From: Candidatus Kuenenia stuttgartensis
GTDB lineage: Bacteria; Planctomycetota; Planctomycetia; Pirellulales; UBA1268
Length of the DNA: 46,386 nucleotides
Assembly (NCBI GenBank): GCA_945870505.1
Contig: CAMBSN010000013.1
Span: 1 to 46,386, forward strand
Direction of reading: 5' to 3'
The position numbers and the translations under genes were made by a program. This document shows, piece after piece, positions 1 to 46,386 of the stretch. Positions within the stretch are counted from its first letter, which is position 1. Every line of letters begins with the position of its first letter. The notes beneath the pieces were generated by a model. It saw only the letters and a list, made by a program, of their open reading frames with translations, searched no databases and had not been told where the DNA came from.

Positions 1-168
1 GCTGCAGTCGACCTTCGCGGCTACTGGGGCAATGCATACGACGAGGTGAATCTCAACTCCCTCGACATGCCCGCGCCTCCGCGTCGCGGCACCGTGAGCC
101 AGTGGTATGTGTTCAACGGCGTGCTGCGGCGCGGGCCGGCGATCGTGTACTCCACGATCGCTGACTAA
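1..168 (+). CDS. C-terminal fragment of an unidentified protein
   Basis: An open frame enters the window at base 1 and runs 55 codons to a TAA at 166-168. The visible tail begins AAVDLRGYWGNAYDEVNL and ends GPAIVYSTIAD. It has high-GC codon use like its neighbours. I see no motif, membrane segment or catalytic signature, and I do not recognise the family. The aromatic and glycine-rich tail would suit the end of a beta-rich secreted protein, but that is a guess. The start lies outside the window. Confidence 0.6.
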   Translation, partial: AAVDLRGYWGNAYDEVNLNSLDMPAPPRRGTVSQWYVFNGVLRRGPAIVYSTIAD

Positions 169-257
169 TTCACGGCTGCCCGGCCATCCATGGCCCGTGC
201 AGCCTGATGGGTGGCGGCCTCCTGCCGCAGATTCACGGCTGCACGGTGATGAACTCA

Positions 258-397
258 GTGAGGGGCTGCCCGTGCCTCGGGAGCCGGGCTCGGCGGCAAG
301 CGAAGCCACGATGGCGAAGCGCAGCCGGCGTGCAGAGAGCGCAGGGCAGGATGCCCGCAGCGAACGTCCGGCGACGGGGCACGGGCAGCCCCGAGCC
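258..397 (+). repeat. Structured ~140-nt intergenic element, copy A
   Basis: Outer helix P1 pairs 262-279 with 375-392 (GGGGCTGCCCGTGCC arm). The inner helix P2 pairs CGGCGGC (291-297) with GCCGGCG (324-330), six of seven pairs. P3 is GCCA/TGGC (305-308/312-315) with a CGA loop. P4 is GGGCA/TGCCC (344-348/352-356) with a GGA loop. P2 differs at most positions from the other copies yet still pairs, which supports a conserved fold. Its right end is repeated at 400-437. Only this full copy lies upstream of a gene (recQ) rather than between converging genes. Confidence 0.75.
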
Positions 398-399
398 AC

Positions 400-437
400 G
401 CGAACGTCCGGCGACGGGGCACGGGCAACCCCGAGCC
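400..437 (+). repeat. Duplicated right end of the structured element
   Basis: Bases 400-437 repeat 360-397 almost exactly: the segment CGAACGTCCGGCGACGGGGC followed by ACGGGCA(G/A)CCCCGAGCC. The only clear change is G to A in the GCAGCCCC block. It looks like a partial tandem duplication of the right arm of copy A. Confidence 0.75.
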
Positions 438-451
438 GCCTGGGATCCCTT

Positions 452-476
452 CTGCAGTTTGACAACCTGCACCTAC
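452..476. repeat. Short palindromic repeat
   Basis: A CTGCAGTTTGACAACCTGCA core followed by CCTACG. It is a slightly degenerate copy of the CAGGTTnnnAACCTG palindrome family spread through the window. Confidence 0.6.
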
Positions 477-510
477 GCGGGCGGGCCCGAGCCCACTGCA
501 AACCCGGAAG

Positions 511-537
511 ACACACAGGTTGACAACCTGTGCTACG
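511..537. repeat. Short palindromic repeat
   Basis: The arms CACAGGTT and AACCTGTG surround GAC, followed by CTACG. This is a member of the dispersed palindrome family, here 63 bases upstream of recQ. Confidence 0.7.
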
Positions 538-600
538 GGGGGCCGCGAAGGGCTGCGGGCGGTCTGCTAACCTGAGGCCGTCCCCAAGGAAGGATCCGCC

Positions 601-2466
601 GTGACCAAGCAGGTCGAGACCGACGAGACACTACCGCTCGGCGACGCGCAGATCGCGGACGTCCTCACGCGATGGTGGGGCTTCGACCGGCTGCGGCCGC
701 TGCAGGCGGAAGCGATCGCCGCGGCTCTCGCCGGCCGCGACTCGCTGGTGGTGATGCCCACCGGCGGCGGCAAGAGCCTCTGCTACCAATTACCGCCGCT
801 CGTCGGTGAGACGACCGACGTGGTGATCTCGCCGCTCGTGGCCCTGATGAAGGACCAGGTCGATGCCCTGGAAGCGATCGGCTATCCCGCAGCGGCGATC
901 CACGGTGGCATGTCCCAGGAAGAGCGGTCGCAGGTACGCGACCGGCTGGCGGCCGGCGAACTACGGCTCTTGTTCACCGCCCCGGAGCGGCTGGTCAACA
1001 CCGGCCTCCTCGACGTGCTCGCCCGCGTCGGCGTGAAGCGGTTCGCTGTCGACGAGGCCCACTGCATCAGCCAATGGGGCCACGACTTCCGCCCCGAATA
1101 CCGGCAGCTTGCCCTCCTCCGAGACCGCTTCCCCTCCGCGAGCATCCACGCCTTCACAGCCACCGCCACCCCGCAGGTTCGCTCCGACATCGCCCGGCAG
1201 CTCAGCCTCCGCGATCCAGTGCAGTTGGTCGGCACGTTCGACCGCCCCAACCTCGTCTACCGAGTCGTGCCGCGGACTGACCGGATCGTCCAGACGCTCG
1301 CGATCCTCGGCCGCCATCGGGGCGAGGCTTCCATCGTCTACTGCATCTCGCGAAAGGAGACCGAGCGGCTGGCCGCCCGGCTCGCCGCCGAGGGACTGCT
1401 CGCCTGCCCGTACCACGCCGGACTCGACGCCAAACAGCGGCACCGGACCCAGGAGGCCTTCACCCGCGAGACGATCGACATCGTCGTCGCGACGGTTGCC
1501 TTCGGCATGGGAATCGACCGCTCCGACGTTCGGCTGGTGCTCCACACCTCGCTCCCCAAGAGCCTCGAGGCCTATCAGCAGGAAACCGGCCGTGCCGGCC
1601 GCGACGGCCTCGCGGCGGAGTGCGTGCTGCTGTACTCGTCGGCCGACGTGTTCAGCTGGGAGTCGCTCGTCCGCAAGAGCGCGGCGGAGTCGGAACTGGA
1701 GCCCGAGGAGCAGGAGCGGCTGATCGCGTCGCAGATGGAGCATCTGCTCTCGATGCGGCGCTACGCCCAGGCCGCCCGCTGCCGCCACGCCGCCCTCTCC
1801 GAGTATTTCGGGCAGTCTTACCCGGCCGCGGCCTGCGGTGCCTGCGACGTCTGCCTCGGCGAGACCGACAGCCTGCCCGACGCGACCGTGACGGCGCAGA
1901 AGATCCTCTCCTGCGTCGCCCGCGTCCAGGAACGGTTTGGCGTGCGGCACGTCTGCGAGGTGCTCCGCGGCGCCAAGACCGACGCCGTGCTCCGCCACCG
2001 CCATGACGGGCTCTCCACGTTCGGCCTGCTCGCCGCGGTCGACCAGCGGACCGCCGAGAACCTTGTCCACCAGTTGCTCGACCAGGAACTCCTCGCTCGG
2101 ACCGCTGGCGACCGGCCCGTCGTCACCCTCAACGAGCGCTCGTGGGAGGTCCTCCGCGGAACCCGTGAGGTGGTGCTGCTCGAGCCGCGGGCTGGCAAAG
2201 CGAAGGCCTCGAAGGCCGACACCGACGACTGGCAGGGCGTCGACCGCGACCTGTTCGAACGACTTCGCCGCTGGCGGCGGCGGATCGCCGAGGCCCGCGG
2301 CAAGCCCGCCTGGACGATCCTCGACGACAAGGCGCTCCGGGCGATCGCCCGCGAGCGGCCCGACTCGCTCGCCGCCCTGCTCCGCTGCAAGGGCATCGGT
2401 GAAAAGCGGCTCGCCGACTTCGGCGACGAACTTCTCAAGCTCGTTTCCGGAAAGGAAGACCCGTGA
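601..2466 (+). CDS. recQ: ATP-dependent DNA helicase RecQ
   Basis: A 621-residue superfamily 2 3'-to-5' DNA helicase of recombination and stalled-fork repair, close to the usual RecQ length. Walker A PTGGGKS is at residues 53-59, DEAH at 151-154 in DEAHCISQWGHDFRPEYR (the RecQ aromatic loop), TATATP follows near 186, and motif VI QETGRAGRDG is near 327-336. The RQC zinc site uses C394, C412, C415 and C418. A winged-helix region follows, and an HRDC-like domain covers about 545-615, ending in KGIGEKRLADFG. The GTG start at 601 is preceded by AGGAAGGA. The gene stands alone, flanked by repeat elements, and converges on livF. Confidence 0.96.
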   Translation: MTKQVETDETLPLGDAQIADVLTRWWGFDRLRPLQAEAIAAALAGRDSLVVMPTGGGKSLCYQLPPLVGETTDVVISPLVALMKDQVDALEAIGYPAAAIHGGMSQEERSQVRDRLAAGELRLLFTAPERLVNTGLLDVLARVGVKRFAVDEAHCISQWGHDFRPEYRQLALLRDRFPSASIHAFTATATPQVRSDIARQLSLRDPVQLVGTFDRPNLVYRVVPRTDRIVQTLAILGRHRGEASIVYCISRKETERLAARLAAEGLLACPYHAGLDAKQRHRTQEAFTRETIDIVVATVAFGMGIDRSDVRLVLHTSLPKSLEAYQQETGRAGRDGLAAECVLLYSSADVFSWESLVRKSAAESELEPEEQERLIASQMEHLLSMRRYAQAARCRHAALSEYFGQSYPAAACGACDVCLGETDSLPDATVTAQKILSCVARVQERFGVRHVCEVLRGAKTDAVLRHRHDGLSTFGLLAAVDQRTAENLVHQLLDQELLARTAGDRPVVTLNERSWEVLRGTREVVLLEPRAGKAKASKADTDDWQGVDRDLFERLRRWRRRIAEARGKPAWTILDDKALRAIARERPDSLAALLRCKGIGEKRLADFGDELLKLVSGKEDP

Positions 2467-2500
2467 GACCCACCGCCGCCGAGGCCGGCAGCGAGTGAAG

Positions 2501-2527
2501 ACACACAGGTTGAAAACCTGTGCTACG
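2501..2527. repeat. Short palindromic repeat
   Basis: CACAGGTT-GAA-AACCTGTG followed by CTACG, 34 bases after the recQ stop. The perfect 8-bp arms match the copy at 511-537. Confidence 0.7.
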
Positions 2528-2537
2528 AAAAGAGGCA

Positions 2538-2677
2538 GCGAGGGGCTGCCCGTGCCCCGGGAGCGGGCGTTGCTCGCCAGCGGAGGCAGGATGCCGGAGC
2601 GCCGCGGGCATCGAGTGAGCGGAGGCCACGAAGGCCGCAGCGAACGTCCGGCGACGGGGCATGGGCAGCCCCGAGCG
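2538..2677 (+). repeat. Structured ~140-nt intergenic element, copy B
   Basis: Lies between the converging 3' ends of recQ and livF. P1 pairs 2542-2559 with 2655-2672 (one G-T wobble). P2 pairs TGCTCGC (2571-2577) with GCGGGCA (2604-2610, one wobble). P3 is GGCA/TGCC (2585-2588/2592-2595) with a GGA loop. P4 is GGCC/GGCC (2624-2627/2633-2636). It is flanked on both sides by short palindromes. Confidence 0.78.
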
Positions 2678-2696
2678 GCAGCCCCACGCGTGACTC

Positions 2697-2726
2697 CTGT
2701 GCAGGTTGCCAACCTGCACCTACGTG
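2697..2726. repeat. Short palindromic repeat
   Basis: TGCAGGTT-GCC-AACCTGCA followed by CCTACG, 17 bases beyond the livF stop. The arm base pair is T-A/G-C here (TGCAGG/CCTGCA) instead of CACAGG/CCTGTG, a compensatory change relative to neighbouring copies. Confidence 0.7.
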
Positions 2727-2742
2727 GGAGAAGACGCCGCCG

Positions 2743-3461
<719 letters not shown>

Positions 3462-3465
<4 letters not shown>

Positions 3466-4802
3466 GCCTCCCCGCCAAGGTAAGCCTCGATCACCTTCTC
3501 GTCCCGCCGTACCTCGGCAGGCGTCCCCTCCGCAATCTTCACGCCGTGATCGAGCACCGCCACTTTGTCGCTCACCCGCATGACGACGTTCATGTGGTGC
3601 TCAATGAGCAGCACCGTCACGCCCCGGGCCCGGATCCGCTCTACGAGCGTCGCGAGATCGGACGTCTCCGCGGGATTCATGCCGGCCGCCGGCTCGTCGA
3701 GGAGCAGCAGTTCGGCCCCGGTAGCGAGCGCCCGGGCGATCTCCAGCCGTCGCTGGTCGCCGTAGGGCAGTTGGCCGGCGATTCGGTTGGCGTCGGACGC
3801 GAGGCCCACGAAATCAAGTTCCCGCAGAGCTGTCGCCCGGGCGTCCGCCTCGGCACGCCGGTTTCCGGGCGTGCGGACGAGCATCGCCAGCACACCGCCA
3901 GGAATGGTGCGGTCGAGCCCGATGAGCACGTTCTCGAGCACCGTCATGTTGGAGAACAGGCGGATGTTCTGAAACGTCCGCGACACCCCGGATCGGGCCA
4001 CCACGTGCGGCGACCGGCGGCCACGCCTCCAGACCGCGAGCGTGCCAGCCAGGCCGAGGATTCCCCCGAACAGGAAACCGAGGACTCCCCGCCAGCGAAT
4101 CCGCGACTTGCCGGCTGCCAGGCGGTCGAGCACCTCGGCCTTGATCAGAATCGGCGCGGCCGCAGCCGCAGCACCGGTCCGTTCCGTGTCGGTGGTGTCG
4201 GGCACCGTGCCCGGCCCCGCTCGCCGCGCGGTGACCGCCGCCTGGAGTTCATTGCGGACCGCGCGAGCCTCCTCGAGATCCCGCTTGATCGCCAGCACAT
4301 CGCTGCCGTCGGCGCTCACGACCCGCCATTTGCCGGCCATCTGATCGATCGCGAGCTCAGCGCGGAAGTAGCCGCGCATCCGGTCCATCACGCCCGTCAT
4401 GGTGAACGGTTCGCCGGTGATCATCCCCCGCTTCACCACGGCCATCCACAGCCGATCGACGTCGACCGTAGCCAGCGCGAAGAGCAGCCCCGTGAGCAAA
4501 CCAAGCCCGACGGCCGACCAGAACACCCGCGGAGTGAACGCCCGCTCCAGCCGACGGCCGTGGAACCGCACGGTACCTGAGGTCGGCGAGTAAATCCCGC
4601 TGATGCAGTTGAAGGCGGTCGTCTTCCCCGCCCCGTTGGGCCCGATCAGCGACACCACCGTCCCCTCGGGCACCTCGAGATCGAGGTCCGACACAGCCAC
4701 GAGCCCGCCAAACCGCACCGTCAGTCGGTCGACGTCGAGCAGTGGCTGCGGCGACATCGGCCGCGACTCGCCGCCGGATAGGGTTCCCGCGGTGGTGTTC
4801 AT
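3462..4802 (-). CDS. livG: LivG-type ABC transporter ATPase with a membrane-spanning insertion
   Basis: First ATPase of the Liv importer, 446 residues against about 255 in classical LivG. Walker A GPNGAGKT is at 54-61, but the next family block (GVSRTFQNIRLFSNMTVLENV, 272-292) comes about 180 residues late. The signature LPYGDQRRLEIARA (345-358), Walker B LLLLDEP (365-371) and H-loop EHHM (401-404) are normal. The extra block (about 86-266) has two hydrophobic stretches (about 93-115 and 237-258) enclosing about 120 polar residues with a charged helix (RDLEEARAVRNELQ) and an Ala/Pro/Thr-rich part. It is one uninterrupted frame with the same codon use as its surroundings. If both stretches span the membrane, the central part would face outward. 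Start ATG at 4802 overlaps the livM stop (TGATG). Confidence 0.92.
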
Positions 4803-5917
4803 CAATGGGCCTCGTGGAGTTCGGCGGCCATCCGCCGCGAGGGCACGAGCCCCTCCGGCCGATACCGCATCACCAGGATCAGCGCCAGACCGAAAATGGC
4901 CAGCCGCCAACCGCTGAAGGAGAGCAGGCTCGATCCCGAGGGGTTGATGTTCCACTGCTGGATCGCCGAGTCGGCCCAGGGGGCCAGCACGGTGTCGAAG
5001 CCGACGAGCAGCGCCACGCCGAGGAGCGTGCCCGGGATGCTCCCGAGGCCGCCAAGAATCACCGCGCAGAGCACCATGATCGAGCGGTTGAAGTCGTAGG
5101 CGTTGGGATCGGCCGTCGTGGACAGGCTCGCCGCATACAGGCAGCCGGCGAGCCCCGCCACCGCCGACGACATCGCGAACGCCGAGAGCTTCACGCGAGT
5201 GGCCGACACGCCCATCGCCTCGGCGGCGAGTTCGTCCTCGCGGACGGCCACCCAGGCCCGGCCAAGCCGCGAGTTCTCCAGCCGTCGCATCGCCACCACC
5301 ACGCCGGCGAGCGTGAGCAGGGCCAGATAGTAAAACCACCTCGGGTCGATCGCGAACGCCAGGCCGAGGTCGGTGCCGCCAATCTTTAAGCCGGCACCTG
5401 GGGGCGGCACGGGATTGAGCCCCTTCATGCCGCCGGTGATCTGCTCGAGGTTGCGGAGCGTCACCTTGACCACCTCGCCAAACCCGAGCGTGACGATGGC
5501 GAGATAGTCGCCCCGCAGACGCAGTGTGGGAGCGCCGAGCGTTAGGCCGACACCCGCTGTCACCAGCGCGCTCACCGCCGCCGCGGTGACGAACCGCATC
5601 TGAAACGGATACATCGGCACGGTGAGGATCGCGAACAGGTAGGCACCGATGCCAAAGAACGCGGCGATCCCGAGGTGGACGAGCCCCGTGTAGCCGACCA
5701 TCACATTGAGCCCGAGTGCCAGGATACAGTAGATGAACAGCATCGTCACCTGACCGCCCAGCGCGCCGCCCAGCGCCGGCACCACCAGCGGCGCCACCGC
5801 GAGCGCGACCAGGGCGACGAAGTCCCACCGCTCGCGGACGAAGCCGAGCATGCGGTCCCGCAAGGAACCCGTATCCGTCACGTCAGATGGGCCGGTGGCT
5901 GTGGGCGATGTGTTCAT
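4802..5917 (-). CDS. livM: Branched-chain amino acid-type ABC permease LivM
   Basis: Inner-membrane permease of the Liv importer, 371 residues. Multiple hydrophobic helices are visible, with the family block YTGLVHLGIAAFFGIGAY early on, RLRGDYLAIVTLGFGEV in the middle and the coupling-loop region GRAWVAVREDELAAEAMGV that contacts the ATPases. FNRSIMVLCAVILGGLGSIPG near the end is typical of LivM. The ATG at 5917 is preceded by AAGGAGAA and overlaps the livH stop as ATGA, so translation is probably coupled. An upstream in-frame extension would overlap livH and was rejected. Confidence 0.94.
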   Translation of the reverse strand: MNTSPTATGPSDVTDTGSLRDRMLGFVRERWDFVALVALAVAPLVVPALGGALGGQVTMLFIYCILALGLNVMVGYTGLVHLGIAAFFGIGAYLFAILTVPMYPFQMRFVTAAAVSALVTAGVGLTLGAPTLRLRGDYLAIVTLGFGEVVKVTLRNLEQITGGMKGLNPVPPPGAGLKIGGTDLGLAFAIDPRWFYYLALLTLAGVVVAMRRLENSRLGRAWVAVREDELAAEAMGVSATRVKLSAFAMSSAVAGLAGCLYAASLSTTADPNAYDFNRSIMVLCAVILGGLGSIPGTLLGVALLVGFDTVLAPWADSAIQQWNINPSGSSLLSFSGWRLAIFGLALILVMRYRPEGLVPSRRMAAELHEAH

Positions 5918-6825
5918 ACCTTCTCCTTCGTGCCCCGGCCGAGCAGGCCTTCGGGGCGGAAGACGAGGATCACGATCAGGATCGCGAACACGATCGCGCC
6001 GGCCCACCGTTCGCCGACGTAGGCGCTCGACAGGGCGCGAACGAGACCGATCACGAGGCCGCCCACGACCGCACCGGGGATGCTGCCGATCCCGCCGAGC
6101 ACCGCGGCGGTGAATGCGTAGAGCCCGTTCTGGAAGCCCATCTGAAAGCCGATGGTGTTGATGTACAGCCCGTAGATGACGCTGGCCGCACCGCCGAGAA
6201 AGCCCCCTACGAAGAAGGTCGCCGCGATCACGCGATCGACGTCGATACCGACGAGGGCCGCGGCAGTCGGGTCCTGCGAGACCGCCCGCATCGCCTTCCC
6301 GAGCCGGGTCGTCTTTACGAGCACCGAGAGGGCGATCATCAGGGGTACCACCACCACGATCACCAGCAGATCTTTGGCGGTGAACTGCAACCCCTCGCCG
6401 GCGAGTAGGTTCGTCGCGGGAAGCAGTTCTGGAAACGAACGGTCGGCTGGCCCCAGCCAGAAGAGGCCGAGATTCATGAAAATGAACGACACGCCGATCG
6501 CCGAGACCAGCGGCGCGAGCTTCGGCGCGTTACGGAGCGGTCGGTAGACGAGCCGATCGACCGCCACGTTGAGGCCGCCACAGAAGAGGCCGCACAGCAG
6601 GACCAGTAGCGCCACTCCCAACCAGGTCGCAGTGCCGGTCCAGGCCGCCATGCCGAGAACCGAGACAAGCGTGAGCGCTAGGCAGGCCCCGAGCATGATC
6701 AGGTCGCCGTGGGCGAAGTTGATCAGCCTGATGATGCCGTAGACCATCGTGTAGCCGAGGGCCACCATGGCCACGAGGGCGCCGTTGGTCAACCCGATCA
6801 GGCATTGTTGGAGAAAAAAGACCAT
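5914..6825 (-). CDS. livH: Branched-chain amino acid-type ABC permease LivH
   Basis: Partner permease of LivM, 303 residues, close to the E. coli LivH length. Family blocks are LTNGALVAMVALGYTMVYGI at the N-terminus, RLINFAHGDLIMLGA (residues about 33-47), RAVSQDPTAAALVGIDVDRV (coupling helix) and LGGIGSIPGAVVGGLVIGL. About eight hydrophobic helices are visible. The start at 6825 is 15 bases after the livK stop, and the 3' end overlaps livM by four bases. Its position between the binding protein and LivM is the usual Liv order. Confidence 0.95.
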   Translation of the reverse strand: MVFFLQQCLIGLTNGALVAMVALGYTMVYGIIRLINFAHGDLIMLGACLALTLVSVLGMAAWTGTATWLGVALLVLLCGLFCGGLNVAVDRLVYRPLRNAPKLAPLVSAIGVSFIFMNLGLFWLGPADRSFPELLPATNLLAGEGLQFTAKDLLVIVVVVPLMIALSVLVKTTRLGKAMRAVSQDPTAAALVGIDVDRVIAATFFVGGFLGGAASVIYGLYINTIGFQMGFQNGLYAFTAAVLGGIGSIPGAVVGGLVIGLVRALSSAYVGERWAGAIVFAILIVILVFRPEGLLGRGTKEKV

Positions 6826-6840
6826 GCGTCGTAGGCCGCG

Positions 6841-8058
6841 TCAGGGCGCGGCGGCCTCCTCGGCAGCATCGAGGATTTCCTCAAACTCAAACTTCCCGTC
6901 TTTGACCACGCTCACGGTCAGCGTCTGCATCGTCGTGTCACCATTGGCATCGAAGCCCCAGCGACCCAGCGCCCCGTCGAAGTCGCGGATGGCGAGGGCC
7001 CGATCGGTGATCGCCCGACGCTCCTTGGCCCCCACCTCGCGGATCGCCTGCAGCGCCACGCAGGTGGCCTCGTAGCCATACACGGCGTACGCCTCCGGCA
7101 CTTCGCCGTACTTCTTCCGGTAGCGTTCCACGAAGGCCTGCCCCTTACCGGTGAGTTTCTCCGGTGGCAGACCGCCAAACGTCACGAAGCAGCGGCCCTC
7201 GAGATTGGCCGCGCCGGCTGAGTCGATGAACACCTGCTCGCGGCAACCGTCGGGCACCATGAGGAGCGCGGCGATGCCGGCGCTCGCCATGTCTTTGGCG
7301 AGTTGGCCTCCCTTGGTCTGGGTCGTGCCGCCGAAGTAGACGAGGTCGGGTGCCGCCGCCTTGACGCTCGCCATCAACGATTTGAACTCCTGTGCCTTCG
7401 CGTCGATCGAATCGTGGCCGAGCACCTCGATCCCAAGCTCTCGGCACCGCTCGTCGAAGAGGTCCGCGATGCCCTTTCCGTAGACCTCGTTGTCGTCGAG
7501 GATGTAGACCGTTTTCACGCCCCGCTTCTTCGCCCAGTCCGCCGAGAGCGGCCCCTGCAGGTCGTCGGCGGGCACCACTCGCGTGTAGTTGAAGCGGCCC
7601 GTCGGCCGGTAGACCTCCGGCTCGCCCGGCGCCCCGAGGCCGGGCTTCGTCAGCCCCACCGCCGTGTTGGCGGGCGACACCATCAGCAGGTCGCCGAGGT
7701 TGAGGATCGGCATCGACACCTTTGCCGCCCCAGAGTTGAACGTGCCGATGTAGGCCATCACGTCGGGATCCTGGAGCGCCCGGCGGGCATTGGCGGCCTC
7801 GGCTTCGCTCGTCCACTGGCCGGCGGCGGCGGTGGAATCGTCGAGGTCCAGGTACTCAACCCGGAAGGGGCCGACCTGGCCGCCAGCCTCCTCGATCGCC
7901 ATACGGATGCCGCGGACGATCGTATCGGACTGCTGCTTGGCACTGCCGGTTCGCGGCAGGCTCGACACGATCTTCACCAGGGTCGGATCAGCCGGCCGGC
8001 ATCCAGCCGCAAAGGCCATGCCCACGACCAGCCACGCGGCCCACGTCCATGCTTTCAT
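6841..8058 (-). CDS. livK: Liv-type periplasmic substrate-binding lipoprotein
   Basis: The solute receptor of the adjacent Liv importer, 405 residues. The N-terminus is a lipoprotein signal peptide with lipobox AAGC and Cys20 as the expected lipidation site, so it is probably membrane-anchored, as in Gram-positive receptors, rather than free. The mature part has a two-lobe periplasmic-binding fold (peripla_BP_6 type): VKIVSSLPRTGSAKQQSDTI, MAYIGTFNSGAAKVSMPILN, KTVYILDDNEVYGKGIADLF and VPEAYAVYGYEATCVALQAI are recognisable. The ligand cannot be read from the sequence. It is the first gene of the tight livKHMGF group and lies 33 bases after rlmKL on the same strand. Confidence 0.92.
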   Translation of the reverse strand: MKAWTWAAWLVVGMAFAAGCRPADPTLVKIVSSLPRTGSAKQQSDTIVRGIRMAIEEAGGQVGPFRVEYLDLDDSTAAAGQWTSEAEAANARRALQDPDVMAYIGTFNSGAAKVSMPILNLGDLLMVSPANTAVGLTKPGLGAPGEPEVYRPTGRFNYTRVVPADDLQGPLSADWAKKRGVKTVYILDDNEVYGKGIADLFDERCRELGIEVLGHDSIDAKAQEFKSLMASVKAAAPDLVYFGGTTQTKGGQLAKDMASAGIAALLMVPDGCREQVFIDSAGAANLEGRCFVTFGGLPPEKLTGKGQAFVERYRKKYGEVPEAYAVYGYEATCVALQAIREVGAKERRAITDRALAIRDFDGALGRWGFDANGDTTMQTLTVSVVKDGKFEFEEILDAAEEAAAP

Positions 8059-8091
8059 GGGGATGAATGTAGAAACCCCGGCAAACCCGCG

Positions 8092-10569
8092 TCAAACCGG
8101 GCTCTTCGCCACCAGTCGCCAGCAGCGATGGATCCGCTCGTTTCGGAAATCCTCCGGAATCGTCCGCGCGGTGACCTCGCGGACCGTGAACCGCGGCTCC
8201 AGCCGGTCGGCGGCGAGGTGAAAACGGCGGAAGTTCGTGGAGAAATAGACCACGCCACCCGGCACGAGGTTCCGGCCCACGAGTTCGAGCAGGTCCGCAT
8301 GGTCCCGCTCGATGTCCCAGGGGGTCTCGCTCTTTGCCGACCTGGAGTACGTCGGCGGATCGACGACGACGAGGTCGAACGGCGGCTCACCGCGGCGGGC
8401 CCGGTGCTCGAGGAACGCTCGGGCCTCGTCCCGCACCGTGCGATGGCGGCCCGCATCTTTGAAGCCGTTTTGGGCGAGATTGGTCCGCGTCCAATCGAGG
8501 TAGGTGTTGGAGAGATCGACGCTCGTGGTCTCGGTCGCGCCACCGGCGGCGGCATACACGGAGAAACTCCCCGTGTAGCAAAAGAGATTGAGGACCCGCT
8601 TCCCAGCCGCCTCGTCGCGAACCAGCGACCGCGTGATCCGGTGGTCGAGGAATAGCCCCGAATCGACGTAGTCAGAGAGGTTGCAGTCGAAGGCGAGGCC
8701 CCCTTCGTGCACGGTGACCATCGCCTTTCGTTCGGCCAGTTTCTCGTACTGCTCTCCCGCCCGTTGTCGACGCCGTGCCTTGAGAAACGTGCGGTCGGGA
8801 GGCACACCGAGTTCCGCGGCAGCTGCCTCGATCATCCGGTCGAGCCAGACTTCGTGCTCGATCTCGGTCCGCTCGTGCGGCCGGTCATACTCCGCCGCGT
8901 GCAGCCAGCCCGCGTACCAGTCGATCGCCAGAGGGATCTCGGGGATATCGCGGTCGTAGACACGAAACGCCTCGATCCCCTGGCGGCGAGCCCACTTCGA
9001 GAGGTGCTTGAACCGTTTGGCGAGCCGGCGGCGGAAGTCGCCAATCTGGTCGGCGGTCGTGCGCGCGCGCGGCCGGCCGGGGTGGGGCACGTTGGACGCA
9101 GCCGCTTCGTCGTTCGCGCCGTCGGCGCTGGGACGGTACGAGTTGCCTCGCCCGGATCTTTCGCCACCACCCGGCTCGCCACTGCCCACCTCCTCAGGGC
9201 GAAATCTCCAAGGCTCGGCATCCTCGCACCGATCCCGGCTGGCGGCGGCTGCGCCGAGCGAGCCGGTAACTGAAGACTCACCCCGGCCTTCGACCTGGGA
9301 TGGAGGGGGTGGAGGAGGAGGGCCACCTCTTTCCCGGATGGTGAGTTCGAGGAGCCTGCACGGGATCGGGCCGTTCATGAGCGGGATCCGGCGGCTCGGG
9401 CGGAGGCCGAGTTGCGTCATCGCCGGCGTGTCAGCGGCGAGGATCGCCGCCCGCCAGCCGCCGCACCGCTGCACCATCCAATCGCCCAGCCGGCGAAAGA
9501 GCGCGCCGGCGCGAGGCAGCGGGAGCCGCTCGCCGTACGGCGGATTGGTGACGATCAGGCCCGGATGCTCCGGCGGCCGAACCTCTTCGAAGTGTCGCGT
9601 GTCGATCGAAACCGCCGCCGCCACCCCAGCAGCCTCGGCACATGCCCGCGCCGCCTCGACGGCCTTCGGGTCGAGGTCGCTGGCGAAGAACGATTCCGCT
9701 GCCGGCGCACGCACCCGTGACTCCAGCTGCGCGATGAGTCTCGTCACGATCGCTTCGTCACGGTCGCGAAACTTGAAGAAGCCGTGCGCCCTGCGGCGCG
9801 CCCGCCAGAGGCCTGGTGCCATCCCCGCGGCGATGGTGGCCCCTTCGATCACGAGCGTGCCCGAGCCGCACATCGGATCGAGCAGGGGCTCGCCCGTGGT
9901 CGAGCCTCCCGCCTCTCCCGGCTGCCACCAGCCGGAGGTCGCGAGCATGCCCGCCGCCAGCACTTCGGAGAGCGGCGCCTCGACCTCCCCCATCCGCCAG
10001 CCCCGCTGGTGGAGCGAGCGGCCGGCGGCATCGCGAAACACAGTCGCCACACCGCCGACGAGATGGAGGGCGATTCGCAGGGTCGCTCCCCGCAGTTGCA
10101 CGTTCGGCCGCTTGCCGCTCGGTGTCCGCAGCTGATCGACGACGGCATCCTTGACGATCTGCGCGGCGTAGAGCGAGTGCGTGAGGAAAGTGTCGTGGAT
10201 CGCCGCGTCCACACGGAGTGAGTCGGCGACCTTCAGTTGCTCGGTCCAGTCGACCTCCTGCATCGCCCGGTAGAGCGAATCGGGCGAATCGACGGTGAAC
10301 CGACCGAGCGGTTCAAGCACCCGGATGGCCGTCCGGGATTCGAGCACCGCGCGGTAGAGCGTCTCGCGTTCATGCCCCGGTGCCACCGAAAACTCGATCG
10401 TTCGCCGGCCGACTCGCAAGTCATGGGCCCCGACCGCCTCGAGTTCACGGGCCAGCACCCACTCGAGTCCCTCGAGCGTCCGGGCGGTGAACCGGGCGGG
10501 CTCGTCAGCCAGCGGAGCGGGCAGCGGACGAGGCACGGCGGGGACGTCTGGAAAAATGTCGGTGCTCAT
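8092..10569 (-). CDS. rlmL: Bifunctional 23S rRNA methyltransferase RlmKL
   Basis: A fused rRNA methyltransferase, known in E. coli to make m2G2445 (N-terminal RlmL half) and m7G2069 (C-terminal RlmK half) in 23S rRNA. The start ATG at 10569 gives 825 residues; E. coli RlmKL has about 702. A THUMP region leads to the SAM motif DPMCGSGTLVIEGA (near 230) and catalytic NPPYGERL (N342-L349). The second half carries VLNLFCYTGSFSVYAAAGGA and VVDPPTYSRS with D737. Between the halves is a low-complexity linker of about 100 residues, with seven consecutive prolines and many Gly/Ser/Glu/Arg, which explains the extra length. A GTG/ATG further upstream adds 16 residues with no family support. Confidence 0.93.
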   Translation of the reverse strand: MSTDIFPDVPAVPRPLPAPLADEPARFTARTLEGLEWVLARELEAVGAHDLRVGRRTIEFSVAPGHERETLYRAVLESRTAIRVLEPLGRFTVDSPDSLYRAMQEVDWTEQLKVADSLRVDAAIHDTFLTHSLYAAQIVKDAVVDQLRTPSGKRPNVQLRGATLRIALHLVGGVATVFRDAAGRSLHQRGWRMGEVEAPLSEVLAAGMLATSGWWQPGEAGGSTTGEPLLDPMCGSGTLVIEGATIAAGMAPGLWRARRRAHGFFKFRDRDEAIVTRLIAQLESRVRAPAAESFFASDLDPKAVEAARACAEAAGVAAAVSIDTRHFEEVRPPEHPGLIVTNPPYGERLPLPRAGALFRRLGDWMVQRCGGWRAAILAADTPAMTQLGLRPSRRIPLMNGPIPCRLLELTIRERGGPPPPPPPSQVEGRGESSVTGSLGAAAASRDRCEDAEPWRFRPEEVGSGEPGGGERSGRGNSYRPSADGANDEAAASNVPHPGRPRARTTADQIGDFRRRLAKRFKHLSKWARRQGIEAFRVYDRDIPEIPLAIDWYAGWLHAAEYDRPHERTEIEHEVWLDRMIEAAAAELGVPPDRTFLKARRRQRAGEQYEKLAERKAMVTVHEGGLAFDCNLSDYVDSGLFLDHRITRSLVRDEAAGKRVLNLFCYTGSFSVYAAAGGATETTSVDLSNTYLDWTRTNLAQNGFKDAGRHRTVRDEARAFLEHRARRGEPPFDLVVVDPPTYSRSAKSETPWDIERDHADLLELVGRNLVPGGVVYFSTNFRRFHLAADRLEPRFTVREVTARTIPEDFRNERIHRCWRLVAKSPV

Positions 10570-10835
10570 GCGTGCGAACGACTCTACCCACAGGACGGTC
10601 CCGCAACCATCAAGCACGTTCGGGGCCGTAGCCGATCCCGCCTATGCCCCGATCGTGGCTGCGGGGCCGCGCATCCGTCCCCATCGGTACGACCGTCACC
10701 GGGTCCCGGCAGCGGCAGGTATTTCTCTGTTTTGGGTGTGACACACGAAAGCGACGCGGCAACTCATCTCTCGACAGCCGAGGCCAACGGAGGGCCCGGC
10801 AGACCAGAGACCTCGTTCAGGAAAGTCGAACAACC

Positions 10836-11132
10836 ATGACTCCCCAAATCATCAGCTGGATCGTGAGCCTCATCGCCGGTAGCGCTGGCGGCAACATCGT
10901 GGGCGCGCTCGTCAAGAACCGGAACCTCGGCCCAATGCTCAACACGGTGCTCGGCCTCGTCGGTGGCGGCATCGGTGGCCAGGTGCTGCCCCAGCTAATC
11001 CCCGCCCTCGGCGGGCTGTTTGGCGGTGGCGACGCCAACTACGCCGGCACTGGCGTCCTGTCGGCGATCGCTGGGGCCCTGCTGCCCCTGATCGTCAGCT
11101 TCCTGAAGAAGCCCGCCTTCGCCGCCGCCTGA
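10836..11132 (+). CDS. Small glycine-rich membrane protein
   Basis: A 98-residue protein starting MTPQIISWIVSLIAGSAGGN. It is almost entirely two or three glycine-rich hydrophobic segments: about 5-25, 35-62 (GLVGGGIGGQVLPQLIPALGG) and 72-92, ending with KKPAFAAA. The repeated GxxxG spacing suits packed transmembrane helices. Similar short proteins are widespread in bacteria and remain uncharacterised; I assign no function. The ATG at 10836 is chosen because an upstream in-frame extension is unlike protein. A strong hairpin terminator follows 36 bases after the stop, so it is probably a single-gene transcript. The 266-base upstream gap holds no recognised promoter. Confidence 0.82.
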   Translation: MTPQIISWIVSLIAGSAGGNIVGALVKNRNLGPMLNTVLGLVGGGIGGQVLPQLIPALGGLFGGGDANYAGTGVLSAIAGALLPLIVSFLKKPAFAAA

Positions 11133-11167
11133 GCCCGCGACTGACGAGAGCAAGCGGAAACGACAAC

Positions 11168-11206
11168 GGCCGAGGGGACTCGCTCCCCTCGGCCGGATTT
11201 CGTTTT
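11168..11206 (+). terminator. Rho-independent-like terminator
   Basis: A perfect 11-bp stem: GGCCGAGGGGA (11168-11178) pairs with TCCCCTCGGCC (11184-11194) around a 5-nt CTCGC loop. It is followed by GGATTTCGTTTTC, a broken T-rich tail. It sits 36 bases after the small membrane protein stop. Confidence 0.8.
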
Positions 11207-11283
11207 CGGAATGGGCGTCGAGCGGCGAGACAACTCCAGCGTGCCCCCATCCCTTACGCGATTGGGCTTCCCGAAATCGGATC

Positions 11284-11427
11284 GAGCGAGGGGCTGCCCG
11301 TGCCTCGAGAGCCGGCGTTGCTGACGAGCGCAGCCATGGATGGCGAAGCGAAGTCAGCATCGAGTGAGCGAAGGCCCAGGAGGGCCGCAGCGAACGTCCG
11401 GCGACGGGGCGTGGGCAGCTCCGAGCG
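11284..11427 (+). repeat. Structured ~140-nt intergenic element, copy C
   Basis: Between converging 3' ends (small membrane protein and carB). P1 arms are near 11290-11306 and 11404-11425, extended inward by GCCGG (11311-11315) with CCGGC (11398-11402) and CGTT (11316-11319) with AACG (11393-11396). P2 is TGCTGAC (11319-11325) with GTCAGCA (11353-11359), perfect; its first T could pair in either helix. P3 is GCCA/TGGC (11333-11336/11341-11344). P4 is GGCCC/GGGCC (11373-11377/11382-11386) with an AGGA loop. Confidence 0.8.
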
Positions 11428-11437
11428 GGGATGGCAA

Positions 11438-11463
11438 GACACGGGTTGGAAACCTGTGCTACG
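11438..11463. repeat. Short palindromic repeat
   Basis: ACACGGGTTGGAAACCTGTG followed by CTACG. A member of the CAGGTTnnnAACCTG family with one arm mismatch, four bases from the carB stop codon. Confidence 0.6.
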
Positions 11464-11466
11464 GCG

Positions 11467-14748
<3,282 letters not shown>

Positions 14749-14770
14749 GGAACGGCTCTGCGGGGCGGGC

Positions 14771-14799
14771 AAAAAATCTCCCGAAGGTAGCATCCTTCG
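14771..14799 (-). promoter_or_regulatory. Terminator-like hairpin in the carB leader
   Basis: Read on the minus strand: CGAAGG (14799-14794), loop ATGCTA, CCTTCG (14787-14782), then GGAGA and six T (14776-14771), 23 bases before the carB ATG. The layout matches a Rho-independent terminator placed in a leader, so it could attenuate carB. No minus-strand gene upstream needs it as an ordinary terminator. The stem is only 6 bp and no competing antiterminator was worked out. Confidence 0.45.
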
Positions 14800-14876
14800 C
14801 GGCCCGTCTTCAACGAACGGCTACAATCCCCGGAGTTCTCTCGACTCCGCTCTTCCTCCTGTTCCAGAAACCGGCC

Positions 14877-15413
14877 ATGTCGATTCCCACGCCTGCCACC
14901 GACGCCATTCGCGACACCCTCCCCGACGACCTCAAGGACATCCGCCTCAACGTGGGGGCCGTCCTGACCGGCGAAAACCTCCAGCCGACCCAGGCCCTCG
15001 GGGTGGCGGTGGCCGCGGCCCGGTTCGTCCGCTGCCAACCGCTCACCGCAGCCCTGGAATCGGACATCCGTGCGGGCCTCGGCGAGGTGGCCTCCTCCGT
15101 GCTCTCCGACGCGGTCGCCGCCGCCGGCCTGATGGCGATGAACACCGTCTACTACCGCTTCCGGCACATGCTAGGCAAGGAGAGCTACGAGGCGCGATCT
15201 CCGCGGCTGCGGATGAGCCGCATGGCCCAGCCGGCCACATCGAAACTCGATTTCGAGCTGATGAGCCTCGGCTGCGCGGCGCTTGCCGGCTGCGAACTCT
15301 GCATCAAGAACCACGAGGCGAGCCTGCTCCACCTCGGCGCGAGCGAAGATGCCTGCCACGACGCGGTGCGGATCGCCGCGGTGGTCAACGCCGCCGCCTG
15401 CGGGCTCGCGTAG
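14877..15413 (+). CDS. ahpD: AhpD-like alkylhydroperoxidase (carboxymuconolactone decarboxylase fold)
   Basis: A 178-residue all-helical thiol enzyme, nearly the length of mycobacterial AhpD (177), which reduces alkyl hydroperoxides or recycles a peroxiredoxin. The catalytic motif CELCIKNHE places the redox pair at C139 and C142 with H146, in the expected ExnCxxCxxxH arrangement. The AhpD-typical N-terminal half (LPDDLKDIRLNVGAVL) is present. The ATG at 14877 gives the family-like start. It is divergent from carB. The TAG stop (15411-15413) lies inside the first, degenerate copy of a palindromic repeat cluster. No ahpC is nearby. Confidence 0.88.
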   Translation: MSIPTPATDAIRDTLPDDLKDIRLNVGAVLTGENLQPTQALGVAVAAARFVRCQPLTAALESDIRAGLGEVASSVLSDAVAAAGLMAMNTVYYRFRHMLGKESYEARSPRLRMSRMAQPATSKLDFELMSLGCAALAGCELCIKNHEASLLHLGASEDACHDAVRIAAVVNAAACGLA

Positions 15414-15611
15414 CACAGCTTTCCAACCGACTCTCGTAGCACAGGTTTCCAACCTGTGCCGGAACAACGCAGGTTGAAAACCTGCGCTCCGCGCCCGCAG
15501 GTTACCAACCTGCGGCTACGGGTACGGACACCGTCACACGGCCCACGTAGGTGCAGGTTGGCTACCTGCACCAGCACCAATGCAACCGCAGGTTACCAAC
15601 CTGCGGCTACG
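15409..15611. repeat. Cluster of six short palindromes
   Basis: Six members of the CAGGTTnnnAACCTG family fill the gap between ahpD and the DUF971 gene: a degenerate copy at 15409-15428, then 15435-15459 (GCACAGG/CCTGTGC), 15468-15486 (CGCAGGTT/AACCTGCG), 15495-15520 (CCGCAGGTT/AACCTGCGG plus CTACG), 15546-15572 (GGTGCAGGT/ACCTGCACC) and 15586-15611 (same 26-base sequence as 15495-15520). Spacing is irregular and the arms differ between copies while staying complementary. This is not a CRISPR array. Confidence 0.8.
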
Positions 15612-15624
15612 ACAATCACCTTCG

Positions 15625-15963
15625 CTACGGCTGCTGGTTCTCGAAGCCCAGCCCGCGGAGATACTCGAGCGTGTAGATGCCCGTATCGTGGCCGTCGGAG
15701 AAGCCGATCGAGTAGGCGTACTGTCCCACCGGCTGCATGCCCGTGACCGCCAGCGGCACCAGTTCCTCCGGGCGCAACACCTGCAGCATCGGTGCCGGCT
15801 GTGGGTCCGTCCGCTTCTCCCGACAGGTGGCGCATGGGCAGGCGTCGCGGAGCAGCTTCGCGGTGTAGCGGGCCGTCGCGCCGTCGCTCCAGTCGATCTC
15901 GATGGCGTTGCCGGCGGCAGCGGCCCGACGGATCGCCGTCGGCACGGGCTGGTTCGATGTCAT
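15625..15963 (-). CDS. DUF971 family protein
   Basis: A 112-residue protein of the DUF971 (GBBH-like, N-terminal) family. The fold matches the small N-terminal domain of gamma-butyrobetaine hydroxylase, and as a standalone protein it is often found near Fe-S or metal-related genes. Visible hallmarks: IEIDWSDGATARYTAKLLRD, the cysteine cluster CPCATC (C42, C44, C47; a possible metal site), and YAYSIGFSDGHDTGIYTLEYLR. The ATG overlaps the stop of the upstream ligase gene (ATGA), so the two are probably co-translated. Function is unknown. Confidence 0.85.
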   Translation of the reverse strand: MTSNQPVPTAIRRAAAAGNAIEIDWSDGATARYTAKLLRDACPCATCREKRTDPQPAPMLQVLRPEELVPLAVTGMQPVGQYAYSIGFSDGHDTGIYTLEYLRGLGFENQQP

Positions 15964-17264
15964 GCGTCACCTCCGGGCTGGCGTCTACGATCGACGAACC
16001 GCCGCCCCTTGCCTTCGAAACGCGGCAGGCTGCCGATCGGCACGGTCTGCACGTCCACGCGAAGTCCGAGGCGGATCTTCAGTTCGCGGGCGACGCGGCC
16101 AGGATCGTCGAGCCGATCCTCAATGTCGAGTGCGAGTTCGTCGAGGCTCTCACGGGTCGAGGCCGTGAGTCTGTGCTCGACGACCTCCGGAAAGCCGCGC
16201 ACGAGCTCGTCGATGGCCTGCGGAAACACATTCACGCCTCGGATCACCAGCATGTCGTCGGTGCGGCCGAGGATCCCGCCGTCGAGCCGGACCCACGGGC
16301 AGGCGCCGGCCTTCACATCAGCAACGGAGGCCCAGATGGGCCGCACGACGTCACCGGTCCGATAACGGATCACCGGTGCCCCGCACCGGCCGAGCGTGGT
16401 GAGCACCAGTTCGGCGAGTTGCCCGGGCTCGGCGGGCCCGCCGGTCTCGAGCGCGAGGAACTCGGGGTGAAACCACTCCTCGATCACGTCCAGGCCGTCG
16501 CCGTGATGATCGCCCACACCCCAGGGGCCGACCTCCGTGGCGCCGGCATGATCGAGCACGTCGGCAGCCCAGGCGGCCGAGATTCGCGACCGCGTGGCGG
16601 CCACGGAGCCCCCCGGCTCTCCGGCAACGATCACCAACCGCACGCCGAGGGACGTCGCGTCGATCTTGGCTTCGGCCGCCACCTCGGCGAGATGCAGCGC
16701 GTAACTCGGAGTCGCAAGGAGCACGCTGCCGCCCACCGTGCGAATCAGTTCCAACCTCGCCAGGCTCGTCATGCCGCCGGTCGGGATCGCCATCGCTCCC
16801 CGGGCGATCGCCGCGTCGAAGCCGCTCCAGAAACCGACGTACGGCCCGAACGACGAGGCCACGACAACCCGGTCGCCAACCGCCACGCCACCGCGGTCGA
16901 GGATCGTCCGCCAGCATGCCATCCACCACGCCCAGTCATCCGCCGTGTCGTGGACCGGCAGGGGCCGGCCGTGCGTGCCGCTCGTCTGGTGGTAGCGTGA
17001 ATAGCGTTCCGGCCCAAATGTGAGGTTGCCGGGCCGGCCGGTGACGGCCGCGGCCTCGACGAGCTCTTCCTTGAAGGTGAAGGGCCAGTCGGCAAGTTCG
17101 GCAAGCGACCTGATGCCGTGTGGGTCGGCCACGCGGGCGATCTTGGCGGCATAGAAGCCGTTGCGCGGCAGCACCTCACGGAGCATGCTCCGGAATCGGT
17201 CGAGCTTGCGGGCCTCGACGGCATCGCGGGCGGGAGAGCGGGCAGGCAGGTCGTCGCGCAGCAT
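15960..17264 (-). CDS. PaaK-like AMP-dependent CoA ligase (phenylacetate-CoA ligase family)
   Basis: A 434-residue adenylate-forming enzyme of the phenylacetate-CoA ligase family, which activates an aryl or acyl acid with ATP and then usually transfers it to CoA. The nucleotide loop is HQTSGTHGRPLPV (TSGTTG in most relatives). GATEVGPWG, VIRYRTGDVV and LGRTDDMLVIRGVNVFPQAIDEL match the family's central and C-terminal blocks. Length is normal for PaaK. No other phenylacetate genes are present, so the substrate is open. It is the middle gene of three: 7 bases after the PEGA lipoprotein gene and overlapping the DUF971 gene. Confidence 0.87.
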   Translation of the reverse strand: MLRDDLPARSPARDAVEARKLDRFRSMLREVLPRNGFYAAKIARVADPHGIRSLAELADWPFTFKEELVEAAAVTGRPGNLTFGPERYSRYHQTSGTHGRPLPVHDTADDWAWWMACWRTILDRGGVAVGDRVVVASSFGPYVGFWSGFDAAIARGAMAIPTGGMTSLARLELIRTVGGSVLLATPSYALHLAEVAAEAKIDATSLGVRLVIVAGEPGGSVAATRSRISAAWAADVLDHAGATEVGPWGVGDHHGDGLDVIEEWFHPEFLALETGGPAEPGQLAELVLTTLGRCGAPVIRYRTGDVVRPIWASVADVKAGACPWVRLDGGILGRTDDMLVIRGVNVFPQAIDELVRGFPEVVEHRLTASTRESLDELALDIEDRLDDPGRVARELKIRLGLRVDVQTVPIGSLPRFEGKGRRFVDRRRQPGGDA

Positions 17265-17271
17265 GCCGCGA

Positions 17272-17889
17272 TTATGGCACGCCGAGCGACGGGATGCCCT
17301 GCGATGGCGCGTTCCGCATAGGCGGCTGGAGTCCCTGCATCCCCTGCGGGGGCGGCAACACCAGTGGTTGCTGGGGCGGCGCCGGCAGTGGCTGCGGCGC
17401 GTACTGCTGGATCGGAGGCAGCGAGGGGGGAGGCGCCGGCAGCGGCTGGGCGACCGGCGCGGGCTGAACGACGGCCTGGGGTGCCACAGGAGGCAAGCTC
17501 CCCGCGGCGAGCCGCACCTGCTCCGCACGAGACACGACGAGTTCGGGGGGGGTCGATGCCGCCGGCTGCATCGCGAGTTCGACCACGCGCTCGTCGCGGA
17601 CCTCCCACGGGATGAGATTCTCGGTGACGAAGTCGAGCGGGAAGATCTCGTACCACGGGACCGGAAAGGGCTGCCGGACGGTCAGCGTTTCGTAGCCGTC
17701 CTTCACAAGCCTGATCTTCCGCGTGCCGTAGTACACAAAGTCGTGCGATACCGGCGTGGTGCCAAGCTGGTAGTCATCGACGTAGACAAGCGCCCCGGGC
17801 GGATTGGAGCGGATCGTCATCCGCCGCTGCACACAGCCCGGCGAGGTGACGAGGGAGGCGGCGACGGCAAGAAAAAGGGCGCGACGCAT
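17272..17889 (-). CDS. PEGA-domain lipoprotein
   Basis: A 205-residue lipoprotein: the signal peptide ends SPGC with Cys19 for lipidation. A PEGA domain follows at about 22-75 (RMTIRSNPPGALVYVDDYQLG...YYGTRKIRLVKDGYETL), a small beta module common in surface proteins of planctomycetes. The rest (about 110-205) is a low-complexity Pro/Gln/Ala/Leu tail, probably unstructured and suited to crossing cell wall or binding partners. Its role is unknown. It is first in a likely three-gene unit with the PaaK-like ligase and DUF971 protein. Confidence 0.85.
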   Translation of the reverse strand: MRRALFLAVAASLVTSPGCVQRRMTIRSNPPGALVYVDDYQLGTTPVSHDFVYYGTRKIRLVKDGYETLTVRQPFPVPWYEIFPLDFVTENLIPWEVRDERVVELAMQPAASTPPELVVSRAEQVRLAAGSLPPVAPQAVVQPAPVAQPLPAPPPSLPPIQQYAPQPLPAPPQQPLVLPPPQGMQGLQPPMRNAPSQGIPSLGVP

Positions 17890-18048
17890 GGGGGCGGACG
17901 ATAGGCGGCGACCGCGGCCGACGCCAGATCGGCAGCAGTTGCCCAGGTTGCCCGGCCGACGCCAGGTCGCGACGAGGCCGCCGGCTGGCTAGACTTTCGG
18001 CTCTTCCCTTTCTTTGCCCCAACCTCCCACCTTCCCGGGGTTCGACGC

Positions 18049-19353
18049 GTGGGATCTGGCACCACCCTCGACTACTGCGAACTGACCGACATCGGCCGCA
18101 GGCGGGCGAACAATCAAGACTCCAAGGCCGTGCTCGCGCCCTGGGGCATGGAGCAGTATCGCCGCCGTGGCTGGCTGTTCGTGGTGGCGGACGGCATGGG
18201 TGCCCACGCCGCGGGCGAGATGGCCAGTGCCCTGGCCGTCGAGCACGTGCCGCTCGCCTACGAAAAGACTGCCGCCCGCTCACCGCCGCTGGCACTCAAG
18301 TCGAGCATCGAGCAGGCCAACGCCGAGATCCATTCCCGGGGCGAGAGCGCCTTCGACATGAAGGGCATGGGCACCACGTGCACGGTCCTCGCGCTCGTGC
18401 CCCGCGGCGCCCTCGTCGGCCATGTCGGCGACAGCCGCGCCTACCGCATCCGCGGAACCACGATCGATCAACTCTCGTGTGACCACTCCCTCGCCTGGGA
18501 GATGGAGGCCCATCGGCCCGCAGGGGTTGAGGATGCGATCCCCAAGAACATCATCACTCGCTCGCTCGGCCCCCACCCGCAGGTGAAGGTCGATATCGAG
18601 GGCCCGTTTCCGGTCGAGGCGGGCGACGTCTTTCTGCTCTGCAGCGACGGTCTGTCGGGGCAGGTCGCCGACGAGGAGATCGGCCTGCTGGCGGCGAACC
18701 TGCCGCCGAAAGAGTCGGCGGCGGCGCTCGTGGGGCTGTCGCTGGTGCGAGGCGCCCCGGACAACGTGACGGTGATCGTCGCTCGGGCCGGCGAGAACGA
18801 GGCATCGCGCGACGGTGCCGATACGACTGCATGGCCGCTTTCCGAAGAGACGCCGGCGGCCGCGAATCGCCGTCCCGTGCCCTGGGGGCTTCTGGCCACC
18901 GCCGCCGCAAGCCTGCTCGTGGCGCTCGTCGCGTTTGGCGCGAAAGCGAGCCTCGGCGAGGGCCTCGCCCAGGCAGTCGCGTTCGCCGTCGCGGTCGTGA
19001 TGGGACTGGTCTTTCTGGGATCGCTACTCGCGGCGTTCCTCGGCTCGATCGCTCCTGCGGGTGGTGACGTCCGCCTGCTCCGGCCGGGGGCGAAGCTCGG
19101 CAGCGGCCCGTACCGCACCTATGGCTGTGCGGCTTCGGCGCAGCTCGTCGAGGGCATCATCGCCAGCGTCGAGTCGGCAGCCGACGGCCTCTCGAGCCGT
19201 GACCGCGACCGGCTCCTCGACGCCGCGGCAGAGGCTCGAAAGCCGATCGCCGAGGGCAACTTTTCCGCGGCAACGCGGGCAGCCGCGACGGCGATCGCAG
19301 TCTACCGGAGGATGGTCGAGGCGGCCCGATCCGACGAGACGGCTCACGGCTGA
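18049..19353 (+). CDS. Membrane-anchored PP2C-type Ser/Thr protein phosphatase
   Basis: A 434-residue metal-dependent phosphatase. The PP2C core covers about 8-246: RRANNQDS (19-25), VVADGMGAHAAGE (D48, G49), GTTCTV, GHVGDSRAYR (D128), LLCSDGLSG (D200) and DNVTVIV (D238), so all metal-site aspartates appear intact. Two hydrophobic segments (about 278-297 and 307-333) then anchor it in the membrane, followed by a helical C-terminal region of about 90 residues of unknown role. The GTG at 18049 is the only start that precedes the conserved N-terminal strand closely. No cognate kinase is adjacent; the nearest kinase-like gene is at 21148. Confidence 0.92.
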   Translation: MGSGTTLDYCELTDIGRRRANNQDSKAVLAPWGMEQYRRRGWLFVVADGMGAHAAGEMASALAVEHVPLAYEKTAARSPPLALKSSIEQANAEIHSRGESAFDMKGMGTTCTVLALVPRGALVGHVGDSRAYRIRGTTIDQLSCDHSLAWEMEAHRPAGVEDAIPKNIITRSLGPHPQVKVDIEGPFPVEAGDVFLLCSDGLSGQVADEEIGLLAANLPPKESAAALVGLSLVRGAPDNVTVIVARAGENEASRDGADTTAWPLSEETPAAANRRPVPWGLLATAAASLLVALVAFGAKASLGEGLAQAVAFAVAVVMGLVFLGSLLAAFLGSIAPAGGDVRLLRPGAKLGSGPYRTYGCAASAQLVEGIIASVESAADGLSSRDRDRLLDAAAEARKPIAEGNFSAATRAAATAIAVYRRMVEAARSDETAHG

Positions 19354-19517
19354 CGCTAGGGCTTTCCTGGTGTGCCCTGCTCCACGAGCAAACGTGGGCC
19401 CTCTGCCCGCGGTGGCACGCGCGGCAAGATCTGCGGGTCGCGGAAGACAGGAAAACCGGCTGTGACCTTCCTGCCGGTCGTGCGTCGGATGACGATCGTG
19501 CCGGATCTCCGGCCGAT

Positions 19518-19547
19518 GACACCTCGGAAAACCAACCGGGAGGTGTC
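19518..19547 (+). promoter_or_regulatory. Hairpin overlapping the porin ribosome site
   Basis: GACACCTC (19518-19525) is complementary to GAGGTGTC (19540-19547), an 8-bp stem with a 14-nt loop. The right arm includes part of the GGGAGG ribosome-binding sequence (19538-19543) of the porin gene starting at 19551, so folding would hide it. Confidence 0.5.
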
Positions 19548-19550
19548 TTG

Positions 19551-20849
19551 ATGCGTGGCGGCGCAGCGGCAGCGGTGGCGGTGATCGGCATGGTCGTAGC
19601 CTCGTGGGCAGTGGCCCAGGAGGAGGGATTCGTCGGGCGGCCGGGCCAGGTCGGCTCGTTTGAGTCGTTCGATCCCGTGCTCACCGACGACACGATGACC
19701 GGCCTGATTCCCTTTGGGCAGGACTGGTTCCTGTTCGGTGAGGGCGAGCGCAGCCGCGTGTCCGGCTGGCTCGATGGCGGCTTCATCGGCAACTTCGGCG
19801 TTCCGCCGAGCAAGTTCAACGGCCCCTACAACGCCGTCGATCGCGCCAACGAAGCGATGATGAATCAGGTCTACTTCATCGCGGAGCGAACGCTCCCCAC
19901 CGACGGCTCCAACGGCATCGGCTACCGGACCGACCTCCTCTACGGCGAGGACTTCCCGCTGGCCATGTCGCTCGGCTGGGAGACGAACCCCGGCCCGACG
20001 GATTGGAACAGCGGCGAGTACTACGGCCTGGCGATTCCGCAGCTCTACGCCGAAGTCGGCAACCAAGACATCTCGCTCAAGCTCGGCCACTTCTACACGA
20101 TCGTGGGCTACGAGGGCGTGCCCGCCGTCGGCAACTTCTTCTACCAGAAGGCCTACAGCTATCAGTTCGCCGGCCCCTTCACCCACTGGGGTGGCCTCGT
20201 GAACTGGAACGCCTCGGAGAACGTCGAGATCGATGCCGGCCTCGTCAACGGCTGGAACGGCCTCGCCTCCCCCTACAGCGATGCCAACTTCCTCGGCCGG
20301 ATCCGGGCGAAGAACGACGACAACTCGTTCGCCACGTCGTTCGCGATCGTCAGCGGCAACGAGGGCAATGACTTCTCACCCCTCTTTCAGCCGGCGCCGG
20401 TGCTCACCTCCGCCAACCGCACCCGCTACAGCCTGCTCTTCGAGTGGCGGCCCACCGACAACACGGAATATGTCTTCCACCAGTGGCTTGGCACGCAGGC
20501 CAAGGGACTCGCCAACGGTGGCACCGCCCTCTGGACCGGCATCGACCAGTACCTTTATTACCGCGTGAGCAAGACCTGGCTCTGCGGGGCCCGCTTCGAG
20601 TGGTTTCAAGACACCGACGGCACCCGCGTGGGCCTGAATCGGCCGAGCAATCCCAACCACGTGCCGCTGCCAGGCAACTACTACTCGCTGACGGTCGGCC
20701 CCAACTGGGTGCCGACGGGTAACTTCCTGATGCGGCCCTGCTTCCGCTGGGACTTCTTCGGCGGCCCCACGGGCCCGCGGCGGTCCTACAACGACGGCGT
20801 GAGCAACCAGCAGACGATGCTTGGCTTCGACATGATCCAGAAGTTCTGA
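19551..20849 (+). CDS. Outer-membrane beta-barrel porin, BBP2-like
   Basis: A 432-residue secreted protein with a signal peptide (cleavage expected after AVA, near residue 23). The mature part is rich in aromatic and polar alternating strands such as YYGLAIPQLYAEVGNQDISL, FTHWGGLVNWNASENVEIDA and RYSLLFEWRPTDNTEYVFHQ, and ends in a terminal aromatic (QKF), as barrels do. The pattern fits the putative beta-barrel porin-2 (OmpL-like, BBP2) proteins abundant in planctomycetes. ATG at 19551 with GGGAGG eight bases upstream; a TTG just before it is ignored. A hairpin covers the ribosome site. Confidence 0.85.
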   Translation: MRGGAAAAVAVIGMVVASWAVAQEEGFVGRPGQVGSFESFDPVLTDDTMTGLIPFGQDWFLFGEGERSRVSGWLDGGFIGNFGVPPSKFNGPYNAVDRANEAMMNQVYFIAERTLPTDGSNGIGYRTDLLYGEDFPLAMSLGWETNPGPTDWNSGEYYGLAIPQLYAEVGNQDISLKLGHFYTIVGYEGVPAVGNFFYQKAYSYQFAGPFTHWGGLVNWNASENVEIDAGLVNGWNGLASPYSDANFLGRIRAKNDDNSFATSFAIVSGNEGNDFSPLFQPAPVLTSANRTRYSLLFEWRPTDNTEYVFHQWLGTQAKGLANGGTALWTGIDQYLYYRVSKTWLCGARFEWFQDTDGTRVGLNRPSNPNHVPLPGNYYSLTVGPNWVPTGNFLMRPCFRWDFFGGPTGPRRSYNDGVSNQQTMLGFDMIQKF

Positions 20850-20885
20850 GTTCACGCCCGCCGGGCATTCCCTGCCCGCGGCCCC

Positions 20886-20906
20886 CGTAGCCGCAGGTTT
20901 CAACGC
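20886..20906. repeat. Half copy of the short palindrome
   Basis: CGTAGCCGCAGGTTTCAAC matches the left half of the palindrome family, but the right arm is decayed. It lies downstream of the porin gene. Confidence 0.5.
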
Positions 20907-20932
20907 AGCACGCGCCGCCTCTCGGCCCACCT

Positions 20933-20958
20933 CGTAGCCGCAGGTTGTCAGCCTGCGG
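20933..20958. repeat. Short palindromic repeat
   Basis: CGTAG followed by CCGCAGG (20938-20944), TTGTCAG and CCTGCGG (20952-20958). A perfect 7-bp stem of the same family as the 15.4-15.6 kb cluster. The rest of the 298-base gap (20850-21147) shows no recognised feature. Confidence 0.65.
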
Positions 20959-21147
20959 AATGTCGGGCCGAAAGCCCACCTGCCGACACATTCGGCAAAA
21001 CGGATCGACCCTGCAGCCTGACGAGGCCGCGGGCTCCGCGGGGTGCCGCACAGCCCCGTAACACGCGATCAAGCGACGCCACCGCCACGGTCGATCGCCT
21101 TGCCACGGGTCGTGATGACCGACCCGGGGCAGGCGAGGGGCGGAACG

Positions 21148-22017
21148 ATGTCAAACGCTGCGGTGGTGTGTTCCCACGAATCGGCTGGCGGCCATGCCGC
21201 CGCTCGCCCCAGGCCGGCCACCTTCCGGGCCCTCGGGGCCTCCGACCCGCCGGCCACGATCACGCTCGACGGCGAGACGTTTCGCCGCGTCGAGATCCTC
21301 AAGCACGACTCGTGGGCCGCGACGGCCGTCTACCGGTCGGCCACCCGCACCGCGAAGTGCAAGTTCAACCGCACACAGCGGATCGGTCCCGTGCCGATGC
21401 GGTGGCTGGGGCGGGCCCTCGCCGCCCGCGAACGGTGGTTCATGGACCGCCTCGCCGGCATCGAAGGCACCCCCGTGTCGCTTGGCGACATCCGCGTGGG
21501 GGGCGATGAAGTGACGACGGCGATCGCTCACGAATGGATCGAAGGCCACGCCCTCGCGGAGGGCGAGCACGTCGACGACTGGTTTTTCCCGCAGCTCGAG
21601 GCGATCCTCGACGAGGTCCACCGCCGGGGCGTCGCCCACGTCGACCTCCACAAGCGGGAAAACATCCTGGTCGATGACAACGGCCGCCCCTGCCTGATCG
21701 ACTACCAGATCTCATTCGGGATTCCGACGACAAGCCCGCTCGCCCGGACGCTGCTCGGCGGCGTGCTCCGCCTACTCCAGCGGTGCGATGACTATCACCT
21801 GCTCAAGCACCGCGTGAAGCACCGCTCCGACCAGGTGGGCTTGAGCCTGAGCGACATGCAGCGGCTGCGGCCCTGGTGGATCCGCGCCCACCGCTGCGTG
21901 GCCATCCCCTTCCGCACCTTCCGCCGCCGGCTTCTCACGACCCTCGGCATCCGCTCCAAGAGCGGCCACGCCTTCAGCGAGGCGTTTCCCGAAGTGGCCC
22001 ACCGCCGGGCGGCATGA
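21148..22017 (+). CDS. Atypical protein kinase-like protein
   Basis: A 289-residue protein with a protein-kinase-like core. The catalytic-loop sequence HVDLHKRENILV (H164, D166, N172) is strong, and LIDYQISF (184-190) takes the place of the DFG block, with Asp185 retained. A lysine in TAKCKFN (about 70-72) may be the ATP-binding one. It lacks an obvious glycine-rich loop. The compact build and HxDLxxxN with DYQ resemble lipopolysaccharide-core (WaaP/Kdo) or RIO/Bud32-type kinases more than Hanks-type kinases. The C-terminus is basic. ATG at 21148 follows GAGGGGCGG; an ATG at 21115 is an alternative. Its stop is three bases from the convergent sulfatase stop. Confidence 0.72.
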   Translation: MSNAAVVCSHESAGGHAAARPRPATFRALGASDPPATITLDGETFRRVEILKHDSWAATAVYRSATRTAKCKFNRTQRIGPVPMRWLGRALAARERWFMDRLAGIEGTPVSLGDIRVGGDEVTTAIAHEWIEGHALAEGEHVDDWFFPQLEAILDEVHRRGVAHVDLHKRENILVDDNGRPCLIDYQISFGIPTTSPLARTLLGGVLRLLQRCDDYHLLKHRVKHRSDQVGLSLSDMQRLRPWWIRAHRCVAIPFRTFRRRLLTTLGIRSKSGHAFSEAFPEVAHRRAA

Positions 22018-22020
22018 CGC

Positions 22021-23607
22021 CTACCGCCCCGCGGCGGCGGCCTCGATCTGCTTCTGGATCTTGTCGAGGTTGAAGGAGCCGGGCGTCTGGCTCGGCGGAT
22101 ACTCCTTCATGCTCATCAAGAACCGGCCGGCGATCTGCTGGAGCGGCACAACCACGAAGGCGTGGTCGATAAACCAGTCGTTGTAGACCGAGGCGTTGTG
22201 CTGCGCCTTCTCGAACGGGTCGCGGCGAAGGTTGAACAGCAGCGGGACGCGGAGTTCGGTGAACGGCTCCCGCCAGACCTCGAACGCCTCGCCGCGGTTC
22301 TCGAGAAACACGACCTTCCAGTCAGAGTAGCGGATGGCCACGATCTGGCCGTCGTCGTTGACGTAGAAGAATTCATTCCGCGGCGACTGCGGCACCTTGC
22401 CCGACAGGTGGTCGAGCTGGTTGTAGCCGTCGATGAAGTTGCGGTAGGAGCGGCCGCCGAGCGACACGCCCTTGGCGAGCTTGTCTTTGATCGTGGCGTC
22501 GCCCGCCGCGGCGGCGAAGGTCGGCAGCCAGTCTTCGTGGGCCACGAGACCGTTGAGCGTCGTGCCGGCCGGAAACTTTCCGGGCCAGCGGACGAACGCC
22601 GGCACGCGGTAAGCACCCTCCCAGTTCGAGTTCTTTTCACTACGGAAAGGCGTGGTGCCGGCGTCGGGCCAGGTGTTGTAGTGGGGGCCGTTGTCGGTGG
22701 AGTAGAGGACGATCGTGTCGTCGGCGATGCCGAGGTCGTCGAGGGCCGCGAGCAAGACGCCCACGTGGCCGTCGTGCTCGACCATCCCGTCGCTGTACTC
22801 GTCCTGGCCGCTCTTCCCCAGGCTCTCCTGCTTCATGTGCGTGCGGAAGTGCATCCGCGTGGCGTTCCACCAGCAGAAGAACGGCGTGTCGGACTTCACC
22901 TGCCGCTGGATATAGTCCTTGGCGGCGGCGAGCGTCTCCTCGTCGATCGTCTCCATTCGCTTCTTCGTGAGCGGCCCGGTGTTTTCGATCGTCTGCCCCC
23001 CCTTGCCGTCGGCCTTGCACTTGAGCACGCCGCGGGGGCCGTAGGTCTCGCGGAAGGTCTTGCCGCTGGGGAGCTTCATGTCACCGGGATAGTCGCGGTG
23101 CTCCGGCTCCTCCTCGGCGTTCAGGTGATAGAGGTTGCCGAAGAACTCGTCGAAGCCGTTCATCGTCGGCAGGTGGTCGTCGCGGTCTCCCTGATGGTTC
23201 TTGCCGAACTGCGCCGTGCCGTAGCCGAGGCTCTTGAGCACCGTCGCGATCGTCACGTCGGTCTTCTGCCAGCCCTCTTTGGCCCCCGGCAGCCCCACCT
23301 TCGTCATGCCCGTGCGAACCGGGCAGTTGCCGGCGAGAAACGCGGCCCGGCCCGCGGTGCAACTCTGCTGGCCGTAATAGTCGGTGAACGAAACTCCCTC
23401 GCGGGCGATGCGGTCGATGTTGGGCGTGCTGTAGCCCATCATCCCGCGGCTGTTGTGGCTGACGTTCCAGGTGCCGATGTCGTCGCCCCAGATCACGAGG
23501 ATGTTGGGCTTCTTCGCCCCCGCGGCGGGCTGCTGGGCAGTGGCGACAAGGCCGGCGGCCGCGGCAGACAGGGCGACGAGACAGAGACACAGGCGACGCA
23601 GCAACAT
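22021..23607 (-). CDS. Secreted arylsulfatase-family protein
   Basis: A 528-residue sulfatase with a signal peptide (residues about 1-24). The alkaline-phosphatase-type fold starts KKPNILVIWGDDIG, with Asp42/Asp43 as metal ligands. The formylglycine site is SCTAGRAAFLAG: C83 and R87 fit the C-x-x-x-R spacing but have Ala in place of the canonical Pro. Other sulfatase blocks are GYGTAQFGKNH, LYSTDNGPHYN (metal-site Asp-Asn) and FRSEKNSNWEGAYRVPAFVRWPG. Planctomycetes use many such enzymes on sulfated polysaccharides, but no linked degradation genes are seen here. The start at 23607 gives the signal peptide; upstream frame extension is spurious. Divergent from lptF/G. Confidence 0.92.
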   Translation of the reverse strand: MLLRRLCLCLVALSAAAAGLVATAQQPAAGAKKPNILVIWGDDIGTWNVSHNSRGMMGYSTPNIDRIAREGVSFTDYYGQQSCTAGRAAFLAGNCPVRTGMTKVGLPGAKEGWQKTDVTIATVLKSLGYGTAQFGKNHQGDRDDHLPTMNGFDEFFGNLYHLNAEEEPEHRDYPGDMKLPSGKTFRETYGPRGVLKCKADGKGGQTIENTGPLTKKRMETIDEETLAAAKDYIQRQVKSDTPFFCWWNATRMHFRTHMKQESLGKSGQDEYSDGMVEHDGHVGVLLAALDDLGIADDTIVLYSTDNGPHYNTWPDAGTTPFRSEKNSNWEGAYRVPAFVRWPGKFPAGTTLNGLVAHEDWLPTFAAAAGDATIKDKLAKGVSLGGRSYRNFIDGYNQLDHLSGKVPQSPRNEFFYVNDDGQIVAIRYSDWKVVFLENRGEAFEVWREPFTELRVPLLFNLRRDPFEKAQHNASVYNDWFIDHAFVVVPLQQIAGRFLMSMKEYPPSQTPGSFNLDKIQKQIEAAAAGR

Positions 23608-23820
23608 CGTGGACTCCAGATGGTGACGACAGGCGAACGCTCGGCTAGGGGCTGGGAGATCCCCCAGACACCCTGCACGGGCCAGATATGGTCGCCAAAC
23701 CCGTCCGGCCCGACAAGCCCCGGGCCACCCCACATGCCTAATGACCACTGCAACGCCAGTCATTTCCGCCTCAAATCGGCCTGCCGCCGGCGGCGAGGCC
23801 GCGGCTACACTCCCGACGCC

Positions 23821-25008
23821 ATGCGGATCATCTCTCGATACGTGCTCTGGGAACTGCTCCAGGTGTTCCTGGTGGCACTCACCGCGCTCACACTGTTCAT
23901 GCTCGTGGTGGGTCTCGTCCGCGAGGCCCAGCAGCAGGGGCTCGGGCTCATTCAGATCCTGATGCTGGTCCCCTACGTGCTCCCCGAGGCGATGCGCTTC
24001 GCTGTGCCCGGCACGATGCTGTTCGCGGTCGCCAGCGTGTTCGGGCGGATGTCGGCCTCCAACGAGGTGATCGCCCTGAAGGCTGCTGGTGTCTCTCCGA
24101 TGGCGATCGTCTGGCCGGCGGCCATGCTCGCCCTCGTGGTCAGTTTCGTTTCGGTGTGGCTCAACGACGTGGCCGTGTCGTGGGGCCGCGACGGCGTCCG
24201 CCGCGTGGTCGTCAACAGCGTGGAGCAGATCATCTACGGCCGGCTGCGGCAGCAGCGGTCGTACAGCACGCCGCAGATCTCGATCAACGTGAAGGCTGTC
24301 GATGGTCGGCGGCTCATCCGCCCCACGCTCTCCTTCCAGTCGGGGGGCAGCGGCGGCCCTCCCGCCACCGTATCGGCTGCCGAGGCCGAACTCCGGGCCA
24401 ACCCGACCAACGGCAATCTGGTGGTCATCTTCCGCGACGGCACGCTCCACATGGGCGACTACACGGCGTCATTTCCCGACTCGATCGTCCGCGAGGTGCC
24501 CCTCGACGCCGTGAGCCGCAAGGGCACCGCCTCGACGAGCCCGTCCGAGATCGCCATGGCCCAGTTCACCACGGCCCGCGTCGAGCAAACGAAGAAGATC
24601 GACCGCATCGAGCAGCTCGTGGCTGGCAAGACCGCGATGGGCATGCTCACCGGCCGAGCCGAGACCACCGTTCCTCAGTTCACGGGAAACGAGCGCGAAC
24701 TCCTCAAGAACGAGCGGAACCGGCTCCACCGGATCGTGATGGAGCCCTGGAGGCGCTGGGCCAATGGATTCAGTTGCCTCTGCTTCGTGCTCGTCGGGGC
24801 CCCGATGGCCATCCGGATGCGGAACGCCGACTTTCTCACCAGCTTCTTCCTCTGCTTCCTCCCGATCCTGATCGTCTACTACCCCGTCTTCATGCTCGGC
24901 GTCGACCAGGCGAAGCGGGGCAGCGTGCCGCCGATGGCCGTCTGGATGGGCAACGTGCTGATCACGCTCTGGGGCTGGTGGCTACTCCGCCGCGTCGTCC
25001 GGCAGTAG
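23821..25008 (+). CDS. LptF/LptG-family permease of the LPS export machine
   Basis: A 395-residue YjgP/YjgQ-family membrane protein, expected to form the LptB2FG transporter that pulls lipopolysaccharide from the inner membrane. It starts [20 protein letters not shown], the typical amphipathic entry plus first helix, followed by [21 protein letters not shown] and [14 protein letters not shown] (family coupling segment). A periplasmic jellyroll-like middle (about 120-285) and three C-terminal helices (from about 320) complete the layout. Which paralogue (F or G) cannot be decided. Together with the LptD-like gene at 36555 it supports an LPS-bearing outer membrane. Confidence 0.88.
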
Positions 25009-25018
25009 ACGGGACTGG

Positions 25019-25066
25019 ATGCCCGAGGCGAACGTCCAGCGAGAGGGCGTGGGCAGCCCCGAGCCG
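25019..25066 (+). repeat. Truncated structured element, copy F
   Basis: Only the right third is present: GATGCCCG, then GCGAACGTCCAGCGAGAGGG and CGTGGGCAGCCCCGAGC. The left arm and inner hairpins are missing. It lies between two genes on the same strand. Confidence 0.65.
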
Positions 25067-25151
25067 CGGCCTACATGACTGTTGCCCATCCGCCGGGATG
25101 TGGCACAATCGTAGTCTCGTTTCCGGCCCCCTTCGCCATGGAGTTCGTCGC

Positions 25152-26150
25152 ATGCCTCGTCCCGTCACGCTATTCACCGGCCAGTGGGCAGACCTGCCGC
25201 TGGAGGACCTCGCCCGCAAGGGACGCGAGTTTGGCTACCAGGGCTTGGAACTCGCCTGCTGGGGCGACCACTTCGACGTCACCCGAGCGCTGAAGGAGAG
25301 CGGCTACTGCGCCGCCAAGCGAGACACGCTCGAGCGGCACGACCTCTCCGTGTACGCGATCTCAAACCACCTCGTCGGCCAGGCCGTCTGCGACCGGATC
25401 GACGAGCGGCACAAGTCGATTCTTCCGCCACACGTCTGGGGCGACGGTGACCCCGCGGGCGTCAATCGGCGAGCGGCCGAAGAGATGAAAAACACGGCCC
25501 GCGCCGCCCAGAAACTCGGGGTCTCGGTCGTCAACGGCTTCACCGGCTCGTCGATCTGGCACCTCCTCTATTCGTTTCCACCCGTAACCGACGCGATGAT
25601 CGACGCCGGCTTCGCCGATTTCGCCGAGCGGTGGAACCCGATCCTCGACGTGTTCGCCGAGTGCGGCGTACGGTTTGCGCTCGAGGTGCACCCGACCGAG
25701 ATAGCCTTCGACATCTTCACGGCCCAGCGGGCGCTCGACGCCCTCGGTCGCCGCGAGGAGTTCGGATTTAACTTCGATCCCAGCCACCTCCATTGGCAGG
25801 GCGTAAGTTCGGTGGAGTTCATCCGGTCTTTCCCCGATCGGATCTACCACGTTCACGTGAAGGACGCGATCGTCACGCTCAACGGCCGCACGGGCATCCT
25901 CGGTAGCCACATCAACTTCGGCGATCCACGCCGCGGCTGGGACTTCCGCTCGCCGGGCCGCGGTGGTGTCGATTTCGAGGAGATCATCCGGGCGCTCAAC
26001 CAAGTCGGCTACGAAGGTCCGCTGTCGGTCGAGTGGGAAGACTGCGGCATGAACCGCGAGCACGGCGCCGCCGAGGCGGCCCGGTTCGTGAAGAACCTCG
26101 ACTTCGCACCCAGCAACCGGCAGTTCGACTCGGCGTTTGCCGAATCCTGA
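25152..26150 (+). CDS. Sugar phosphate isomerase/epimerase-like TIM-barrel protein
   Basis: A 332-residue xylose-isomerase-like barrel (AP endonuclease family 2 fold). Visible metal-site segments are [12 protein letters not shown] (Glu), [14 protein letters not shown] (Asp and His), [10 protein letters not shown] (His-x-His) and [15 protein letters not shown] (Glu), in the order expected for the family. The early segment [19 protein letters not shown] is also typical. Members interconvert sugars or act as inositol catabolism enzymes; the substrate cannot be read here. ATG at 25152 has GGAG about eight bases upstream. The gene for a secreted peptidase begins 25 bases after its stop. Confidence 0.88.
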
Positions 26151-26175
26151 CGTGCCATCGAGCGAGGGGCGGTCG

Positions 26176-27717
26176 ATGCAGAGCCGCCGGCACCGAGCAT
26201 TCGTGGGCGGTGCGGCGGCCGGCGTGGCGATGCTGCTGGCGGCAACGCTCGGCACGGCGGCCGACAAGCCGCCGGCCCGCAGCCTCTCCGAACTCGACGA
26301 AGCGTTCGCCGCCGCGACCCGCAACCTCGCCCGCCGCGCCACCGAGGCTGGTGATCCCTCGCTCGTGGAGATGATCACCGACTGGCACCTTCCCGCCGCC
26401 GGCGAACGCCAACTCATCGTGCGAATCCCGTCCCCGATCGAGAAGCCCGCGACGGTGGACACGCCCGCCGAGGAGATGGTCTGGAACGACTTCGTGGCGG
26501 CGCGACGCACCCGCGCCGCGGGCCTGTTCGAGCATGCGGTGTTCGTGGCCGGCGGCCACGACCGCACGCCCAGCCGCGACGAACTGGCGAAGCCCACCGC
26601 CGATGCGCCGCCACTGGCCCAACGGTCGTGCGAGGCCCTACGACTGCTGCACGAGGCGCTCCGCGAAGATCCGCACCATGAGCGGGCCCGCGAGGCTGGC
26701 GGATGGGTGAAGAGGGGTGACGACTGGCTCTGGCCGGAGGCCGCGAAGCGGCTTGATCGCGGCGAAGCCTACGATCCGGCGTTCGGTTGGATGCCAAAGG
26801 CCAGGCTCGAGCGGTATCGCGGCGGCGAGCGTTCCGACCGGGGCCGCTGGGTATCGGCCGCGGACGACGACGCCAGGCCCCGCGACGTGAAGCACGGCCG
26901 CGAGTTCCACTCCGACCACTGGGAAATCGTAACCGCCGCCAGTCTTGCCGATGCCGCCGTGCTCGCGGAGACACTGGAGGAGACCCGCGACGTCTGGCGG
27001 CAAGTCTTTGGCGCGTATGCCTTCGAGCCAGCCGACCTCGAGAAGCGGCTGGCGGGCCGTGGCCGCACGTCCGTACACACCCCCCACTCCGCGATTCTCT
27101 GTGCCGGCCGCGGACAATACGTTTCGGAACTCGAGCCGCTCGAGCCGCGGGTCGGCATGACCAACGGGATCTACTGGACGCCGACGAAGACGATCTGGTG
27201 TTTCACGGACGAGGCAGCCGACCCGCCGGAGCCCGACCCGATCACGATTCATCACGAGGCCACCCACCAGCTGTTTACTGAGGGCCGCGCCGACGCCGAG
27301 AAGGCGCGGCAGCAGGCGGGTGAGCGATGCGGCTTCTGGGCGATCGAGGCGGCCGCCTGTTACATGGAGTCGCTACAGGCGACCGGCTTCGGCTGGACCG
27401 TGGGCGGCCGCGACGCCGGCCGTGCCCCCGCCGCGAAGGATCGGCTCGACGAGGAGTTCTACGTTCCGTTCGCCGAACTCTGCGGCCTGGGACGCAAGGC
27501 GTTCCAAGCCCATGAGCGGCTCAAGCAGGTCTACAGCCAGATCGCCGGCCAGGCCGACTTCCTCATGAACGGTGAGGGAGGCCGCTACCGGGAGTCGTTC
27601 GTGGAGTACCTCGCCCGCGTCTACCAGGGCACGGCCGATCCTGACACGCTCGCGCGTCTCTGCAAGCGGAGCTACGCCGACCTCGACGACGCCTACCGCC
27701 GCCACCTGTTGCGGTAG
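26176..27717 (+). CDS. Secreted HExxH metallopeptidase-like protein (DUF1570-like)
   Basis: A 513-residue exported protein. The N-terminus MQSRRHRAFVGGAAAGVAML has paired arginines before the hydrophobic core, so Tat export is possible. The catalytic motif is HHEATHQLF, with zinc ligands H360 and H364 and base E361, followed by FWAIEAAACYMES, where E391 or the Glu near 398 could be the third ligand (gluzincin pattern). The arrangement resembles planctomycete DUF1570 proteins. The substrate is unknown. ATG at 26176 follows GAGGGG. A mobile unit begins right after the stop. Confidence 0.8.
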   Translation: MQSRRHRAFVGGAAAGVAMLLAATLGTAADKPPARSLSELDEAFAAATRNLARRATEAGDPSLVEMITDWHLPAAGERQLIVRIPSPIEKPATVDTPAEEMVWNDFVAARRTRAAGLFEHAVFVAGGHDRTPSRDELAKPTADAPPLAQRSCEALRLLHEALREDPHHERAREAGGWVKRGDDWLWPEAAKRLDRGEAYDPAFGWMPKARLERYRGGERSDRGRWVSAADDDARPRDVKHGREFHSDHWEIVTAASLADAAVLAETLEETRDVWRQVFGAYAFEPADLEKRLAGRGRTSVHTPHSAILCAGRGQYVSELEPLEPRVGMTNGIYWTPTKTIWCFTDEAADPPEPDPITIHHEATHQLFTEGRADAEKARQQAGERCGFWAIEAAACYMESLQATGFGWTVGGRDAGRAPAAKDRLDEEFYVPFAELCGLGRKAFQAHERLKQVYSQIAGQADFLMNGEGGRYRESFVEYLARVYQGTADPDTLARLCKRSYADLDDAYRRHLLR

Positions 27718-27720
27718 AGA

Positions 27721-27749
27721 AAAAGGTGCCAGCCACCAAATCTGGGTAA
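27721..27749 (+). repeat. Left inverted end of the RAYT unit
   Basis: The sequence AAAAAGGTGCCAGCCACCAA followed by ATCTGGGTA. Pairs with 28507-28536. Exact edges may be off by one base. Confidence 0.75.
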
Positions 27750-27770
27750 TGTGGGGAGTTGAGTCAGCCG

Positions 27771-28469
27771 TCAACCGAGCCGCAATGCCGTGCGGTCAAC
27801 TCTCGGTCGGCCACGCGGCCGCAGCGTCGCCACGAGATCGAGCCGCGCGGCGACCTCCTGCACCCAGCAATCGTCACCGAACGGCTGTCCACGAACCGCG
27901 CACATTCGTAAGCGGGCAAGTTCGCCCTCGGTCTGTGGCCGGTTTACCCACTCAATCCATTGATTACTGTGCCTCTCAGAGGGCCCCGGTGCCGGCCACG
28001 GCGCGAGGGGAATAGGGCCGGCGGGCGATCCCTGGCCGAGGCTCGACCACGGCCACTCTTCCGCCCGGGCCACAAGATTGGCCCGCAACGGGTTGCGCTC
28101 CACATAGCGGACAACACACTGAAAATAGTCTGCGGTCTGGATCGGAAACGACTTGAAACGCCCCTGATAGAGGTGGCCGTGCCCGATTTCGTCGTGAAAC
28201 CGTTTCCAGCGTTTCACATGGAGATTCGTGACGTGCTGAACAAACGCCGACAGGTCGCCGTCTCGCTCAGGCCAAAGGACCATATGCCAGTGGTTGGGCA
28301 TCACACAGTAGCCGCAGACCCGCATCGGCCTGGTACGCAGCGCCTCGGCGACCGTCTGAATAAACGCGTCGTAGTCAGCGGGCGAACCAAACACCGTCCG
28401 CCGCCCCACAGATCGATTCAGGACATGAAACGCCAAGCCACCGGGTGAGACTCGATTCGGTCGTGACAT
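27771..28469 (-). CDS. REP-associated tyrosine transposase (Y1/HUH)
   Basis: A 232-residue single-strand DNA transposase of the IS200-like RAYT family. The HUH metal motif is in CVMPNHWHMVLWP (His-Trp-His). The catalytic tyrosine should be in the helix SFPIQTADYFQCVVRYVERN. HGHLYQGRFKSFPIQ and RYVERNPLRANLV are hallmark blocks of the family. The C-terminal extension (about 165-232) is the usual RAYT tail. The frame is intact, so the enzyme may be active. RAYTs cut and join at REP hairpins; here the gene is bracketed by 29-30-base inverted repeats. It is oriented against the flanking genes. Confidence 0.92.
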   Translation of the reverse strand: MSRPNRVSPGGLAFHVLNRSVGRRTVFGSPADYDAFIQTVAEALRTRPMRVCGYCVMPNHWHMVLWPERDGDLSAFVQHVTNLHVKRWKRFHDEIGHGHLYQGRFKSFPIQTADYFQCVVRYVERNPLRANLVARAEEWPWSSLGQGSPAGPIPLAPWPAPGPSERHSNQWIEWVNRPQTEGELARLRMCAVRGQPFGDDCWVQEVAARLDLVATLRPRGRPRVDRTALRLG

Positions 28470-28506
28470 ATACGCATGTATACTCTTTGAGGCGGCCGTG
28501 TCAAAC

Positions 28507-28536
28507 TACCCAGATTTGGTGGCTGGCACCTTTTTT
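28507..28536 (-). repeat. Right inverted end of the RAYT unit
   Basis: TACCCAGATTTGGTGGCTGG followed by CACCTTTTTT, the reverse complement of the left end, 44 bases before the transketolase start. Confidence 0.8.
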
Positions 28537-28579
28537 CCTACACTCCCCGCGTCAGTTTCCAGCCCTTGAAGGAGCCTCT

Positions 28580-30604
28580 ATGTCCGCCGACCTCGACCGC
28601 CTCGCCATCGATACGATCCGCACCCTCTCGATGGACGCCGTTGAGGCGGCAAAGAGCGGCCACCCAGGCACCCCAATGGCGCTCGCGCCGGTCGCGTTCA
28701 CCGTGTGGAAGGATTTTCTGCGGTACGACCCAGCCGACCCCGCCTGGCCCAACCGCGATCGGTTCGTGCTCTCCTGCGGCCACGCCTCGATGCTCCTCTA
28801 TTCGTTGATCCATCTCGCCGGCATCCGCCGTCCAAACGGCGCACCGGCCGTGTCGCTCGATGAGATCAAGAAGTTCCGGCAACTCGACAGCGTCTGCGCC
28901 GGCCACCCTGAGCACCACATGACCGCCGGCATCGAGACAACCACCGGCCCGCTCGGCCAGGGCTGCGGCAATTCCGTCGGCATGGCGATCGCCTCCAAGT
29001 GGCTGGGCGCTCATTACAACCAGCCCGGCCACTCGGTGTTCGACTACGACACCTACGTGCTCTGCAGCGACGGCGACCTGATGGAGGGCGTGGCCTGCGA
29101 AGCGGCGTCGATCGCCGGCCACCTCGGCCTCGCAAACCTCTGCTGGCTCTACGACGACAACCAGATCACGATCGAGGGTGAGACACATCTCGCGTTCACC
29201 GAAGACGTGGGGAAGAAGTTCGAGGGACTCGGCTGGCGGGTCGAGCGGGTGGCCGATGCCAACGACACTGCCGCCCTGAAGAAGGCCCTCACGGCGTTCA
29301 AAGCCGAGCAGCACAAGCCGACGATCGTGATCGTCAAGAGCGTGATCGGCTACGGCGCCCCGAAAAAGGCCGGCTCGCACGAATCGCACGGTGCGCCGCT
29401 CGGTGCCGAGGAGATCAAGGGGGCCAAGGCCGCATACGGCTGGCCCACCGACGAGTCATTCCGGGTTCCGGCCGAAGTGCCCGCGCACTTCGCGGGCACA
29501 CTCGGCGCCCGTGGCGCCGCGGCCAACACGGCCTGGAAGAAGACGGTGACGGGGCTCGACTCCGCCTGTGGAGCCGAACTGGCCGACTTCCTCGCGGGCC
29601 GGCTGCCGGCCGGCTGGGAGAAGGCAATCCCCTGCTTCCCGGCCGATGCAAAGGGGCTCGCCAGCCGCGTCTCGAGCGGCAAGGTGATCCAGGCCCTGAG
29701 CGCCGCTGTGCCCTGGTTCCTCGGCGGCTCCGCCGACCTCGCCCCCTCGACCATGACGCTCGTGCCGGGCGCCGGTGACTTCGGCCACGACAGCTACGCG
29801 GGCCGCAACTTCCACTTCGGCATCCGCGAGCACGGCATGGCCGCGGCCTGCAACGGCATGGCGCTCTCAGGCCTCCGCCCCTACTGCGCCACCTTCTTCG
29901 TGTTCCTCGACTACCTGAAGCCCTCGCTGCGGCTCTCGGCGATCGGCAATCTCGGTGTGATCTACGTGCTCACACACGACTCGATCGGCCTTGGCGAGGA
30001 CGGGCCCACGCACCAACCGATCGAGCAGCTTGCCACCGCCCGCGCGGTCCCTGGCCTTTCAGTCTTCCGCCCAGCCGACGCCAACGAGGTGGCCGAAACA
30101 TATCGCGTGGTCATGGAGCGGGCAGACCGCCCCGCGGTGATCGTGCTCTCACGGCAGAACCTTCCCACGCTCGACCGCTCCGCCGGCCTGGGCTCCGCGG
30201 CGGGCACAGCCAAGGGGGCCTACGTGCTCAAGGAGGCCGACGGCGGCAAGCCTGACTGCATCCTGATCGGCACCGGCAGCGAGGTGCAGATCTGCCTCGA
30301 GGCCGCCGACAAGCTCGCCTCTGAGGGCGTCAAGGCCCGAGTGGTGAGCATGCCGAGCTGGGATCTCTTCGAGCAGCAAGACTCGGCCTATCGAGAGAGC
30401 GTCTTGCCGAAGGCGATTACGGCCCGCGTGGCCTGCGAGGCCGCCTGCGGCTTTGGCTGGGAGCGTTGGCTCGGCACGCGGGGCGAGTTTGTGGGCATGA
30501 AGAGCTTCGGTGCCTCGGCGCCCGCCCCGGTGCTCTACAAGCACTTCGGAATCACATCAGACGGCGTTGCGGCGGCCGCCAAGCGGTCGCTAGCGGCAGG
30601 GTAA
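28580..30604 (+). CDS. tkt: Transketolase
   Basis: A thiamine diphosphate enzyme of 674 residues, moving two-carbon units between sugar phosphates in the non-oxidative pentose phosphate pathway. Typical blocks: AKSGHPGTPMALAP (27-40), LDSVCAGHPE, GPLGQGCGNSVGMAIASKWL, the ThDP signature CSDGDLMEGVACEAASIAG (G165-D166), FGIREHGMAAACNGMAL and EDGPTHQPIEQLATAR (from E473). The ATG at 28580 is preceded by GAAGGAG with good spacing. The RAYT unit lies immediately upstream and may have separated the gene from its original leader. Together with the G6PD fusion at 34560 it gives the window two pentose phosphate enzymes. Confidence 0.97.
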   Translation: MSADLDRLAIDTIRTLSMDAVEAAKSGHPGTPMALAPVAFTVWKDFLRYDPADPAWPNRDRFVLSCGHASMLLYSLIHLAGIRRPNGAPAVSLDEIKKFRQLDSVCAGHPEHHMTAGIETTTGPLGQGCGNSVGMAIASKWLGAHYNQPGHSVFDYDTYVLCSDGDLMEGVACEAASIAGHLGLANLCWLYDDNQITIEGETHLAFTEDVGKKFEGLGWRVERVADANDTAALKKALTAFKAEQHKPTIVIVKSVIGYGAPKKAGSHESHGAPLGAEEIKGAKAAYGWPTDESFRVPAEVPAHFAGTLGARGAAANTAWKKTVTGLDSACGAELADFLAGRLPAGWEKAIPCFPADAKGLASRVSSGKVIQALSAAVPWFLGGSADLAPSTMTLVPGAGDFGHDSYAGRNFHFGIREHGMAAACNGMALSGLRPYCATFFVFLDYLKPSLRLSAIGNLGVIYVLTHDSIGLGEDGPTHQPIEQLATARAVPGLSVFRPADANEVAETYRVVMERADRPAVIVLSRQNLPTLDRSAGLGSAAGTAKGAYVLKEADGGKPDCILIGTGSEVQICLEAADKLASEGVKARVVSMPSWDLFEQQDSAYRESVLPKAITARVACEAACGFGWERWLGTRGEFVGMKSFGASAPAPVLYKHFGITSDGVAAAAKRSLAAG

Positions 30605-30628
30605 CTCGCCCGCGGGCCGCGGCCTGCG

Positions 30629-31612
30629 TCAGGGCTGGTGGTGCGAGTCGCCGATGGAGGCGTCCTCGGCATCCTTGCCGGCGCGGTGCTCGCCGTCGTG
30701 GTTACGGTAGAGGTGATCGTCGCGGTGTAGCGCGTCGGACTGCGCCCTTTCGACGTGGCCGTCCTCGAAAAGGATGAAGTGCACTCCCTCGGGATGGTTA
30801 TCACTCCGCTCGCCACCCTCGTTCGGCGCGTCGGCCATCAGCGGGTGATGCCGGCGGTGGCCGTCGACGATCGGCAGCAGCTCACCAGAGGCGTCGCGAT
30901 GCCCCATGGTGTAGCCATAGTCTCCCCCCATCGACCGCACGAGTTCATCGAACTCGGGCGTGCCGATGGCGGCTCGAAGTTCGTCCATCGATGGGATCCG
31001 GAAGTTGCCCCGCCGCGATGACTCCGAATCGGGGACAAGGACCGTGCCGTCGTCGGCCACAAGGCGGTGCTCCGAGACAAGTGTGGGAGCGTAGAGGCCG
31101 GCACGGGACAGCGGGCCCTCGCCTGGAGGCGAAGGGTACTGGCGATGGGCGCCAGCGTAGCCCTGCAGCGAACCCGCGAGCGACTGGAGGTTGCGTTGGG
31201 CGCGGCGGGCACGCGCATCGGCGATCGATTCCAGCAGAAGCGGGGCGACCAGCACGCACGCAGCGAGCGCCGAGGCGGCGATGATCATCCGGTCGAGCCA
31301 CTGGCGGCCCGACGTTCCCTGCCACTCGGCATCGTCACGCGTCGGCACGGCGGGCCGGGTCATCGGCCGCATCGGAACGGTTGCTGGGGCAGCCTGCGAG
31401 GCCACGAAGGCCACAGTCCGCTTCGCCAAGCCGGCCGGCGGGGCCAGCGGCCCGCGATCACGGTCCAACGGCCGCAGGGCCTTGCGAATCAAGTCCAGAT
31501 TCCGCCGTAGGTCGGGGCCCCGCACCGGATCGGCCAGCGCGAGTTCCACCTGTCGAGACTCGCCCTCCTCGAGGGCGCCAAGACAATAGCCAACGAGTTC
31601 GTCTTCACGCAT
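30629..31612 (-). CDS. Transmembrane anti-sigma-like protein with a DUF1559/pseudopilin-like module
   Basis: A 327-residue protein downstream of the ECF sigma gene (45 bases apart, same strand). The N-terminal ~70 residues (MREDELVGYCLGALEEGESR...) look like a cytoplasmic anti-sigma region without a zinc motif. One membrane helix sits at about 108-130. Right after it comes RARRAQRNLQSLAGSLQGYA (from about 135) and then GAHRQYPSPPGEGPL, matching the post-helix segment of DUF1559/prepilin-like proteins, and near the C-terminus HPEGVHFILFEDGHV matches their H-x9-DG end. The tail is His/Asp-rich. The role as anti-sigma factor is inferred from position and layout. Confidence 0.75.
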   Translation of the reverse strand: MREDELVGYCLGALEEGESRQVELALADPVRGPDLRRNLDLIRKALRPLDRDRGPLAPPAGLAKRTVAFVASQAAPATVPMRPMTRPAVPTRDDAEWQGTSGRQWLDRMIIAASALAACVLVAPLLLESIADARARRAQRNLQSLAGSLQGYAGAHRQYPSPPGEGPLSRAGLYAPTLVSEHRLVADDGTVLVPDSESSRRGNFRIPSMDELRAAIGTPEFDELVRSMGGDYGYTMGHRDASGELLPIVDGHRRHHPLMADAPNEGGERSDNHPEGVHFILFEDGHVERAQSDALHRDDHLYRNHDGEHRAGKDAEDASIGDSHHQP

Positions 31613-31657
31613 GGCTTGGCCTCGCGTCGGCGTTCTCGGTCCAAGACAGTGCGGGGA

Positions 31658-32344
31658 TCATGCTCCATCCTCCATGGCTTCCGGCACGGCGCGTCCGCTC
31701 CGCTGCCACGACTCGTTGAGTTTGAGGAGCGCTGAATGCAACCGGCTCTTCACCGTGCCCACGGGAATGCCGAGCACGTCGGCAGCCTCGCGGTATTTCA
31801 TGCCTTGGTGGTAGACCAGCATCAGTGCACTCTTGAGCGATTCGGGAAGGTCGTCAACGGCCGAGCGAACCCATTCACGGGCTTCCTCGACCTCCATCTG
31901 CTTGTCGGCCGTCTGCCCATTTCCCGCTAGCATTTCCACGAGCGTGCCAACGTCATCCTCGCCACCGGTGCGGTTGTCGAGGCTGACCATTCGATGCCGA
32001 CGGTTGCGCCGCTGGCAATCGATGGCCTGGTTGGTCGCGATCGTGTAGAGCCAGGGCCGGAACCTGCGGCCTTCCTCGAACTGCTCCCTCTTGAGGTGGA
32101 CCTGGAGAAACGTCGCCTGAAACACGTCCTCCGCCATCTCGGCGTTGCCGAGGTAGCGACGGAGGTAACTGAACAACTCCTGCTCATACCGTTGCACGAG
32201 CGACTCAAAGGCCGCCGCATCCTCGTTTCGGCGGCAGCGGCTGAGCAGTTCCTCATCGGAAAGCCCGCCGACCACACCGCCTGCCCCGGAAGCCGGAGTC
32301 GGCACGCTGTGGCCACCGCCCGAACGTGAATCATGCAAATCCAT
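31658..32344 (-). CDS. ECF-type RNA polymerase sigma factor
   Basis: A 228-residue extracytoplasmic-function sigma factor. Region 2 includes YEQELFSYLRRYLGNAEMAE, DVFQATFLQVHL and FRPWLYTIATNQAIDCQRR. Region 4 is LPESLKSALMLVYHQGMKYR and EAADVLGIPVGTVKSRLHSA, the DNA-contacting helix-turn-helix. A short variable N-terminus (about 45 residues, Gly/Ser-rich) precedes region 2. ATG at 32344 is the best start; a further 28 upstream codons lack family support. The next gene is the transmembrane protein that probably restrains it. The 228-base gap to the divergent permease shows only a loose GC-rich inverted sequence (around 32488-32523); no promoter could be defended. Confidence 0.93.
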   Translation of the reverse strand: MDLHDSRSGGGHSVPTPASGAGGVVGGLSDEELLSRCRRNEDAAAFESLVQRYEQELFSYLRRYLGNAEMAEDVFQATFLQVHLKREQFEEGRRFRPWLYTIATNQAIDCQRRNRRHRMVSLDNRTGGEDDVGTLVEMLAGNGQTADKQMEVEEAREWVRSAVDDLPESLKSALMLVYHQGMKYREAADVLGIPVGTVKSRLHSALLKLNESWQRSGRAVPEAMEDGA

Positions 32345-32572
32345 CACTGCTACGGTGCCGGCAGGGGAAGGGTTCGCGGGCCTGAAAGAGTTTGGTTTTT
32401 GGGGTTCCGCGTTGGGCCCGTAACGCACGTGGTTCGCGGGCGAGGCGGCGGTCGATCACCCCGTCTGCTGAGTATAGCCCGAGACCCGTCCGGCCTGCCC
32501 GGGCGAGCAGGCCAGGCAGGACCCGTGGCGGTTTGACTTTTTGCGGTCAAACCTCGACATTCGCCGTCATCC

Positions 32573-34183
32573 ATGAACCGTAAAGCCCCCTACCGCTGGG
32601 CCTCTCCGGGCGACCTCAACGCCTTTTTTGGCCTGTCGATCGACAACCTCGCCGTCCTGGTGCTGACGGTCTCCCTGCTGGCGACCGTCTTCGGCTATCC
32701 AGCCCAGTTTGCCCTCTCACACCTCGTGCCGGGCACGGCCGTGGGCGTGGTGGTGGGCGACCTGATCTTTACCTGGATGGCCTTCCGCCTGGCCCGCCGA
32801 ACCGGCCGTAGCGACATCACAGCCATGCCGCTCGGCCTCGACACGCCGAGCACGTTCGGGATGGTGTTCTTCGTGATCGGCCCCGCCTTCGCAGAGGCGG
32901 TGGCCGGGGGCATGGATCAGGAGGCCGCCGCCCGCCGGGCCTGGCATATCGGCATGTGCTCGATCGTCGCCAGCGGCGTGTTCAAGATGGCCTGCGCCTT
33001 CGTCGCCGGTCCCGTTCGCCGGCTCGTGCCACGGGCGGCGCTGCTCGGCAGCCTGACGGCGATCGCCCTGGCGTTGATCACGTTCCTGCCACTCCTCGAG
33101 ATCTTCGCATCGCCGCTGGCCGGGCTTGTGGCGCTGGGCATCATTCTCGCGAGCCTTACGGCCCACGTCCCATTCCCCTTCAAGATTCCCGGCGCGCTGG
33201 CGGCGCTCGTCGTGGGCGGGCTGATCCAGTTCGCCGGCCAGCGGGCCGGCTGGATTCCCGATGTCGGCCACATGGCGATCGACCCTGCCGCCGCGCTCTG
33301 GCCGACGGAATGGCTGGCCGCCTTCCGGTGCGAGTGGCTCGAGGCCTGGCCATACACCGTGAAGTATCTGCCGGTCGTGATCCCTTTCGCGCTGGCCACG
33401 GTGGTGGGGGGCATCGACTGCACGGAGAGCGCTGCGGCCGCCGGCGACGAGTATGACACCGGCCAGGTCATCGGCGTTGAGGCCATCGCCACGGTCATCG
33501 CCGGCGCCTGCGGCGGCGTGATTCAGACCACGCCCTACATCGGCCACCCGGCCTACAAGGCGATGGGAGGCCGCGCGGCCTACACGCTCATGACGGCCGC
33601 TTTCATCGGACTCGCCGGCCTGACCGGCACATTCGCCTACCTCTACCAGATCCTGCCCGGACCGGCCCTTGTGCCGATCCTGGTGTTCGTCGGCCTTGAG
33701 ATCACGGCCCAGAGTTTCCACGCCACGCCTCAGAGGCACTATCCGGCGGTCGCCCTCGCCTGCGTGCCGGCGCTGGCAGCGCTGGCCAAGATCGAAACCG
33801 ACAAGGTGATGGCCGCGGGTGCCCATCCCGATGCTCTCCTCGCGCGGGAACTCTTCTCTCTGCAGATCATCTCCGCCGGCTTCATCGTCACGAGCGTGCT
33901 CTGGGCCGGGATGCTGACGGCGCTCTTGGATCGCCGGCTGCCACGAGCCGCTGGCTGGTGCCTCGCGGCGGCGGCGTTTACGGCGTGCGGCGTGATCCAT
34001 TCGCCCTTCAAGGATGGCCGACTGTTCCTCCCGTGGGCCATCGGGGAACTTCCCGCCGAGGCGGCCGGCCGAGGCCCGCTGGAACTTGCCATGGCCTATG
34101 GCCTGCTCGCGGCCCTGTACATCGCCTGGTCGGTGATCCAGCCAGCCACGCCGCTGCCGGATGCCACCGACGAACACCACTGA
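32573..34183 (+). CDS. NCS2-like (xanthine/uracil family) permease
   Basis: A 536-residue membrane protein with about 12-14 hydrophobic helices. It begins WASPGDLNAFFGLSIDNLAV and contains DITAMPLGLDTPSTFGMVFF, GSLTAIALALITFLPLLEIF, VVGGIDCTESAAAAGDEYDT (substrate/ion-site-like acidic segment) and GVIQTTPYIGHPAYKAMGGR, consistent with the xanthine/uracil permease superfamily. The subgroup is the one often annotated as xanthine/uracil/vitamin C permease; the solute is not determinable. The ATG at 32573 has no clear Shine-Dalgarno sequence (CATTCGCCGTCATCC upstream), so it may be read from a short leader or without one. Ends in a convergent repeat gap. Confidence 0.85.
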   Translation: MNRKAPYRWASPGDLNAFFGLSIDNLAVLVLTVSLLATVFGYPAQFALSHLVPGTAVGVVVGDLIFTWMAFRLARRTGRSDITAMPLGLDTPSTFGMVFFVIGPAFAEAVAGGMDQEAAARRAWHIGMCSIVASGVFKMACAFVAGPVRRLVPRAALLGSLTAIALALITFLPLLEIFASPLAGLVALGIILASLTAHVPFPFKIPGALAALVVGGLIQFAGQRAGWIPDVGHMAIDPAAALWPTEWLAAFRCEWLEAWPYTVKYLPVVIPFALATVVGGIDCTESAAAAGDEYDTGQVIGVEAIATVIAGACGGVIQTTPYIGHPAYKAMGGRAAYTLMTAAFIGLAGLTGTFAYLYQILPGPALVPILVFVGLEITAQSFHATPQRHYPAVALACVPALAALAKIETDKVMAAGAHPDALLARELFSLQIISAGFIVTSVLWAGMLTALLDRRLPRAAGWCLAAAAFTACGVIHSPFKDGRLFLPWAIGELPAEAAGRGPLELAMAYGLLAALYIAWSVIQPATPLPDATDEHH

Positions 34184-34217
34184 CGGGCGTTTCATAGGTG
34201 GTCACACGTGATCTGAG

Positions 34218-34355
34218 GCTCGGGGCTGCCCGTGCCCGTCGCCGGACGCTCGCTACGGGCATCCTGCCCTTCGCTCGCTCGATGCTGACTTCGCTTCGCC
34301 ATCCCTGGCTGCGCTCGTCAGCAACGCCGGCTCCCGGGCACGGGCAACCCCTCGC
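34218..34355 (-). repeat. Structured ~140-nt intergenic element, copy D
   Basis: Inverted relative to copies A-C. P1 pairs 34222-34238 with 34335-34351 (one mismatch). P4 is GGGCA/TGCCC (34257-34261/34265-34269) with a TCC loop. P2 is TGCTGAC (34283-34289) with GTCAGCA (34317-34323), perfect. P3 is GCCA/TGGC (34298-34301/34306-34309). Same P2 type as copy C. It lies between converging genes. Confidence 0.8.
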
Positions 34356-34373
34356 GGCCTCATGCCTTAGAAA

Positions 34374-34450
34374 GCCGACCGGCCGTAAGGCCGCGGGCAT
34401 CCCCTCACGCTGGAGCCCACTTCAAGCCGACCGGCCGTAAGGCCGCGGGC
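34374..34450. repeat. Pair of 25-base direct repeats
   Basis: GCCGACCGGCCGTAAGGCCG followed by CGGGC occurs at 34374-34398 and again at 34426-34450, 52 bases start to start. Each unit holds a small inverted core, CGGCC-GTAA-GGCCG. It is a different family from the other repeats in the window. Confidence 0.8.
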
Positions 34451-34559
34451 GAACCACGCTGGATGCGAGTTCTGGTGGTGCCTCACCCCACGCCTCACGG
34501 CGTTGGGCTTGTACAAGCGGCCGCCGAGAGGCAGAAGGCGTGACCCGTACCAAGCCGTT

Positions 34560-36467
34560 TCAGGCTTCGCGACGGGCCGCCTGCCGCTCGGCCGCGAGGC
34601 GACGAAACTCGGCATCGGCCTCCGGAAAATCCTGGATGATCCGCCGAAAATCGCTCCCCTCGAGCACCAGCAGATCGCACGGCCGTGTCGCCCGCACCGT
34701 CGCGCTTCGCGGCCGGTCGAAGAGGACCGCCATCTCACCGAAGAACTCACCCTCGCCGATGCGGCCAAGCACCTCCCCCGCCTCGCCAACCGCCTCGAGT
34801 TCACCACGGCAGACGAAATACATCTCCGATTTCAGGTCGCCACACTCCACCACCGCGGTCCCTGCCTCAACGACCAGCGGCTGAAAGGCAAGCAGGAGGT
34901 TGTTGAGCAGCACGACCGGGGCCGCGGTGAAGAACGGCGACCGTGCCAGCACCGCGCGGTTGAGGCTCTCGTGCCAGCGGCGGCTGTCGCGGGAGAGGAG
35001 CGTGCCGGCGGCCAGCGGCCCCCACGTACCGGCAGCGTAGTTGGGATAGTCGCCGGCGCGTGATTCTCGCCACGCGTCGAGCACCGGTTGCACGATCTGC
35101 CAGGACGTCTCCACGAAATCGGTCCGCGAGAAGAGCGTCGGATCCCCGTTGAGCGCGCTGAACAGCAGCACCTCGTAGCCGGTGCCACGGGCGGCTTCAA
35201 ACGTTTCGGCATAGTCGAATCGCATACCAGCCGATTGCAGCACGAAGGTCGGCCCCGGCCGCTTGGCCTGCATGCGGATCTCGACGGCCTGGAAGGGCTG
35301 GATGTGGAAGATCAGTTGGTTGCCCAGGCCGCACAACGGTGCGGACGGTTTGAACTGGACGACGATCTCGGTGCCCCGTTTCCACAGTGCCTTACCCGAC
35401 CTCAGGTAGACCGGCATGCCGGCCCAGCGGTCGTTATCGACGTGGAGTTTGACGGCGGCGTAGGTCTCGGTGTTCGAGTCGGGATCGACGGCCGGCTCCT
35501 CTCGGTAGCCAACGGCAGTCTCTCCGTCGGCCCGAACGCCGGCGCCATACTGACCCCGAACGCAGTCACGGTCGACGTCGTCACGATTCAACAGCCTCAC
35601 AGAGCGGAGCAGGGTCGACTTGGCGTCGCGAATGACGCCCGGATCGAGCGACGACGGCGGTTCCATGCAGACATAGGCCAGCATCTGCAGGAGATGATTC
35701 TGGAGCATGTCGCGAACCACGCCCGTCTTGTCGTAGTAGCCCCCGCGGGTCTCGACACCCACGGTCTCCGTCGCCGAGATCTGGATGTGGTCGATGTGAC
35801 GGGCGTCCCAGAGGGGCGCGAACATGCTGTTGGCGAGCCGGAACGCCAGCAGGTTCTGCACGGTTTCCTTGCCGAGGTAATGGTCGATCCGATAGATCTC
35901 GTCCTCGCGCCAGTGATCAAGCAGCGTCTGATTGAGCGCCCGGGCCGAGGCCAGATCCTTCCCGAACGGCTTCTCGACGATAATCCGCTTCTGCCCCGCG
36001 AGCCGGGTGAACCCGGCGGCATCGAGCTGCCGGTTCACGAGCCCGAAAAAGTCAGGCGAGATCGCCAGGTAGAGCAGCGTGTTACCGGCGGCGCCGCTCG
36101 ACGCCGCCACCTCATCGACGAGCGACTTGAGCCGCGTGAAGGCGGCCGGATCGTCGAACTCGCCGCCGGTGTAGTGCAGCCGCGATTCCAGCCACTGCCA
36201 GCAGCCCTCGTCGAGCGTCGCCCGCGTGTTGAAACGGCCGATCTCGGCTCGCTGCTGGCTGCGAAACTCGGGGGTCGTGATCGGCTCACGGCCCATGCCG
36301 ACGATGGCGAAGGCCTCGGGCAAGAGTCCGTCACAGGCGAGGTTGTAGACCGCCGGGATCAGCAGCCGCTTCGTCAGGTCGCCCGATGCGCCCACGATCA
36401 CGAGCACGCCCGGAGCGGCCGTAACCGTCCGAGCAGGCCGGCCGTCACGCTGTGTTTCTGGTTGCAT
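34560..36467 (-). CDS. zwf: Glucose-6-phosphate dehydrogenase fused to a cyclic-nucleotide-binding domain
   Basis: A 635-residue fusion. Residues about 18-505 are a full G6PD, the NADP-dependent entry enzyme of the oxidative pentose phosphate pathway: nucleotide-fold motif GASGDLTKR (26-34), EKPFGKD (165-171), active-site RIDHYLGKE (193-201), and YLRSGKALWKR further on. Residues about 510-625 form a cyclic-nucleotide-binding (CRP/PKA-regulatory type) domain: PLVVEAGTAVVECGDLKSEM, then YFVCRGELEAVGE, then the phosphate-binding cassette FFGEMAVLFDRPRSATVRA with the key E578 and R587 kept. Ordinary G6PD ends near 490-510. The frame is continuous with no stop or repeat at the join. It is inferred that a nucleotide or other ligand tunes the enzyme. 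ATG at 36467. Confidence 0.93.
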   Translation of the reverse strand: MQPETQRDGRPARTVTAAPGVLVIVGASGDLTKRLLIPAVYNLACDGLLPEAFAIVGMGREPITTPEFRSQQRAEIGRFNTRATLDEGCWQWLESRLHYTGGEFDDPAAFTRLKSLVDEVAASSGAAGNTLLYLAISPDFFGLVNRQLDAAGFTRLAGQKRIIVEKPFGKDLASARALNQTLLDHWREDEIYRIDHYLGKETVQNLLAFRLANSMFAPLWDARHIDHIQISATETVGVETRGGYYDKTGVVRDMLQNHLLQMLAYVCMEPPSSLDPGVIRDAKSTLLRSVRLLNRDDVDRDCVRGQYGAGVRADGETAVGYREEPAVDPDSNTETYAAVKLHVDNDRWAGMPVYLRSGKALWKRGTEIVVQFKPSAPLCGLGNQLIFHIQPFQAVEIRMQAKRPGPTFVLQSAGMRFDYAETFEAARGTGYEVLLFSALNGDPTLFSRTDFVETSWQIVQPVLDAWRESRAGDYPNYAAGTWGPLAAGTLLSRDSRRWHESLNRAVLARSPFFTAAPVVLLNNLLLAFQPLVVEAGTAVVECGDLKSEMYFVCRGELEAVGEAGEVLGRIGEGEFFGEMAVLFDRPRSATVRATRPCDLLVLEGSDFRRIIQDFPEADAEFRRLAAERQAARREA

Positions 36468-36554
36468 GGCTGCGACTCCCCTGGGCGGATCGTAGCACAG
36501 CGAGAGAAATGGCCCGCAGAGCTTCAGCCGACCGCGGCGACCCATCGCCCACCA

Positions 36555-39500
36555 CTACTCCAGCCCGTAGGCACCAGCTGTCGGGATGTCGATGCCCGAG
36601 CGGCTCGCGAACTGCGTCCGCGAGAGGAACCGCGGCTCGAGGTTGAACGTCACGCCCACGTTGTTGCGGCTGTAGTCGACGTTGAAGCCGAACGTCATCA
36701 GGAACGACTCGCCGATCCGCACGAGCTGGAAGTTCTGACCGATGTTGTTGCCCGTGAGGTCGATCGCCGAGCCGAACGAACTCGCCCACTTGGGGCTCAT
36801 CCGGTAGGTGTACGAGCCGGCAAGCACCGAGGCGCTGATCGGCCCGCCAAACTGGTTGAAGCCGATGTAGAAGCTACCGCGGGGAGTGCGGTTCAAGAGC
36901 ACGCCCACGGTGTAGAGCTGCTGCCCGCCGCCAAAGAAGTCGACGTCGGCCGTCGAGAGCACCGCCGTGCGGTCGCCCACGTGCCAGCGGAAGTCGTACT
37001 GCCAGAGCCCCATCACCTGGCCGAAGTTCTGGCTCGTCGTCGGGAAGAACTCGCCATCCACGTCAAACGTGATCCAGTCGATGATCCGCCGGTTGCCGAT
37101 CGGGCCCCGCTTCGTCTGCCACCGCTGCCGGGCCGCCACGCGGAAGGCAGTGAGGTCGTTGACGATCTCCGTGGGGCCAGTGACCCAGCTGCCCATGCCG
37201 CGACGGACGGCGTAGCTCCGCGGGTCGTATTTGTTGTCGGGCCCGAAGATGTAGGGCGCCCCGAGCGGCGTCGGGTAGCCCGATCCCTGCGGGGCGTTGA
37301 AATCCCAGTAGGGAATGTTGCGGCGGTACTGGTTGATCGTGTCGTCATCGATCTGGTCGTAGAGCGGGAGCTGGTCGATGTTCTGCGTGGCATTCGCGTA
37401 GGAAAACTCCCCCTCAAACACCACCTTGTGGGCGAGGCCGTGGAGGTTCCAGAGCTGGCTCTCGACGGTGTTGTCAGCCGTCCACATCGGCAGGCTGGAG
37501 CGGATGCCCACCTGCCCGTAGGCGCGGTCGAGCGGCGACCCGTCAAGCGCCTCGCCCCAGTGGGCGAGTTCGCCGAGGGCATACGGTACGAGCTTCACCG
37601 CCCCCGCCTGGAACGGGAGATCGAGCTCTTGTCGTGTCGACACCCGCTCGCCAAGCACGTTGCTCTCATAGGGGAGCAGCGTCCAGATGTCTCGGCCCTG
37701 ACCGACCGTCGGCGTCTGCGGCGTGCTCTGCTTCGCGTAGGCGATGCCTGAGTGCTCGTACCAGCTCACAGCGTCATAGAGCAGCGGCTGGCCCATGTAG
37801 TAATGGTCGAGCCGCGGCCACCACTCCGTCTGCGTGAAGAACGGATCGAGGCGGACGCTCGTCAGCAGGCGGAGTTCGCGGTTTTCCACGGGTCGCCGCA
37901 GGTCGAACCACGTCCGTTGCTCGTAGCCCTCCTCCCACTCGGCCTCGTAGTACTCCTCGAGGAAGTTCATGTCGCTGATCCACCCGGCAGTGCCGCGCGC
38001 CTGCCAGCCGCCGAAAAAGCTGTCGGTCGTGCCACCGAGATCCTGGCGGTGCCGCCAGAACGTCCGGCCGCGGAACGTCCGGTCCGGATAGCCCGGGTAC
38101 GTGAGGTCGCGGCGGTAGAGACCGACGTTGTCTTTGCCCACGTCGCCGATGAACCAGGCGTCGAGGTCGCCGCTCGCGGGCGTCTGTAGGCCGAGGAACG
38201 ACGGCCGGTTGTAGAGCAGCGATGTGCCGCCACCGGGGCCACGCAGGCTCAGGTAGTCGACGTCGAAGTCCCAGTCGACACCGTCGGGCGGCCGCCGCCA
38301 GCCGAACACCTGGAAGGCATCCCAGCCGGTGAGGAGCTGCGTCCCAAAGATCTGGTCGTTCTTGATCTGCAGGTCGTTGATGTAGAAGGTCGGCTTCTTC
38401 GCGTTGGTCGCCAGGATGGGCCACCAGAGCACGGGTACGCCGCCGACGGTCACGGTGTTGCCGCGGCTGGTAATGAACTGCTGGTGCTCGACCGCGGGCT
38501 CGCCGGTGGCCGGGTCGATCGCAGCCTGACCATACGGGCCGGCCAGCGGCACCTGCTCGTCGGTGAACTCGAGCTCCCGAGAGCGGAACTCCCAGGTGGG
38601 CACACCCAGCCGACTCGAGGTGAGGCCCGTCTGCTGGGCAACGAACCGGCTGCGGTCCACCTGCCGCAGCACGTCGGCCCGTAGTCGCACGGCACCGGAG
38701 TAGTTGTCGACCGGCGTCAGCACCGTCGCCCCGGTGATCACGCCACTCGACCGCGGCACGTCGTAGAACATGTTCTCCGCCTCGACGACCCGCTGGCCCT
38801 GACGGAAGACGACGTTGCCCTCCATGTAGAGCTCCAGTGGCGCGTCGGTAGCCTCGGCAGAGGCCCCATCGAGGTCGGGCTGCGCCGAGCCACGGGTCCA
38901 GATCACGAGGCGGTCGGCGGAGATGTCGAGCGGGCCCGCCGGATCAACGCCATCGATCACGAGATTCACCCCGGACGTGATCACGGCGATCCACTCGTTG
39001 CCCGACGGGCTCGGCAGCCACTTGATCGCCAGTGGCACGCTTGAGCGCGGGAACGCGCGCAACCGACGGGCCGGTGCCGCGGCGGCCACCTTCGGCACCG
39101 CGGGCGCCCCAAACTCGCTGAACTGCGTCTGCTCGATCGGCGACTCCTCTGCCGAGGCGAGCCGGACCGCCGAACCGTCGTCACCGCCACCCTCAGCCGT
39201 GATCACTGTCGGCTCGGCCGGCTGCTCGTAGAGCGGCGGTGGCGCGGTGCTGCCAACGACGCTGGCAAAGTCGAGTCGCGGTTCGCGGAGCGTCCAGAAG
39301 CGGCCTGTCCAACGCGGTCCGCGGACGGTTGCAGGTCCGCCATCGCCGCCGGCCGTCGAGGTCACCTTCACGTCACCCGCCATGCGGACGAGCACGCTCC
39401 GCACACGTGGTTCCGCCGCCTGGCCATCGTCATCCGGTGCATACGCGGCATCCTGCTCGATCCAGATGACGGCCTCGTGCGCCGCCGCCTCAGTCGCTCC

Positions 39501-39845
39501 CTGCGTGATCTGCACGCCGCCCGTCAGATGCCAGACGTCGTAGGCGCCCTCGGTCCATCGCGCAGCCTGCGTCGCTTTGACGGCGAGTGGCTCGGCGGGA
39601 TCTGCCGATGGCACCTCGATCCGGCCCGCTTCGGCAATCGCGGCGGCGAGGCCCTTGGCTGGTAACGAGGCCAGCGCGCCGGCGCTGGCCTCGGGAGTCA
39701 TCGTCGTGTCGGCCGCGACCGCGCCGGATTCGGAGCAGGCCGCTGCAATCGCCATGAGCATCGCGAGCGCGGACCGCAGGCCGGCCCCCGCGCGCAGGCG
39801 GAGGGCGCAGTCGACGGGCGCCGGCGGCAAGTGGCGGTGCTGCAC
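36555..39845 (-). CDS. LptD/OstA-like outer-membrane LPS assembly protein
   Basis: About 1096 residues from the chosen GTG at 39845. A signal-like stretch (ALRLRAGAGLRSALAMLMAI) leads into an OstA/LptA-type beta-jellyroll part with statements such as VWHLTGGVQITQGATEAAAH, LELYMEGNVVFRQGQRVVEA and ENMFYDVPRSSGVITGA. The C-terminal ~600 residues show barrel-like alternating aromatic strands, for example RTWFDLRRPVENRELRLLTS, FYIGFNQFGGPISASVLAGS and FLMTFGFNVDYSRNNVGVTF. E. coli LptD is about 780 residues, so this is long. No paired cysteines of the E. coli type are obvious. ATG codons at 39761 are alternative starts; no ribosome site decides. Upstream of the G6PD gene by 87 bases. Confidence 0.8.
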   Translation of the reverse strand: MQHRHLPPAPVDCALRLRAGAGLRSALAMLMAIAAACSESGAVAADTTMTPEASAGALASLPAKGLAAAIAEAGRIEVPSADPAEPLAVKATQAARWTEGAYDVWHLTGGVQITQGATEAAAHEAVIWIEQDAAYAPDDDGQAAEPRVRSVLVRMAGDVKVTSTAGGDGGPATVRGPRWTGRFWTLREPRLDFASVVGSTAPPPLYEQPAEPTVITAEGGGDDGSAVRLASAEESPIEQTQFSEFGAPAVPKVAAAAPARRLRAFPRSSVPLAIKWLPSPSGNEWIAVITSGVNLVIDGVDPAGPLDISADRLVIWTRGSAQPDLDGASAEATDAPLELYMEGNVVFRQGQRVVEAENMFYDVPRSSGVITGATVLTPVDNYSGAVRLRADVLRQVDRSRFVAQQTGLTSSRLGVPTWEFRSRELEFTDEQVPLAGPYGQAAIDPATGEPAVEHQQFITSRGNTVTVGGVPVLWWPILATNAKKPTFYINDLQIKNDQIFGTQLLTGWDAFQVFGWRRPPDGVDWDFDVDYLSLRGPGGGTSLLYNRPSFLGLQTPASGDLDAWFIGDVGKDNVGLYRRDLTYPGYPDRTFRGRTFWRHRQDLGGTTDSFFGGWQARGTAGWISDMNFLEEYYEAEWEEGYEQRTWFDLRRPVENRELRLLTSVRLDPFFTQTEWWPRLDHYYMGQPLLYDAVSWYEHSGIAYAKQSTPQTPTVGQGRDIWTLLPYESNVLGERVSTRQELDLPFQAGAVKLVPYALGELAHWGEALDGSPLDRAYGQVGIRSSLPMWTADNTVESQLWNLHGLAHKVVFEGEFSYANATQNIDQLPLYDQIDDDTINQYRRNIPYWDFNAPQGSGYPTPLGAPYIFGPDNKYDPRSYAVRRGMGSWVTGPTEIVNDLTAFRVAARQRWQTKRGPIGNRRIIDWITFDVDGEFFPTTSQNFGQVMGLWQYDFRWHVGDRTAVLSTADVDFFGGGQQLYTVGVLLNRTPRGSFYIGFNQFGGPISASVLAGSYTYRMSPKWASSFGSAIDLTGNNIGQNFQLVRIGESFLMTFGFNVDYSRNNVGVTFNLEPRFLSRTQFASRSGIDIPTAGAYGLE

Positions 39846-40131
39846 TCGGGACGTTCGCTGGGGTTCGAAAACAGAGCTGGGGGCCGGGAAAATCGCGGGT
39901 TTATAGGAGTGGCCGCGCACGTGGGTCAAGGCATCGCAGCCGCCATCAATCGCCCGCAAGTCGCGGCGGCGTGGGGGGTTATCGCCGACCGCATCCTGGC
40001 CTCCGCCCCACCGTCAGGAGTCGCTCTGCCGGCCCCGCGGCCGCGCGAGTTGGGGCGAACGGCGACGGCTTGCGAATCCACGAGGCGGCGGCGGGGGCAA
40101 TCTGCCGAGGTACTCTGGGAGGCTCGGTAAG

Positions 40132-42519
40132 ATGGATTCCTGCCGCGCCATGGCTCGGCGTAGCCCCCGCCGTCCGCGCGAGTCGCCGCCCTTGTCCGCT
40201 CCGTCGCACCCAAGCGCTCTTCCCCAGACTGCCCCGGGGGCCTCCGTCGCGTCACGACTCTCAGCTTTCCTGATCGATCAGCGGCTGGGCTTCGCCATCC
40301 TCGCCGTTGCGATCACGGCGGGGGCGGTGCTCCTGTCAAAGCGGCTCGAGTTCTCGCGGTCGATCGACGCGATGTTCGATCGTTCCGACCCGGCCCTCGT
40401 GCCCTACGCGCGGATGACGAGGACGTTCGGCTCCAACGAGACCGTGCTCGCCGCCTACGACGATCCGCACCTCTTCACGTCTGAAGGAATCGCCCGGCTC
40501 CGTCAGCTCGCGGCCGAACTGGGATCGGTGCCCGGCGTGGCCTCGACCACGAGCCTGGCCAGTACGCCACTGGGCGACGCCATCGTCGATCTCGACCGCG
40601 GGCTCGCCGCCGGCTGGGCGCGGCGGCTCGTGTCACTTCTGGAGGGCTATCTCGTCGGCGCCGATCACCGCACGGCGGGCATCGCCTGCACGCTCGAGCC
40701 ACGTGACGGCGCTGCCGCGCAGCCAGGCAAGGGACCGACCCGTAAACAGACGATCACCGAGCTTCGCAAGCGGATGCAAGACATGCCAGCGGGCACGATC
40801 GCTGGCGAGCCGGTGATGCTGTTGGATGGATTCGAGATGCTCCAGCGCGACGGCAACCTCCTCGGCACCGGTAGCGGCCTGCTCGCAGGCGCCGTGCTGC
40901 TCGCCTGCTTCCGGAGCATCCGCTGGCTGGTGGTACCGCTGGCGGTGGTGCTGTTCTCGCTCTGGACGACCCGTGGCCTGCTCGCCCTGGCCGGTCTCAA
41001 GCTGACGATGGTCTCGACGATGCTCTCGGCGATGGTCACGGTGGTTGGGATCGGCACCGTCACCCACGTGATCGTGGAGTTCAGGCGACTCCGCTCTCTG
41101 GGGATGCCGGCGATCGAGGCCCTGCGAACAGCCTTCACCACGCTCTTCTGGCCCGTGGCCGGCGCCATCGCCACCGACGTGATCGGGTTCGGCTCTCTCA
41201 CCGCGAGCAACGTGGGCCCGGTGCACGACTTCGGCATCATGACGTCGATCGGCGCCATGACGGTGCTCGTGGCGATGGGCCTGGTCGTTCCCTTTCTGGC
41301 ACTCGCGGGCCGTTTCGATCCCGATCCACGCATGGCCTGGGGCGAAGGGGCGCTCGACCGCGGGCTCGACGCCCTGGTGCGGCGGATCATCCGGTATCCG
41401 CTGCCGATCCTCGCCGCGGCGGCGGCCGTCACGATCGCCGCCATGACCGGCATGCGGTGGCTGACGGTGGAAACCGATTTTACGAAGAACTTCCGCGATT
41501 CGAGCGCCACGGTGAAGGCGTACGACATGGTGGAGTCGCGGCTCGGTGGCGCCGGGGTGTGGGACATACTCGTTCCGGCAACCGAGCCGATCGATGGCAA
41601 CCAACTCGACGCACTCGACCATCTCGCCGATCGGCTCCGTCGCGAGGTCACCGCGCCGGGTCCGGACGGCGCCATAACGCCGGCACTCACGAAGGTGATG
41701 AGCGTCGTGGATGTGGTCTCAGCGGCTCCGCTGCTGCCGCGAATAGGGCAGGCACTGGCTGTCAATGCGATGCTCCGGCAGGAAAATGACCGACAGCCGG
41801 CTTTCGTGCGGTCGCTCGTCGGCCGCGATCGCCAGGACGGCGGAACCTGGCTGCGGGTCATGCTCCGGGCGCACGAGCGGCAGCCCGCGGCGGCCAAGCG
41901 GGCGATCATCGACCAGGTGCGACAGATCGCGGCGGAGGAGTATCCAGCCGCTGGCCGCCGGGGTGGCGCCGAGGTGACTGGGTTTTTCGTCCTCCTCTCG
42001 CAGCTCGTCGACCGGCTGCTCGCCGACCAGTGGCTCACCTTCCTGATCGCAGCGGCGGGCATCTTCCTGCTCCTGGCCGTCGCCTTCCGCAGCCTGCTGC
42101 TCGCCGCGATCGCCCTCGTGCCGAACAGCCTGCCGATCTTCGTCGTGCTCGGACTGCTCGGCTGGGTTGGCGAGCCGATCAACATGGGCACAGCCATGAT
42201 CGCCGCCGTGTCGATGGGGCTCTCTGTCGACAGTTCGATCCACTACATCGCCGCCTTCCGTCGTAGGCTCGCTGACGGAACGCACGCCGCCGCCCTGGAG
42301 ACGGCCCACCAGACGGCCGGGCGAGCGATGATCTTCTCCACGCTCGCCCTCACGATCGGCTTTCTCGCTCTGACCACAAGCGGATTCATGCCCACCGTGT
42401 CATTTGGCTGGCTATCGGCGCTCACACTCCTCGGCGGGCTCGTGGGCAATCTCGTGGTCCTACCGGTGCTCCTCGCCCTGGCATCCCCGTGGCTCCGCGG
42501 CGGCTCGCCCGCCGCCTGA
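40132..42519 (+). CDS. RND/MMPL-family membrane transporter
   Basis: A 795-residue RND-superfamily permease with two copies of the layout helix, large outer domain, five helices. The first helix is at about 52-70 (LGFAILAVAITAGAVLL), a periplasmic part follows (about 75-250), then a helix bundle including MLSAMVTVVGIGTVTHVIVE and GFGSLTASNVGPVHDFGIMT, typical of the MMPL/SSD region. The second half repeats this, ending INMGTAMIAAVSMGLSVDSS and IHYIAAFRRRL. Relatives move lipids, hopanoids or drugs; the substrate is unknown. It is divergent from the LptD-like gene (286 bases apart), which allows, but does not prove, a role at the outer membrane. A second ATG at codon 7 is possible. Confidence 0.88.
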   Translation: MDSCRAMARRSPRRPRESPPLSAPSHPSALPQTAPGASVASRLSAFLIDQRLGFAILAVAITAGAVLLSKRLEFSRSIDAMFDRSDPALVPYARMTRTFGSNETVLAAYDDPHLFTSEGIARLRQLAAELGSVPGVASTTSLASTPLGDAIVDLDRGLAAGWARRLVSLLEGYLVGADHRTAGIACTLEPRDGAAAQPGKGPTRKQTITELRKRMQDMPAGTIAGEPVMLLDGFEMLQRDGNLLGTGSGLLAGAVLLACFRSIRWLVVPLAVVLFSLWTTRGLLALAGLKLTMVSTMLSAMVTVVGIGTVTHVIVEFRRLRSLGMPAIEALRTAFTTLFWPVAGAIATDVIGFGSLTASNVGPVHDFGIMTSIGAMTVLVAMGLVVPFLALAGRFDPDPRMAWGEGALDRGLDALVRRIIRYPLPILAAAAAVTIAAMTGMRWLTVETDFTKNFRDSSATVKAYDMVESRLGGAGVWDILVPATEPIDGNQLDALDHLADRLRREVTAPGPDGAITPALTKVMSVVDVVSAAPLLPRIGQALAVNAMLRQENDRQPAFVRSLVGRDRQDGGTWLRVMLRAHERQPAAAKRAIIDQVRQIAAEEYPAAGRRGGAEVTGFFVLLSQLVDRLLADQWLTFLIAAAGIFLLLAVAFRSLLLAAIALVPNSLPIFVVLGLLGWVGEPINMGTAMIAAVSMGLSVDSSIHYIAAFRRRLADGTHAAALETAHQTAGRAMIFSTLALTIGFLALTTSGFMPTVSFGWLSALTLLGGLVGNLVVLPVLLALASPWLRGGSPAA

Positions 42520-42586
42520 AAACGTGTACAACACGTCGTCGTCGTGGCCCCTGGAATCGCCGCGATGTTTCCCGGAGAGAGAGACC

Positions 42587-44107
42587 ATGTCCCGCGAGTT
42601 CCTGCCGATCGCTGGTTCCGGCCCTATCACCTGCGAGCCCTCCACCCGCCCAGACTCCGTCGATGCCGAGGCCGTCGTCGTCTTCATGGCCGAGGGGGGC
42701 GTGGGTATCGGCTCGGCCGCCGAACTTGATGCCGCCACCAGCGGGCTGCTCGGCAGGCTCGCCGCCGCCGGCGAGCTCACCGGCCGTCGCTACGAGTGCG
42801 TGCCCCTGCTCGCCGCCCCGGGGCTACGGGCGGGCCAGTTGGTCGTCGTCGGCGTCGGCAAGCGGGAAGACGTGACCGCGGGCGTGCTCTACCGCGCAGC
42901 GGCCACGGCGTCGCGACACCTCGCCGCCAAACCCCGCGGCCGCGTCGCCTTCGTCGCCGACGGTGCGTGGACCACCAAGCAGGTGGAGCAGGCCGTCGCC
43001 GGTGCCGCCGTGGGCATGGTGGGTCAGGATCTCTATCGCGCGGAGCCGAAACGAAACCGGTTTGGCACCACGATCTGGATCTCGGCGCCCGTGGAGGCGG
43101 TCGAGCGGGGGGCGGTGATCGCCGACGGCGTCAACCTCGCCCGGCGGCTCATTAACATGGCCCCAGACGACATCTACCCGCAGTCGTTCGCCGATGAGTG
43201 TGCCACGATCGCCGGCCGCACCGGGCTCGACATTGAAATCTGGGACGAAGACCGCCTCGTCCGCGAACGGTGCAACGCGATCCTCGCCGTGGGTCGCGGC
43301 AGCTCGCGACCGCCGCGGTTGGTGATCCTCCGCTACCGCGGCGCCGGCCGCACCGGCCAGGGCCGCGCGGCGACTGACGCCGTGCCCCAGCTCGCGCTGG
43401 TCGGAAAGGGCGTGACCTTCGACTCCGGCGGGCTGTCACTCAAGCCCTCGGAGGGCATGCTGACGATGAAGTGCGACATGTCTGGCGCCGCCGCCGTGCT
43501 CTCCGCCGCCGCGACGATCGCCGCGCTCAAGCTGCCGATCGACGTGGTGGTGGGCATCGGCCTCGTCGAGAACATGACGGGCCCCGCCGCCTACAAGCTC
43601 GGCGATGTGATCACGGCCCGCAACGGCACGACGATCGAGATCCATAACACAGACGCCGAGGGGCGGGTGGTGCTGGCCGACGTGCTCGACGTGATCCGCG
43701 GCGAAAAGCCGCGGCGGATTGTCGATCTGGCCACGCTCACCGGCGCCTGTGTCGTGGCTCTCGGCCAGGACGTGGCGGGCCTGTTCACCAACGACCAGGC
43801 CTGCTGCGACGCCGTGGCCGCCGCCGCCCGCGAGGTGGGCGAGCAGGTCTGGCAGCTGCCGATGTATCCCGACTACGACGAGCAGATCAAGAGCGAGGTC
43901 GCCGACATCAAGAACGTAGGCGACGGTCGCTGGGGGGGCGCGATCACGGCCGCCAAGTTTCTCGAGCGGTTCGTGGGTGGCATCCCCTGGACCCACGTGG
44001 ACATCGCCGGCCCGGCCTTCTCCGAGAAGAGTAGGCCGTGGACCGACGGCGGCGCGTCGGGCTCAATGGTGAGGCCGCTCGTCGAACTCGCCCGCGCCGG
44101 CGGGTAG
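42587..44107 (+). CDS. pepA: Leucyl aminopeptidase (M17)
   Basis: A 506-residue cytosolic aminopeptidase that removes N-terminal residues from peptides, using two metal ions. The catalytic lysine is K274 in LVGKGVTFDSGGLSLKP, with metal ligand D279. The M17 signature NTDAEGRVVLADVL is at 354-367, with D356 and E358 as metal ligands and R360 catalytic. MLTMKCDMSGAAAVL adds a further Asp ligand. C-terminal YPDYDEQIKSEVADIKN and GGAITAAKFLERFV are normal. The ATG at 42587 has GGAGAGAGA upstream. It lies 67 bases after the RND transporter gene on the same strand, and converges on pepF. Confidence 0.96.
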   Translation: MSREFLPIAGSGPITCEPSTRPDSVDAEAVVVFMAEGGVGIGSAAELDAATSGLLGRLAAAGELTGRRYECVPLLAAPGLRAGQLVVVGVGKREDVTAGVLYRAAATASRHLAAKPRGRVAFVADGAWTTKQVEQAVAGAAVGMVGQDLYRAEPKRNRFGTTIWISAPVEAVERGAVIADGVNLARRLINMAPDDIYPQSFADECATIAGRTGLDIEIWDEDRLVRERCNAILAVGRGSSRPPRLVILRYRGAGRTGQGRAATDAVPQLALVGKGVTFDSGGLSLKPSEGMLTMKCDMSGAAAVLSAAATIAALKLPIDVVVGIGLVENMTGPAAYKLGDVITARNGTTIEIHNTDAEGRVVLADVLDVIRGEKPRRIVDLATLTGACVVALGQDVAGLFTNDQACCDAVAAAAREVGEQVWQLPMYPDYDEQIKSEVADIKNVGDGRWGGAITAAKFLERFVGGIPWTHVDIAGPAFSEKSRPWTDGGASGSMVRPLVELARAGG

Positions 44108-44125
44108 GATGCCCGTCGCGTGGCC

Positions 44126-44263
44126 GCGAGGGGCTGCCCGTGCCCCGTTGCCGGACGCTCGCTGCGGGCTCCGGCCCTCCGCTCGCTCGATGCTCGCGGC
44201 GCTCCGGCATCCTGCCTGCGCTGGCGAGCAACGCCGGCTCCCGGGGCACGGGCAGCCCCTCGC
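44126..44263 (-). repeat. Structured ~140-nt intergenic element, copy E
   Basis: Inverted relative to A-C. The terminal helix is the best in the window: 44126-44147 is a perfect 22-bp complement of 44242-44263. P4 is GGGC/GCCC (44166-44169/44174-44177). P2 is TGCTCGC (44191-44197) with GCGAGCA (44224-44230), perfect. P3 is GGCA/TGCC (44206-44209/44213-44216) with a TCC loop. It lies between the converging pepA and pepF genes. Confidence 0.82.
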
Positions 44264-44272
44264 TGATTTCCC

Positions 44273-44299
44273 GTAGCACAGGTTTTCAACCTGTGCCGC
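44273..44299. repeat. Short palindromic repeat
   Basis: GTAG followed by CACAGGTTTTCAACCTGTG, with 7-8-bp arms. A member of the dispersed palindrome family, next to structured-element copy E. Confidence 0.7.
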
Positions 44300-44324
44300 A
44301 ACTCAGCAAGCTCCATCATCTCGC

Positions 44325-46133
44325 TCAGAGCAGCGTGGCGAGCTCGTCCACGAGTTCGGAGAAGCGGGCCAGGGCGATGGCGACCGGCTCGGGCTTCTCG
44401 AGGTCCACGCCCGCATCGCGGAGCAGATCGAGCGGCCACTTCGACGAGCCGCCCCGGAGAAACCCGAGATAGCGGTCGAGCGCGCCTGATTCGCCCTCGG
44501 CCACCTTCTTCGCCAGCGTGATCGCGGCGGCGAGGCCCGTCGCGTATTTGTAGACGTAAAAAGCGTTGTAGAAGTGCGGGATCCGGAGGCACTCAAGCTC
44601 GAGTTGTGAATCGACCGCGAAGCCTGGCCCAAAGTAGGCGTCGAGGAGTTCGCGGTAGAGCCCGCGGATCCGTTCGAGCGTGAGTGGCTCGCCCGCCTCG
44701 GCCGATGCATGGCTCTTTCGTTCAAACTCCGCGAACATCGTCTGCCGGACGATCGTGGCTCGGATCGAGTCGATCTCGCGGGCGATGATCGCGGCCCGCT
44801 CCTTCGGCGACGTCGCCCGCTTCAGAAGAAGCCGCGTCAGCAGCTGCTCGTTGAACGTGCTCGCCACCTCGGCCACGAAGATCGTGTATCCGGAATACTG
44901 GTAGGGCTGGGCCTCCGCGGAAAACCGCGTGTGCATCGAGTGGCCGGCCTCGTGGGTGAGCGTGAAGACGTGCTCGATCACGTCTTCCTGGAAATTCATG
45001 AGGATGTACGGCTCGGAGTCGAAGGTGCCGGAGCTAAAGGCGCCAGACCGCTTGCCCGCATTGGGGTAGCGGTCGCACCAGCGGCCGCGGAGGCCCCGCT
45101 CGAGCCTCATGCCGTAGTCGGCACCGAGCGGCGCGAGTGACTCGAGAATCACCGCCACGGCCTGATCCCACGTGTGCCGCTGCTCGAGCTCCGGCACGAG
45201 CGGCACGTAGCAGTCGTAGTGGTGGATCTCGTCGAGGCCGAGCACCCGCTTCCGCAGGTCGTAGTAGCGATGGACCGCCGGCAGATTCGACCGGACCGCC
45301 GCGATCAGCTGGTCGTAGACGGCCAAGGGCACGTTGTCGGCGTAGAGCGCGGCTTCGACGGCACTGGGATAGTTCCGCACCCGGGCCGCGTAGATGTCGC
45401 GTTCGTTGGAGCCAGAGAGTGTGGCCGCAAGCGTGTTGGCATGGGCCTCGTACTGAGCATAGTACTGGTGAAACGCGGTGCGGCGGACCTCGGGTGCCGG
45501 GTCGTGGAGGAGCGTTGTGAAGGTGGCGTTCGAGAGCTCGATCCGCTCGCCGGTGTGGGTCGCCACACTACCGAACTTCAGGTCGGCGTCGGTGAGCTGC
45601 CGAAACACCTTGCCCGCCGTGCCGGCAAACGTGCCCTGCATCGCCAGCAGCTTCTCCTCGCCTTCGGAGAGCGTGTGGGCCCGGGTACGAACGAGCCTTT
45701 CGAGCAGGAGACGGTACGGAGCGAGAACCGGCAGGTCCATCCAGGCCGCGAGGGTCGCGGGGGGAATCGCCATGATCTCGGGCCGGAGGAAACTTGCCGC
45801 CTCACTGGCCCGGGTCGCCACGTGCTGGAAGCGGCCGACCATCCGCTGAGCATCGGCCGAGGCGAGGTCTTCGCTGGCCCGCAGTTGGGCGTAGGTGCCG
45901 ATCCGGTCTCCCTCGCGGTCGAAGGCGAGGTCGTGCGCGAGGCACTCCGCAAGCCGCTCGGCCGACGCGCCGAGGGTGCCGGCATAGGGGGCGAACTCCG
46001 GAATCCGCGACTCCCAGCCTTTGAGCGCCTCCTCCCAGTCGGCGTCGGATCGGCAGAGGCTCGCGAGATCCCAGGTGTCACCGAGGGCCACGTCCTTCCG
46101 CGCCGGGAGTGTCTTCACCTCGCCGTCACTCAT
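44325..46133 (-). CDS. pepF: Oligoendopeptidase F family metallopeptidase (M3)
   Basis: A 602-residue cytosolic zinc peptidase that cleaves short peptides, at the usual PepF length of about 600. Zinc site THEAGHSMHTRFSAE (H394, E395, H398) with the third ligand expected in YTIFVAEVASTFNEQLLTRL. Other family blocks: GSNERDIYAARVRNYPSAVE, HHYDCYVPLVPELE, GAFSSGTFDSEPYILMNFQ and RIPHFYNAFYVYKYATGLAA. The ATG at 46133 comes three bases after the fabH stop, so the two genes are probably transcribed together. The pairing with fatty acid synthesis is not obviously functional. Converges on pepA. Confidence 0.95.
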   Translation of the reverse strand: MSDGEVKTLPARKDVALGDTWDLASLCRSDADWEEALKGWESRIPEFAPYAGTLGASAERLAECLAHDLAFDREGDRIGTYAQLRASEDLASADAQRMVGRFQHVATRASEAASFLRPEIMAIPPATLAAWMDLPVLAPYRLLLERLVRTRAHTLSEGEEKLLAMQGTFAGTAGKVFRQLTDADLKFGSVATHTGERIELSNATFTTLLHDPAPEVRRTAFHQYYAQYEAHANTLAATLSGSNERDIYAARVRNYPSAVEAALYADNVPLAVYDQLIAAVRSNLPAVHRYYDLRKRVLGLDEIHHYDCYVPLVPELEQRHTWDQAVAVILESLAPLGADYGMRLERGLRGRWCDRYPNAGKRSGAFSSGTFDSEPYILMNFQEDVIEHVFTLTHEAGHSMHTRFSAEAQPYQYSGYTIFVAEVASTFNEQLLTRLLLKRATSPKERAAIIAREIDSIRATIVRQTMFAEFERKSHASAEAGEPLTLERIRGLYRELLDAYFGPGFAVDSQLELECLRIPHFYNAFYVYKYATGLAAAITLAKKVAEGESGALDRYLGFLRGGSSKWPLDLLRDAGVDLEKPEPVAIALARFSELVDELATLL

Positions 46134-46136
46134 CGG

Positions 46137-46386
46137 TCACAGCCTCCACACAGCGGTGCCCCAGGCGAGGCCACCGCCGAAGCCACAGATCACCACCGTA
46201 CTACCCGGACCGACGCGGCCCGTCCGCCAGGCCTCCTCAAGCGCCAGCGGGATCGACCCGCTGGAGGTGTTGCCATAGCGGTCGAGATTCATGAACACCT
46301 TTTCGGCCGGCAGCCCGAGCGAGTCGCGAACGCCTTCGACGATCCGGGCGTTGGCCTGATGAAGCACGAAGAGATCAACATGGTCC
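46137..46386 (-). CDS. fabH: 3-oxoacyl-ACP synthase III, C-terminal part
   Basis: The last 83 or so codons of a KAS III enzyme, which condenses an acyl-CoA with malonyl-ACP to start fatty acid synthesis; the gene continues beyond the window edge. Catalytic His is in DLFVLHQANARIVEGV and catalytic Asn in MNLDRYGNTSSGSIPLALEE. The C-terminus STVVICGFGGGLAWGTAVWRL is typical of the thiolase-fold end. It stops three bases before the pepF start. Other KAS III-like enzymes share these motifs, so the FabH subtype is likely but not certain. Confidence 0.88.
   Translation of the reverse strand, partial: DHVDLFVLHQANARIVEGVRDSLGLPAEKVFMNLDRYGNTSSGSIPLALEEAWRTGRVGPGSTVVICGFGGGLAWGTAVWRL

What the first reader, a model, noticed from the sequence alone, without database searches (positions are those of the whole stretch)
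258..44263. Dispersed ~140-nt intergenic element with a covarying three-way-junction fold
Five full copies (258-397, 2538-2677, 11284-11427, 34218-34355, 44126-44263) share a terminal helix of 17-22 bp enclosing two hairpin arms. Helix P2 changes between copies but keeps pairing: TGCTGAC/GTCAGCA in C and D, TGCTCGC/GCGAGCA in E (GCGGGCA with a wobble in B), CGGCGGC/GCCGGCG (6 of 7) in A. P3 alternates GCCA/TGGC and GGCA/TGCC. P4 alternates GGGCA/TGCCC, GGCCC/GGGCC, GGCC/GGCC and GGGC/GCCC. Such compensatory changes argue that the fold, in RNA or single-stranded DNA, is under selection or needed for spreading. I do not recognise it as a known RNA family or insertion sequence.
Basis: seen in the sequence. 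Interest (0 to 1): 0.88.

Follow-up and report, generated by a model that had tools for sequence, protein, structure and literature searches.

The report
Folded repeat element in planctomycete genomes
A roughly 140-letter stretch of non-coding DNA sits in over a hundred places of this bacterium's genome, mostly between genes, and keeps the ability to fold into one three-armed shape, which suggests an old DNA parasite that spread as a folded single strand although no enzyme that moves it could be found.

Summary
The five copies belong to a repeat with at least 150 matches in this 3.35 Mb draft genome (scoring cap), found in 63 of 72 genomes of its taxonomic family. In a class-wide sample 2 of 148 were positive, the own genome and another of the family. 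Rfam has no match. On 205 copies aligned by sequence, 7 of 48 predicted pairs covary beyond tree-based nulls, none outside; with 94 own-genome copies only one passes. One strand carries the fold: G.U outnumbers A.C (230 vs 42 cells), and GNA/GNA, GA/GA and GGA motifs are strongly conserved. Copies avoid divergent gaps (0 of 66), show no target duplication, and in genus g101 have short, asymmetric conserved tails. I read it as a REPIN-like element spread as a folded DNA strand. Its enzyme is unknown: Y1 genes are patchy, and 33 of 34 scanned (of 38) have no copy in the fetched flanks. Arms differ as whole blocks at some orthologous sites.

The parts
258..396 (+). copy A of the 139-nt three-way-junction element
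400..435 (+). extra right-end unit directly after copy A (tandem copy, spacing 40 nt)
2538..2676 (+). copy B, between recQ (601-2466 +) and an ABC transporter ATPase gene (2743-3465 -)
11286..11426 (+). copy C, next to the end of the carbamoyl-phosphate synthase large subunit gene (11467-14793 -)
25012..25063 (+). solo right end (P4 arm and right P1 strand)
34218..34355 (-). copy D, convergent gap beside the glucose-6-phosphate dehydrogenase gene (34560-36545 -)
44126..44263 (-). copy E, convergent gap between the leucyl aminopeptidase gene (42404-44107 +) and pepF (44325-46133 -)
507..537 (.). GTAG-tagged REP-like palindrome about 110 nt after copy A (separate repeat family, companion)
2497..2527 (.). 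GTAG-tagged REP-like palindrome directly 5' of copy B (companion)
11433..11463 (.). GTAG-tagged REP-like palindrome 3' of copy C (companion)
44269..44302 (.). GTAG-tagged REP-like palindrome directly 5' of copy E, which is on the minus strand (companion)

Best explanation
The element is a non-autonomous, REPIN-like mobile DNA. Its terminal arms pair into a 17-22 bp helix (P1) that closes a three-way junction with two arms of the same design: a hairpin with a GGA loop on a GNA/GNA internal loop and a GC/GC clamp. The purine-rich strand is the one that folds. SHOWN: dispersion, strand-specific fold, covariation, placement outside divergent gaps, absence of target duplications in the copies examined, short asymmetric conserved tails in one genus, internally deleted copies, arms that differ as blocks at the same site. 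INFERRED: when the strand is exposed as single-stranded DNA (for instance at a replication fork) it folds, a strand-transfer enzyme of the HUH type recognises the fold and its tails, and cuts and joins it elsewhere; copies that fold badly do not spread, so the fold is kept by selection for spreading. NOT SHOWN: the enzyme, movement today, the single-stranded intermediate. Once resident, copies decay by deletion inside the hairpin and have blocks replaced, probably by recombination with other copies. They persist mainly downstream of genes, where a strong hairpin does least harm or may protect mRNA ends.
For: Covariation: 7 of 48 pairs at E<=0.05 under two nulls, none outside (205 copies). P2, P3 and P4 cores occur as 17, 6 and 8 distinct fully Watson-Crick stems. 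Strand specificity: G.U 230 vs A.C 42 cells in G-C pairs (own genome alone 144 vs 22). In 94 own-genome copies unpaired G80, A81, A106, A47, A61, A54, A94, A77 and T110 are 94/94, while the commonest base at the middle N of the GNA motifs reaches only 40-53 of 93-94. Placement: of 66 copies between two called genes, 33 codirectional, 33 convergent, 0 divergent, against 90 of 518 gaps divergent. Orientation to codirectional genes is 19 same, 14 opposite, so the folding strand is not that of host transcripts. No direct repeat of 5 nt or more at the ends: 0 of 70 and 0 of 49. In genus g101 the 5' tail (G-M-n-G-M-ATCC) and 3' tail (CG..GC) are conserved and are not each other's complement. Site E has no copy in seven relatives; a G005 copy is an internally deleted remnant in G000.
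Against: No enzyme. Y1_Tnp matches occur in 28 of 72 family genomes: 26 of 63 with the element and 2 of 9 without, Fisher p 0.47. Nearly complete genomes rich in copies have no match (G009, G013, G155, G209). Of 34 scanned Y1 genes (38 listed) one has copies in the fetched flanks, about 2.5 kb off. No clean pre-insertion site was found among the pairs examined: the best candidate is an internal deletion. The ends lack the GTAG tag of REPs. Own-genome copies are divergent: mean pairwise identity 0.83, median nearest neighbour 0.94. With own copies alone 1 of 48 pairs is significant, and no P1 pair is significant in either set.
Confidence: 0.58

Rival explanations
1. It is a functional structured RNA. 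The purine-rich strand is transcribed and the RNA fold does a job in the cell, for example as an mRNA 3'-end element or as a decoy: the two GGA hairpin loops (CAGGAUG, CAUGGAUG) look like binding sites of the RNA-binding protein CsrA (CsrA motif recalled).
For: G.U tolerance and conserved GA motifs suit RNA. Loop positions 53-54 and 93-94 are GA in 94/94 own copies. CsrA is matched in 72 of 72 family genomes, up to six matches in one. Copies lie in gaps downstream of at least one gene.
Against: No clear preferred orientation to codirectional genes (19 vs 14). In g101 the flanks beyond the short tails are not shared between copies; a promoter search was not made. Match numbers swing from 0 to the cap between relatives that all have CsrA, including 7 element-free genomes of genus g106. 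No Rfam relative.
Confidence: 0.2
2. It is a classical MITE: a deleted DDE transposon whose terminal inverted repeats are the P1 arms, moved as double-stranded DNA by a DDE transposase elsewhere in the genome.
For: P1 arms are inverted repeats of about 22 nt at both ends, the size of MITE ends.
Against: No target duplication of 5 nt or more in 70 own-genome and 49 g101 rows, shorter ones at the shuffled level. Conserved tails outside P1 are asymmetric. The interior keeps a strand-specific fold, which a double-strand mechanism does not need. No search for DDE genes was made.
Confidence: 0.1
3. The pairing is kept mechanically, without selection: template switching inside palindromes and gene conversion between copies rewrite one arm from the other or swap whole arms.
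For: Blocks differ at orthologous sites: C30 vs L318 in the P2-P3 block, C16 vs L317 in P2 and P3, L014 vs L324 in P2 and P4; two further pairs (C43/L319, C9/L337) are nearly identical. Some copies carry grafted hairpins inside P3, near P2 or in P4.
Against: Template correction would repair the G.A mismatches that are instead strongly conserved and has no reason to favour G.U over A.C on one strand (230 vs 42). Exchange between copies moves paired arms but does not create the 17, 6 and 8 distinct paired stems.
Confidence: 0.1

Closest known systems
REPIN (REP doublet forming a hairpin), Bertels and Rainey 2011, PMC3116915 (passages read)
   Same: Two inverted terminal units closing a hairpin, many copies in intergenic DNA, solo ends, compensatory changes in the hairpin.
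   Different: Larger and branched: a three-way junction with two arms of one design and conserved G.A motifs in place of a variable spacer; no GTAG tag at the ends; no RAYT gene found beside it; so far seen in one planctomycete family.
Class 3 Y1 HUH proteins with atypical secondary structures, PMC6006769 (passages read)
   Same: Reported mainly from Planctomycetes, with high-copy atypical folds; this family encodes proteins that resemble class 3 by motif only (L032, L234, L431, L440 in the same genus, L438 in another).
   Different: The gene in this genome lies among another palindromic repeat, without a copy of this element in its 2.5 kb locus. The reported 5' foot is CnGA; the four bases before the helix here are mostly GCGA or GTGA.
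BIME (mosaics of REPs), described in PMC3733652 (first of eight parts and passages read)
   Same: In this genome 57 of 70 copies have a GTAG-type palindrome within 200 nt, mostly in one orientation and at fixed spacing.
   Different: The association is nearly absent elsewhere (2 of 163 non-own rows; the near relative G005 does show it), so the palindrome is a companion and not part of the element.
ERIC and other 100-170 nt bacterial intergenic repeats (recalled; only the listing with the start of the abstract of PMC2229807 and PMC2759123 seen)
   Same: Size, imperfect palindrome, intergenic.
   Different: ERIC was not aligned here; a three-way junction with G.A motifs is not a feature I recall for it.

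Membership tests
REPIN | two inverted terminal units separated by a spacer and forming one hairpin | tested here: met
REPIN | many copies, in intergenic DNA | tested here: met
   150 matches, cap, 8 of them partial; 1 of 72 full copies overlaps a called gene
REPIN | terminal unit is a REP: short palindrome with an unpaired GTAG-type tag | tested here: not met
   ends read mostly GCGAGGGGCTGC / GCAGCCCCGAGC, no GTAG next to the helix
REPIN | cognate RAYT gene flanked by the same repeat | tested here: not met
   34 of 38 Y1 matches of the family scanned, none adjacent; one with copies about 2.5 kb away; some flanks are cut short by contig ends
DDE-type MITE | target-site duplication | tested here: not met
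   0 of 70 and 0 of 49 with 5 nt or more
DDE-type MITE | terminal inverted repeats shared with a DDE element | not tested
   no DDE search was made
Class 3 Y1 associated repeat | flanks a class 3 Y1 gene | tested here: not met
   five class-3-like loci (L032, L234, L431, L438, L440) have no copy in the fetched flanks
Class 3 Y1 associated repeat | 5' foot CnGA | tested here: not met
   GCGA or GTGA in most copies
known Rfam family | match at gathering score | tested here: not met
   0 in the window; sub-threshold matches of 15.8 bits or less for two copies
hammerhead ribozyme | CUGANGA core (recalled) | tested here: not met
   junction strand reads mostly CGAGNGA, and no Rfam match in the window
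structured non-coding RNA | transcribed from the purine-rich strand | not testable with these tools
   no RNA-seq

The most novel reading that the evidence does not exclude
A strand-specific three-way junction with sheared G.A modules is itself the unit recognised by an enzyme of a kind not yet linked to repeats: copies abound in genomes without a detectable Y1 transposase (and reverse transcriptase was matched in only 2 of 13 same-genus genomes), so either an unknown HUH-like or host replication/repair enzyme moves it, or it spreads as an RNA.
Probability: 0.25. Interest if true: 0.88.

Novelty: new variant of a known kind. Interest (0 to 1): 0.62.

Why it matters
How REPs and REPINs spread is still an open question. 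In this family the folded part, rather than a short palindrome, shows the clearest constraint; the element was found in one bacterial family only, varies from zero matches to at least 150, and has no detectable resident Y1 enzyme in many genomes. That gives a natural experiment: related genomes with and without copies, same-site comparisons, and one genus (g101) with similar copies and sharp ends. It also warns that covariation between dispersed copies can be inflated when whole arms move as blocks.

Tried and rejected
Rfam at gathering and at E<=10 gave nothing usable. Target duplications: none of 5 nt or more. Y1 transposase as resident mobiliser: the window's own gene (27771-28469; PF01797 42.7 bits over its cut-off of 23, NF047646 70.5 bits under its cut-off of 80) has its own inverted repeats and no copy in its 3.3 kb locus; presence of Y1 does not track the element. 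With filters off, seven Y1 loci gave only weak matches, the best 21.4 bits, E 0.0049, in L229, against 58 bits or more for the matches. Reverse transcriptase: PF00078 in 2 of 13 same-genus genomes, not in the own genome. Hammerhead-like junction: considered because of GA-stem-GAA; rejected, the core differs. A clean empty site: the best candidate (G005 L312 against G000 C40) is an internal deletion. Viral contigs: no match to the DNA pattern. A composite with GTAG palindromes as the mobile unit: attractive in the own genome, rejected because most other genomes' copies lack it. Literature; no report of this element was seen in the listed titles and abstract starts; the library is open-licence papers only.

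Limits of the numbers: of 281 aligned matches 252 were full-length and 205 remained after identical rows were removed (that script stopped with an error after saving its data, and went on with a one-column shift corrected). 111 of the 205 are from other genomes; 80 of the loci searched for them were fetched with a pattern that fixes part of the P4 arm and junction, so conservation there is partly by construction; the own-genome figures are free of this. Rows include some copies held under two locus ids, and palindromes were sought there within 120 nt. Gene calls come from a simple codon-usage script; the 808 kb were chosen towards contigs with copies. In one search two genomic copies are present twice (L159=L417, L115=L401), so 50 rows are 48 copies and the mean identity includes them.

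Full report
OBSERVATION. Folded as RNA on the chosen strand each beats all its 200 dinucleotide shuffles, z -5.25 to -8.52. That strand is the more stable one in 30 of 30 copies with RNA and with DNA parameters.

EXTENT. A blastn search of the own draft genome (3.35 Mb, 180 contigs, 87% complete) gave 46 matches with 40 of 258 candidates scored. A covariance model built from 30 copies (R1) gave 150 matches, the scoring cap; 8 are partial. By blastn 18 of 18 other same-genus genomes and 0 of 11 genomes of other families were positive. With R1: 63 of 72 genomes of the family, 11 of 12 genera; 2 of 148 in a class-wide sample with stricter filters, the own genome and G155 of the same family. Viral contigs: none.

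ANATOMY (model positions 1-139). P1: 1-22 with 118-139, 17-22 pairs, with a tandem GA/GA or, less often, a paired GA/TC near its base. P1b: 26-30 with 111-115. P2: 31-40 with 67-76. P3: 43-51 with 55-63. P4: 78-91 with 95-108. The P2-P3 and P4 arms share one design: a GC/GC clamp, a GNA/GNA internal loop, a variable stem, and a GGA-containing loop. The P4 arm adds a tandem GA/GA step. In 94 own-genome copies the G and A of these motifs are kept (G80, A81, A106, A47, A61, A54, A94 each 94 of 94; G105 91; weakest A102 76 of 94) while the commonest base at the middle N is found in only 40-53 of 93-94. This is the pattern expected of sheared G.A pairs around an unpaired N (general knowledge), and it exists on one strand only.

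COVARIATION. On the 30 copies of A2, 96.4% of cells pair, 14 pairs have changes on both sides, and sliding the partner by 1-3 columns leaves 32-43% paired. On 205 copies aligned with a sequence-only profile, a G-test with background correction against two nulls on a FastTree tree (substitutions reshuffled per branch, or per column over branches; 60 replicates each) finds 7 pairs at E<=0.05, all among the 48 pairs of the structure: 34-73, 37-70, 39-68 (P2), 49-57 (P3), 79-107, 88-98, 89-97 (P4). No P1 pair passes. This is an R-scape-like test of my own, not R-scape, and arms that move as blocks will disturb its tree. Against: with the 94 own-genome copies and 200 replicates of the first null only 89-97 passes. 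Distinct fully paired core stems: 17 in P2, 6 in P3, 8 in P4; but 83 of 205 copies have at least one mismatch in the P2 core in this register, among them a subfamily (TGGGAGC/GCGGACA) that may use another register.

STRAND. In G-C pairs, single C>T changes that leave G.U number 230 cells, single G>A changes that leave A.C 42; own genome alone 144 vs 22. Counted as one-step variants, A.C is not rarer than G.U among singletons (14 vs 8), but only one A.C variant is found in more than five copies against 14 G.U. I read this as selection on what spreads or lasts; a mutational bias was not excluded, because conserved unpaired C is too rare to serve as control (7 cells).

CONTEXT. In 808 kb of the own genome (22 segments) a sequence-only search gave 90 matches: 72 full, 13 right ends, 5 partial, 0 solo left ends. 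Of the 72, 33 lie between codirectional genes, 33 between convergent genes, 0 between divergent genes, 5 at segment edges, 1 overlaps a called gene; 90 of 518 gaps are divergent (P of 0 in 66 is 3e-6 by gaps, 2e-8 by bases). In codirectional gaps 19 point with the genes and 14 against. In convergent gaps 24 of 33 have their 3' end towards the nearer gene. Placement is typical of tolerated repeats, and the folding strand is not tied to host transcription.

COMPANIONS. 55 of 72 copies have a palindrome CAGGTT..AACCTG within 120 nt, against 18 of 171 element-free gaps of at least 150 bp (Fisher p 8e-24). Of 70 copies, 42 have one 5' within 200 nt (37 with the tag CTAC towards the element, 27 at 15-18 nt) and 36 one 3' (33 in the same orientation, 30 at 18-27 nt). 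Elsewhere only 2 of 163 rows have it; G005 copies fetched later do show it. So the GTAG palindrome looks like a lineage-specific neighbour with a fixed address beside the element, and not part of it.

HISTORY AT ORTHOLOGOUS SITES. Site E (between the leucyl aminopeptidase and pepF genes) has no copy in G001, G002, G003, G007, G008, G009 and G011, and a degraded half-like remnant in G004 and G010. G005 is about 90% identical to the own genome over 50 alignments of 400 nt or more. There one G005 copy is represented in G000 by its outermost ends with the interior missing, a G005 copy lacks most of the P2-P3 arm (L357 against L015), and another carries an insert of about 77 nt in P4. Of five same-site pairs aligned in full, two are nearly identical (C43/L319, C9/L337) and three differ in blocks: at C30/L318 the outer parts and P4 are nearly identical while the P2-P3 block is of another subfamily; at C16/L317 a long P3 faces a short one and P2 differs; at L014/L324 P2 and P4 differ. 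Hence decay by deletion inside the hairpin and replacement of blocks. No clean new insertion was caught.

ENDS. In genus g101 (50 rows, 48 distinct copies; 34 cores of 139 nt on average 93% identical) the 5' flank is conserved for about nine bases (G 42 of 49 at -9; A 38, T 40, C 44, C 44 of 49 at -4 to -1) and the 3' flank for about six (C 44 and G 41 of 50 at +1, +2; G 35 and C 34 at +5, +6), then sequence is unique. No direct repeat of 5 nt or more flanks any of 49 of these, nor any of 70 own-genome copies. In the own genome the 5' flank is weaker: G 50, A 49, C 49, A 45 of 70 at -6, -5, -2, -1 (sums of the two tables). Asymmetric tails on a hairpin with no duplication are what IS200/IS605-type and REP systems show (recalled for IS200/IS605; the 5'-tail of a putative REPIN intermediate is in PMC3116915, passages), and not what DDE elements leave.

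ENZYME. PF01797 (Y1) is matched in 28 of 72 family genomes. G204 has four Y1 matches and no copy. I scanned the surroundings (up to 1.5 or 3 kb, less where contigs end) of 34 of the 38 Y1 matches with R1; one locus (L429) has two copies about 2.5 kb from the gene. The family also holds proteins that resemble class 3 Y1 by motif (HVH..YVVDGQ in the own genome), a class reported mainly from Planctomycetes with high-copy atypical structures (PMC6006769, passages). In the own genome that gene sits among copies of a different palindromic repeat. Reverse transcriptase: 2 of 13 same-genus genomes, not in the own genome. CsrA: 72 of 72.

VERDICT. What it works like: a REPIN-like hairpin element spread as a folded DNA strand (0.58). 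Is it a REPIN: no, as tag and flanking RAYT were tested and not met. The fold is real and under constraint; whether RNA or DNA is not settled by sequence. No description of this element was seen in the listings (open-licence library only).

Noticed in passing
window 27714-28541: Y1 (REP-type) transposase gene 27771-28469 (-) between 40-nt inverted repeats (27714-27753 and 28502-28541, 90% complementary), unrelated to the 139-nt element. The unit is missing at this gap in G002, G008 and G009, and in G012 the same gap holds a copy of the 139-nt element (L256:5194-5329).
   Followed up: partly
L032:761-1327 (G000 contig C19), also L234, L431, L438, L440: Proteins that resemble class 3 HUH Y1 by motif (HxH...YVxxxQ, WLPG); in L032 the gene lies among several copies of another palindromic repeat (GGCCTTACGGCC and CGCCGTAAGGCG).
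   Followed up: partly
own genome C16:27914-28079, C18:39378-39544, C4:15507-15672 and others: Long variants of the element carry a grafted hairpin of about 26 nt (CCGATCCGCC..GGCGGATTGG) in P3 or near P2, in both orientations.
   Followed up: partly
own genome C28:5847-6057, C5:35292-35531, C30:43-166, C26:33848-33990, and L312 of G005: A second insert family (GATGCTGGGAGCCGGGCTGCGCCCGGCGACCGTAAGCCGGAG...) sits in the P4 arm of several copies.
   Followed up: no
L113, L099, L152, L120, L156, L107: Copies sometimes form divergent pairs with their 5' ends about 20-105 nt apart.
   Followed up: no
window 15406-15611: Cluster of GTAG-type palindromes; at the orthologous gap G008 has a copy of the 139-nt element (L253:1761-1899).
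   Followed up: partly
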